Source of the DNA: Sipunculus nudus
Taxonomy: Eukaryota; Annelida; Sipuncula; Golfingiida; Sipunculidae
Reading direction: 5' to 3'
Assembly: GCA_026874595.1 (NCBI GenBank)
Contig: CM049318.1
Coordinates: 43,998,456-44,062,455 of the forward strand
DNA: 64,000 nt
Positions 1 through 64,000 of the stretch are shown here, one piece after another. A model generated the notes under the pieces. The model searched no databases and was not told the DNA's origin. It saw only the letters and a program-made list of their open reading frames with translations. The translations under genes were made by a program, and so were the position numbers. The stretch's first letter is position 1. Every line of letters starts with the position of its first letter.

Positions 1-524
1 AGCTTGATGTAAACAATATGTTACCTAGTGCTTGAAAACTGGAATAAAATCTACAGTTTTTGATCAACTGGTTTCAAATTTTTGGTGTTAACAGACAAAA
101 TGTTATCAAAAACATGCTGTGAAAATTAAATCCACAGTACTTACAGGAAAAAAACGTGCCATGGTCAAAGTTGGGCAAAATTAAAGGTACCAATTTTTTA
201 TTTTTGCTAATATTTCAAAAAATTTAAAAGATTTTGATCTAATTTTGGGTATACAATTTAATTTTGATAATTTAAAGTTATATTACTGGAAAAAAGTCCA
301 TAGCCTTAACATGTTTTGTGTTGAGTGATCAAATATCTTTCCTGATTTTTTACAAAATGCATTATGTTTGGGCCCATAACTTTTTTAAATTATATAATAC
401 AGACATAATTTCTGGCATGTACATAGGAACTATATAGGGGAATATTTATGGTAAATATGAGGTAAAACAGATGAGTAGTTTTGATATTAGGCAGTCCTGA
501 AGTGTAAATATAGGTTTTTAATAA
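1..524 (+). mobile_element. Family I (subtype b) interior, 3' part missing
   Basis: The sequence matches the inner part of other family I copies, for example 45770-46235 and 63115-63605. It includes the stretch AAAACGTGCCATGG and the motif GGCAGTCCTGAAG. It stops at a GGTTTTTAATAA junction where a new family I 5' end begins. The left part lies outside the window. Confidence 0.75.
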
Positions 525-2965
525 CAAGTGACCCATGGGTCATGACGCTCAGCTGCCAAGCATGACCTGTGACATCATGGACTGAGATTCACAACTTCCA
601 GTCAAATTTTGAAGAACCAATTTGCCAATTTGTTGAAAATTTTCTATGACAACAGAAATATATATCACCTATGTCTGGTTAAAACACAGTGAATTGATGG
701 TCTGAGGAAAATGCATGATTGTTAAGCTATCAGGAACTATTCCAACAGCTTGCTTGAAACCTGTCAGTCTCAAAGGAACACCACAAAGGGCAAATATAAG
801 ATCAAAATATATAGCAAAAATCAAGGAAATACATGCAAGAATTATTGAGAAACAGGTGCTTCTGTATGAATTTTTATTCAATACAAGCCAACTGTACTGC
901 ACTTTTATAAATGATGGTAATATTTATTCAGAAATATTTGACCCAATCCTTTACAAGATTACATAAATATACATCCAACTGCATTCACTTTAACTGTTCT
1001 TGAGATAATATGATCAAAAGGAATTAAAAGATGGTTGCCTGGTGGCCATATTGGACTTCTGACAAGTCTGAAATCAGACAACAAACATTCTCTAAATCGG
1101 ACCAAACATTAAAGAAAAATTACTGAAACTGCACTGAAGAAAGAATTTCTAAGGTGGCTAACTGGCAGACATAATGGATTTCTGACAAGTATGACATTTG
1201 ATATCCCACATTCTCCAACAAGAGACCAAACTTGGGGCAAATTATCCAGTAATGAATGCCCAGAATAATTCAAAAGGCATGTCCAGGCCCTTATATCAGA
1301 TTTATAGATATGCAATTGTAAAAAGTGTAAGTCCAATATTTTTTATTATCACTCTGCTTTTCAATGGGGTCAGCAGGGTAGGTAAACTGCCAAACCTGAA
1401 AGAAAAGAAATGCAGAAAGCATGACTAAGAGTCTTGAAATAAAACAAAAAGCCGTCCTAAATCAAGGTAGACATCCACATATTATGAGAACAAACACTTG
1501 CTTTTATATGTGGTGATATATATTAAAATATTCAGATATCTAGGAAACTAAGTTTATTGCTAGGATTCCATAAAATAAACTGCAAAATGTTCCCATCATC
1601 TTATAAATCAGTAGCTAAACCTTAATACTATACTCTCATAGTCTTAATGCCTGGCTGAAGCATTCTGACAACAGTGTTTTTGTTATGAAGTAACGAGGTA
1701 CTTATCACTGAGCCTTATCACTTAATAGGCTGATACAAAAGGGAGTTATATGTCACCAGTGTCACTCACAATTACAGCCACACAGGGAGATGTACCAGCT
1801 GGAGTGGGATGGTTATATATACAAGAAAAATAGAGATGGTCTATAAAATAAGTAATTGTGAACATCCCTGACCTATGACCTTGGCCTTTTGCCCATATAT
1901 CAACTGGATTCTTTCTAAATGATGGGTAACTACTAACCACTTAAATCTGGTGTAATTACTTGGCAACCAATGGGTGAATAACTTTGACCTGCAACCTTTA
2001 ACCTGCTGACCAGCTGACCCCAAAATCAATAAGTTATTTATTCAAGCAAAAAGACCCATAAATATGAAGTTTGAGTCAAACTGAGTGATGCATAGATGTG
2101 GCATATGTGAAAGACTGAAGGTTTGGGTTGAACAGTTACACTTGAAATATGCTCACAAGCATTTAGAACAATTAAATATTGTGACCTTGACCTTTGACTT
2201 TTTGACCTCAACATCAATAGGCTTCTTCCCTTATTGGTAGGTAAGCCATATATGAGAGATGGAAGGTACAGATTGAAAAGTTTGCCTGAAAATGACTCCA
2301 CGCAAGAAGTGGGTGCTGTGAACTTGACCTTTGACCTCAAAATCAACAGGTCTTTTCCCCTGTTGGCAGAGAAGCAATATCAATGCTGGAAGGTTTGGAA
2401 TGAAAAGTCTAGCTTGAAATGTGTCCACAACCTTTTCAAAGAAGTGGATCCTGTGACCCTGACCTTTGACCTTGTGACCTCGAAATCTATAGGATTCTTC
2501 TCCAACTTAGTAGGTGAGCTATATGTGAAAAATTAAAGAATTGGAATGAAAGGGTTGGCTTAAAATGCATCCACAGGCTTTTCAAAGAAGAGGCTCCTGT
2601 GACCTTGACCTTTGACCTTTTGACCTCAAAAAAATTATGGTTCTTCCCCTGTTGGTAGGTGAGCTGTATGTGAAAGATGGAAGGTTTGGGATGAAAATTT
2701 TGTCTCAAAGAGTTATTTATGGGGGGTGCAAACACACCCCATAACTTCGAGAATATAGGTCGCAGTGACCTAATTTCAGGTTTTCAAGGAGATCTTTTTA
2801 TAACCTCTAAGACTGCATAGGGTTCATGGCCCTAGCCCCTACGGCTATGATTTGTGCCCTGCTAACGGACGGACGGCCGGCCGGACGGCTGGACGGACAG
2901 ACGGAAGGACGACGGACAAAGACCCATCGCTATAGCCCAGCATGACTTAAAGTCAGCTGAGCTAA
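525..2965 (+). mobile_element. Family I element, subtype c, apparently complete
   Basis: The 5' end CAAGTGACCCATGGGTCA contains a 14-bp perfect palindrome and is followed by GCTCAGCTG. The 3' end has AGTCAGCTGAGCTAA, whose TCAGCTGAGC is the inverse of the 5' arm (GCTCAGCTG plus the next base in other subtypes). A (GGAC)n-like tract lies at about 2868-2915. The interior holds tandem units with repeated TGACCTTTGACC motifs (about 2180-2630). A close relative is at 39170-41891, with one extra interior unit. The open frames inside are short and unconserved, so it is non-autonomous. Confidence 0.8.
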
Positions 2966-3239
2966 AAATCACATTTTTATAATGTAGAAGACGCCTTTAC
3001 ATTTGTCCTGATGAATGAAACAAACACCAAATACAGTATGTTACATATATTCCTTTATTTTATTCATCAGTCACTTACCTTACTGGATATGACTGGTCTC
3101 TTTCGACACCATGTCCGCCAGTTTGGACATGATTCAGTGAGATGAAAAACTTTTCAAGCAGTCGAAAATTAGAGGAAATTTAGAAATTAATAATTATTCT
3201 TGAATATTTTTGGAGGTCGTATAAATAGAGGGATCGAAC
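2966..3239. other. Unassigned intronic sequence
   Basis: AT-rich sequence between a family I 3' end and a family II fragment. I recognise no gene or repeat here. It does not continue the sequence left of position 525, so the element is not flanked by a simple target. Confidence 0.5.
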
Positions 3240-3398
3240 AATTGGATGAAATACGGTATGGTAAAATCACTCAATTCAATCTTTATCGTTCAGCCAAAAT
3301 TCATTCTTTAGAACCATAAAAGACAATTATTATAAGAATAATTCAGGGGATTATTCTTGTAAAATATTAAACAAATTGGCCTCAGTGGCGTCAGTCAA
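3240..3398 (+). mobile_element. Family II interior fragment
   Basis: The stretch with CAATTCAATCTTTATCGTTC and the following TATTATTCTTG-type segment is repeated at 17880-18000, 34800-34925 and 52590-52715 inside family II copies. Neither end is present; a family I 5' end interrupts it. Confidence 0.7.
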
Positions 3399-3578
3399 CA
3401 AGTGACCCATTGGTCATGACGCTCAGCTGACTGGGAAGAGATTTGCAAAAGGAAATTTTATCATCAGAATGGTAGTATATACCCATTCAACTGAAGCATC
3501 AAACAAATTAACCAACAGGCCAAGATTGTGTCTGTATTTATATATATCAAAAATAGAGAAAAAATGTGTAAACTTTAA
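3399..3578 (+). mobile_element. Family I subtype d, 5' 180 bp only
   Basis: The segment starts with CAAGTGACCCATTGGTCA (palindrome with one change) and GCTCAGCTGAC, then about 150 bp shared with 5728-5905 and 55908-56088. It stops in an A-rich site where a family II element begins. Confidence 0.8.
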
Positions 3579-5727
3579 CAAGGCCTACAGGCCTAATGCG
3601 AACCTGTGCATTGGGAAATACACCAGGTATAATGCTTCAATGCTGGACCATTACTTCTCATGTATATGAACAATGCAAGTACTAAACATTTTGAATAAGA
3701 AACAATTACACAAACATCACTGCTGAAATTCTGGCATGGGTGCACACAACACAAAAATGATTGTAGCTGGCACCACCAGTCTTGTATACAACAAAGCTAT
3801 CAGAGATATATACATATGCCCAATTTCAGACTGATATATCAAATTCCTCTGTAGAAATAAGCAGGCACATACACTGTGCAAAAGTCATTGTAGGTGGCAA
3901 CACCTGTCTTGTGAATGATAAAGCCATCATAGACACAAAGACAGGCCAAAATATCAGGCCAATACATCAGACTTACCTTGAATCTGATGCATGAGGCTGA
4001 CCAGGCTTAGGTGAGAAAGGCAGTTGCCATGAGTGAACTGTGACAAATTTTCTAGCTAGATCAGGCTACTGCACTAAGTGAACTCATGACCTGCACCTGG
4101 CTAGACTGAGTGAACTTTCGACCTGTACCTGGCTTCACTGAGTGAACTCTTGACCTGTTGCATAATCTGACACAGTTGGTAGTCCACATGCAGCCCTGAG
4201 GGGCATGACACCCATAAGGTGATCACATGGTGGCCATGAGGTGTTCACATGTCACCCATGAGGTGATCACATGCTTTGTGCTTGGCTGCACTGACTGAAC
4301 TCTTGACCTATATCTGGCTGCACTGAATGAACTCTTGATCTGTTGCCAAATCTGAAACAGTCAGCAGTTTCTCAACCTATTTAAAGATACAAACACAATC
4401 TTGGCCTGTTGGTCAATCTGTTTACACATACTGAAAGACTTTGGCTAAAATGCTTTTTTTCAAGCTGACATATTCATAAACTTATTATCAAAATATCTAA
4501 AATAACAAAAGATGCAGTTCTTTCATTGTTTAAGGTCCAATAAATCTGCCAAAAATCATTCAAGTAAACTTTAACAAAGGCCACCTAAGAATAATTTTTG
4601 TGCAATGTTACAGAAGTTATAATTGAAACAACAATTTTGTAGAAGAACAGTTTTGCAGTCCTCTGTTTGAAAAAGACATAATAATGGCCATAAGGCCAAC
4701 TTAAGCTTTTCTGATATGATTGAAATAACCATGTCGTAGGATAATTCTTTTGAAAAATTGAAAGATTCAACTTGACAGTTTCATCAAACACATTTTACGC
4801 TGAAATAGGCTAAAATTGCGAGGTTTTTGCTAATAAAAAACAGGTCAATGTAGATGGCAGCACAAAATCTGCAACTTCAAATATCAGTCATGTGACCAAC
4901 ATTTGCACAATACTTGGTAATGCTAGCTTCTGTCATTTCTGAGATTACTATGTCAGTATGCTTAATTGGCCAAATGACTGTTCAAATTTGTGTAACACAA
5001 CTTAAATTGATCAAATGCAAACCATTTGAACAAACTTGAAAGAGCTTGCATCTGGGATCATTTTTGTAAAATATTGAACAATTTGGCTGGACAGTTTACA
5101 AGAAGAAGACTTTTAAAGGTTTTTAAGCTTTTTCCCTATAAAATCTAAGTAAATGCAGATAGCAAAAAAATAAGCTGAATCCCACAACATTTGATATGTG
5201 ACAGATTATTGCATAAAATCTGGGGATGGTAGTTCTTGCTATTCCTGAATAATTATGGGTTAATATACAGATGACCAATGACCCCCATACATAAAAAAGT
5301 CCATGCAGGTGGCGCCACCAATACCTGAATTTCATATATGACTCATGTGACTAACACTGGCATAAAATTTGGTGATGATAGCTCCAGCCGTTTCTGAGAC
5401 TGTCATTTTAGTATGCTTTTTTGGGACAGATGACTAGGTTCAACTTCCTGTAACTCAACCAAAATTCACCAAACTTGAACCATTCAAACAAACTTGAGAG
5501 AGATGGTATAAAAGATTATTTCTGTGTAATATTAAACAATTTGGCTTGAGTGTTTCAGAGGAGAAGATTTTTAAAGGTTTTTTAGCTGTTTCTCTATCCA
5601 CCTTTTCAGATGGCTAATTTTTTGCATTAAATTTCATGATACTAGCAATAGTTGTTTTCGAAATAGTATGGGTAAACGACAACGACAGACAATGCCAAAT
5701 CATCGCATTAGCTCACAGGTTTGCTAA
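3579..5727 (+). mobile_element. Family II element, complete (2149 bp)
   Basis: The 5' end is CAAGGCCTACAGGCCTAATG followed by GCGAACCTGTG. The 3' end is CACAGGTTTGCTAA, the inverse of the 5' arm with one mismatch. The interior has repeats of ATGAGGTGATCACATG near 4195-4275, several modules with TTTGAACAAACTTGA, and the palindrome GGTGGCGCCACC at 5308-5319. A new family I 5' end follows the terminal CTAA with no intervening base. No transposase-like frame is visible. Confidence 0.8.
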
Positions 5728-6658
5728 CAAGTGACCCATGGGTCATGACGCTCAGCTGACTGGGAAGAGATTTGCAAAAGGAAATTTTATCGTCTGAATG
5801 GTAGAATATAACCACTGAACTGAAGCATCAAACAGATTAACCAACAGGCTGAGATTGTGTCTGTATTAATATATCTCAATAGAGAAATAATGCGTAAACT
5901 TTAAAAAAAATACAGGTGGCTCCACCAGTCTGCAGAAATCTTATAAACACACTTAATGGTCAATATCCATGCAAAGAAGCATGGTGGTCTCTGGATTAGT
6001 TGTTCAGATACTTCAGCTTTTGTATCAGATTTTCCATTATTCTGAGGGATACTTTGAAGTCCTATAGCTTGAAGGATATGGGTAACAGAGACCTTATTTC
6101 AGGTTTCCACAGACACTTTTCATGGGCCTCCTTGCATGACAAGAATGAAGATTCTAGCTCCAGTTGTTACAATTTGTACTCTGTTGACAGATAACCACAT
6201 CTTTAAAGGTCTCAAAAATAGACAAAATAATTCGTAAAAATTTGAAAAAAATAGAGTTGGCGCACCCATTCTGCTGAAACTGATGGAACAGGTCATGATC
6301 AATATGTATGCCAAAAATCATGAGCATCAGTGTTGTAATTATTGAGATACTGGAGTTTTTGTATCAATTTTTTTCATTATTCTGGGGGGGGGGGGTTACT
6401 TTGGAGCCATACAGCTTAATGGATATGGGTAACAGAGACCTTATTTCAGGTTTCCATGGAGATTTTTCATGGGTCTCCCTGTGTGTAAAGAATGGAGATT
6501 CTATGTCCATTTGTTATGATTTGTGCCCTGTTAACAGATGTTAATATCTTTAAAGGTCCCAAAAATAGAGAAAAATTCGTAATAAAACCCAAACAAATGC
6601 AGGTGGTGCCACCAGTCTGCATAAACTGATGAAACACTCCATGATCAATATCCATGTA

Positions 6659-9413
6659 CAGGGTTCTTGCGCCTTTTCAATTTCAAAAGGTATGACCTTT
6701 TTAAGACTTTGTAAGACTATTTTACGTGAAAAATAAGACCATTTTTCATGGTTATTAGAAACCTTATATATATGTTTCTTCATTATATTCGTTTTTATAC
6801 TCATCCAAATAACTAATGACACATTATTAAATAAATAGCCCTTCATTTAAATGCCATATATTCTCTTCTCTTCTGCCGGCTGTTGCTGTATACCCATACA
6901 GATATGTCGTTACTATCAGAGTTCATTCCCGTATATTATACATGGCAAAACATGCATCTTATTATCCATAAATCTGTCCATTAAGTTTACCATATCTATA
7001 ATCAGCGTTTAGTCCTAGAACGGTAATGTTGTAACTTTTAGACTGCTGCAGCCCCACGATCGCCAGCCCCACAAATTTCCCTTAGCATCTTCATTTTGCC
7101 GCAAAAATCAAAGAACATGTGCAAGCCAGTCCTCAGGTACAAACATTTTCATGGACATGTTTGGATAACTTCGATAACTCGAATTCATAGAATATCCGAA
7201 AAAAAAACAAAGCAGCGGTCAATTTGAAATGACATACTTGCTGACGCATAACCATGATGTTCCATGCCGCGAGAGTGACCAGTTTCCACTTTGAAACCCT
7301 TGAATATCCTGCTGTCTTAGCGCGATCTACTGCAAAATCTCAGGTGCCCGCCAAAGAGTGAGGGATTTGTAAAGAGAGCAAGCGAGCTTGGACGTTCAAA
7401 AATTTACGGGGATACTTTTGGAAAAATGCAGTTGGATGACACTGACATCGATTAACATTGGGCAGACCGTAATATATCGGCAAAACATGTTCTGAAATGC
7501 GAGAGTGATTGGATAAAAATTAATTTACGACCAACAAAATAGATTTATTGATGTTCATGTATTTTTTCGAAATACCTGCTGTATATAAGCGCGATCTACT
7601 GCAAAAACCACGTGTCCCCGCCAAGATTCTTGAGAGACATTTTTAACGAGAGCATGTGTGCTTGGACGTTCAAAAATTTATGGGAATAGGTTTGGAAAAA
7701 TGCAGTTGGATGACATTGACATCCTTTGCATCGGGCATACCGTAATATACGTGGGCAAAATGTGTTCTGAAATGCGAGGGCAGTATATATATGATAAAAA
7801 TTAATTTACGATCAACAAAATAGATTTCTTGATGGTCATGCATATTTTGGAATACCGAGTTTATGATACATGCAGTATTTGGCGATACAGCCTGTAGGCC
7901 CATCATTGCTGACACCGATATATGCACCTTCTGCGTTCCATACGCGGGCACAATACATAATTAAAATGTTCTAATCCTAATGCATAAATTTTAATTTTAT
8001 ATAGGCATACAGAAATTAGAGGAGCACCTGTGGAGCAATTATAGCGTGTTATTTCAATGCTCAAACATTTCAAACCTATTTTACAGCGTAGAATTATAAT
8101 TTGTTATATCTGCAGTGTAAGCTCGCCGATCTAGGCCTTTATACTATAAAATGGTAACCCCATGGAACTTTCCCGCGCTCCACATTTCTGAAGCGGCATA
8201 AACTAGCTCGTACTTTATTGCCATAAATTTGATTCAAATATGATTCATTGTAACTGATTTTACCAGTCATCCATTAATTAAATTAATTATGAATTATACA
8301 ATGGTCAAACGTGCCTGGAAAGATGTCCTTGACCACAAAGAAGGTAAATTTGTCAACGTTATATTTCTACAATACTGTCAACATAAATATTCAAATGTAT
8401 TAACTTTTTTTGGGCAAACTTTCTTGTGTCAAATCCCATTTGATATCGAACAATTCAGCTCACAGGTATGTCGACGAGCAGGACGAGCCTAAATCACACA
8501 GAGTTACAGAAAACGCACGTCAGTTCATGCCGTGTACTGGTATACAGGGTTATATAAATGCTGGCTGGTTTAGGAAACGCTGAAGCTTCTTCTGTACACC
8601 AACTCACACACAAATATTTATTTCAACATCTATTTTCAAGCACGTATCCAAATATACCTATTACGCTTTCAAGCACGTTTTAATGATCATCCGAGCCTTG
8701 CTATCCTTATGAAGATGTGTCCAGCAAAATAATTAACTTATTCAGTTCTGTCAATATTCATACATGAATATACATGTAAATGAACCTGCAAACATGAAAC
8801 TGAAAAAAAGACGAGTGATATTTAGGCCCAAACTCTTTCATGATTAAGTCATTGTTTCCGGAATTTCTTCTACTTTATTTGCATTGTCGACAAACACACA
8901 GTGCGTCGTTACTTGCAGCATCCACCGACATGCAGAACCTGCAGAGGTTACATGATTTAGGGAAAATGTACAGCAGAGGAAAATACCATAATAATTGGTG
9001 ATGAAACGGCAAGCAACTTTTGATTCCTCTTTCACGCCACCGAAACTTTTGAACGCGTGTCTTCTGATTCCAATTTATTCTGTGATGTCCTCATTGAAAA
9101 CACTCTGCAGGTGCCCCCCATGAAAATGAAACCCACTGTAGTCAGAACATGCAGATGATGTCTGACATGCAGTTAAATACGAGAACAAGCTTTGAAAAAG
9201 TAGCTACTTGTAGATTTATGGTATCCAAGTATTTGCCTCCTTCACGATTCAAAACTGAAATAAAATTAATTCAGTTTTTTTGTGAAACAAAAAGTAAGAC
9301 TTTTGTAAGACCTATCCTCTAAAATCTAAGAAAAGTAAGACTTTGTAAGGCCTTATTTTTGCAAAATGAAAAGTAGGACTTTGTAAGACTTTGTAAGACC
9401 GCGTTAAACCCTG
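6659..9413. mobile_element. hAT-like DNA transposon, non-autonomous (2755 bp)
   Basis: It interrupts a family I module; the intact module sequence is seen at 10445-10475. The ends are CAGGGTTCTTGCGCC on the left and, inverted, CAGGGTTTAACGCGG on the right. The flanks ATGTA and ATGTT look like a 5-bp target duplication with one change. CAGGG termini are typical of hAT, but the usual duplication is 8 bp, so the superfamily is uncertain. Copies of AAGACTTTGTAAGAC lie near both ends in the same orientation. No transposase was recognised; the longest frames are under 100 codons. Confidence 0.65.
7240..7870 (+). repeat. About 245-bp direct duplication inside the hAT-like element
   Basis: Two diverged copies share CTTGGACGTTCAAAAATTTA (7388 and 7661), AAATGCAGTTGGATGACA and AAAATTAATTTACGA. 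A third partial copy upstream shares GCGCGATCTACTGCAAAA (7320 and 7589). Confidence 0.8.
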
Positions 9414-10730
9414 ATGTTAACAATTTTGGTGATCTCTGCATTAGATGTTTAGATACTTCAGCTTTTGTATCAAATTTTCCATTATTGTGAGCTGTACTTT
9501 GGAGAGTGCCATAGCTCAAAGGATATGGCTAACAGAGACCTAATTTCAGGTTTCCATGGAGACTTTTCATGGGTCTCCCTGTGTTTCAAGAATGAAGATT
9601 CTAGGTCCAGTCATCACGATTTGTACCCTGTTGACAGATAAATACATCCTTAAATTAAGGTCTCGAAAAAGAGAAAAAAAAAATTGTGAAAATTTGAAAA
9701 AATACAGGTGGCGCAAACAGTCTGCCAGAACTAATTGAACACCCCTTGATCAATATGTATGCCAAAAATCATGACCATCAGTGTTGTAGTTATTGAGGTG
9801 TTGCAGTTTGTTTTTATCAAATTTTCCATTATTCTGGGGGGGGGGGGGGGGGGGGTAAATGGGAGCCCCACAGCTCAAAGAGTATGGGTAACGGAGACCT
9901 TATTTCAGGTTTCCATGGAGACATTTCATAGGTCTCTCGGTGTGTCAAGAATGAAGATTCTAGGTCCAGTCTTTACAATTTGTGCCCTGTTAACAGATTT
10001 TCACATTTTTAAAGGTCTCAAAAATAAAGAAAAAAAATCGTAAAAAATCAATTAATACAGGTGGCGCCACCAGTCTGCCAGAATTAATCCAACACCTCAT
10101 GATCAAAATGTATGCAAAAAATCATTGCCATCAGTGTTGTAGTTATTGAGATACTGCAGTTTTTGTATCAAATTTTTTCATTATTCTGGGGGGTATTTTG
10201 GAGCCATACAGCTTAAAGGATATGGGTAACAGAGACCTAATTTCAGGTTTCCATGGAGACTTTTCTTGGGTCTCCCTGTGTGTCAAGAATGAAGATTATA
10301 GGTCCAGTTGTTATGATTTGTGCCCTGTTAACAGATGTTCATATCTTTAAAGGTCTAAAAAATAGAGAAAAATCCGTTAAAAAAACCCCGAACAAATACA
10401 GGTGGTGCCACCAGTCTGCAGAAGCTGATGAAACAATCCCTGATCAATATCCATGTAAACAATTATGGTGATCTCTGCATTAGATGTTTAGATACTTCAG
10501 CTTTGTATCAAATTTTAAATTATTCTGAGCTGTAATTTGGAGTGCCATAGCTCAAAGGATATGGATAACAGAGACCTAATTTCAGGTTTCCATGGAGACT
10601 TTTCATGGGTCTCCCTGTGTGTCAAGAATGTAGATTCTAGGTCCAGTCGTTACGATTTGTACCCTGTTGACAGATAACTACATCCTTAAAAGGTCTCAAA
10701 AAAAGAGAAAAAAATTGTGAAAATTTGAAA

Positions 10731-12260
10731 CAAGGGACCCATGGGTCACGGCGCTCAGCTTAAGTTTGAAATTTTTGCAAATGCAAAATATTCTATTTTA
10801 ATGTTTTTCTTTTATATAAGCATATGAGAAGCTAACAGGAAAGAGGCCCTTCTACTTGGTTATAGTAAAGTTCTAAATATATGATTGCAAACTAATACTC
10901 TGACAAGACTGTCATGAAGAAAAACAGTAAAAGTATTGAGATACTGTGATGCATAAGAAAAATTAACAGATGGACAGGCCAGTAGACAGAATGGACTGAT
11001 ACCTTTATTTCACTTTCAAAGGAAGTTTATATATATATAAGTTTATATATAAGCCTATTATTTAAGCAAATCCACTTTTTTCATTAAAATAGTTTTTATC
11101 TGATTAATTTTTTTTATTTACAAGTTTTATAAATTTGTGATAAAAATCACTGAAAATATAAGTTAAAATATTAGAATTCTAAGTTGCAATCATTATATAT
11201 CCAAAGTGTAGCTCATATTGGGTCATATTATGCATACACATATATTTTTATTATTTTTAAATCACAAATGTTTAAACTGAATTTAAAAGAAAATAATGCC
11301 ACAACATGGAATCCACAAGATAATTCCTTGAATCACTATTAAAAAGTTTTGCACACTGCAGTTTTCAGTACATGCTTAATCTTATTCACCGAAATAAAAT
11401 AAAAGATTCTGCAAATTTGGTAAAATAAAAACATCTTTACAAATAAAGTATACACACTGTTGGTTGAATGAGGGACAAACAATATCATTATGCTAATTAC
11501 AATCTCAGCTATAATTTATTACTGGAATTAATAGTCCATTTCACACCTGGTGAAGTTTTTACTCTTCTCAAGTAAGGAATTACTTATCTGATGAACATCC
11601 ACACTTTCATAGCAATACACCACTTTGTGGACACAATTAAATGTGCACTTTTATCATTGTAACCCTGGTGGTAAATACAAAATCTAAAATGTAGCATTGC
11701 ATAGCCAAGAATAAAATTAAATACAGAAAATTATAACATTCATCTAGTTAATGCACCATCTGGGGGTGGGGGGTGCAGGGCAGAGGGGAAGCCTGCTAGT
11801 AGTGGCAAAGCTGAGCCAAGGCAAGCTGCCTGGGGTGGGTTACATAATGCAAGGGAAGGCTGTACTACTATGTGGGCTAGAGGTAAACAACACTTGACAT
11901 GGTGTATGAAAACTTGAATAAAAGCTACTCTTTTCAATCAATTTCTTTGAAATTTCTGATTTTAAAAGATTAAATCCTTATTGATATATGCTGTGAAAAT
12001 TAAATCAACAGTGCTTACAGGGAAAAAACGTGCCATTGCCAAAGTTGGACAAAATTTAAGGTATTGTTTTTTTATTTATGCTAATAACTTGAAAAATTTG
12101 CAAAATTCAGATCTAATTTTGGGTAAACAATAGAATCTTGATTAAATAAAGTTATATTCCTGAAAAAAAGTCTCCAGCTTCAGCAATTCTCATCTTAGGT
12201 GAGCAAATATATTTCTTGATTTTTTAAAAAGTGCATTATGTTTGGTCCCATAACTTAAAA
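10731..12260 (+). mobile_element. Family I subtype e, 3' part missing
   Basis: The 5' end is CAAGGGACCCATGGGTCAC followed by GGCGCTCAGCT. The interior matches 37340-38880 closely (for example CACTTTGTGGACACAATTAA and TGCCTGGGGTGGGTTACATA). It is cut off by a new family I start at 12261. Confidence 0.75.
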
Positions 12261-14033
12261 CAAGTGACCCGTGGGTCATGACGCTCAGCCGACTGACGTG
12301 TTGACAATATGTCCTTGCACAGACAACTAATTAAGGTAATGTAGGTGCCATCATGGTTATGCATATTAGCTTAAGTTCATCAGGACCCATAAGCACAACA
12401 AATCTAATGACAACCCAACCGGCCTTTCATGAGGAATCTGGCAATTTGTGTGTATTTTGCTTTATTTCTAGGGTGCTCAAACATACCCCAAAACTCTGAG
12501 AATATAGTTCACTGTGACCCAATTTTAGGTTTCTGGGGAGACCTTTTGAGGAACTCTCAGGATGTCAAGTAAGAAGATTCTTGGCCCAAAGGTTATGGTT
12601 TGTGCCCTACTTTGGTATCAAATTTTTAATTATTTATTTTATAAGCCCCATAGCTCAGAAAATATGGGTAACAGAGACCTAAATACACGTTTCCAAGGAG
12701 ATTTTCATAGACCTCCCTGGATTTTAGGTTAGAAGATTCCAGGTCCAATGTTTATGATTTGTGCCCTGCTTTTGTATCAAATATTTTATTATTCTGGGAG
12801 GTACTTCTGAGCCCCATAGCTTGAATAATATGGGTACCAGAGACCTAATTCCAGGTTTCCCAGGAGACTTTTCATGGTCCTCTCTGCAGGTTGAGACAGA
12901 AGATTCTTAGTCCAGTGGTTATGATTTGTGCCCTGTTAACAGATGACCACATCTTTTAATGTCTCAAAAAAAGAGAAAAAAATTGTAAAAAAAAAAATTA
13001 AGGTGGCACCACCAGTCTGCAGAATAGATGAAAAACTGCATGATGAATATTCATGCAAGGAATCATGGTGATCAATGCATTAGTTGTTCAGATACTTGAG
13101 CTTTTGTATCAATTTTTTTATTATTCTTGGGGGTGGTTCGGAGCCCCATAGCTTGAAGAATATGGGTACCAGAGACCTAATTCCAGGTTTCCAAGGAGAC
13201 TTTTCATGGACCTAACTGGATGTAAAGTTAGAAGATTCCAGGTCCAGTGCTTACGATTTGTGCCCTGTTACCAGATGACAGCATCTTTGGAGGTCTCAAA
13301 AATAAAGAAAAAAAATTGTAAAAAAAAATTAAGAAAAATACAGGTGGCGCCACCAGTCTGCAGAAACTGATGTAACACCCCATGATAAATATCCATGCAA
13401 AGACTCATGGTGATCAATGCATTAGTCATGTTCAGATATTTGAGCTTTTGTATCAATTTTTTATTATTCTGGGGAGGTACTTCGGAGACCGTTAGCTTAA
13501 AGAATTTGGGTAACAGAGACCTAATTCTAGGTTTTTCAAGGAGACTTTTCATGGACCTAACTGGATGTAAAGTAAGAAGATTCCAGGTCCAGCGTTTACG
13601 ATTTGTGCCCTGTTAACAGATGACGGCATCTTTTGAGGTCTCAAAAATAGAGAAAAAAAATTGTTTAAAAAAATCGAAAAAATACAGGAGGCGCCACCAG
13701 TCTGCAGAAACTGATGAAACACTCAATGATCAATATCCATGCTAAGAATCATGGTGATCAATGCATTAGTTGTTCAGATACTTGAGCTTTTGTATCAAAT
13801 TTTTCATTATTCTGGGGGGGTACTCCGGAGCCCCATAGCTTGAAGAATATAGGCAACAGAGACCTAATTACAGGTTTCCAAGGGGATTTTTAATGGACCT
13901 CTCTGGATGTAAAGTTAGAAGATTCCAGGTCCAGTGGTTACGATTCGTGCCTTGTTAACGGACAGACGTCCGGCCATCGGACGGACAAAGAGTGATTGCT
14001 ATAGTTCAGATGACTTATAGTCAGCTGAGCTAA
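12261..14033 (+). mobile_element. Family I element with tandem modules, complete (1773 bp)
   Basis: The 5' end CAAGTGACCCGTGGGTCA has one palindrome mismatch; the 3' end is AGTCAGCTGAGCTAA in a hairpin with a TAT loop. The interior carries partial modules (12470-12960) and three full modules of about 340 bp starting near 13000, 13341 and 13686. GGTGGCGCCACC is at 13343-13354 and the 3' GGAC tract near 13960-13985. Confidence 0.8.
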
Positions 14034-14649
14034 AAATCTTTTTGAGATGATATGCAGAAGACCAAAATTTCATGGCTTTTAGCAATTTCTGGAAACTCAT
14101 GACCAGGTAAGTACTTTACAAAACAGAAGCACATAAACCAATTTCCTCTAGGCTGTTTTTATTTTCATATTTGATAGTTCAAAGACAAACCTTGCCAACT
14201 TTCCTTAAAAAGATATATATGAGTCAAAAGCTCAAATAATGAAATGGTCCCTTTTTTTTGCTAAAGAGGAAATTCTCACCCTTTCCAAATCTTGTGGGGT
14301 TAAAAATTTAATATTTTAAAATACATTACATTAATTTACTTAAATGATATCACATTCTACAAGTCCTCTAACAACAGTAAAACATGTATACATCTTATTA
14401 ATAAGTTCAAACACAGATGATTTTATTATCGATTAAGATACAAATATCTTAACTTGGTTGTTACTACTGAAACACTGAGACCTATTGAATATTGTTATTA
14501 TATACGGATATAAACTTAGCAAAACAAACAAGCAACTTTCTGTTTTGTAGACTCACTATCAATGATATGGCACTTTTCTTCTTAAACATCAATAAACCTA
14601 TGAATGACCATGTATAGTTGTGTAAAAATTCAGATTTTTTTTTGGTTGA
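14034..14649. other. Unassigned intronic sequence
   Basis: AT-rich sequence with no coding or repeat signal that I recognise. It contains several A/T runs and no good splice-bounded open frame. Confidence 0.5.
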
Positions 14650-14997
14650 GGTAACTGGCTCCATTTTTTTTTTTTAATGCTTGCTTAACAACTATGTACA
14701 TCTGCAGAATTCCATTCCAGTTTCTGACAACGTGACAAGGGCTCACACGTGATAATCCTCATGTCCTCTTTGTGTGTCATCCCCATTTCTGGGTCATTAA
14801 ACCAAGCAGCCCCCTAAAGGGGAACTGGTTTGTGTGTGAAACAGGGTTGTTTTGCCCAGTCTCCCCATTCAGCCTGCAGAGAGCTGAACCTGACTAGGGG
14901 CCAATCCTGAACAATTTCACCGCCTTGGTTGAGATTTGAACTTGCAATCAATCTCCTGGTTTTAAGCCCTGTGCACTACCCCGAGACCACAGAAGCT
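14650..14997 (-). mobile_element. tRNA-derived SINE, minus strand
   Basis: Read on the minus strand it has an A-box-like GGGGTAGTGCACAGGGCTT and a B box in AAGTTCAAATCTC, as in RNA polymerase III promoters of tRNA-derived SINEs. Its body and A-rich tail are repeated in opposite orientation at 15314-15735. The 5' unit is not a functional tRNA because the acceptor stem is not formed. Confidence 0.7.
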
Positions 14998-15313
14998 ATA
15001 AAGATATATTATTAATTATATTATATGATGGAATGGTTCATAAAATCTGGGAAAGGATTGTTTTTTTCTTTTACATCCATCCCTTTATGTATGTACCACC
15101 GATCTGTGTTATGGAAGCACCTGACAATTATGACCACTAAATATCTGTCCATGAAAACTTTAGCTATTTAATCAAATCAAATCTGTATTATGACCTCATT
15201 ATTACTGAACAGGAATGCTAGCTTTTTTTTCAGGACCATTCAGACAATTAATTACTTAACACCTGCCCTGTCTTAAACCAGCATTCTGACAGTAACTAAG
15301 AAGCATCCAGCTT

Positions 15314-15735
15314 CCAGCTTCTGAGGCTCAGGGGTAAGGAGTAGAGCACTGGGCTCAAGCGCCAGATTGTGAGTTCAAATCTCAACCTTGGCGGTGAGAT
15401 TTTTTAGGGTAGGCCCCCACTCAGGGTGAGCACTCTGCAGGCTGAATGGGAAGGCTGTGCCCAACGGCTGTGTTTCACTCACATACCAGAGCACCTTTAA
15501 GGGGGTTCATGGTGGTATGACCAAGCAATGGGGACAATAACGCACCCAGGGCCTGCAGGGGCAGTAGTCAATGGGCCTGGTTAAGGCAATGACATAAAAT
15601 GAAAGGAAGCCTGTGATACTGCCCTGTTATGTAGTCCGAAACCGGAATGGAATTCTGCAAATGTTCATATATATGCTACTAGTTAAGTTAGCATTAAAAA
15701 ATGGAGGCGGTTACCTCCACCAAAAATATTTATAT
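15314..15735 (+). mobile_element. tRNA-derived SINE, plus strand, inverted partner
   Basis: The head has GGGGTAAGGAGTAGAGCAC (A-box like) and GAGTTCAAATCTC (B box), followed by a body shared inverted with 14650-14997, including GGAATGGAATTCTGCA and a tail ending in ATGGAGGCGGTTACCTCC. The two copies are about 315 bp apart and diverged, so they are separate old insertions or an old palindrome. Confidence 0.7.
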
Positions 15736-16350
15736 AAAAAAAAATCCAGAATATGACACTTTCTGATCTGTATAGTATGGAAAATATCAAAATTTGCTTT
15801 TATTTTCAATGAGCCTACATAACCACTTTGTTCATAACTTATTAGACATCAACTTCTGTCATCACAGATATTTCTTAAAGGTTACCAACTAATGATATAT
15901 TACACACCATTAGAATCATATCTAGACCCCTGGGTATCTGTTCATCTGCAGATCTCCCAATCCCACTGGTGTGATGAAGCAGAAAACAGGATTACCATGG
16001 TGATCTGATATGTATGAAGTCTAATGAGCTTAACGACCCGATCAGACCATCCTGTGCTGGAAACGCATCATGAAATACACTCGCAACTAAGCGTATCCTA
16101 AATGTCAGTGTAATAGTGTTTAACCAAAATGGGGATTGAGGGGCAGGGATGGGTCAGACTGGTGCCCTGGCCACCTGGTGACACAGAGTGTGGCATTAAG
16201 GACGATCTGTAAATCTGTTTAGCATCAGTTTGCTGATATTAAGGAAGACTGCCCAACCCTCTCCCAACATTGAGTGCAGCTTAAATATACATCTATAAGG
16301 CATAAGTGTTTAAGCATTTGCCAGATTTATCTTATTGAAGATTTATCTTA
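15736..16350. other. Unassigned intronic sequence of moderate complexity
   Basis: This block has more even base composition than most of the window. I found no splice-bounded frame matching the HDAC exon that should come next, and no copy elsewhere in the window. Confidence 0.4.
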
Positions 16351-16780
16351 TTAGCTCATCTGACTGCTAGTCATCTGAACTATAGTGATCACGCTTTGTC
16401 GGTCAAATGTTCGTCCGTTAACAGGGCAAAAATTGTAACTGTTCAACATAGAAACTTCTAACTGTACATCCAGGAAGGTCCTAGGCAAATATCCTAGAAA
16501 ACCTGAGATAAGATCACTGTGGCCTATATTTTCCCAGCTATGGGCTAAAAACTTGATTTTGAGAACCAAAACAGATGGGGCATAGCACTGAGCACCCCAT
16601 CAATTAGACAGACACAAACAGTAGCAGCTGGACATAGAAATTAGCATCTAGGAAGTTCCTGGTAACCCTAAATAAGGTTGCATGTATCCAATTTTCTAAG
16701 ACCTACAGCCAAAACACATGATTTAAGTACTCTGGATGTAATTCTATCCTTTGTTCAAGATGCAATGAGAACAGATGAAC
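16351..16780 (-). mobile_element. Family I 3' part, minus strand
   Basis: The block begins with TTAGCTCATCTGACTGCTAG, the inverse of a family I 3' hairpin and CTAA end, followed by the inverse of the GGACAAAG and TGTTAACGGAC tail. It is the only clear minus-strand family I copy here. The 5' end is not identifiable and the right limit is approximate. Confidence 0.65.
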
Positions 16781-17400
16781 AGGAGAGTATTAATTTGAGG
16801 GAACACACTTCTGATTCAAAGTAATCTAACCCATTCAGGATTTAAGAAAATGTATACATTGTTACAAGACTTTTGACCTATAGTCCTGCTTAAATTAAGA
16901 ACAATGCCTGATCACTTGCAAACAAATACCAATCATGCTAACGAATGAAAGTTGGAATATCCTCTTATGTAATGATGTAATGTTTGTAACATTTTTTTCT
17001 CATGTCCATAAAATCCTGAATACACTCAAGTGATTTTTTTCTTGATCATCATATAAACCAGTATTCAAATATGTAAATGAGCAAGAAAGTCTGGCAAACA
17101 GAACTATTTCTGAATACTGAAAGTCAGCCTTCACTCAAATTTATCAGTTAATGACACTGTTTGAGAATGATCAAATCAGAATAACATCATTATGTTTTTG
17201 AAAATTCTGTGAAATATCAGTGATGCGGCTACATTTGTAAAGTGATATTGTCCGATTTTACCAGGAACCATGGACTTTATATTCAAGAGATATTGATTAA
17301 GTATCCAGTAAATAAAAGCAAATCAAAGAAGTTAAATGTTTAGATCTTCTAAAATGGAAAGGGTATTTTGAGGTGGGCAGTTGCTGGATTCTAAAACAGA
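16781..17400. other. Unassigned intronic sequence
   Basis: AT-rich sequence; nothing recognised on either strand. Confidence 0.4.
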
Positions 17401-19272
17401 TGAGATAAAAAACCCTGAACACTCTTGGCCTGTTATGTAACTCTGCTAAAATTTATCCAACACAAACCATTTGAACAAACTTGAGAGGGCTCGCCTCTTG
17501 GATCATTTCTGTAAAATTTGGACAATTTGGCTTGACTGTTTACAAGAAGAAGACTTTTACAAGTTTTTTTCAGCTTTTTCCTTGTAAAATCTAGTAAATG
17601 CAGATAGCAAAAATAAGATGAATCCATCAACATTTGATATGTGACTGATAATTGCATAACATTTGGGGACGGTAGCTCCTGCTATTCCTGAGAAATTATG
17701 AGTTAGTGTACAGATGATATGTAATATCATAAATCTACATTTTTTAAAAGCTTTAAAAAACATTCTTGTCAATATTTTCCATAGATAACCTGAAATCTAA
17801 ATGTCTAGAGGCATGATGTAGTGGATGCTGATAAACTGGTGCTAGGCTAAATGTATCTGCTTCACACAGCTAACATATTTGGTAAAATGACTCAATTCAA
17901 TCTTTATAATTCAGCCAAATTCATTTTTTGGAACCATAAAAGACAATTATTATAAGAATGATTCAGGGAATTATTCTTGCAAAATATTAAACAAACTGGC
18001 CTCAGTATCATCATCAGTCGAAAAACGTTTTGTAGGTTTATAACTCATATGGAAAAATACAACAGTTCAGCTTCCCATAACTCAGCCAAAAATCATTGAA
18101 TCAAAACCATTTGAACAAACTTGAAATATAAACATCTAAGGATAATTAATGTGTGAGATTTAAGAATTTGGCCCAGTGGTTTTTGAGAAGAAGATTTTTG
18201 TAGCCACTTAGCTAACATGGGCTGTTATGGCATATGACTAAATTCAGCTTCCCATAACTCAGCCAAAAGTCACTGAACTCAGACCATTTGAACAAACTTG
18301 AATTATCAACATCTCAGGATAATTAATGTGTGAGATTTAAGAATTTGGCCCAGTGGTTGTTGAGAAGAAGATTTTTGTAGCCACTTAGCTAAAATTGGCT
18401 GTTATGGCATATGACTAAATTCAGCTCCCCATAACTCTGCCAAATTCACAGAACTGAGACCATTTGAACAAACTTGAATTATCAACATCTAAGGATAATT
18501 AATGTGTGAGATTTAAGAATTTGGCCCAGTGGTTTTTGAGAAGAAGATTTTTGTAGCCACTTAGCTAAAATGGGCTGTTATGGCATATGACTAAATTCAG
18601 CTTCCCATAACTTAGCCAAAAGTCACTGAACTGAGACCATTTGAACAAACTTCAGAAAGCACTACCCTAGGATCATTTCTGTGCGATATTAAACAATTTG
18701 GCCATTTCGTTTCAGAGAAGAAGTTATTTGTAGCTGTCAGTGTGATACGGGCACTGATGACCCCGTACAAAAAAGGCCGATGCAGGTGGCGCCACCAATA
18801 CCTCAATTTCAGAAATGACTCATGTGACCAACATTGGCATAAAATTTGGTGATGATAGCTCCAGCCGTTTCTGAGATTTAAATTTTAATATGCTTTTTTG
18901 CACAGTTAACAAAGTTCAACCTCCTGTAACTCAGCCAAAAATCTCCAAACTGGAACCATTCGAAAAAACTTGAGAAAGATTGTTCCATGGATCATTTCTG
19001 TGAAATATTGGACAATTTGGCTGGACAGTTTCAGAGAAGAAGATTTTTAAAGTTTTTTTAGCTTTTTCCCTTTAAAATCTAAGAAAATGCAGTTAGAAAA
19101 AAAATAAACAAAATCCGATATAGTTTTTCGGATCACTGAATATTTGCAAAAAATTTGGTGATGCTAGCTCCTGCCGTTTTTGAGATTCCTATGGTTAACG
19201 TACAGATGACGCACGGCGCACAACACACGACGGACGATGCCGCACCATCGCATAAGCTCACAGGTTCGCTAA
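17401..19272 (+). mobile_element. Family II element, 5' truncated
   Basis: It ends CACAGGTTCGCTAA after ACCATCGCATAAGCT-like sequence. About three tandem units of 179 bp near 18060-18600 share GGATAATTAATGTGTGAG and TTGGCCCAGTGG. GGTGGCGCCACC is at 18785-18796. A matching array of more units is at 52790-53580. No 5' AGGCCTACAGGCCT end is present. Confidence 0.75.
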
Positions 19273-19547
19273 AAAACAGATAAGTGGTTTTGATATAAGG
19301 CAGTCTTGAAGTATGATAACAGGTTTTAAATGGAAATTTGAGTTTTTTTTTCTTAATTTCTCATTGGAAAAAAGTCGCAGTGACCCAGCTTTTGGTTTGG
19401 TAGGAGATCTTTGGGACATCTAACAGGAAGCTGAATTTTGGATTTGTAGGTCTAACGGTTTCAAAACGTACCAGTCTAACTGACGGACAGGCAGACGGAC
19501 AATGGACCACGACTATAGCTCAGATGACTTATAGTCAGCTGAGCTAA
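19273..19547 (+). mobile_element. Family I 3' end fragment
   Basis: The tail includes GGCAGTCTTGAAG, a short GACGGACAGGCAGACGGAC tract and the 3' hairpin ending AGTCAGCTGAGCTAA. There is no 5' end; it directly abuts the family II 3' end. Confidence 0.75.
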
Positions 19548-19885
19548 ATCGCTTAAAATCTGAACAAATCCAGGTGGCACCACCAGTCGGCAGGACCTGA
19601 TGAAACACTCCATGATGAATATGCATGCAAAGAATCATGCTGATCAATGCATCAGTTGTTCAGATACTGGAGCTTTTGTATCCAATTATTAATTATTCTG
19701 GGGGTCTCTCTGAGCCCCTTATATCTGACAATATGGATAACAGAAACCTAATTTTAGGTTTTCAAGGAGATTTTCATAGACCTTCCTGCATGTCAAGTAA
19801 GAAGATTCCATGTCCAGTGGTTATGATATGTGCCTGATCTGAGTGATCGCTATAGCTCAGATGACTTTCAAGTCATCTGAGCTAA
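19548..19885 (+). mobile_element. Family I 3' end fragment with one module
   Basis: One copy of the 345-bp module (GGTGGCACCACCAGTCGG onward) followed directly by a diverged 3' hairpin ending CATCTGAGCTAA. Confidence 0.7.
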
Positions 19886-20372
19886 AAATGGTTGATGCAG
19901 GAAGGTGGCACCACCAATACTTCAATTTCAAATAAGAGTCATGTGACCAACATTTGCATAAAATTTGGTGATGATAGCTCCAGGAGTTCCTGATTTTGTA
20001 ATTTTAGTGTCCTTTTTTGGCCAAATGACTAAGTTTAGCTCCCTGTTACTTGGCCAAAATTCACCAAACTGAAACCATTAAAACAAACTTGAGAGAGATT
20101 GTTTTGGGGATTATTTCTGTGAAATATTGAATGATCTGGCTTAACAGTTTCGGAGAAGATTATTTTTAAAGTTTTTAGCTTTTTCCCTATAAAATCTAAG
20201 TAAAAGCAGATAGCCAAAAAAATAAGCAAAATCCCACAGAGTTTTTTAGATGACTGATTTTTTGCATAAAGTTGAGTGATGCTAGCTCCTACCGTTTTCG
20301 AGATAGTATGGGTTAACTAAAGACGAAGGATGGCCAACGCCACACCATCGCATAAGCTCACAGGTTTGCTAA
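19886..20372 (+). mobile_element. Family II 3' end fragment
   Basis: The tail begins with an AGGTGGCACCACCAATAC stretch and ends CACAGGTTTGCTAA. There is no 5' end. Confidence 0.7.
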
Positions 20373-20564
20373 CAAAACAACACCAGTTGTTTTAATAAAA
20401 GGCACGCTTGAAGTGTAACAACAGAGCTTAGTGACATGTAACTGTTTGTAGGATTTCGGATTTGTATGTCCAACAGTTTCAAAACATGCCTTGTGAATGG
20501 TGTCCCACCTGGCAGACAAAGGACCATGGCTATAGCTCAGATGACTCTCAAAGTCAGCTGAGCT
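20373..20564 (+). mobile_element. Family I 3' end fragment, terminus altered
   Basis: The tail has the GAAGTGTAACAACAG and CTATAGCTCAGATGACT motifs. The final AGTCAGCTGAGCTCAC has lost the usual CTAA. Confidence 0.6.
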
Positions 20565-20587
20565 CACAAACAAGACAGGACAATACT

Positions 20588-20960
20588 CAGTTGACAAAAC
20601 AGCAAGACAGGACAGCAATCAGTGTACTAACTAAATAGCAAGACAGGACAGCAATCAGTGTACTAACTAAATAGCAAGACAGGACAGCTATCAGTGTACT
20701 AACTAAATAGCAAGACAGGACAGCAATCAGTGTACTAACTAAATAGCAAGACAGGACAGCAATCAGTGTACTAACTAAATAGCAAGACAGGACAGCAATC
20801 AATGTACTAACTAAATAGCAAGACAGGACAGCAATCAGTGTACTAACTAAATAGCAAGACAGAATGGTACTCAGTGTACTGTATAGCAACTTAGCAAGGC
20901 AGGAGGGTTCTCCGTGTACATAACAGCAAGAAAAGAGGTACTGTGTACTAAACAGCAAGA
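20588..20960. repeat. 36-bp minisatellite, about 8 clear copies
   Basis: The unit AGCAAGACAGGACAGCAATC followed by AGTGTACTAACTAAAT repeats with few changes to about 20870 and then decays to about 20960. It starts 22 bases inside the intron downstream of the third HDAC exon's donor at its decayed edge. The period is a multiple of three, so it carries a long artefactual minus-strand open frame. Confidence 0.92.
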
Positions 20961-20982
20961 CAAATAACATTTTAATACTCAC

Positions 20983-21036
20983 CATAAGTTCCCCTACAGC
21001 AACTTTACTGGCAAGTTCTATCACGCATCCAGTAGC
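20983..21036 (-). CDS. HDAC4: Class IIa histone deacetylase, internal exon (third in window)
   Basis: An exon of 54 nt on the minus strand, with acceptor TATTACAG and donor GTGAGTATT, encodes 18 codons, ATGCVIELASKVAVGELM, in phase 0 at both ends. It continues the previous exon (SAARM) and matches the helix before the catalytic GFAVVRPPGHH motif of class IIa HDACs (human HDAC4: AVGCVVELVFKVATGELK). The exon carrying the catalytic His pair should come next, toward lower coordinates. I looked for it in the non-repeat parts of 1-20982 and did not find it, so it probably lies beyond the left edge. The reading frame stays open through the donor site and the whole adjacent minisatellite. Confidence 0.93.
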
Positions 21037-21040
21037 CTGT

Positions 21041-22082
21041 AATACAATACATATCTAAAGAGCATCTACAAAGAATAATAAACTGTTTTCCAAGTATGGT
21101 TTAAAAATATTGACAGAATATACTGAAACAAGTTTCTAGAGGCACAAACAGTTCCACCACCATGTGTTTAACTAGGAAAGGTGGCATCAGTGATACCCAA
21201 ATATCCCCAAACCTTAACAAGAACCTCTTTTAATTTCAAACTACTTGCAAAATACAAACTGGATTTTTACAAGGAAAATGCATGATTACCTCTCTAGTTA
21301 TCCTGATGACTATGTTTTAAATGGGAGAAAAGGGGGACGTAATTTGTAAACTGGACAGAATTGAACAAGAGGTCCTGTGGGACAGGTTATCAATATAGGG
21401 GATTGTCATTGTTGTGGCCAAGAAATATCCTCTCAATGTTACATGCTTACCATTCCTGCTGTTGCTGGGATATTTGGTACTAGATTTAACATCATGATTG
21501 CAAACACCTGACACCTAAAATTTTGCAATTGGTATTACTTCGATTTGCATGAAGAAGGCATTTTGAAAATAAATCTTTCAAGTCACATACATTTAATTTC
21601 CCTGGGTTGAAGCTTCAGTTGACCATGATAGGAAAGCTTAAATTTTCTGACTAAATGAGGAATAAGCTGAACACTACTATTTCACCTCACAGAGAGTAAA
21701 CTACTAGAGGTAGCGCCTTCTTAAAGCAATAATCACATGGCAGTGAAATGATTAAACATGTCTAAAAAATTTGGTTATGATTGGACAAGTGATTCATGAA
21801 AATAAAGGGTAAAAGAATTTGCCACATATATGAAAACATGTGAAATAAGAAAACTGCAAAATTCTGAGTTCTGTCGCAACATCAGTCTGAAAATAATTCT
21901 GTTCAGTGTAGTATTCATTGAATTTCCCTAGCTCTTATGAAATCCTTACAAATATTTTAAGGCTAAAGCGTTCTTATCTACTGAGATATCTGAAGAAGTG
22001 AAACAGTATTGGACCACCAAGAGTCTGGTGCAACCTGTAGATCATTGTCACATGTCAGTCATATGCTGAGTATGACTGAAAA
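21041..22082. other. Repeat-poor intron sequence upstream of the third exon
   Basis: No family I to V copy, coding exon or RNA gene was recognised in this kilobase. The acceptor polypyrimidine region for the third exon is weak on the coding strand. Confidence 0.5.
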
Positions 22083-23205
22083 AAGGGACCCATGGGTCAC
22101 TGTGCTCAGGTGAAGTTGACCTATTAGGTAAAAAAGCCCACAGGCATAATGTGAACCTGTGCAATCAGATATTCACCAGGTATAATGCTTCCATGCTGGA
22201 CAATTCCTTTTCAAGTACTTGAGTAACATGTACATGAACAATGCAAGTACTAAACATTTTGAACAGGAAACAATTACACAAAGATCACTTCTGAAATTCT
22301 GGCATGGGTGCACACAACACAAAATGAATGTAGCTGTCACCAACAATCTTGTATACAATGAAGCTATAAAAGATATATACATATGCCCAATACATATGAC
22401 TAATATGTCAAACCCCTCCTGAAAAATAAGTGAGGACATACACTGTGCAAAATTATTGTAGGTGGCGCCGCCAGTCTTGTACAAGATAAAGCTTTCCGTT
22501 ATGTATAAATATGCCAAATTTAAGGCTTATTTACCAAATTCCTCCGTAGAAATAAGCAGGCATATACACTGTGCAAAAGTCATTGTTGGTGGCGACACCT
22601 GTTTTGTGAAGGAGAAAGCCATCAATGACGTGTAGACAGGTCAAAATATCAGGCCAATACATCAAATTTCCCTCGAGTTTGATGCACTGGGCTGACCAGA
22701 CTTGGTGAGAAAGGCAGTTCCCTGAGTGAACTGTGACAAATTTCTGGCTCAAGCTACTGCATTGAGTGAACTCTTGACCTGCACCTGGCTAGACTGAGTG
22801 AACTTTTGACCTGTACCTGGCTGCACTGAATGAACTCTTGACCTGTTGCATAATCTGACACAGTTGGCAGTCTGCCAAAGCTAAAAATAGATCCAGGCTG
22901 AACTTTGGTGCCAAATCTGATGCAGTGGGCAGTCTGTCAAAGCTATAAATAGAATGCAGCTACTGCATTGGGTGAACTCTTGACCTATACCTGGCTGCAC
23001 TTCTTCCAATCCCGGCAAGTTTAAAAACTATTTATAGAGCTGACATCATCTTGGCTAATGGCCAACATCTAGGCACTGGCAAATTTTGGCAATCTGCCCA
23101 TGGTAAACCAAGTGCTGCCATATTAACACAAAAGTGGTCCATACTTGAAATAACTTTGAAATAAATTTTCCCGATACAAAATGCTTTTCAGCTGACTTTT
23201 ATAAA
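22083..23205 (+). mobile_element. Diverged family I 5' end followed at once by a family II 5' part
   Basis: AAGGGACCCATGGGTCAC with GTGCTCAGGTGA is a family I start. About 50 bp later, AAGCCCACAGGCATAATG and TGAACCTGTGCA form a diverged family II start. Family II interior continues to 23205, where another family II copy begins. Confidence 0.65.
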
Positions 23206-24355
23206 CAAGGCCTACAGGCCTAATGCGAACCTGTGCATTGGGAAATACACCAGGTATAATGCTTCAATACTGGACCATTACTTTTCATGTATATGAACAA
23301 TGCAAGTACTAAACATTTTGAATAAGAAACAATTACACAAACATCACTGCTGCAATTCTGGCATGGGTGCACACATCACAAAAATGATTGTAGCTGGCAC
23401 CACCAGTCTTGTTTACAACAAAGCTATCAGGTCCAATAATTCTGCCAAAAAATCATTCAAATAAACTTGAACAAAGGCCACCTAAGTATAATTTTTGTGC
23501 AATGTCACAGAAGTTATAATTGATACAACAATTTTGTAGAAGAACACTACTGCAGTCCTCAGTTTGAAATAATAATGGCCTTAAGACCAACTTAAGCTTT
23601 TCATGACTCAACCAAAAATCAACAAACTCGACTATTCTTATATGATTGAAAGAACCATGTCCTAGGATAATTCTTTTGAAAAATTGAATGATTCAACTTG
23701 ACAGTTTCATCATAAATATTTAAAGCTGAAAGAGGTTAAAATTATGAGGTTTTTGCCCATAAAAAACAGGTCAATGTAGGTGGCACCTTGAAATCTGCAA
23801 CTTCAAATATTAGTCATGTGACCAAGATTTGCACAATACTTGGTAATGCTAGGTTCTGTCATTTCTGAGATTACTATGTCAGTATGCTTACTTGGCCAAA
23901 TAACTAAGTTCAAATTTGTGTAACTCCACTAAAATTCATCAAATGCAAACAATTTTAACAAACTTGAGAAGGCTTCCTCTGGGATCATTGTAAAATATTG
24001 AACAAATAAGCTGGACTGTTTACAAGAAGAAGACTTTTAAAGGTTTTTCAGCCTTTTCCCTATAAAATTTAAGTAAATGGAGATAACAAAAAAATAAGCT
24101 GAATCCCACAACATTTGATATGTGCGATATTAAACAATTTGGCTGTATGGTTTCAGAGAAGAAGTTTTTTGTAGCCCTCAGTATGATAAGGGCACTGATG
24201 ACCCCCGTACAAAAAAGGCTGATGCAGGTGGCGCCACCAATACCTCAATTTCAGATATGACTCATGTGACAAACATTCAAATAAAATTTGGTGATGATAG
24301 CTCCAGCCGTTTCTGAGATTGTAATTTTACTATGCTTTTTTGGACAGATGACTAA
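23206..24355 (+). mobile_element. Family II element, 3' part missing
   Basis: It has an intact 5' end CAAGGCCTACAGGCCTAATG and GCGAACCTGTG, typical family II interior and GGTGGCGCCACC at 24227-24238. It is cut after GATGACTAA by the end of a TIR element and a family I start. Confidence 0.75.
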
Positions 24356-24374
24356 GGCCAAAATAAAAAAAAGG
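24356..24374 (+). mobile_element. Solo left end of the TIR element (19 bp)
   Basis: GGCCAAAATAAAAAAAAGG is identical to the left end of the full element at 25008. It too follows TAA, the expected target. It merges into a family I 5' end at the GG, so only the first 19 bases remain. Confidence 0.55.
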
Positions 24375-26619
24375 GACCTATGGGTCACGACGCTCAGCTG
24401 TTATATATGATAAAAAAATATTATTCAGAAATGAGGCACATGCTGGTTTTGTGTGGAAATAAATATAAGCTGTATTATGAGTTGTTGTTGTTTAGCTTAT
24501 GTATAATTTTGATAGTTCCTTTGGAGACAGGGAAGAGGATTGATTTCATTTATTTTATTAACAAATGGAGTACTATTGTCACACAGATTTTGACTTGGCC
24601 ATATAACTTATAAACAGAACATATAACATGAGTTTAACTATTTATTAAAAAAAATTACAAATATTGTCCCAAATATAATTTTTATTAAAAATAATAAGAA
24701 AATCATATGATTTTTTAAAATGAAATATAACTGAAATGATTATTAAAATAATATTAAAGAATATATTAATGAATGCATTCATGAATACATTTTGAAAGTA
24801 TTTGCACGAGTATTCATATACTTTCATTTTTACCTGAATTCCCATTCATTATGCAAGAAATTTTATAATGGAGTACATAATCATATTCGTATTTAAATAC
24901 AATTACAAAGTATTCGAACCATGTCTGGTAGTTATTCAGTTTTCACCAAACAATGATGTTGAGAATCCAGAATATACAAAATTCACACATTTAAATAATG
25001 ATCATAAGGCCAAAATAAAAAAAAGGTATGGTTCTCAGGCACTTTTTTTCATAAATCAATGCGGGCGCTTTTTTATTTTAAATTTTTTGGTATGTTTCGA
25101 TAAAAATGTCAAATGATAAGGGAAAAGCATGAAAATAACAGTTTTATTTTGCTAAATAAGTAAAAGCACTACAAAACAAAGGAAATTTTATGGTTTTACC
25201 TTCTTGGAAGAAATGTCGGAGCGGCAGCAGCTCAAAATTGGAAAGTTTTTATTGAAAATCAAAATAAAAATTTTTGATGCGGGGGTTTAAAATTGATGCG
25301 GGCGGTGCCTGAGAACCATACCTTTAATTTTTTTTGGCCTAAGTACCTGGTTTTATGGCTTTTATTTATATTAAAAAATAACTGTAAAAAAATCATTTTG
25401 GACTAATTTCACATCAATGTACACACTAAACACAGTAGGAATCAAGATTAATATTATCAACTGCATCTTTGTCTATCATTAATTTCCTTCATATGATCCC
25501 TAATGATTAGTAATGAATAATATGATTTACTTCTTTATCATTAAAATTGAACTGAAAAATGCCATAGGTGACTGCATGGTGTTATTTGGAATAGGTGACA
25601 TACTACCCATCGATACAAGATTCTTATATCATCAGTAACTGCAAGTTAATTTCCTGTTATTATAAACTAACAAATTCCTTTCTATTTTTCTTTAATTTGT
25701 TATTTAAAACCAATAAAAATTTATTAATTTATTGTTTATTGTTATGCTGTTGGTTAAAACTACTAGATGAGTTGGGTTGGACACCTGGATCAACTGTGGC
25801 TGGCCATAAGCTGCCTGGTTTCTGTGTATGCCTCGCCTCAAGCATGCATAATACAGGTGACTCAAGAGGGGCTGGAGAGAGCCAAAGTCTGACAGGGTCT
25901 CATAAAAAACATTAATAAAAGCTACAATTTTTGGCCAATTTCTTTCAGTTTTCTAAACTAAAAAGCTGAAATCCTTATGTGTGCATGATATGAAAATTAT
26001 ATCAACAGTGCTCACGGGAAACAAACGTGCCATGGTCACAGTTGGGCAAAATTTAAGGTACTAATTTTATATTTATACTAATAACTTATAAAATTTGAAA
26101 AATTCAGAACTTATTTTGGGTATTCAATTGAATCTTAATTAAACATAGTTATATACTTGGGAAAATAGACTCTAGTTTCAAAATTTTTCATGTTAAGTGA
26201 GTAAATATTTTTCCTGATTTTTTACAAAGTCCATTATGTTTGGGCCCATAACTTAAAGAATTTATACCTAACAGACTTAATTTCTGGCATGTACATAGGA
26301 ACTATATAGAAGAATATTTATGGTAAATATGAGGAAAAACAGATGAGTGGTTTTGATATTAGGCAGTCCTGAAGTGTGAAAATAGGATTTTAATAAAAGA
26401 TTGAGGTTTTTCCTTAATTTCTCAAAGGAACGAAGTCGCAAAGAACCGGTTTTCGGCTTGGTAGGAGATCTTGGGGACATCTAACATTATGCTGAATTTT
26501 GGATTCCTAGGTCTTACGGTTTTAAAATGTGCCACATCTACGGACGGACGGACAGACGGACGGACGACGGACAATGGACCACGACTATAGCTCAGATGAC
26601 TTATAGTCAGCTGAGCTAA
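24371..26619 (+). mobile_element. Family I subtype b, complete, carrying a TIR element
   Basis: It starts AAGGGACCTATGGGTCACG and GCTCAGCTG and ends AGTCAGCTGAGCTAA, with a GGACGGACGGACAGACGGAC tract at about 26540-26572. The interior is shared with 41952-46476, 61219-63606 and others. A 332-bp element lies inside at 25008. Confidence 0.8.
25008..25339. mobile_element. Harbinger-like MITE (332 bp) with TAA duplication
   Basis: Terminal inverted repeats of about 35 bp begin GGCCAAAATAAAAAAAAGG on the left; on the right the inverse begins GGCCAAAAAAAATTAAAGG. Both continue with TATGGTTCTCAGGCAC. TAA flanks both sides (25005-25007 and 25340-25342). The empty site GATCATAAGTACCTGG is present in the paralogous copies at 44484 and 61853. 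A 3-bp TWA duplication is the PIF/Harbinger hallmark. There is no coding capacity. Confidence 0.85.
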
Positions 26620-27629
26620 AAATGGGTCCTGTGACCTTGACCTTTGACCGTTGGACCCAAAAATTGACACGGTACTTGATTTAGTAGTGAGCCATATATA
26701 AGTTAAGTTTGAAACCAATATGTTAAACGAAACTTGAGTTATCATCTGGAAACTAATTTGTGTGGATGGACGGATTGACAGACATACAAACAGACAGACA
26801 TACAAACAGATTGCCCCTGTGACCTTGACCTTTGACCTTGCGACCCCAAATTCATATATGTTCTCCCCATACTGGCAAGTCAGATAAATGTGCAAGATGG
26901 AAAGTTTGGGATGAAAAGCTTTGTTTAAAATGCAGCCATAATCTTTTCAAATAAGTGAGTCCTGTGACCATGACCTTTGACCTCATGATCCAAAAATCAT
27001 GAAGGTTCTTGCTTTAGTGGTGGGCCATATTAAAATCAAGTTTGAAATCCATGTTTCAATCCATCCTGAAGTTATCATCTGGAAACAATTTGTGGGTGGA
27101 CAGACAGACAGACAGACAGACAGACAGATGAATAAACAGACAGACAGGGTGATTACTATAAGGTATCTGCTTGTGATCAAGAAACACACCAGGTTTTGGA
27201 ATGCTAATTGCAATCACAGCTGAGAAACTGACATGATTGTTGTCATTTTATAGTAAAAAAAAAGAAAAATATTTGTTAAAATAACAAAAATACAGGTGCT
27301 GCCACCACTTTTCGGGAACTGACAAAACTAGTCATGGTCAATATTCAAGGCAAGATTCATGACAATCCATGCATTAATTATCAAGATACTGAAGGTTTTG
27401 TATCAAATTTTCTATTATTCTGGGGGGTATTTTCAAGCCCCATAGCTCGGAGAATATAGGTTGCAGTAACCTAATTTCAGGTTTCCATGGAGATATTTTT
27501 TTGACCTCCCTGGATATTCACTTAGAAGTTTCTAGGACCAGCATTTACGATTTGTGCCCTGCTAACGGACAGCCGGACGCCTGGACAGACGACGGACAAA
27601 GTGTCATTCCTATACCTCAGCTGAGCTAA
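26620..27629 (+). mobile_element. Family I 3' part, 5' truncated
   Basis: This run has repeated TGACCTTTGACC motifs (26637-26985), a CAGA microsatellite and one 345-bp type module. It ends in a GGAC-rich tail and CAGCTGAGCTAA. No family I start belongs to it. Confidence 0.65.
27099..27148 (+). repeat. (CAGA)n microsatellite
   Basis: About seven uninterrupted CAGA units, then an interrupted run ending ACAGACAGACAGG. Confidence 0.9.
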
Positions 27630-28097
27630 AAATCATGCCGTGGCCAAAGTTGGATAAAATTTGGGGACATCTAACTGTATGCAAAATTGGATTCATAGGC
27701 CCAATGGTTTCAAAACGTTCCCTGTTAACAGCCAAATGGCTGGAGAGACAAAGCTCAGATAATTTATAGTCAGCTGAGATAAAAATTTAATAACTAACCT
27801 AATTTCCTAGCTTTTATTTTCAAATTTGAGATTTTAACAGCTCAGCTTTAAAATCCAATAACTAGCCTAATTTCCTAGCTTTTATTTGCAAATCTGAGAT
27901 TTTAACAGATTGAATCTCTATGTGTATATGCTGTGAAAATTAAATCATTTACAGGAAAATAACATGCCATGGCCAAAATTTAAGGTACTGATTTTATATT
28001 TATGCTAATAAGTTAATGCTTATAACTATATCAGATGTTGAAATTCAACATATGACATAAGAACAATAACAACTGAAAGTAACCAGGTAAAAATAAA
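27630..28097 (+). mobile_element. Degenerate family I 3' tail and interior fragments
   Basis: A short tail ends in AGTCAGCTGAGATAAAAA (27765-27782). It is followed by interior family I pieces, including a duplicated block of about 60 bp with AACCTAATTTCCTAGCTTTT. Confidence 0.55.
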
Positions 28098-29264
28098 CTA
28101 GATATTTCTTGGGACCACAGGTGCAATAGTATCCCCAGATAATTAATCCCCCCCCCCCCACCCCCTATTAAGAATAGGCCCCCTATTCTTCTGGTTTCTT
28201 CCATCTATCAACTTGAGAAACAATATTTTTCACCAAATATGGGGGCCAATATGTTGAATCTCTCTTGAGAAAAGAGCCTTAATTTATTTTATGGAAATGG
28301 GAAGGTAGGTGGTGCTACCTGTCTGGTTTATGAGAAAACATTCCAAGATGGATGGACATGCCAAATTTCAGGCCTAAACCTTGAACCATTCCAGGGATAT
28401 GAGCAATTTTCACCCAAAGCACATGTACAGCTGGATGCCACGCCAAAATGATTGCAGATGGCACCACCAGTCTTGAGTACAAGATGGGGGAGTCCAAGAT
28501 CTATGGATATGCACAATTGCAGGCAAATAGGCCAAATCACTCATCAGAAAAGGACATTAATTTATCCTACAAAAAGGGGAAGGTAGGTGGCGCCACCTGT
28601 CTGGTTTATGCGAAAACTTTCCAAGATGGATTGACATGCCAAATTTCAGACCAATACCTTAAACCACTCCTAGATATGAGCAATATTCACCCAAAGCAAA
28701 TGTACAGATGGACACCCAAAAAATATGGTAATACTTAAGATCAAGACCACTCTCACTGGAAAGGTCATGACCCAATCTAAATATACATCATCCCATAACC
28801 CATGTCTATGTATATGCATAATATGAAATAAATTTGTCCATTAGTTTTTGACTTATAATGCTCACAGTACTTTTTAGTGGCAATGATGGGGGTATTAAAT
28901 GGCACAAAAACAAGAAAAGGATAACAGGTGGCACCACCAGTTTCCAGTACATGACAATAATATCCAAGATCTTCGGTCAAGTTGTTTTTGGATCTACCCA
29001 TGCAAGATTTCTTAAGATATTTAAGAATTTCTGGAGAAAAATGATTTTCTCTCCAAATGGACCTATTCAAGGTCAAGGTCACTCTTCTAGTAAAGGTCAT
29101 GACCCCATTTTAGAAAGGCATCGTCCTCTCACCCATATCTATGCACATATCAAGTTTGGTAAAGTTCCTTAAAATATTTGTTTAGTTATCGTGTCCAAAC
29201 GAAATCTCTGCGGCGTTTTGACCGTGCTTAAACCATAGTATCCTGACTTTGTCTGAGGATACAA
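28098..29264 (+). mobile_element. Family III element, complete (1167 bp)
   Basis: The 5' end is CTAGATATTTCTTGGGACCA followed by GTATCCCCAGATA; the 3' end is TGTCTGAGGATACAA, an imperfect inverse of the 5' arm. The 3' hairpin pairs GTATCCTGAC-type and GAGGATAC arms. GGTGGCGCCACC is at 28586-28597, inside a module that occurs three times (about 28305, 28455 and 28583) in variant forms. The ends match the 4-kb copy at 56605. Confidence 0.8.
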
Positions 29265-29794
29265 TAATTCATTATCTGATTTAGGAACAATTCTGTAAGA
29301 TTCAGAGTTGGTCTTACTCTGTTATAAATATCACTTATCTTCACTGTACACAAGATTTTATGATACTTCACTGATAAGTCAAGTAAACACCCCTGATCTA
29401 CTGTTCATAACTGCAATGACTTTCAAGGTGATCAATGAATCATGTTTTTCCCAAGGGTTCAGGTCAAAATAACCCAATTTCAGGGTTTCACTGATATTTC
29501 ATGTGGATTTTGTGTGGATGTTGTCCTATAGTCTGACCTTTTCTGGACATACGGCAATGGCCACCATTTGTGCCCTGTCAAAAGATGGACAGACAGGCAG
29601 AAAAATAACAGGGTGAACTGCCAATTCCTAAAATTTGGCATGTCAGTCATCTTAGAATTTTGTATTACCTGGAACTCAGTTATAACTTAATTACAAGGCC
29701 TGAAAATTATCTTAAAGTATTTATTGGCAAAATTACAATTTTAGACCTAACAGTATATAAACGTGCCCTGTTTAAATGAATGGGCTTCTGGCAA
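29265..29794. other. Repeat-poor intron sequence downstream of the second exon
   Basis: No element or gene was recognised. The run of 14 G at 29795-29808 separates it from the donor site. Confidence 0.5.
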
Positions 29795-29808
29795 GGGGGG
29801 GGGGGGGG
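29795..29808. repeat. G14 homopolymer beside an exon donor site
   Basis: Fourteen G on the plus strand, that is C14 starting 11 bases into the intron after the second HDAC exon. Confidence 0.9.
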
Positions 29809-29819
29809 TTATCACTTAC

Positions 29820-29920
29820 CATCCTGGCAGCACTTGGTGTATGGTGATCATTCCACACAGTGTCTGAATCCACACCGATACCACCACAGGGTAACATACA
29901 GAACCGGGCAGGAAGGTTAT
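29820..29920 (-). CDS. HDAC4: Class IIa histone deacetylase, internal exon (second in window)
   Basis: This minus-strand exon of 101 nt has an acceptor ending TGTGTTTAG and a donor GTAAGTGAT. Its first two bases complete the codon begun in the previous exon, and 33 further codons follow without a stop. It encodes LPCGGIGVDSDTVWND and then SAARM, matching the near-invariant PCGGVGVDSDT segment of HDAC4/5/7/9. By family knowledge the Cys in PCGG corresponds to a structural zinc ligand that is particular to class IIa enzymes. The upstream intron is about 20 kb and the downstream intron about 8.8 kb. A run of 14 G (C on the coding strand) starts 11 bases inside the downstream intron. The surrounding 0.8 kb is free of recognised repeats. 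Confidence 0.96.
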
Positions 29921-30052
29921 CTAAACACAACACAAAAATCACATGTGACTCAGCAGATTATTTTTATGCTAGAACAAGATGCATTCACCCATACACACAT
30001 TTCAAAAACATATCACACATATGTGAGCAGGTACCCTATACAGTGAACTAAA

Positions 30053-33000
30053 CAAGCCTACAGGCCTAATGCAAACCTGTGCATTGGGAAATACACCAGG
30101 TATAATGCTTCAATGCTGGACCATTACTTCTCATGTAATGTGAACAATGCAAGTACTAAACATTTTGAATAAGAAACAATTACACAAACATCACTGCTGA
30201 AATTCTGGCATGGATGCACACAACACAAAAATGATTGTAGCTGGCACCACCAGTCTTGTATACAACAAAGCTATCAGAGATATATACATATGCCCAATTT
30301 CAGACTGATATATCAAACCCCTCCTGAAAATAAGCATGGACACACACTGTGCAAAATTTATTGTAAATGACACCACCAGTCTTGTATACGACAAAGCTAT
30401 TCTATATGTATATATATGCCAATTTTCAGGCTGATATATCAAATTCCTCTGTAGAGATTAGCAGGCACAAACACTGTGCAAAAGTAATTGTAGGTGGCGA
30501 CACCTGTCTTGTGAATGAGAAAGCCATCCAAGACACATAGAAAGGTCAAAATATCAGGCCAATACATCAAAATTACCTTGAGTCTGATGCATGTGGTTGA
30601 CCAGGCTTAGGTGAGAAAGGCAGTTGCCCCGAGTGAACTGTGACAAATTTGCTGGCTCAGGCTACTGCACTGAGTTAACTCGTGACCTGCACCTGGCTAG
30701 ACTGAGTGAACTTTTGACCTGTTGCATAATCTGACACAGTTGGCAGTCTGCCAAAGCTATAAATAGATCAAGGCTGAACTTTGGCGCCAAATCTGATGCA
30801 GTGGCCAGTCTGCTAACACTATAAATAGAATGCAGCTACTGCACTGAATGAACTCCTGACCCATACCTGGCTGCACTGAGTGAACTCTTGACCTGTTGCC
30901 TAATCTGATACAGTTGGCAGTCTGCCAAAGCTATAAACAGATCGAGACTGACCCTTAGCCTGTTGCCAAGTCTGAAATAGTAGCCACATTATTGCATAAG
31001 CGCATGCAGGGGCCCTGCCCTGAGGGGCATGTCACCCATGAGATGATCACATGGTGCCCCATGAGGTGTTCACATGTCGCCCATGAGGTGATCACATGTC
31101 ACCCATGAGGTGATCACATGCCTTGTGCTTGGCTGCACTGATTGAACTCTTGACCTAAATCTGGCTGCACTTAATGAACTCCTGATCTATTGCCAAATCT
31201 GAAACAGTTTGCAGTTTCTTAACCTATTTAAAGATACAGACACAATCTTGGAGTGTTGGTGAATCTGTTTACACATACTGAAAGACTTTGGCTAAAATGC
31301 TTTTTTTTCAAGCTGACATATTCATAAACTTTTTATCAAAATATCTAGAATAATAAAAGATGCAGTTCTTTCATTGATAAAGGTCCAATAATTCTGCCAA
31401 AATCATTCAAGTAAACTTGAACAAAGGCCACCTAAGAATAATTTTTGTGCTATTTTACAGAAGTTATAATTGAAACACCCAATTTTGAAGAAGAACAGTT
31501 TTGCAGTCCTCAGTTTGGAATAGACATAATAATGGCCATAAGACCAACAAAAGCTTTTCTGATATGATTGAAAGAACCACGTCCTAGGATAATTCTTTTG
31601 AAAAATTTAACGATTCAACTTGACATTTTCATCATAAACATTTTAAGCTGAAATAGGCTAAAATTATGAGGTTTTTACCCATAAAAAAACGGTCAATGTA
31701 GGTGGCACCACAAAATCTGCAACTTCAAATATGAGTCATGTGACCAACATTTGCACAATACTTGGTAACGATAGCTTCTGTCATTTCTGAGATTACTATG
31801 TCAGTATGCTTACTTGGCCAAATGACTGTTCAAATTCATGTAACTCCACTACAATTCCTCAAATGCAAACCATTTGAACAAAAGTGAGAGGGCTTGCCTC
31901 TGGGATCATTTCTGCAAAATACTGAACAATTTGGCTGGACCGTTTACAAGAAGAAGACTTTTAAAGGTTTTTCAGCCTTTTCCCTATAAAATTTAAGTAA
32001 ATGCAGATAACAAAAAAATAAGCTGAATCCCACAACATTTGATATGTGACAGATTATTGCATAAAATCTGGGGATGGTAGCTCCTGCCATTCCTGAGAAA
32101 TAATGGGTTAATGTAAAGATGACCAATGACCCCCATACAAACAAGGGACCTATGGGTCACTGTGCTCAGCTGACGTTAACCTTGAAGGTAAAAATCTAAA
32201 ATAATATCTAATGGAGATAAAGTGTAAGAGGAAGAGGTAATAAAGGCCATGGTTGGTTTATATGATTGGTTTGTATTGATGAGCAAGAAATTGTTGCAAA
32301 AAATATTTTGTGACCTGACCATGTGTTTCCTTATGTTGAAACTAAAGCATGTGAGCAGTTTGTGAACAAATGATCTGTACTATAACCATGATCATTAATT
32401 GGTTTTTTGATTAACTGTTGACATTTCAGTAGTTTACACATTTGTTCAATTGAATCTATTTTTTTGTATAATATATATTATTAAATATATATGTATTTTT
32501 TTATGAAATGTATACAGCTGAAATATAGCTAATTAACAACATAAAACAGGGCAAACAAAGCCTGATCTCAAATTCTGCTGAGGCAGGAAAATAATGAACA
32601 CATGTTTGTATTAAATCCTTTTTATCACATGAATTATTTTCTAATTTAAGTTTATATTTCTATACATTTCCAATTTAACATATATATCTGAATATAAAAG
32701 TTGATTCATAATTCTCAATTGTATCATCATAAATCTTAATCTTGTCAGATAACACCACATCATGCATACAAATGTTTATCTATTTTTTACCACAAAAATA
32801 TATCTTTTAAATCTGCAAAACAGTATCTAAAAATAATACTTGATTTAGATTTCACAATTTTTAATTGTGTCTTTATTTATCCATAATGTGTTTCATATTT
32901 TATAATAATTTAAGCATACTGATGGGTTCATTTATATTTGTTAAAATCATTTAAAAGAAAATTGATTTCTTTAAAAATGCTACATTACACAACATTGCAT

Positions 33001-34462
33001 CTTCTGGATTACACCTTGAATTATTTTTTCAAGGAAAGTTTTTGCATATCGGAGTGGAAACAGCATTACAATTAAGGAGATACAGTGAAAACAATAACAA
33101 TTACTGCATAACACTTGGTGGGTTGGGTTTGCGGGGGGGGGGGGGGGGGGGGGGATGATTGGGGTGGTGATATGAGAATAACTGTACACCTGTCACAGCA
33201 GGGGATCTCCCCCAGTGACTGTAACAAATCAGAAACCCTGGCATAGCTGACTTCCAGTGACCTGGAGTGGGACCCTGCATCTGTAATCAAAGCAAGTGAC
33301 TACAGAAAAAAAATCAATAACTAGCTTAATTTTCAAGCTTTTATTTTCAAATTTCAGATTTAGACAAACTAAATATTTATGTTTACATGCTGTGAAAATT
33401 AAATCAATGGTGCTTACAGGAAAAAAACGTGCCATGGTCAAAGTTGGGCAAAATTTAAGGTACTGATTTTTTTTTTATGCTAATAACTTAAAAAATTTAC
33501 AAAATTCAGATCTAATTTTGGGTAAACAATTGAATCTTAATTAAACATAGTTATATACTTGAGAAAATAGACTCTAGTTTCAAAATTTTTCATGTTAAGT
33601 GAGTTATTATTTTTCCTGATTTTTTACAAAGTCCATTATGTTTGGGCCCATAACTTAAAGAATTTATACTTTTCAGTCTTAATTTCTGGCATGTACATAG
33701 GAACTATATAGAGGAATATTTATGGTAAATATGAGGAAAAACAGATGAGTAGTTTTGATATTAGGCAGTCCTGAAGTGTGAAAATAGGATTTTAATAAAA
33801 AATTGAGGTTTTTCCTTTATTTCTCAAAGGAACGAAGTCGCAAAGACCCAGTTTTCGGCTTGGTAGGAGATCTTGGCAATATCTAACATTATGCTGAATT
33901 TTGGATTCCTAGGTCTTAGGGTTTCAAAACGTGCCACATCTACGGACGGACGGACGGACAGACGGACAGACCACGACTATAGCTCAGATGACTTATAGTC
34001 AGCTGAGCTAAAAAAGGTCCAGGCAGGTGGCGCCACCAATACCTGAATTTCATATATGACTCCTGTGACCAACACTGGCATAAAATTTGGTGATGATACC
34101 TCCGGCCGTTTCTGAGACTGTCATTTTAGTATGCTTTTTTGACAGATGACTTAGTTCAACTTCCTGTAACTCGGCCAAAATTCACCAAACTTGAACAATT
34201 CAAACAAACTTGAGAGAGATGGAATAAAAAATTATTTCTGTGAAATATTAAACAATTTGGTTGTACCATTTCGGAGGAGAAGATTTTTAAAGGTTTTTTT
34301 ACCTTTTTCTCTATAAAATCTAAAAAAAATGCAGAGTTTTTCAGATGGCTAATATTTTGCATTAAATTTCATGTTGCTAGCTCCAGTTGTTTTTGAAATA
34401 GTATGGGTAAACGCAGATGGCGGACACCGCCACACCATGGCATTAGCTCACAGGTTCGCTAA
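30053..34462 (+). mobile_element. Family II element hosting a family I insertion
   Basis: It starts CAAGCCTACAGGCCTAATGC and ends CACAGGTTCGCTAA. Interior text on both sides of the 32142-34011 insertion is continuous with the intact copy at 5280-5340. Without the insertion it is 2540 bp. GGTGGCGCCACC is at 34026-34037. ATGAGGTGATCACATG-type repeats lie at about 31035-31120. Confidence 0.85.
32142..34011 (+). mobile_element. Family I subtype g, complete (1870 bp)
   Basis: The 5' end is CAAGGGACCTATGGGTCAC and GTGCTCAGCTGAC; the 3' end is AGTCAGCTGAGCTAA. It has a G22 run at 33133-33154 and a GGAC tract at about 33942-33968. It is nearly identical to 42232-44134. The family II host text resumes right after it, and the insertion site is an A run with no target duplication. 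Confidence 0.9.
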
Positions 34463-34640
34463 AAATTACTACAGATGCATATTGAATGTAAAATTATAAA
34501 ACAGATACATCTCACTGATGGCAAAATCTTGAATTGAGTATGGATACCTATTATTTATAATCCATGTACAGCCGTCTTTATATACCCACAGAGAGCTGTA
34601 TACCTGTGATTGTAAACATTGCCTGGCATGAGGAATATCT
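34463..34640. other. Unassigned intronic sequence
   Basis: A short block between two family II copies; nothing recognised. Confidence 0.4.
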
Positions 34641-35850
34641 AAAATCATAAATCTACATTTTTTAAAAGCTTTTAAAAAGCATTCTTGTCAATATTAACCA
34701 TAGATAACCTGAAATCTATATGTTTTGAGGCATGATGTAATGGATGCTGATAAACAGTTGCCAGGTTAGATGTATCTGCTTCACAGAGCTTACATATAAA
34801 GTAAAATGACTCAATTCAATCTTTATAATTCAGCCAAAATTCATTCTTTGGAACCATAAAAGACAATTATTAAAGGAATTATTCAGGGGATTATTCTTGT
34901 AAAATATTAAACAAATTAACCTCAGTGGCCTCAGCCAAAAAACGTTTTACAGGTTTATAACTCATATGGGAAAATAAAGCAAAATGGCTAAGTTAAGATT
35001 CTTATGACTCAGCCAAAAATCACTGAACTGAGACCATTTGAACAAACTTGAATTATCAACATCTAAGGATAATTAATGTGTGAGATTTAAGAATTTGGCC
35101 CAGTGGTTTTTGAGAAGAAGATTTTTGTAGCCACTTAGCTAAAATAGGCTGTTATGGCATATGACTAAATTCAGCTTTCCATAACTTAGCCGAAAGTCAC
35201 TGAACTGAGACCATTTGAACAAAGTTCAGAAAGCACTACCCTAGGATCATTTCTGTTCGATATTAAACAATTTGGCCATATGGTTTCAGAGAAGAAGTTT
35301 TTTGTAGCAGTCAGTATGATATGGGCACTGATGACCCCTGTACAAAAAAGGCTGATGCAGGTGGCGCCACCAATACCTCAATTTCAGATATGACTCATGT
35401 GACCAACATTGGCACATGTTCGGTGATGATAGCTCCAGCCATTTCTGAGATTGTAATTTTACAATGCTTTTTTGGACAGATGACTAAGTTCAACTTCCTG
35501 TAACATGGCCAAAAATCACCGAACTTAACCATTCGAACAAACTTGAGAAAGATTGATCCAGGAATCATTTATGTGAAATATTGGACAATTTGGCTGAACA
35601 ATTTTGGAGAAGAAGATTTTTAAAGCTTTTTTATCTTTTTCCCCAATAAAATTTAAGAAAATGCAGTTAGCCAAAAATAAGCAAAATCCGATAGTTTTTT
35701 AGATAACTAATTTTTTGCATAAATTTTGTGATGCTTACTCTTGCCGTTTTCAAGATAGTATGGGTTAACGTACAGATGACGGACACCGGAGGACAGACGA
35801 CGGACGCCAGATGACGCCACACCATCGCATAAGCTCACAGGTTCGCTTAA
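34641..35850 (+). mobile_element. Family II element, 5' truncated
   Basis: Its interior matches 17715-19272. GGTGGCGCCACC is at 35360-35371 and the tail has GGAC-like sequence at about 35780-35810. The end reads CACAGGTTCGCTTAA, a one-base variant of the terminus. Confidence 0.75.
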
Positions 35851-36714
35851 AATGACAGAATGACACATTTTATTCCAGTGAAAATTATGCAGAGAGTATG
35901 ATGGATACAAAATTAGGTGACCATCTTGGATTTTAAAGTCAAAATAGGACAAATCATCAATCTGATATCAAACATAATTCCCACCACCCCACCCCTCCTA
36001 ATAATGAAAACAAGTTCCATATATTGGACAGCATTGCAGGCAAAACTGTTGAAGTTCATTCTCCACTGTCATGCAAGCGTCTCATTTGCTGCGATTCCAA
36101 ATGGCTATAAAATCTAGAGTAATCACATTTCTTATCACATTCACTGCCGTTTGTCTGAGGTGTTAGTTCCTAATCCCGGAGAGTAAGATAATAATATAAT
36201 TTACAGCCTGCCTGTTGGACCTGTATTACTAGAGCATTTATGTAATTAGTAACTGAAGGAACAGAAAACATATATCGTATCCGATGTAATTAGCGCCCAG
36301 GGCACTCTAGAAACTGAATTTTTTCAAATGTTTATGATACCCTAACAAGCGCCCCCCACCCCCACCCCACCCAATAGCTGTTAACTTCCAAATTACATTA
36401 CGATCCTCTGACACTGCAGCTTGTGGACAAGTGTTTGACTTCAAAGCACATTCACGGCAATTTAGAAAAACAGTATTTAGCGATTGTTGTGTGAAGTTGT
36501 GAAAAATATTCAGTATTCCTTCTATTTTAAACTGGACGTATATTTAAAACAACACCTAGACTTTGCCTAAATCCCACAGGAAATCCTGCCGGAAAGTCAG
36601 TACCAAGAACCCCCACTTTAAACTCAGAACTCACAACCTCTAGGGGCGTTTCATTTTCAGAAGTATTGTTATGGAGTAGGAAAGGGCTTGTTAGTGACTT
36701 GACGTATATTTAAA
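35851..36714. other. Unassigned intronic sequence
   Basis: Mixed-composition sequence with a C-rich patch near 36351-36373. I found no splice-bounded frame or repeat copy. Confidence 0.45.
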
Positions 36715-39169
36715 CAAGGGACCCATGGGTCACGGCGCTCAGCTGATCATGATTGGACTATAAATGTTTCTCCAAGTCGTAAAGCTTATGAATATCATGG
36801 ACATGTTCGGCTAATATAAAGGAATGTAATGTAATATGTGAGTAAATGATAAATGAAATTACCTGACTGATGGATTAATAGAGTAAATATAGTGGTTTAT
36901 TTTTTATTTATTTAGGAGGGGTTGAAAATTGTGATATATTTGAGCAAATATGAATGCAATGACAGCAGTAATAAGCAGTAGTAGAATGATGATAAGGCTA
37001 TTTGTTGAAGGATCTAAAGTGTATGGTAGTCTGCAAGCTTTCAATTTGACAGATATGATGTTATGAATAACTATGCTGATGAAGTGATTTATGAATTTGT
37101 GACTGTATGACACAATATCTCTTTAGTCTTGACAAGGCACATTATTGTGATGCCCACTATGTCTACATATTACACAATATTGACATAATTTCTGGCATGT
37201 ACATAGGTACCTATGGATGAATAGTTATACAAAATATTAAAGTATGAATATATCTGATTCATCTTGTTCTTGCTTACTGAGGCTGACTTTGGGATGGGGT
37301 TCGGAGAAGGGAAAAGTGAGGGGCAGCACGAAGGTGGATTTAGAAATATTCTATTGTAACATTTTTCATTTATATAAGAATATGAAAAGCTAAGAAGAAA
37401 GGGGCCCTCCTACTTGGTTATAGTAAAGTTCTAAATATATGATTGCAAACTAATATTCTGACAAGACTGTCATGAAGAAAAACAGTAAAATTTTGAGATA
37501 CTGTGATGCATATGAAAATTTACAGATGGACAGGCAAGTGGACAGAATGGACTAATACCTTTATTTCACTTTCAAGGGAATAATGCATTTAAGTTTATAT
37601 ATAAGCCTATTTTTTTAGCATATCCACTTTTTCCATTTAGAAGTTTTTATCTGAATCATTTTTTTTTATTTACAGGTTTTATAAATTTTTAATAAAAAAA
37701 AAACTGAAAATATAAGTTAAAATATTAGAATTGTTGCAAAAGTTGCAATCATTATATATACAGAGTAAACAAACTGAAACTATAAGTTAAAATATTAGAA
37801 TTGTTGCAAAAGTTGCAATCATTATATATCCAGAGTGTTGCTCATATTGGGTCATATTATGCATACACATATATTTTATTATTTTTAAATCATAAATGTT
37901 TAAACTGAATTTAAAAGAAAATAATGCAACAACATGGCATCTACAAGAATATTACTTGAATCACTATTAAAAAGTTTTGCACATTGGAGTTTTCAGTACA
38001 TGCTTAATTTTATTCACCAAAATAAAATAAAAGATTCAGTAAATTTGTTAAATAAAACATCTTTTCAAATAAAGTATACACACTGTTGGTTGAATGGGGG
38101 ACAAACAATATCATTGAGCTAATTACTATCCCAGTTTTAATTTATACCTGGAATTAATAGTCAATGTCACACCTGGTGAAGTTTTTACTCTTCTGAAGTA
38201 AGGAATTACTTATCTGATGAACATCCACACTTTCATAGCAATACACCACTTTGTGGACACAATTAAATGTTCACTTTAATCATTGAAACCCTGGTGGTAC
38301 AATACAAAATCTAAAATGTAGCATAGCCTAGAATAAGAATGAATCAAATACAGAAAATAATAACATTCATCTAGTTTATGCACCATCTGGGGGGGGGGGG
38401 GGGGGGGGGAGTGCGGGGCAGAGGGGAAGGCTGGTAGTGGCCAAGCTGAGCCAAGGCAAGCTGCCTGGGGTGGGTTACATAATGCAAGTGAAGGCTGTCC
38501 TACTAGGTGGGCTAGATGTAAACAACACTTGACATGGTGTATGAAAACGTGAATAAAAGCTATTCTTTCAAATTAATTTCTTTGAAATTTCAGAATTTAA
38601 AAGATTAAATCCTTATGTATATATGCTGTGAAAATTAAATCAACAGTGCTTACAGGGAAAAAACGTGCCATTGCCAAAGTTGGACAAAATTTAAGGTATT
38701 GATTTTTTATTAATGCTAATAACTTGAAAAATTTTCAAAATGCAGATCTAATTTTGGGTAAACAATTGAATCTTGATTAAATAAAGTTATATTCTTGAAA
38801 AAAGTCTCTAGCTTCAGCAATTCTCATGTTAAATGAGTAAATATATTTCCTGATTTTTTAAAAATTGCATTATATTTTGGCCCAAAACTTCAAAATAATA
38901 CCCAATACTGACCTAATTTTTGGTATGGTAGGAGATTTTGGGGACATCTAACATTATGCCAACAGCCTGGGAAGCATAGAGATGTGCACTGAATGACCTA
39001 CAGTCATCAAAGTGGACTGCTTGACAATGTAAGGGAATACAACAAGAGCCCAAACAAAAATTCAATAACTAGCCTAATTTTGCAGCTTTTATTTTCAAAT
39101 TTCAGATTTTAACAGATTAAATCCTTATGTGTACATGCTGTGAAAATTAAATCCACAGTACTTACAGAA
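36715..39169 (+). mobile_element. Family I subtype e, interrupted at 39170
   Basis: The 5' end is CAAGGGACCCATGGGTCAC and GGCGCTCAGCTGA. It matches 10731-12256 over about 1.5 kb but has an extra 600 bp near its start. It also has a short tandem duplication of about 70 bp at 37700-37830 and a G21 run at 38389-38409. The 3' part continues for 60 bp after the subtype c insertion (41892-41951) and is then lost. Confidence 0.7.
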
Positions 39170-41891
39170 CAAGTGACCCATAGGTCATGACGCTCAGCTG
39201 CCAAGCATGACCTGCGACATCATGGGCTGAGATTCACAACTTCCAGTTAAATTTTGAAGACCCAATTTGCCAATATGTTGAAATTTTCTACGACAACAGA
39301 AATATATATCACCTGTGTCTGGTTAAAACACAGTGAATTTATGGTCAGAGGAAAAATATTGATTGTTAAGCTATCAGCAACTATTCCCAGAGCTTGCTTG
39401 ATACCTGTCAGTGTCAAAAGGAACACCACAAAGGGCAAATATAAGATCAACATATATAGAAAAAATCAAGGAAATCCATGCAAGAATTATTCAGAAATGG
39501 GTGCTACTGTTTAAATTTTATTTAATACAAGCCAACTGTACTGCACCTGTATAAATGATGGTAATATTTATTAAGAAATATTTGACCCAATCCTTTGCAA
39601 GATAAGATTAATATACTTCCAACTGCATTCACTTTAACAGTTCTTGAGATAATATGATCAAAAGGAATATGGTTGCCTGGTGGCCATATTCAACTTCTGA
39701 CAGGTCTGAAATCAGACAACAAACATTCTCTAAATTGGATCAAACATTGAAGAAAAATCACTGAAACTGCACTGAAAAAAAGGATTTCTAAGGTGGCTAA
39801 CTGGCAGACAAAATGGATTTCTGACAAGTCAGACATTTGATATCACACATCCTCCAATTAGAGACCAAACTTGGGGCAAATTCTCCAAAGGATGGTACAG
39901 TAATGAATGTCCAAAACAAATCAAACGGCATGTTAAGGCCCTCATATCAGATTTATAGATATGCAAATGTAAAAAGTGTAAGTCTAATATTTTTTATTAT
40001 AACTCTGCTTTTCAATGGGGTCAGCAGGGTAGGTAAACTGCAAAACCTGAAAGAAAGGAAATGCAGAAAGCATGACTAAGAGTCTTGTAATGAAAAAAAG
40101 CCATCCTTAATCCAGGTACATATCCACATATTATGAGAAGAAACACTTGCTTTTATATGTGGTGATTTATATATAAATATTCCAATATCTAGGAAACTAA
40201 ATTTATTGCTATGATTCCATAAAATAAACTGCAAAATGTTCCCATCATCTTATAAATCAGTAGCTAAACCTTAATACTGTACTCTCATAGTCTTAATGCC
40301 TGGCTGAAGCATTCCGACAACTGTGTTTTTGTTATGCAGTAACAGGTACTTATCACTCAGCCTTATCACTTAATAGGCTGGGAGTCATATGTCACTAGTG
40401 TCACTCACAATTACAGCGACACAGTGATATGTACCAGCTGGATTGCAATGGTTATATATAAAAGAAAAATAGAGATGGTCTACAAAATAAGTTATTGCAA
40501 ACATCCCTGACCAATGACCTTGGCCTTTTGCCCACATATCAACTGGATTCTTTCTAAATGATGGGTAACTACTAACCACTTAAAACTGGTGTAATTACTT
40601 GGCAACCAATGAGTGAATAACTTAGATCTGCAACCTTTAACCTCCTGACCAGCTGACCCCAAAATCAATCAGTTATTTCTTCAAGCAAAAAGACCCATAA
40701 ATATGAAGTTTGGATCAAATTGTGTGATGCATAGATGTGGCATATGTGAAAGACTGAAGGTTTGGGTTGAACAGTTTCACCAGAAATATGTTCACAAGCA
40801 TTTAGAACAATTAAGTATTGTGGCCTTGACCTTTGACCTTTTGAACTCGACATCAATAGGCTTCTTCCCTTATTGGAAGGTAAGCCATATATGTCAGATG
40901 GAAGGTATAGATTGAAATGTTTGCCTGAAAATGTCTCCACATTAGAAGAGGGTGCAATGAACTTGACCTTTGACCTGAAAATCAACAGGTCTTTTCCCCT
41001 GTTGGCAGAGAATCGATATCAGTGCTGGAAGGTTTGGAATAAAAAGTCCAGCTTGAAATGTGTCCACAACCTTTTAAAAAAATATGTTCACAAGCATTTA
41101 GAACAATATTGGGACCTTGTCCTTTGACCTTTTGAACTCAACATCAATAGGCTTCTTCCCCTATTGGTAGGTAAGCCATATATGACAGGTGGAAAGTATA
41201 GATTGAAAAGTTTGCCTGAAAATGACTCCACATTAGAAGAGGGTGCTGTGAACTTGACCTTTGACCTCAAAATCAACAGGTCTTTTCCCCTGTTGGCAGA
41301 GAAGTGATATCAGTGCTGAAAGGTTTGGAATGAAAGGTCTAGCTTGAAATGTGTCCACAACCTTTTCAAAGAATTGAATCCTGTGACCCTGACCTTTGAC
41401 CTTGTGACCTCAACATCTATAGGATTCTTCTCCCACTTAGTAGGTGAGCTATATGTGAAAGATCAAAGAATTGGGATGAAAGGTTTGGCTTAAAATGCAT
41501 CCACAGGCTTTTCAAAGAAGTTGGTTCTGTGACCTTGACCTTTGACCTTGTGACCTCAAAATAATTATGGTTCTTCCCCTGTTGGTAGGTGAGCTGTATG
41601 TGAAAAATGGAAGGTTTGGGATGAAAATTTTGGCTAAAAGAATTATTTCTGGGGGGTGCAAATACACCCCATAACTTTGAGAATATAGGTGGCAGTGACC
41701 TAATTTCAGGTTTGCAAGGAGATCTTTTAAGAACCTCTAAGACTGCATAGGGTTCATGGCCCTAGCCCCTACGGTTAGGATTTGTGCCCTGCTAACAGAC
41801 GGACGACCGGCCGGCCGGACGGACAGACGGAAGGACCCCGGGCAAAGACCCATCGCTATAGCCCTGCATGACTGAAAGTCAGCTGAGCTAA
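39170..41891 (+). mobile_element. Family I subtype c, complete (2722 bp)
   Basis: Same ends and order as 525-2965, with an additional interior unit near 41080-41240. TGACCTTTGACC motifs are repeated between 40825 and 41550. The host sequence around it (ACTTACAG before, AAAAAAACGTGCC after) matches uninterrupted copies at 33410 and 43512, so the insertion site is an A run. Confidence 0.85.
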
Positions 41892-41951
41892 AAAAACGTG
41901 CCGTGGCCAAAATTTAAGGTACCAATTTTATATTTTTGCCAATATATAAAA

Positions 41952-44900
41952 CAAGGGACCTATGGGTCACGGTGCTCAGCTGTTATATATGATAAAAAAA
42001 TATGATTTAGAAATGAGGCACATGCTGGTTTTGTGTGGTAATAAGTATAAGCTGTTTTATGAGTTGTTGTTTAGCTTATGTATGATTTTGATAGTACCTT
42101 TGGAGACAGAGAAGAGAATTGATTTAATTTTTTTATTAACAAATGGAGTACTATTGTCACACAGATTTTGACTTGGCCATATAACTTATAAGCAGAACAT
42201 ATAATATAAGAGTTTAACTATTTATTAAAAACAAGGGACCTATGGGTCACTGTGCTCAGCTGACATTAACCTTGAAGGTAAAAATCTAAAATAATATCTA
42301 ATGGAGATAAAGTGTAAGAGGAAGAGGTAATAAAGGCCATGGTTGGTTTATATGATTGGTTTGTATTGATTAGCAAGAAATTGTTGCAAAAATATTTTGT
42401 GACCTGACCATGTGTTTCCTAATGTTGAAACTAAAGCATGTGAGCAGTTTGTGAACAAATGATCTGTACTATTACCATGATCATTAGTTGGTTTTTCGAT
42501 TAACTGTTGACATTTCAGTAGTTTACACATTTGTTCAATTGAATCTATATTTTTGCATAATATATATTTTTAATTATACATGTATTTTTTTTTATGAAAT
42601 GTATACAGCTGAAATATAGCTAATTAACAACATAAACCAGGGCAAAGAAAGCCTGATCTCAAATTCTGCTGAGGCAGGAAAATAATGAACAAATGTTTGT
42701 ATTAAATCCTGATTTTTTATCACATCAATTTTTTTCTAATTTAAGTTTATATTTCTATACATTTCCAATTTAACATATATATCTGAATATAAAAGTTGAT
42801 TCATAATTCTCAATTGCATCATCATAAATCTCAATCTTGTCAGATAACACCACATCATGCATACAAATGTTTATTTATTTTTTACCACAAAAATATATCT
42901 TTTAAATCTGCAAAACAATAAATATCTAAAAATAATACTTGATTTAGATTTCAAAATTTTTAATTGTGTCTTTATTTATCCATAATGTGCTTCATATTTT
43001 ATAATAATTTAAGCATACTGATGGGTTCATTTATATTTGTTAAAATCATTTAAAAGAAAATTGATTTCTTTAAAAATGCTACATTACACAACATTGCATC
43101 TTCTGGATTACACCTTGAATTATTTTTTCAAGGAAAGTTTTTGCATATCGGAGTGGAAACAGCATTACAATTAAGGAGATACAGTGAAAACAATAACAAT
43201 TACTGAATAACACTTGGTGGGTTGGGTTTGCGGGGGGGGGGGGGGGGGGATGATTGGGGTGGTGATATGAGAATAACTGTACACCTGTCACAGCAGGGGA
43301 TCTCCCCCAGTGACGGTAACAAATCAGAAACCCTGGCATAGCTGACTTCCAGTGACCTGGAGTGGAACCCTGCATCTGTAATCAAAGCAAGTGACTACAG
43401 AAAAAAAAATCAATAACTAGCTTAATTTTCAAGCTTTTATTTTCAAATTTCAGATTTAGACAAACTAAATATTTATGTTTACATGCTGTGAAAATTAAAT
43501 CAATGGTGCTTACAGGAAAAAAACGTGCCATGGTCAAAGTTGGGCAAAATTTAAGGTACTGATTTTTTTTTTTATGCTAATAACTTAAAAAAATTACAAA
43601 ATTCAGATCTAATTTTGGGTAAACAATTGAATCTTAATTAAACATAGTTATATACTTGAGAAAATAGACTCTAGTTTCAAAATTTATCATTTTAAGTGAG
43701 TTATTATTTTTCCTGATTTTTTACAAAGTCCATTATGGTTGGGCCCATAACTTAAAGAATTTATACTTTTCAGTCTTAATTTCTGGCATGTACATAGGAA
43801 CTTTATAGAGGAATATTTATGGTAAATATGAGGAAAAACAGATGAGTGGTTTTGATAATAGGCAGTCCTGAAGTGTGAAAATAGGATTTTAATAAAAAAT
43901 TGAGGTTTTTCTTTAATTTCTCAAAGGAACGAAGTCGCAAAGACCCAGTTTTCGGCTTGGTAGGAGATCTTGGGGACATCTAACATTATGCTGAATTTTG
44001 GATTCCTAGGTCTTAAGGTTTCAAAACGTGCTACATCTACGGACGGACGGACGGACGGACGGACAGATGGACGGACGGACGACGGACAATGGAGCACGAC
44101 TATAGCTCAGATGACTTATAGTCAGCTGAGCTAAAAATTACAAATATTGTCCCAGATATAATTTTTATTAAAAATAATAAGAGAATCGTATGATTTTTAA
44201 AATGAAATATAACTGAAATGAATAATAAAATAATATTAAAGAATATATTCATGAATGCATTCATGAATACATTTGGAAAGTATTTGCACTGGTATTCATA
44301 TACTTTCATTTTTACCTGAATTCCATTTCTTTATGCAAGAAATTTTATAATGGAGTACATATTCATATTCGTATTTAAATACAATTGCAAAGTATTCCCA
44401 CCATGTCTAATATTTATTCAGTTTTCACCAAACAATGGTGTTGAGAATCCAGAATGTACAAAATTCACACATTTAAATAATGATCATAAGTACCTGGTTT
44501 TATGGCTTTTATTTATATTAAAAAAAATAAATGTGATATATTCATTTTGGACTAATTTCACATCAATGTACACACTAGACACAGTAGGAATCTAGATTAA
44601 TATTATCAACTGCATCTTTGTCTATCATTAATTTCCTTCATATGATCCCTAATGATTAGTAATGAATAATATGATTTACTTTTTTATTATTAAAATTGAA
44701 CTGAAAAATGCCATAGGTGACTGCATGGTGTTATTTGGAATACGTGACATTCTATCCATCGATACAAGATTCTTATATCATCAGTAACTGCAAGTTAATT
44801 CCCTATTATTATAAACTAACAAATTCCTTTTCTATTTTTCTTTAATTTGTTATTAAAAACCAATAAAAATTGATTAATTTATTGTTTATTGTTATGTTGT

Positions 44901-46476
44901 TGGTTAAAACTACTAGATGAGTTGGGTTGGACACCTGGATCAACTGTGGCTGGCCATAAGCTGCCTGGCTGCCCAAGTATATGCCTCGCCTCAAGCGTGC
45001 ATAATTTGCTGAAAGTTCAACAAGGTCAACATACAGGTGACTCAAGAGTGGCTGGAGAGAGCCAAGGTCTGACATGGTCTCATAAAAACATTAATAAAAG
45101 CTACAATTTTTGGCCAATTTCTTTCAGCTTTCTAAACTAAAAAGCTGAAATCCTTATGTGTGCATGATATGAAAATTATATAAACAGAGCTCATATGAAA
45201 CAAAAGTGAAATGGTCAAAGTTGGGCAAAATTTAAGGTACTAATTTTATATTTATACTAATAACTGATAAAATTTTAAAAATTCAGAACTAATTTTGTAT
45301 ATTCAATTGAATCTTGATTAAATAATGTTACATCCCTGACAAAAAATCTCTAGCTTCAGCAAGCCCCTTCTTAAGGGAGTAAATATATTTCTTGATTTTT
45401 TACAAAGTGCATTATGTTTAGGCCCATAACTTAAAACAATTACGCAATACTGACATCATTTCTGGCATGTGCACAGAGAATGTATAGAAAAACATGTATA
45501 TTATATATGATTAAAGTCAGATCAGTGGTTTTGATATTAGGCAGTATTGAAGTGAAACAATGGGTTTTTAATGGAAAAATCAAGTTTTTCATTGATATCT
45601 CGAAGGAATTAAGTCCTTGTGATCAAATTCTTGGCATGGTAGGGGATTTTGGAGAAATCTAACTGTATGCCAAATTTAAGGAATTTAGAGCTGAAGCTCG
45701 GGAGCTGAGCTCTAGCAAACTGCATAACACTAGCAATATGTGACATGGTGCTTGAAAAATTGAATAAAATCTACAGTTTTTGATCAACTGGTTTCAAATT
45801 TTTGGTGTTAACAGTTGAAATGCTAACAAAAACATGCTGTGAAAATTTAATCCACAGCAGTTACAGCAAAAAAACGTGCCAAGGTCAAAGTTGGGCAAAA
45901 TTTAAGGTACCAATTTTTTATTTTTGCCAATATTTTAAAAAATTTAAAAGATTTTGATCTAATTTTGGGTACACAATTTAATTTTGATTAATTTAAGTAA
46001 TATTACTGGAAAAAAAGTGCTTAGCTTTAACAAGTTTTGTGTTAAGTGATAAAATTTCTTTCCTGATTATTTACAAAATGCATTATGTTTGGGCCCATAA
46101 CTTTTTTAAATTATATAATACAGACCTAATTTCTGGCATGTCCATAGGAATTATATAGAGGATTATTTATAGAAAATATGAGGAAAAACAGATGAGTGGT
46201 TTTGATATTAGGCAGTCCTGAAGGGTGAAAATAGGTTTTTAATAAAAAATTGAGGTTTTTCCTTAATTTCTCAAAGGAATGAAGTCGTAAAGACCCAGTT
46301 TTCGGCTTGGTAGGAGATCTTGGGGACATCTAACATTATGCCGAATTTTGGATTCCTAGGTCTTACGGTTTCAAAACGTGCCACATCTACGGACGGACGG
46401 ACGGCACGACAGACGGACAGACGACGGACAATGGACCACGACTAGAGCTCAGATGACTTATAGTCAGCTGAGCTAA
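41952..46476 (+). mobile_element. Family I subtype b, complete, hosting a second family I copy
   Basis: It starts CAAGGGACCTATGGGTCAC and ends AGTCAGCTGAGCTAA. Removing 42232-44134 leaves 2622 bp whose order matches 24371-26619 plus an extra block carrying a second copy of the AAAACGTGCC region (about 45735-46240). The GGAC tract is near 46390-46430. Confidence 0.85.
42232..44134 (+). mobile_element. Family I subtype g, complete, nested (1903 bp)
   Basis: Near-identical to 32142-34011 along its whole length. Flanks TTTATTAAAA and AAATTACAAATATTG join to give the uninterrupted sequence seen at 56560 and 63880, with no target duplication. It has a long GGAC run at 44039-44093 and a G18 run at 43232-43249. 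Confidence 0.9.
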
Positions 46477-47428
46477 AAATACAGGTGGCGCCACCAGTCT
46501 GCAGAAACTGATGAAACATCTCATGATTAATATGTATGCCAAAAATCATGACCATCAGTGATGTAGTTAATGAGATATTGAAGTACTGTACGAAATTTTT
46601 CACCATTCTGGGGGTTACTTTGGGGTCCCATAGCTCGAAGGATATGGGTAACAGAGACCTTATTTCTGGTTTCCATGGAGAATTTTCATAGGTCTCTCAG
46701 AATATCAAGAATGAAGATTCTAGGTCTTGTCTTTACGATTTGTGCCCTGTTAACAGATGTCTACATTTTTAAAGGTCTCAAAAAGAGAAAACAATTCGTA
46801 AAAAATCGAAAAATACAGGTGGAGCCACCAGTCTGCAGAAACTGATGAAACATCTCATGATTAATATGTATGCCAAAAATCATGACCATCAGTGATGTAG
46901 TTAATGAGATATTGAAGTACTGTACGAAATTTTTCACCATTCTGGGGGTTACTTTGGGGTCCCATAGCTCGAAGGATATGGGTAACAGAGACCTTATTTC
47001 TGGTTTCCATGGAGAATTTTCATAGGTCTCTCAGAATATCAAGAATGAAGATTCTAGGTCTTGTCTTAACGATTTGTGCCCTGTTAACAGATGTCTACAT
47101 TTTTAAAGGTCTCAAAAAGAGAAAAAAATTCGTAAAAAATCGAAAAATACAGATGGCACCACCAGTCTGCAGAAACTGATGAAACATCTCATGATAAATA
47201 TGTATGCCAAAAATCATGACAATCAGTGATGTAGTTAATGAGATATTGAAGTTTTTGTATGAAATTTTTCACTATTCTGGGGGGTACTTTGGGGAACAAT
47301 AGCTTGAAGGATATGGGTAATAGAGATCTAATTTCTGGTTTCCATGGAGACTTTTCATGGGCCTCCCCGTATGTCAAGATAGAAGATTCTAGGTCCAGTT
47401 GTTACGATTTGTGCCCTGTTAACAGATA
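46477..47428 (+). repeat. Array of three family I 335-bp modules
   Basis: Modules start near 46481, 46815 and 47151; the first two are nearly identical. GGTGGCGCCACC is intact at 46484-46495 in the first and changed in the others. The array ends at TGTTAACAGAT with no 3' hairpin, so it is truncated. Confidence 0.85.
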
Positions 47429-48229
47429 ATTTGTTATGAATGAAGTTATAGTATACGTGCGCAAGTGTTAACTACAAACTTCTCGCTTCCTCTTTCATGT
47501 GTAGTCTCTCAGCCAATCACAAGATCTTATCCCATTGCAACTCAGCTGCCAATCAATGTGTCACAAGATCTTAATGTTAACAATATCAATGCGTGAGGAC
47601 CTGTGTTTATGCCAATGTTTAAACATTCTGTGAGCTAATAATGGTAAACAAGGATTGCTTTTGCTCAATGTTTCCGTGTCTATTTTCCTTTGCACTGTTG
47701 GCATATTAATATCTCAGATTGTTGCTTCCGCTTGATGCCATTTGAGGACGTGGCTTTTGCCCCTCCCACATAAAAGGGTTCGCAGTTGGCCTTATCTGAC
47801 AAATTTGAATGCAAACAAGCCCTTTATTCTCGGCTAGAGGTGACATGCTTAATATTTGAAACTCCATTTAAGATATGGACATAAAAGTATTTAGGTAGCA
47901 AATAATTAACACAAAATGTTTGGGCTGTTTTGACCGACATAATTTGGGTACCTTTGTGACTCAGAAATTGCCTATAAGGATACTTTGGACATTTCACAAA
48001 TGAAGTCAAAAATAAAAAAAAAGGTCTCCGTATTTAGTCTGGCATGCTAGCTATAGAAAATGGAATGTAATATACAAACACATACTGACAAACAAATCGA
48101 GACATTACATGTTTGTTCTTCAAAGGTGCTGTATTATCACTTAAGTACCTGCCCTCTGATGATGTGGGTGATATACAGGAAATCTTCCATTTAAAACCTC
48201 ACTGTCTTGTTAGTAAAAACAAAACAAAA
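47429..48229. other. Unassigned block with promoter-like motifs
   Basis: A single-copy block with CCAATCA near 47513, a CCCCTCCCACATAAAAGGG stretch at about 47760 resembling a GC-rich box plus TATA box, and AAGATCTTA repeated twice (about 47521 and 47568). It replaces the 3' end of a module array, so it could be a solo LTR or another element. No paired ends were confirmed. Confidence 0.35.
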
Positions 48230-49267
48230 CTAGAATATCAGCAGAAGCTGACAAAAGCCCTCAGCCAAAAGAACAGTGTTTAGAGGTGGTAACAGTAACA
48301 AGTACTAAATATCTATTCTCACATGGATGTATATCTGTACATGTCTCAGTTATAAATTTAAAATTGAGAGGTATGTACCATGATTCATAACAATCCACCA
48401 AATGCTTCCTGAAAAATAAGCATCTAAGTTTTATTCTATTATAAGCTCTGTGACCTTGAAAAGTGGGTCAAGGTCACCCATCTTCGAACTTGACCGAGAT
48501 TTTGTCAATATATATCTTCACCAAAGAAATAAAATTCCTATTTTGAATCCTTTTAGAGATATCCCGCTCACAAGGCCCAAGTTGAAAAATCCAAGAAAAA
48601 TTCATTAAAAATCAGAAATTGCAGGTGGCGCCCCCAAACTTGTGTAGCAGTTAAAGACCATCAGTCCCTATGACCATAGTAAGTATTGTGCAAATCCACC
48701 CATTGGTACCTGAGAAATAAGCTTCTAAATGTTTTTTCTATGATCAGCTCTAAAACGTAGAAAAATAGGTCTAGGTCACCAATCTTCGAACTTGACCGAG
48801 ATTTTGTCAATATACATCTTCACCAAAAAAATAAAATTCCTACGGTGAATTCTTTTAGAGATATCCCGCTCACAAGGTAAAAGTTGAAAAATCCGATAAA
48901 AATTCATAAAAAATCAGAAATTGTAGGTGGCGCCACCAAACTTGTGTGGCAGGTACAGGCTATCAGTCCTAATAATCAAAGCAAGTTTTGTGAAAATCCA
49001 CAAAATGGTTCCTGAGTAATAAGCATCTAGGTATTTTTCTATAATCAGCTCTAAAATGTAGAAAAATAGGTCAAGGTCACCCATCTTCGAACTTGACCGA
49101 GATTTTGTCGATATACATCTTTACCAAGGAAATAAAAATCTGACGGTGAATCCTTTTCAAGATATCCCGCTCACAAGGTAAAAGTTAACGGACGCCGGAC
49201 GGACGGACGGACGGACGGACAGCTTGGGTGACGACAATAGCCCATCAGCCTAAGGGCTGAGGGCTAA
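48230..49267 (+). mobile_element. Family IV element, complete (1038 bp)
   Basis: The 5' end is CTAGAATATCAGCAGAAGCT, holding the hairpin TCAGC-AGAA-GCTGA, then AGCCCTCAGCC at 48256-48266. The 3' end has the exact inverse GGCTGAGGGCT at 49255-49265 as the second arm of a hairpin (first arm AGCCCATCAGCC), followed by AA. Three interior units of about 300 bp carry GGTGGCGCCACC (48926) or a variant. A (GGAC)n run is at 49196-49220. It is the only copy in the window. Confidence 0.85.
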
Positions 49268-49877
49268 AAACTAGTGACAGGATTTATTATTTATTTTAAA
49301 CCGCTAGGTAAAAAATGAGAAATATGGTAATCCATGTGACAGTTCATGAATTAAGCAAGTTAATGTCAAAATATTGCAATGCACCACAATATATTGGCTA
49401 GGGACAAAAGTGAGGTTAGGATGGCTCATTCCTTAATTATCTTGATGTGATCTCCAAAATCTGTTTGTGCAAGTATATGGGGGTGTTTATTATGTGAGGG
49501 GCACTTATTACGTCGAATACAGTATGTAGTCTTGCATTTTGCTGATATAATGGTATTATCAAACATTAAATGTATCAACATTTTGATTAACACTGAGGCA
49601 GTAAAGAATGAAAATTTGATCTAAACTTGTATTTGACACTTTCTGCATATTTAAAAGAAGTCTGAAAGCAACAAATGGGTCATTTTTACTCTTTTACAGG
49701 ACTATGTCTTTCAGAAGCTGACATTTAATACATTTAGTTACTCTGTTGCTTAAAAATATCAATGATCTTACACACCACTTGCATAATTAAATAAGGTATT
49801 TAAGAACAAGGCAGATGAAAAGCTGAAATATCAAGTATATTCCTGTTACTCAGGTTAATCAATGAAATTGAACTAAC
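49268..49877. other. Repeat-poor intron sequence downstream of the first exon
   Basis: No element was recognised. It separates the family IV 3' end from the donor site of the first HDAC exon. Confidence 0.5.
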
Positions 49878-49995
49878 CAAATATCTTGGCATCTAGTTTC
49901 TGGCGGTTTAAGGAACTGGTGCCATAGAGTAATGTATAGGCCTCACTGTGGCATGTCTGCAGCTCCTCAATTGTGGCCTTTCTAGAGATTACTTT
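49878..49995 (-). CDS. HDAC4: Class IIa histone deacetylase, internal exon (first in window)
   Basis: On the minus strand an exon of 118 nt lies between an acceptor reading TTATTACAG and a donor reading GTTAGT. It is open in one frame: 39 codons plus one base. The peptide contains [16 protein letters not shown] followed by TLLYGT and LNRQKLD. This is the signature at the start of the deacetylase domain of HDAC4/5/7/9 (family knowledge: human HDAC4 has RKATLEELQTVHSEAH and LNRQKLD here). The protein is a class IIa deacetylase that shuttles between nucleus and cytoplasm and represses MEF2-type factors. The final base G completes a GAT (Asp) codon with the next exon at 29920, so splicing is phase consistent. 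The exon sits in a repeat-poor island of about 1.25 kb between a family IV element and a family I fragment. Class IIa assignment is firm; which paralogue is not, and invertebrates usually have one. Confidence 0.95.
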
Positions 49996-50523
49996 CTGTA
50001 ATAAACAAGAAATGGCTAAATAAATGCCATTCTTAACTCAAGTAACTGCAATCAAAAACACAAGAAGCACCCCATCTCATGCAAATTTAAGGCAAACATC
50101 ATTTACCATCATATCCAGCCACTACATGCAAATCAAGTCATGGCGAGACCTGCAAAACAAAAGTACACAGAGATTACAATTTCTGTAAAGAAGGCTCTGT
50201 GTCAGTACAAGATAGACAACCTGAGATGTTCCCAGGATAAGTAGGTTCAGTATGCCATGAAAAACTTTTCTGTGAAAAAAGGACATTAAACTCTCAGACA
50301 TTCTTAAGCAGAGTGACAAGTGTCTCCCTTATGAAACAGTTATGCAATCACAAATATTGTATTATTTTGCTTATATAATGGCATCTGTTTTCAAAGAATA
50401 CGCCTCTTACCTTTCGTGATTTGATAAACCAACCACCTTGTAATTGAACATAAATTTAAGATTTTCATTTGGTCATTTATCAAGTCACAACTGTAGTCAT
50501 CTAATTTTGTTATCAAGTGTAAA
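49996..50523. other. Repeat-poor intron sequence upstream of the first exon
   Basis: I searched here for the preceding HDAC exon (expected to encode the HQC-type structural zinc segment) and did not find it. It probably lies beyond base 64000. Confidence 0.5.
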
Positions 50524-50876
50524 CAAGGGACCCAATGGTCAAGGCGATCAGTTGTTATATATGATTACAAAATATGATTTGGAAGAGGGGAAGGCAAATG
50601 CTAGTTTAGTGTGGTAATATAAGCTGTATTATGAGATGATGGTGCTTAACTGAAGTTATGTAGATTTTGATAAAATTCGGGGATATATGGAAGAGGATTG
50701 ATGTCATTTATATTATTTACATTTTGAAATGGAGAGCTTTTGTCACACAAGTTCAGACTTGTGCATGCATTTATTTTCTGAGTATTTATTCAGTTTCAGT
50801 AAAACAAAATTGTTGAGAATCTAGGATATACAAAATTCATAAATTTAAAAATAATCATAGGTACCTGGTTTTAAAA
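50524..50876 (+). mobile_element. Diverged family I subtype b, 5' part
   Basis: It starts CAAGGGACCCAATGGTCAA and has the TTATATATGATTACAAAATA interior of subtype b. It is older than the other b copies by the number of changes. It stops within GGTACCTGGTTTTA, where another family I start follows. Confidence 0.7.
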
Positions 50877-51298
50877 AAGGGACCTATGGGACACGTCGCT
50901 CAGCTGAATTTTGGAAAATTTTAGCAAATGCAAAATATACTTATTCCTTTTATAAAAGCTAAGAGGAAATTGCCCTGCTAACTGGTGATAATCGAATATT
51001 AAATATATGTTAACCGAACTGATACCGTGCCATTTTTTGGACTATATCTAAGATGCAGGAGCCTCTCATGATCAAATACTTCTAAAAGTATCATTATTTC
51101 AACTTTATGACAGAAATATGTCATAAGATGATTAGCTTAAGTAAAATAATGCACATTTAATTAAAAACTGAAAGAAAATGCTGTAAGAAATTAAAATTTT
51201 CTATTTTCAAATAAGCATAATAAATCTGATAAGAATATATTGTACTGTATAATACATCACAAATGGGTTTGAAACCACTTAATAATGCAATAAGGAAA

Positions 51299-54200
51299 CA
51301 AGGCCTACAGGCCTAATGCGAACCTGTGCATATGGATATACACCAGGTATAACGCCTCAGTGCTGAACCACTACTTTTCATATATATGAACAATGCAAGA
51401 ACTAAACATTTTGAATCAGAAACAATGACACAAACATCACTGCTGAAATTCTGGCATGGGTGCACACAACACAAAAATTATTGTAGGTGGCACCACCAGT
51501 CTTGTATACAACAAAGCTATTTGACATGTACACATATGCCCAATTTCAGGCTGATATATCAAATTCTTCTGTAGAATTAAGCAGGCAAATACACTTTGCA
51601 AAAGTCATTGTAGATGGCGACACCTGTCTTGTGAACAAGAAAGCCATAAAAACACATAGACAGGTCAGAATATTAGGCCAATACATCAAACTTACCTTGA
51701 GTCTGATGCACGGGGCTGACCAGGCTTAGGTGAGAAAGGCTGTTGCCCTGAGTGTACTGTGACAAATTACTGGCTCAGGCTACTGCACTGAGCGAACTCT
51801 TGACATTGCACCTGGCTAGACGGAGTGAATTTTTGACCTGTACCTGGCTGCACTGAGTGAACTCTTGACCTGTTGCATAATCTGAAACAGTTGGCAGTCT
51901 GCCAAAGCTATAAATAAATCCAGGCTGACCTTTTGCCTATTGCCAAATCTTAAATAGTAGCCCCACAATTGCATAAGCTCACAGATTGGCTCCATATGCA
52001 GCCCTGAGGGGCATGACACCCATGAGGTGATCACATGATACTCATGAAGTGATCACATGCTACCCATGAGATGATCACATGCTGCCCATGAGGTGATCAC
52101 ATGCCTTGTGCTTGGCTGCACTGATTGAACTGTTGACCTATATTTGGCTACACTGAATGAACTCTTGATCTGTTGCCAAATCTGAAACAGTTGGCAGTTT
52201 CTCAACCTATTCAAGAAACGTACACAATCTTGGCTCGCCTCTGGGATCATTTCTGTAAAATTTGGACAATTTGGCTTGACTGTTTACAAGAAGAAGACTT
52301 TTACAAGTTTTTTTTCAGCTTTTTCCTTGTAAAATCTAAGTAAATGCAGATAGCAAAAATAAGATGAATCCATCAACATTTGATATGTGACAGATAACTG
52401 CATAACATTTGGGGATGGTAGCTCCTACTATTCCTGAGAAATTATGAGTTAGTTTACAGATGATATGTTATATCATAAATCTACATTTTGTAAAAGCTTT
52501 TAAAAACATTCTTGTCAATATTTTCCATAGATAACCTGAAATCTAAATGTCTAGAGGCATAATGTAATGGATGCTGATGAACATATATGGTAAAATGACT
52601 CAAATCAATCTTTATAATTCAGCCAAATTCATTTTTTGGAACCATAAAAGACAATTATTATAAGAATGATTCAGGGAATTATTCTTGCAAAATATTAAAC
52701 AAACTGGCCTCAGGATCATCATCAGTCGAAAAACGTTTTGTAGGTTTATAACTCATATGGGAAAATACAACAAAATGGCAAAGTTCACCTTTCCATAACT
52801 CAGCCAAAAGTCATTGAATCAAAACCATTTGAACAAACTTAAATTATCAACATGTAAGGATAATTAATGTGTGGGATTTAAGAATTTGGCCAGGTGGTTT
52901 TGGAGTAGAAGATTTTTGTTCCCATATAGCTAACATGGGCTGTTATGGCATATGACTAAATTCAGCTTCCCATAACTCAGCCAAAAGTCACTGAACTGAG
53001 ACCATTTGAACAAACTTGAATTATCAACATCTAAGGATAATTAATGTGTGAGATTTAAGAATGTGGCCCAGTGGTTTTTGAGAAGAAGATTTTTGTAACC
53101 ACTTAGCTAACATGGGCTGTTATGGCATATGACTAAATTCAGCTTCCCATAACTCAGCCAAAAGTCACTGAACTGAGACCATTTGAACAAACTTGAATTA
53201 TCAACATCTAAGGATAATTAATGTGTGAGATTTAAGAATTTGGCCCAGTGGTTGTTGAGAAGAAGATTTTTGTAGCCACTTAGCTAAAATTGGCTGTTAT
53301 GGCATATGACTAAATTCAGCTCCCCATAACTCAGCCAAAAGTCACTGAACTGAGACCATTTGAACAAACTTGAATTATCAACATCTAAGGATAATTAATG
53401 TGTGAGATTTAAGAATTTGGCCCAGTGGTTTTTGAGAAGATTTTTGTAGCCACTAAGCTAAAATGGGCTGTTATGGCATGTGACTAAATTCAGCTTCCCA
53501 TAACTTAGCCAAAAGTCACTGAACTGAGACCATTTGAACAAACTTCAGAAAGCACTACCCTAGGATCATTTCTGTGCGATATTAAACAATTTGGCCATCT
53601 CTTTGAGAGAAGAAGTTATTTGTAGCTGTCAGTGTGAAACGGGCACTGATGACCTCGTACAAAAAAGGCCGATGCAGGTGGCGCCACCAATACCTCAATT
53701 TCAGATATGACTCATGTGACCAACATTGGCATAAAATTTGGTGATAGCTCCAGCCTTTTCTGAGATTTTAATTTTAGTGTGCTTTTTTGGACAGATGACT
53801 AAGTTCAACCTCCTGTAACTCAGCCAAAAATCTCCGAAATGGAACCATTCAAACAAACTTGAGACAGATTGTTCCAGGGATCATTTCTGTCAAATATTGG
53901 ACAATTTGGCAGGACAGTTTCTGAGAAGAAGATTTTTACAGCTTTTTTTGCTTTTTTCCCTATTAAATCTAAGAAAATGCAGTTTAAAACTAGATGTGTC
54001 GGAACGACACGAATGCCCCCGCCTGGGGCAAATTAGAAACATTTGTAAAATTTTGAAAAATTTTTTAAGTTCAGGAGGTGTTGTTTGGTCAGAAGGTAGG
54101 TCAACAGAGCAAAATGCAAACTCGATCTGTAACAGGTCATTATCAAGCAACACACCAAAAATCAGGCCAGTATATGCAGGCATTGATAATAAAAAGTCCA

Positions 54201-55327
54201 TACATGTGCATTTTCCATAAAAATTTCAGTCTTCCATGAAATTTTCTATGTTTAGGAGCCTTAAAACAATCAAAAGTAGGTCAACGGGGACAAAACGCGA
54301 ACTCGATCTGTAACTGTCATTATCTGCGCACACATTAAAAATCAGGATGGTATCTGCAGGCATTGAGGATAAAAAGTCAGTACATATGCATTTGTTATGA
54401 AAATTTCTATTTTTCATGAAACTTTCTATGTTCAGGAGCAGTCAAATGGTCAAAAGTAGGTCAACAGGGACAAAACAAGAACTCGATCTCTAACTGGTCA
54501 TTATCTGCCCACACAAAAAAAATCAGGCCAATATCTGCAGGCATTGCGAAAAAAAGTCCGTACATGTGTATTTGTCATGAAAACTTCTATTTTTCATGAA
54601 ATTTTCTAAGTTTAAGAGCCGTAAAACGGTCAAAAGTAGGTCAACAGGGACGAAACGCGAACTCGATCTGTAACTGGTCATTATCTGCCTACACACCAAA
54701 AATCAGGCCAATATCTGCAGGCATTGCCAAAAAAATCTGTACATGTGTATTTGTCATGAAAACTTCTATTTTTCATGAAATTTTCTAAGTTTAGGAGCCG
54801 TAAAATGGTAAAAAGTAGGTCAACTGGGACGAAACGCGAACTCAATCTGTAACTGGTCTATATTTGCCCACACACCAAAAATCAGGCCAATATCTGCAGG
54901 CATTGCGAAAAAAAGTCCGTACAACTGTTCGATTTCAGAATGACGGAAAGACGGAATGACGGACATGGGTAAAACTATATGTTCTACTTCCTGTAACTCG
55001 GCCAAAAATCACCGAACTTAAACCATTCGAACAAACTTGAGAAAGATTGTTCCAGGAATCATTTCTGTGAAATACTGGACAATTTGCCTGATTCGGAGAA
55101 GATTTTTTAAAGGTTTTTTTTGCTTTTTCCCTAATAAATTTAAGAAAATGCAGTTAGCCAAAAAATAAACAAAATCTGATAGAGTTTTTCAGATGACTAT
55201 TTATTTGCAAAAAATTTGGTGAAGCTAGCTTCTGCCATTTTTTAGATAGCTATGGGTTAACGTACAGATGACACACGATAGACGCTGCACGACACCGCAC
55301 CATTGCATAAGCTTACGGGTTCGCTAA
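51299..55327 (+). mobile_element. Family II element hosting a family V insertion
   Basis: The 5' end is CAAGGCCTACAGGCCTAATG and GCGAACCTGTG; the 3' end is the diverged TTACGGGTTCGCTAA. ATGAGGTGATCACATG-type repeats are at about 52020-52105, and tandem 179-bp units at 52790-53580. GGTGGCGCCACC is at 53677-53688. The 3' region appears twice, once on each side of the family V copy. Confidence 0.8.
53990..54981 (+). mobile_element. Family V element, 3' end lost
   Basis: The 5' end CTAGATGTGTCGGAACGACA contains the hairpin GTGTCG-GAA-CGACAC and is followed by ATGCCCCCGCC. About five tandem units of 180 bp follow (GTAGGTCAAC at about 54096, 54276, 54456, 54637 and 54817). A GACGGAAAGACGGAATGACGG tail is present in outline, but it stops at ACTATATG, just where an inverse arm should begin, and family II sequence follows. 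Confidence 0.7.
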
Positions 55328-55683
55328 AAAAACAGGTGACGCCACCACTTTTCTGGAACTAACAAAACTAGTCATGGTCAATATCCAAGGCAAGATTCAT
55401 GACAATCAATGTATTAATTATCAAGATATTGGAGGTTTTGTATCAAATTTTTTTTATTGTAGAGGGTACTTACAATACCCACAGCTCGAAGGATATTGGT
55501 CACAATGACCTAATTTAAGGTTTCCAAGGAGTTTTTTCATGGGCCTTCCTATATTTTTAGTTACAGGATTCTAGGATTAGTGGTTACGATTTGTGCCCTG
55601 CTAACGGACAGCCTGACAGTCAGACAGACAACGGACAAAGAAGGATTCCTATACCTCAGTTGACTTACAGTCAGCTGAGCTAA

Positions 55684-55907
55684 AAAATACCAGAAAAGGA
55701 TTCTCTGGATCATTTTACCCTAGAATTCCTGTATTAGTTGGCCCTCTATGTCAAAGATGAGAAATGTGGTATTTTTGCTATTTTAGTACTGTTTTGGTGG
55801 CCATTTTGTTTTATGCTTATTACCTAAAAAAATATTAAGGCTGACAGTGGGCCAACCTTATTATTTTTTGCACCCAACATATTGGTGAACAAAATCCACA
55901 AAGAAAA
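55684..55907. other. Short unassigned stretch
   Basis: 224 bp between two family I copies; nothing recognised. Confidence 0.4.
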
Positions 55908-56088
55908 CAAGTGACCCATGGGTCATGACGCTCAGCTGACTGGGAAGAGATTCGCAAAGGAAATTTTATCATCAGAATGGTAGTATATACCCATTCAACT
56001 GAAGCATCAAACAGATTAACCAACAGGCCAAGATTGTGAATGTATTTATATATCTCAAAAATAGAGAAAAAAATGCATAAACTTAAAA
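55908..56088 (+). mobile_element. Family I subtype d, 5' 181 bp only
   Basis: Same segment as 3399-3578 and again followed by a family II 5' end at the same internal position. Confidence 0.8.
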
Positions 56089-56281
56089 CAAGGCCTACAG
56101 GCCTAATGCGAACCTGTGCAATGAGATTACACCAGGTATAATGCTTCAATGCTGGACCATTACTTTTCAAGAACATGTGTAACATGTATATGAACAATGC
56201 AAGTACTAAACACTTAGAACAAGAAACAATTAAACAAACATCACTGCTGCAATTTTGGCATGGGTGCACACAACACAAAAA
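56089..56281 (+). mobile_element. Family II 5' part
   Basis: The 5' end is CAAGGCCTACAGGCCTAATG and GCGAACCTGTG. It is cut after CACAACACAAAA by a family I start; the uninterrupted text is at 3745-3765. Confidence 0.8.
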
Positions 56282-56604
56282 CAAGGGACCTATGGGTCAC
56301 GGGGCTCAGCTGTTATATATGATAAAAAAATATGATTTAGAAATGAGGCACATGCTGGTTTTATGTGGTAATATAAATAAGCTGTATTATGAGTTGTTGT
56401 TGTTTAGCTCATGTAAGTTTTTGAAAGTACCTTTGGAGACAGGAAAGAGGATTAATTTCATTTATTTTATTAACAAATGGAGTGCGATTGTCACAAAGAT
56501 TTTGACTTGGCCATATAACTTATAAGCAGAACATATAATATAAGAGTTTAACTATTTATTAAAAAAATTACAAATATTCTCCCAAATATAATTTTTATTA
56601 AAAA

Positions 56605-59600
56605 CTAGACATTTCTTGGCACTGCAGGTGCCAGAGTATCCCCAGACATAGTAGGCCCCCCTCCTACAAGAACAGACCCCCATTTTTAGCAGCATATACT
56701 GACACTTGGCATATTTATTGTTTATTCCATCTAACGATCCACAATCTTGTTGAAGATGTTGGTCCTGTGACCTTGATCTTTTTAAAGATGTGTCCTGTGA
56801 CCTTGACCTTTGATCTCATAACCCCAAAATCAATTTGGGTCTTGCTTTTCCAATGGGACACATGCAAGTCAAGTTTGAAATCTATACATCAATAAAGCAG
56901 GAATTATCATCCAGAAACTTATTTTTGGACAGATGGCTCCTGTGACCTTCACCTTTGACCTTGTGACCTCAAAATTGATAGTGTTCTTCCTCTCTTGGCA
57001 GGAGAACTATATGTGCAAGATGAAAGATATGAGATGAAATGTTTGGCTGAAAATGCATCCACATCTTTTTAAAGATGTGTCCTGTGACCTTGACCTTTGA
57101 CCTCATGACCCCAAAATCAATTTTGGTCTTACTTTTCCAATGGGACATATACAAGTCAAGTTTGAAATCCATACATCAATAAAAGCAGGAATTATCATCC
57201 AGAAACTAATTTTTGGACATATGGCTCCTGTGACCTTCACCTTTGAACTTGTGACCTCAAAATTGATAGGGGTCTTCCACTCTTGGCAGGTGAACTATAT
57301 GTGCAAGAGGAAAGATCTGAGATGAATTGTTTGGCTGAAAATGCATCCACAATCTTTTTAAAGAGGTTTCCTGTGACCTTGACCTTTGACCTCATGACCC
57401 CAAAATCAATTTGGGTCTTGCTTTTCTAATGGGTCAATAACAAAGCCAAGTTTGAAATCCATACATCAGTGAAAGAAGGAATTATCATCCAGAAACTAAT
57501 TTTTGGACAGATGGCTCCTGTGACCTTCACCTTTGACCTTGTGACCTCAAAATTGATAGGGGTCTTCCACTCTATGGCAGGTGAACTATATGTGCAAGAT
57601 GAAAGATCTGAGATGAATTATTTGGCTGAAAATGCATCCACAATCTTTTTATAGAGGTTTCCTGTGACCTTGACCTTTGACCTCATGACCCCAAATTCAA
57701 TTCCGGTCTTGCTTTTCCAATGGGTCAAATACAAGTCAAGTTTGAAATCCAAACATCAATAAAAGAAGGAATTATCATCCAGAAACTAATTTTTGGACAG
57801 ATGGCTCCTGTGACCTTAACCTTTGACCTTGTGTCCTCAAAATTGATAGGGTTCTTCCTCTCTTGGCAGGTGAACTATATGTGCAAGATGAAAGATCTGA
57901 GATGAAATTTTTGGCTGAAAATGCATCCACATCTTTTTAAAGATGTGTCCTGTGACCTTGACCTTTGACCTCATGATCCCAAAATCAATTTGGGTCTTGC
58001 TTTTCCAATGGGACATATATAAGTCAAGTTAGAAATCCATACATCAATAATAGCAGGAATTATCATCCAAAAACTAATTTTTGGACAGATGGCTCCTGTG
58101 ACCTTCTCCTTTGACCTTGTGACCTTAAAATTGATAGGGGTCTTCCACTCTAGGCAGGTGAACTATATGTGCAAGATGAAAGATCTGAGATGAATTGTTT
58201 GGCTGAAAATGCATCCACAATCTTTTTAAAGAGGTTTCCTGTGACCTTGACCTTTGACCTCATGACCCCAAAATCAATTTGGGTCTTGCTTTTCCAATGG
58301 GTCAATAACAAAGCCAAGTTTGAAATCCATACATCAGTAAAAGAAGGAATTATCATCCAGAAACTAATTTTTGGACAGATGGCTCCTGTGACCTTCACCT
58401 TTGACCTCAAAATTGATAGGGGTCTTCCACTCTTGGCAGGTGAACTATATGTGCAAGATGAAAGAACTGAGATGAATTGTTTGGCTGAAAATGCATCCAC
58501 AATCTTTTTATAGAGATTTCCTGTGACCTTGACCTTTGACCTCATGACCCCAAATTCAATTCCGGTCTTGCTTTTCCAATGGGTCAAATACAAGTCAAGT
58601 TTGAAATCCAAACATCAATAAAAGAAGGAATTATCATCCAGAAACTAATTTTTGGACAGATGGCTCCTGTGACCTTCACCTTTGACCTTGTGACCTCAAA
58701 ATTGATAGGGTTCTTCCTCTCTTGGCAGGTGAACTATATGTGCAAGATGAAAGATCTGAGATGAAATGTTTGGCTGAAAATGCATCCACATCTTTTTAAA
58801 GATGTGTCCTGTGACCTTGAACTTTGACCTCATGATCCCAAAATCAATTTGGGTCTTGCTTTTCCAATGGGACATATATAAGTCAAGTTAGAAATCCATA
58901 CATCAATAAAAGCAGGAATTATCATCCAGAAACTAATTTTTGGACATATGGCTCCTGTGACCTTCACCTTTGAACTTGTGACCTCAAAATTGATAGGGGT
59001 CTTCCACTCTTGGCAGGTGAACTATATGTGCAAGATGAAAGATCTGAGATGAATTGTTTGGCTGAAAATGCATCCACAATCTTTTTAAAGAGGTTTCCTG
59101 TGACCTTGACCTTTGACCTCATGACCCCAAAATCAATTTGGGTCTTGCTTTTCTAATGGGTCAATAACAAAGCCAAGTTTGAAATCCATACATCAGTAAA
59201 AGAAGGAATTATCATCCAGAAACTAATTTTTGGACAGATGGCTCCTGTGACCTTCACCTTTGACCTTGTGACCTCAAAATTGATAGGGGTCTTCCACTCT
59301 TGGCAGGTGAACTATATGTGCAAGATGAAAGGTCTGAGATGAATTGTTTGGCTGAAAATGCATCCACAATCTTTTTAAAGATGTGTCCTGTAACCTTGAC
59401 CTTTGACCTCATGACCCCAAATTCAATTCCGGTCTTGCTTTTCCAATGGGTCAAATACAAGTCAAGTTTGAAATCCAAACATCAATAAAAGAAGGAATTA
59501 TCATCCAGAAACTAATTTTTGGACAGATAGCTCCTGTGGCCTTGACCTTTGACCTTGTGACCCCAAAATTTCTATGGATCATCCACTATTGGCAGATAAC

Positions 59601-60658
59601 TTATATGTGCAAGATGAAAGGTCTGAGATGAATTGTTTGGCTGAAAATGCATCCACAATCTTTTTAAAGATGTGTCCTGTGACCTTGACCTTTGACCTCA
59701 TGACCCCAAAATCAATTGGAGTCTTGCTTTTTCAATGGGACATATATAAGTCAAGTTTGAAATCAGTACATCAATAAAAGCAGGAATTATCATCCAGAAA
59801 CTAATTTTTGGACAGATAGCTCCTGTGGCCTTGACCTTTGACCTTGTGACCCCAAAATTTATGTGGATCATCCACTATTGGCAAGTGAGCTATATATTCA
59901 AGATGGAAGACCTGGGATGAAAGTTTGGCTTAAAATGCATCCACAGTATCTTTTAAAATGCCAGTCCAGTGACCTTGACCTTTGACCTCATGACCCTAGA
60001 ACCTATAGGGTTCTTACTTTAGTGGCAGGCCATACATAAGTCATGTTTGAAATCCATATGGCTATCAACACTGGAGATATCATAAGAAGTGTGTGATTTT
60101 CACCATATATGGCAATATTCAAGGTCAAGGCCACTATCATAGGAAAGGTCATGACCCCAATTTAAATAAGCATCATCCCATAACCCATACCTATGTATAT
60201 GCATAATATAAAAGAAATCTGTCCATTAGTTTTTGACTTATAATGCTCACAATGATGTAAGGTGGGAATTTTGGGGGTATTAAACGGCACGAAAACAAGT
60301 AAAAAATAATTGGTGGCGCCACCAGTTTCTGGAACATGACAACCCTATCCATGATCTTCCATCAACTTGATTTTGGGATAAATCCATGCAAGATTTCTTG
60401 AGATATTAAAGAATTTGTGGGATTTTCCCGAAAATTGGACCTATTCATGGTCAAGGACACTCTCCTAGTAAAGGTCATGACCTCATTTTAAATAGGCGTT
60501 GTCCTCTTTCCCATATCTATACATATACCAAGTTTGGTAAAGTTCCGTGAAATATTTTTTGGGTTATCGCACCAACAAGATTCATATGCGGCGGCGGCGG
60601 CGGGGGCGGCGGGACCGGTATGAAAACATAGTATCCCCCGCTTTGTCTGGGGATACAA
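56605..60658 (+). mobile_element. Family III element, complete (4054 bp), satellite-filled
   Basis: The 5' end is CTAGACATTTCTTGG with hairpin TGGCACTGCAGGTGCCA, then GTATCCCCAGACA at 56636-56648. The 3' end has the exact inverse TGTCTGGGGATAC at 60644-60656, in a hairpin with GTATCCCC, then AA. Comparison with empty copies at 24676-24700 and 44160-44185 places it between A and T without target duplication. GGTGGCGCCACC is at 60312-60323 and a CGG-rich run at about 60590-60615. Confidence 0.9.
56760..60010 (+). repeat. 290-bp satellite array, about 11 units, with trimeric higher order
   Basis: Units begin at a CCTGTGACCTTGACCTTTGA stretch near 56797, 57079, 57370, 57660, 57950, 58238, 58520, 58808, 59097, 59387, 59677 and 59968. 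From 57079 to 59677 three variants alternate in fixed order, giving a repeat of about 865 bp. Each unit contains two TGACC(T/C)TTGACC-type blocks. Open frames of up to 153 codons here are by-products of the repeat. Confidence 0.9.
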
Positions 60659-61218
60659 TAATAAGAGAATAGTATGATTTATTCCAAAAAAAAAATATAA
60701 CTGAAATGATTTTTAAAATAATATTAAAGAATATATTCATGAATGCATTCATTAATACATTTTGAAAGTATTTGCACTGGTATTCATATACATAAATGCT
60801 AAAAAATACATGCTGTAAAAATTAAATCCACAGTACTTACAGGAAAAAAACGTGCCATGGTCAAAGTTGGGCCAAATTTAAGGTACCAATTTTTTATTTT
60901 TGTTAATATTTAAAAAAAAATTAAAAGATTTTGATCTAATTTTGCATATACAATTTAATTTTGATTAATTAAAGTTATATTACTGGAAAAAAGTCCATAG
61001 CTTTAACATGTTTTGTGTTAAGTGATCAAATACCTTTCCTGATTTTTTACACAATGCATTATATTTGGGCCCATAACTTTTTAAATTTACATAATACAGA
61101 CATAATTTCTGGAATGTACATAGGAACTATATAGAGGAAAAATTATGGTAAATATGAGGAAAAACAGATGAGTGGTTTTGATGTTAGGCAGTCCTGAAGT
61201 GTAAAAAAAGGTTTTTAA

Positions 61219-63606
61219 CAAGGGACCTATGGGTCACGACGCTCAGCTGTTATATATGATAAAAAAATATTATTTAGAAATGAGGCACATGCTGGTTTTG
61301 TGTGGTAATAAATATAAGCTGTATTATGAGTTGTTGTTGTTTAGCTTATGTATGATTTTGATAGTACCTTTGGAGACAGGGAAGAGGATTGATTTCATTT
61401 ATTTTATTAACAAATGGAGTACTATTGTCACACAGATTTTGACTTGGCCATATAACTTATAAGCAGAACATATAATATAAGAGTTTAACTATTTATTAAA
61501 AAAAGTTACAAATATTGTCCCAAATATAATTTTTATAAAAAATAATATGAGAATCATATGATTTTTTTAAATGAAATATAACTGATATGATTATTAAAAT
61601 AATATTAAAGAATATATTCATGAATGCATTCATGAATACATTTTGAAAGTATTTGCACGAGTATTCATATACTTTTATTTTTACCTGAATTCCTATTCTT
61701 TATGCAAGAAATTTTATAATGGAGTACATAATCATATTCGTATTTAAATACATTTACAAAGTATTCGCACCATGTCTGGTATTTATTCAGTTTCACCAAC
61801 CAATGATGTTGAGAATCCAGAATATACCAAATTCACACATTTAAATAATGATCATAAGTACCTGGTTTTATGGCTTTTATTTATATTAAAAAATAACTGT
61901 AAAAAATTCATTTTGGACTTATTTCACATCAATGTACACAATAGACACAGTAGGAATCTAGATTAATATTATCAACTGCATCTTTGTCTATCATTAATTT
62001 CCTTCATATGATCCCTAATGATTAGTAATGAATAATATGATTTACTTCTTTATCATTAAAATTGAACTGTAAAATGCCATAGGTGACTGCATGGTGTTAT
62101 TTGGAATATGTGACATTCTACCCATCGATACAAGATTCTTATATCATCAGTAACTGCAAGTTAATTTCCTGTTATTATAAACTAACAAATTCCTTTTCTA
62201 TTTTTCTTTAATTTGTTATTAAAAACCAATAAAAAATTATTAATTTATTGTTTATTGTTATGTTGTTGGTTAAAACTACTAGATGAGTTGGGTTGGACAC
62301 CTGGATCAACTGTGGCTGGCCATAAGCTGCCTGGATTCCTGTATGCCTCGCCTCAAGCGTGCATAATTTGATGAAAGGTCAACAAGGTCAACATACAGGT
62401 GACTCAAGAGGGGCTGGAGAGAGCCAAAGTCTGACAGGGTCTCATTAAAAACATTAATAAAAGCTACAATTTTTGGCCAATTTCTTTTTAGCTTTCTAAA
62501 CTAAAAAGCTGAAATGCTTATGTGTGCATGATATGAAAATTATATCAACAGTGCTCACGGGAAACAAACGTGCCATGGTCACAGTTGGGCAAAATTTAAG
62601 GTACTAATTTTATATTTATACTAAATAAAATTTGAAAAATTCAGAACTAATTTTGGGTATTCAATTGAATCTTGATTAAATAATGTTACATCCCTGACAA
62701 AAAAATCTCTAGTTTCAGCAATGCTCTTGTTAAGGGAGTAAACATATTTCTTGATTTTTTACAAAGTGCATTATGTTTGGGCCCATAACTTAAAACAATT
62801 ACACAATACTGACATCATTCTGGCATGTGCATAGAGAATGAAAAATATGTATATTATTTATGATTAAAGTCAGATCAGTGGTTTTGATATTAGGCAGTCT
62901 TGAAGTGTAACAATGGGTTTTTAATGGAAAAATGAAGTTTTTCATTAATATCTCGAAGGTATTAACTCCTAGTGACCAAATTCTTGGCATGGTAGGGCAT
63001 TTTGGAGACATCTAACTGTATGCCGAATTTAAGGAACTTAGAGCTGAAGCTGGGGAGCTGAGCTCTTGCAAACTGCATAACACTAGCTTGATGTAAACAA
63101 TATGTTACATGGTGCAAGAAAACTTGATTAAAATCTACAGTTTTTGATCAACTGGTTTCAAATTTTTTATGTTAACAGTTGAAATACTAACAAAAACATG
63201 CTGTGAAAATTAAATCCACAGTACTTACAGGAAAAAAACGTGCCATGGTCAAAGTTGGGCAAAATTTAAGGTACCAATTTTTTATTTTTATTAATATTTT
63301 AAAAAATTTAAAAGATTTTCATCTAATTTTGGGTATACAATTTAATTTTGATTAATTAAAGTTATATTACTGGAAAAAAGGTCCATAGCATTAACATTTT
63401 TTGTGTTAAGTGATCAAATATCTTTTCTGATTTTTTACAAAATGCATTATGTTTGGGCCAAGAACTTTTTTAAATTAAATAATACAGACATAATTTCTGG
63501 CATGTACATAGGAACTATATAGAGGAATATTTATGGTAAATATGAGGTAAAACAGATGAGTGGTTTTGATATTAGGCAGTCCTGAAGTGTGAAAATAGGT
63601 TTTTAA
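61219..63606 (+). mobile_element. Family I subtype b unit, 3' tail missing (2388 bp)
   Basis: It starts CAAGGGACCTATGGGTCAC and runs without insertion through the full interior, including two AAAACGTGCC blocks. It stops at GGTTTTTAA, where the next identical 5' end starts. The 3' hairpin and GGAC tract are absent. Confidence 0.85.
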
Positions 63607-64000
63607 CAAGGGACCTATGGGTCACGGCGCTCAGCTGTTATATATGATTAAAAAATATGATTTAGGAATGAGGCATATGCTGGTTTGGTGTGGTTATAAA
63701 TATAAGCTTTATTATGAGTTGTTGGTGTTTAGCTTATGTATGATTATGATATTATCTTTGGAGACAGGTAAGAGGATTGATTTCATTTATTTTATTAACA
63801 AATGGAGTACTATTGTCACACAGATTTTGACTTGGCCATATAACTTATAAGCAGAACATATGATATAAGAGTTTAACTATTTATTAAAAAAATTACAAAT
63901 ATTGTCCCAAATATAATTTTTTGTTAAAAATAACAAGAGAATCTTATGATTTTTTAAAATGAAATATAACTGAAATGATTATTAAAATAATATTAAAGAA
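63607..64000 (+). mobile_element. Family I subtype b unit, runs off the window
   Basis: Third head-to-tail subtype b start, CAAGGGACCTATGGGTCAC and GGCGCTCAGCTG; the sequence is the same as 61219 onward. Confidence 0.85.

Follow-up and report, generated by a model that had tools for sequence, protein, structure and literature searches.

What kind of repeated elements share one terminal design across a 64,000-nucleotide stretch of the Sipunculus nudus genome (the window, on C13), and why do their ends all lie on the same strand? Families I to IV carry a palindrome or hairpin outside a short arm at one end and the inverse of that arm at the other, as the sequence-only reading had proposed, and the four arms were found where it had placed them. 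A count of exact arm matches alone gave 26 ends (5 + 10 at the two ends of family I, 4 + 3 of II, 1 + 1 of III and 1 + 1 of IV), all 26 on one strand. In element sense, the 3′ ends finish with CTTG or CTAG and then TT, while the 5′ ends consist of T(n)A plus the arm (in family III, a T-rich stretch plus the arm); Ts adjoin most element ends, both in the window and at the Rep loci described below. Subterminal inverted repeats (subTIRs) of about 11-15 bp were present at both ends in families I-IV and, in family V, at the 3′ end only.

All of the following features are on the minus strand. One family I element probably spans 523..2966, if its 3′ end (palindrome plus CTTGTT, 523-557) is rightly paired with the 5′ tip hairpin at 2936-2962. 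Other family I 3′ ends lie at 3397..3431 (subTIR, a palindrome with one mismatch, TGACCCATTGGTCA, and CTTGTT), 5726..5760 (palindrome TGACCCATGGGTCA) and 55906..55940, with variant 3′ ends at 32140..32174 and 42230..42264 and, with inexact arms, at 10729..10760, 12259..12293 and 36713..36747. The 5′ tip hairpins of this family are at 14004..14034, 19518..19548, 20537..20563 (without a preceding T-run, the plus strand reading TCA rather than TAAAA after the arm), 26590..26621 (adjoining an ACGG microsatellite inside the element, 26540-26572), 33982..34013, 44105..44137 (microsatellite at 44039-44087), 46447..46478 and 55654..55686, with a further 5′ tip at 41862..41894. Family II contributes 3′ ends at 3577..3608 (subTIR, palindrome AGGCCT..AGGCCT and CTTGTT), 23204..23235, 51297..51328 and 56087..56118, and 5′ tips at 19259..19273, 34449..34463 and 35836..35850. 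A composite unit, in which a family I 3′ end is followed 177-178 bp on by a family II 3′ end, occurs twice. The family III element (56603..60661) has its 3′ end at 56603-56648, 289-bp tandem repeats at 56776-59996 and a 5′ tip hairpin at 60631-60656; the family IV element (48228..49270) combines a 3′ end (48228-48266), 302-bp tandem repeats (48392-49186), a microsatellite (49188-49220) and a 5′ tip hairpin (49239-49265). These modules stand out most in family I, in family III with its tandem repeats and in family IV, which has both. Two plus-strand scan hits with an AT-rich palindrome (45318 and 62676) were judged not to be ends, as was a plus-strand inverted repeat (2713-2717) mirrored by a listed minus-strand hit at 2744.

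In families I, III and IV the inverse of the arm forms one half of the tip hairpin, a claim of the sequence-only reading that folding bore out: with one copy per family folded as DNA, z was -4.9, -3.0 and -4.2, respectively. The single family II tip folded showed no such hairpin (z = -0.3). The 3′ palindromes folded less strikingly than the tip hairpins (z of -1.1, -1.2, -1.6 and -2.5 for I to IV). The window scan also revealed a fifth 3′ end with the layout of I-IV at 53988..54030 (palindrome TGTCGTTCCGACA, CTAGTT), which is probably the family V reported earlier; its layout would then sit at a 3′ end, not the 5′ end originally assigned.

The polarity, fixed for family I by the Rep ORF, comes from an autonomous Helentron on C17. 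Its 2342-aa ORF matches PF14214 and PF05970, and more weakly PF03372 (E 0.0004, which misses the cut-off). This Rep-helicase-endonuclease gene starts on the side of a T(n)AGC-arm tip and reads towards an arm-palindrome-CTTGTT end: the 5′ tip differs from the 14-base tip of family I by one base, with an exact copy 724 bp further out, and GTCAGCTGAGC-palindrome-CTTGTT lies 3′ of the ORF. In 7/10 further Rep loci, the family I arm (0-1 mismatch) and palindrome were likewise found downstream of Rep in the Rep sense, and several Rep loci bear slightly different versions of the family I end. The direction of the Rep ORF thus swaps the 5′ and 3′ ends of the earlier assignment: since the window holds the elements on its minus strand, what was read as a 5′ palindrome is their 3′ stem-loop, and what was read as a CTAA tip is where they begin, with 5′ T(n)AG. 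This reversal also removes what had seemed unusual. A palindrome outside the arm had been taken as non-standard because the polarity was wrong; it is the ordinary 3′ palindrome of Helentrons, as portrayed in passages of PMC4067079 and PMC7492417.

A coding element with the same ends, for which a genome search had been suggested, was thus found for family I; no coding partner for the ends of II-V appeared among the Rep loci examined, and a single enzyme system for all families, as first proposed, is a conjecture. In three of these loci (L023, L025 and L026) none of the known 3′ ends was seen, L023 having a one-mismatch arm without the family I palindrome. The Rep elements on C4, C11 and C13 (L009-L012, L015-L016) have only the ORF in common, and two of them an upstream stretch as well; their ends were not found. 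The C11 ORF, from one of these elements, has a clear C-terminal Exo_endo_phos match (E 4.6e-13), and its translation has GDFN and GTLID segments in common with that of C17. Judging by the shared ends and the ORF direction, family I at least is probably mobilised by a Helentron of the Rep(HUH)-PIF1 helicase-endonuclease type.

We conclude that families I-V are HINEs, i.e. non-autonomous Helentrons, on the window's minus strand, which upholds the likeness to Helentrons first noted. The terminal design itself is already known. Published passages on HINE and DINE-1 elements describe subTIRs, a 3′ palindrome, microsatellite or tandem repeats, T-rich insertion sites and a Rep-helicase-endonuclease partner (PMC4067079); by the same account, mite 3′ subTIRs are themselves palindromic and sit about 38-60 bp inside the 3′ end, vs. 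about 24 bp for the 3′ subTIR of family I here. The closest description available to us, that of Cg_HINE in the oyster Crassostrea gigas, has the same order of modules (a 5′ subTIR of 11-12 bp, an adjacent inverted repeat, a GTCY/GTCC microsatellite, satellite-like central repeats, a 3′ subTIR and a 3′ palindrome, at oligo-T/TT sites), and its published plan includes families unrelated in sequence (available passages of PMC7492417). Read in element sense, the plan here opens with a T-run and the 5′ subTIR (the arm) with its adjacent inverted copy, which makes the tip hairpin of I, III and IV; a GTCC-type microsatellite and satellite-like tandem repeats come next, and the 3′ subTIR, the 3′ palindrome, CTTG/CTAG and TT close it. 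Helitron2 elements are also described with palindromes at both ends (PMC4067079), and some members combine asymmetric terminal inverted repeats with palindromes or hairpins at both ends (passages of PMC4067079 and PMC5148889); however, Helitron2 encodes Rep/helicase without endonuclease, whereas the partner here has one (a weak match in C17, E 0.0004, to be set beside the clear one in the C11 ORF, E 4.6e-13). Canonical Helitrons (5′ TC, 3′ CTRR, a hairpin about 11 bp inside, A/T insertion) did not fit either, the 5′ ends being T(n)A plus arm and, of the 3′ CTTG/CTAG-TT ends, only CTAG agreeing with CTRR.

The 15-base tip of family I has 39,632 matches in the 1.43 Gb of the genome and its reversed pattern none, far beyond chance; the tips of families II and IV have 6,055 and 1,375, respectively, with controls at 0. 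Over the whole genome, family I tips are balanced between strands (19,964/19,668). The window, with 481 direct vs. 3 inverted self-matches, is one-sided, and so are long stretches of C1. Among the matches listed, family I tips in the first 1.2 Mb of C1 are 92 minus vs. 2 plus (run 0.10-1.18 Mb), and after this domain, up to 1.74 Mb, 20 plus vs. 8 minus. Tips of I, II and IV are minus in 28/28 of the matches listed at 4.46-5.64 Mb. From 1.70 to 3.10 Mb, 23/23 of the matches listed in the other lists are minus, a stretch broken by five plus family I tips (2.05-2.23 Mb).

Different families agree with each other in this. Among the matches listed on C1, pairs 20-100 kb apart had the same orientation in 125/138 cases for I and II, 16/16 for I and IV and 16/18 for II and IV, and family I 3′ ends agreed in 36/48 with II and 26/37 with IV, the pairs in all these counts overlapping; LINE and HINE pairs agreed in 36/63. 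Agreement with the local majority within 100 kb, again among the matches listed on C1, was 18/20 for IV, 37/40 for II, 17/17 for family I 3′ ends and 7/14 for LINEs; within 200 kb it was 21/29, 56/65, 27/36 and 10/18, respectively. The LINE control, thin though still of use, relied on two reverse transcriptase motifs, sparse at 1,396 and 1,143 hits genome-wide, the list for one motif holding exact hits only; 51 and 72 C1 rows were kept, and 49 and 28 C2 rows dropped. As orientation controls, a tRNA-SINE (22 hits only) and DDE_3 (22 matches) were useless.

With one tip taken per 20 kb among the matches listed over 0-14.9 Mb of C1, the 178 tips switched orientation 42 times, where shuffling gave a mean of 85.0 and 0/10,000 shuffles came out as low; LINEs had 62 switches in 118 (mean 58.9). 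Five plus family I rows beyond 1.7435 Mb were dropped from the main tests, and including them gave 44 switches in 166 (mean 80.7; 0/10,000); the pair, majority and runs tests also leave out two rows of family II that lie past 14.93 Mb, where listing covered one strand. Clustering was strong over 0-7.55 Mb, where 95 tips switched 16 times (mean 40.3, 0/10,000), and weak over 7.55-14.93 Mb (26 in 69, mean 34.3, 296/10,000; 3,360/10,000 after 50-kb thinning) and 14.93-28.87 Mb (26 in 71, 264/10,000; 1,121/10,000 after 50-kb thinning). Several circular-shift tests were indecisive (II vs. IV, 18/24, 11/99 shifts; I vs. I 3′ ends, 36/41, 11/99), and family I vs. LINEs gave 15/19 (6/122 shifts) with few LINEs. 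Agreement thus extends over tens of kb, reaching about 1 Mb near the start of C1 and mostly staying below about 50 kb beyond it. The 129 Rep-bearing loci genome-wide (143 rows minus 14 adjacent fragments) showed no orientation concordance, with 10/17 pairs agreeing at 20-100 kb and 3/9 at 100-200 kb.

The strand choice of new copies is set regionally on C1, and the window on C13 is likewise one-sided. Orientation domains in which different families agree, and which LINEs mostly do not follow, appear to be new: Cg_HINE copies are reported in both orientations with no chromosomal segment preferred, and the available passages of PMC7492417 do not describe such domains. Passages on barley Helitron targets had no bearing on orientation (PMC5738225). 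Taken together, HINE identity, a Helentron partner for family I and a strand choice made regionally at insertion form the best joint explanation, one we regard as likely.

What could set the strand? Some strand-specific process acting on single-stranded target DNA, of whatever kind, is reasonably likely. The candidate we favour is that Rep nicks and joins target DNA exposed in single-stranded form at the replication fork, on the lagging-strand template, in which case HINE orientation would record fork direction. The precedent is bacterial: IS200/IS605 peel-and-paste elements such as IS608 prefer the lagging-strand template, and their orientation follows replication (passages of PMC5371812). 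Here the elements are eukaryotic Rep-helicase elements whose link to replication is inferred, and we propose lagging-strand insertion tentatively. The tens of thousands of copies might then be a fossil map of germline replication direction, with minus-to-plus boundaries as origins and plus-to-minus boundaries as termination zones, a possibility we rate somewhat below even because of the weak clustering beyond 7.55 Mb of C1 and the five plus tips within one stretch. The sharp minus-to-plus and gradual plus-to-minus transitions expected of origins and termini were not clear in the merged tip list, whose switch count was not used because tips of family I that occur in both lists for that family are counted twice in it. 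If lagging-strand insertion is true, it would be a eukaryotic counterpart of IS200/IS605. Should the domains hold genome-wide, they would bear on how eukaryotic rolling-circle elements choose their target strand and let this be tested from assemblies alone, would make a HINE-rich genome a readable record of germline fork direction and would set Helentrons apart from LINEs of the same regions.

Base composition points the same way as the tips. In seven coordinate-picked pieces, leaving aside three satellite pieces (L042-L044), the sign of the element-masked AT skew agreed with domain orientation in 7/7, being negative in 3/3 minus pieces and positive in 4/4 plus pieces; element-like bases were 0 plus and 2,997 minus in the former, and 3,991 plus and 393 minus in the latter. 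The flanks of eight Rep elements showed no clear AT skew. AT skew is also produced by transcription, and the 7/7 agreement fits equally a second reading, that orientation follows genes, either because elements enter the coding strand that R-loops displace or because selection removes sense or antisense intronic copies. Beyond the start of C1, agreement is mostly confined to distances under about 50 kb, which would also match the scale of genes or gene clusters. We nevertheless consider it unlikely: the one-sided C1 runs extend over about 1 Mb (92 to 2, and 28/28, among the matches listed), each with a satellite array inside (L042 at 0.10-1.18 Mb, L044 at 4.46-5.64 Mb), and intronic selection should sort LINEs too, which mostly do not follow.

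Domains might also grow by nested insertion, if same-orientation insertion into other copies were preferred. The window is packed with elements and holds the I-then-II composite twice, Helitron2-like elements of Fusarium self-insert (according to passages of PMC5148889), and tips are likewise dense in the strongest domain (0.1-1.2 Mb), with 94 in 1.1 Mb among the matches listed. DNA matching window elements, however, makes up only 7,381 of 60,000 bases (12%) over the seven pieces, the 0.1-1.2 Mb domain having been sampled only in satellite array L042, yet families agree at 20-100 kb, which renders this explanation improbable. Target composition, with T-runs needed on the sense strand and domains differing in them, is less probable than any other explanation considered here: runs of four or more Ts, summed over the seven pieces, do favour the domain-sense strand (508 vs. 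397), but a 1.28-fold excess alone cannot give 92 to 2 and may be an effect rather than a cause. Segmental or tandem duplication, copying blocks with several families in one orientation, is scarcely more probable. Some tips are indeed paired 200-400 bp apart, and the spacing and scores of the Rep loci at C7:48.53-48.59 Mb suggest a tandem arrangement; against this, tips are irregularly spaced in the 0.1-1.2 Mb domain, and copies of the window families are often only 60-80% alike.

The sequence-only reading had described four arms, each beside a palindrome at one end of an element and inverted at the other. All four are present at both ends and placed as claimed: the window, which spans C13:43998456-44062455, holds 26 exact ends (5 + 10 for family I, 4 + 3 for II, 1 + 1 for III and 1 + 1 for IV), and each family has the palindrome and arm at one end and the inverse of the arm at the other. 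One copy per family was folded: as the reading had it, the inverse arm is one strand of a hairpin in families I, III and IV, and in II it is not. Genome-wide end counts (1.4265 Gb, 153 contigs) covered families I, II and IV, giving 39,632 perfect matches to the 15-base tip of family I (reversed control, 0), 3,551 to the complete 35-base family I 3′ end, 6,055 to the family II tip and 1,375 to the family IV tip (control 0 for each). A composite unit, in which a family II 3′ end lies 177-178 bp after a family I 3′ end, was seen twice (window 3397-3608 and 55906-56118) and may have been duplicated as one block.

The reading had also proposed searching for a coding HUH Rep/helicase element with the same ends, and such a partner exists for family I. 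The genome contains 143 matches to PF14214 (Helitron_like_N). On contig C17, the family I arm, then the palindrome TGACCCATGGGTCA and CTTGTT, lie downstream of a 2342-aa Rep ORF. Upstream lie two successive 5′ tips of this autonomous Helentron (C17:35639639 and 35640363), one exact and one with a single mismatch, both with a GTCC-type microsatellite in addition to the tip hairpin; Fusarium Helitrons have been described as having multiple 5′ termini, which this double tip resembles. The ORF has PF14214 (E 8.7e-28) and PF05970 PIF1 (E 5.7e-23) domains and a weak PF03372 match (E 0.0004, under the profile cut-off), while a second Rep type, on C11, has PF03372 (E 4.6e-13) and an OTU domain; the HUH motif is readable in both translations (HIH and HAH). 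When the downstream side of ten further Rep loci was examined, seven carried, in Rep sense, a family I arm with 0-1 mismatch and a palindrome, the sequence coming in at least three versions and the usual ending being CTTGTT or CTAGTT; the other three (L023, L025 and L026) had no family I arm and palindrome downstream of Rep. No coding partner for the ends of families II-V was found among the Rep loci examined. The direction of Rep at C17 and at these seven loci sets the element sense, which reads from the T(n)AG tip towards the palindrome. The window elements therefore lie on the minus strand.

Read in this sense, the modules are subTIR, inverted repeat, microsatellite, tandem repeats, subTIR and palindrome, the order of the plan for HINEs (non-autonomous Helentrons) in PMC4067079. 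The palindrome outside the arm, taken earlier as unusual and as the main surprise, is thus the ordinary Helentron 3′ stem-loop viewed from the opposite strand. PMC7492417 describes the same modules one by one in the bivalve Cg_HINE, whose tandem-repeat HINEs with GTCC/ACGG-type microsatellites resemble the window elements, and records families with no module related between them.

All 26 exact window ends are on the minus strand. Of the matches over 60 bp in a BLAST comparison of the window with itself, 481 were direct and 3 inverted. An element fragment at 16348-16544 is in inverted copy; the only other opposite-sense repeat matches are a local inverted repeat (14693-15669) and short inverted arms. 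Family I tips are evenly divided genome-wide (19,964/19,668), so the one-sidedness of the window is local. Our orientation map was drawn mostly from one chromosome, C1. Its first 1.2 Mb has 92 '-' and 2 '+' family I tips and 1.2-1.74 Mb has 20 '+' and 8 '-'; families II and IV, whose ends differ, match the family I blocks there. Tips were '-' in 23/23 of the two-strand-complete lists at 1.70-3.10 Mb, within which a denser 15-base list has five '+' tips (2.05-2.23 Mb), and in 28/28 among the matches listed at 4.46-5.64 Mb.

On C1, pairs 20-100 kb apart, which overlap and are not independent, shared orientation in 125/138 (I x II), 16/16 (I x IV), 16/18 (II x IV), 36/48 (I 3′ ends x II) and 26/37 cases (I 3′ ends x IV), with LINE controls at 36/63 (LINE x HINE) and 6/10 (LINE x LINE). 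Agreement with the local majority of the other families was 18/20 for IV, 37/40 for II, 17/17 for I 3′ ends and 7/14 for LINEs within 100 kb (21/29, 56/65, 27/36 and 10/18 within 200 kb).

Over 0-14.9 Mb, orientation switched 42 times in 178 tips thinned to one per 20 kb (shuffle mean 85.0; 0/10,000 as low), 38 times in 124 at 50 kb (59.6; 0/10,000) and 30 times in 82 at 100 kb (39.4; 223/10,000); LINEs over the whole of C1 gave 62 switches in 118 (mean 58.9). Regional tests used one family I list, thinned at 20 kb unless stated, and gave 16 switches in 95 tips at 0-7.55 Mb (40.3; 0/10,000), 26 in 69 at 7.55-14.93 Mb (34.3; 296/10,000, or 3,360/10,000 with 50-kb thinning) and 26 in 71 at 14.93-28.87 Mb (34.3; 264/10,000, or 1,121/10,000). 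The effect therefore peaks near the start of C1 and is of shorter range beyond, with only loose clustering past ~7.5 Mb. Family IV alone switched 34 times in 97 over 70.7 Mb (44.2; 157/10,000).

Circular shifts of thinned lists (nearest neighbour at 20-150 kb) preserve each list's own clustering. Family I agreed with II in 53/62 cases (reached by 0/97 shifts), IV in 21/22 (3/99) and I 3′ ends in 36/41 (11/99); family II with I in 28/34 (9/177), IV in 18/24 (11/99) and I 3′ ends in 30/43 (4/99); family IV with I in 8/8 (10/177), II in 10/12 (3/97) and I 3′ ends in 25/34 (2/99); and I 3′ ends with I in 13/17 (20/177), II in 21/32 (7/97) and IV in 27/42 (10/99). Against LINEs, II (18/36), IV (7/16) and I 3′ ends (16/30) were at chance, as were LINEs against II (11/20), IV (7/17) and I 3′ ends (9/20); the exceptions were I against LINEs (15/19; 6/122 reach) and LINEs against I (5/6; 34/177).

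As a check independent of tips, ten C1 pieces were chosen by coordinate inside mapped domains, and seven were used for element DNA and skew. Three (L042, L043 and L044, at 0.60, 2.55 and 4.70 Mb) consist of satellite arrays with no DNA matching window elements; their units (~119, 31/68 and 56 bp) occupy nearly the whole 10-kb piece, and they are the three closest to the contig start among eight coordinate-picked 10-kb pieces. In the three '-' pieces, DNA matching window elements came to 2,997 bases in '-' sense and 0 in '+'; the four '+' pieces had 3,991 bases in '+' sense and 393 in '-'; L047 and L051 had zero matching bases, and L046 had 155 opposite to domain sense. Nested growth could also build one-sided clusters, and the densest domain was sampled in satellite only, but this is unlikely, element DNA being 12% of the seven pieces (7,381/60,000 bases). 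After masking of element DNA and tandem repeats, AT skew, (T-A)/(T+A), was -0.073, -0.017 and -0.007 in '-' pieces and +0.042, +0.027, +0.032 and +0.039 in '+' pieces, a full 3 vs 4 split with a label-permutation probability of 1/35; GC skew had no pattern across the seven. T-runs are in excess in domain sense (508 vs 397, summed over the seven pieces), but an effect of T-run composition on orientation would be too small to cause the observed bias.

A regional process probably marks one strand. Cutting and joining by HUH enzymes take place on single strands. The lagging-strand template is the preferred target of IS200/IS605 elements, whose orientation mirrors replication (PMC5371812). Helentrons might behave similarly, inserting into the lagging-strand template; right of an origin, the + strand would be this template and elements would be expected to be '+'. 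At human origins, T exceeds A on the + strand right of the origin, a polarity that fits the observed AT skew under the lagging-template proposal. That transcription-linked insertion or selection sets orientation is a less probable, though not negligible, alternative. Some results count against orientation being set by region. Orientation was not concordant between neighbouring Rep-bearing loci, 10/17 pairs agreeing at 20-100 kb and 3/9 at 100-200 kb. The flanks of eight Rep elements had no clear AT skew, the element-sense values being 0.000, 0.011, 0.005, 0.150, 0.043, -0.019, -0.037 and 0.034; one flank (L024) holds 1,890 bases of opposite-sense element DNA. Cg_HINEs occur in both orientations with no preferred chromosomal segment, according to PMC7492417. 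Among the open-licence papers listed in literature searches, none had a title or abstract start on orientation domains of Helitrons or Helentrons.

Elsewhere in the genome, RT matches of equal or near-equal score are densely packed, nearly all on one strand, at C3:12.98-13.27 Mb, C14:19.23-19.30 Mb and C2:24.965-24.995 Mb, with many ORFs of ~969 aa; eight RT copies are spaced mostly ~3.9 kb apart. These runs are perhaps LINE tandem arrays. Among smaller contigs (C61-C131 range), nine share an identical tRNA-Lys-like stretch and six others carry six equal-scoring DDE_3 matches; these contigs are possibly from a bacterial symbiont or contaminant.
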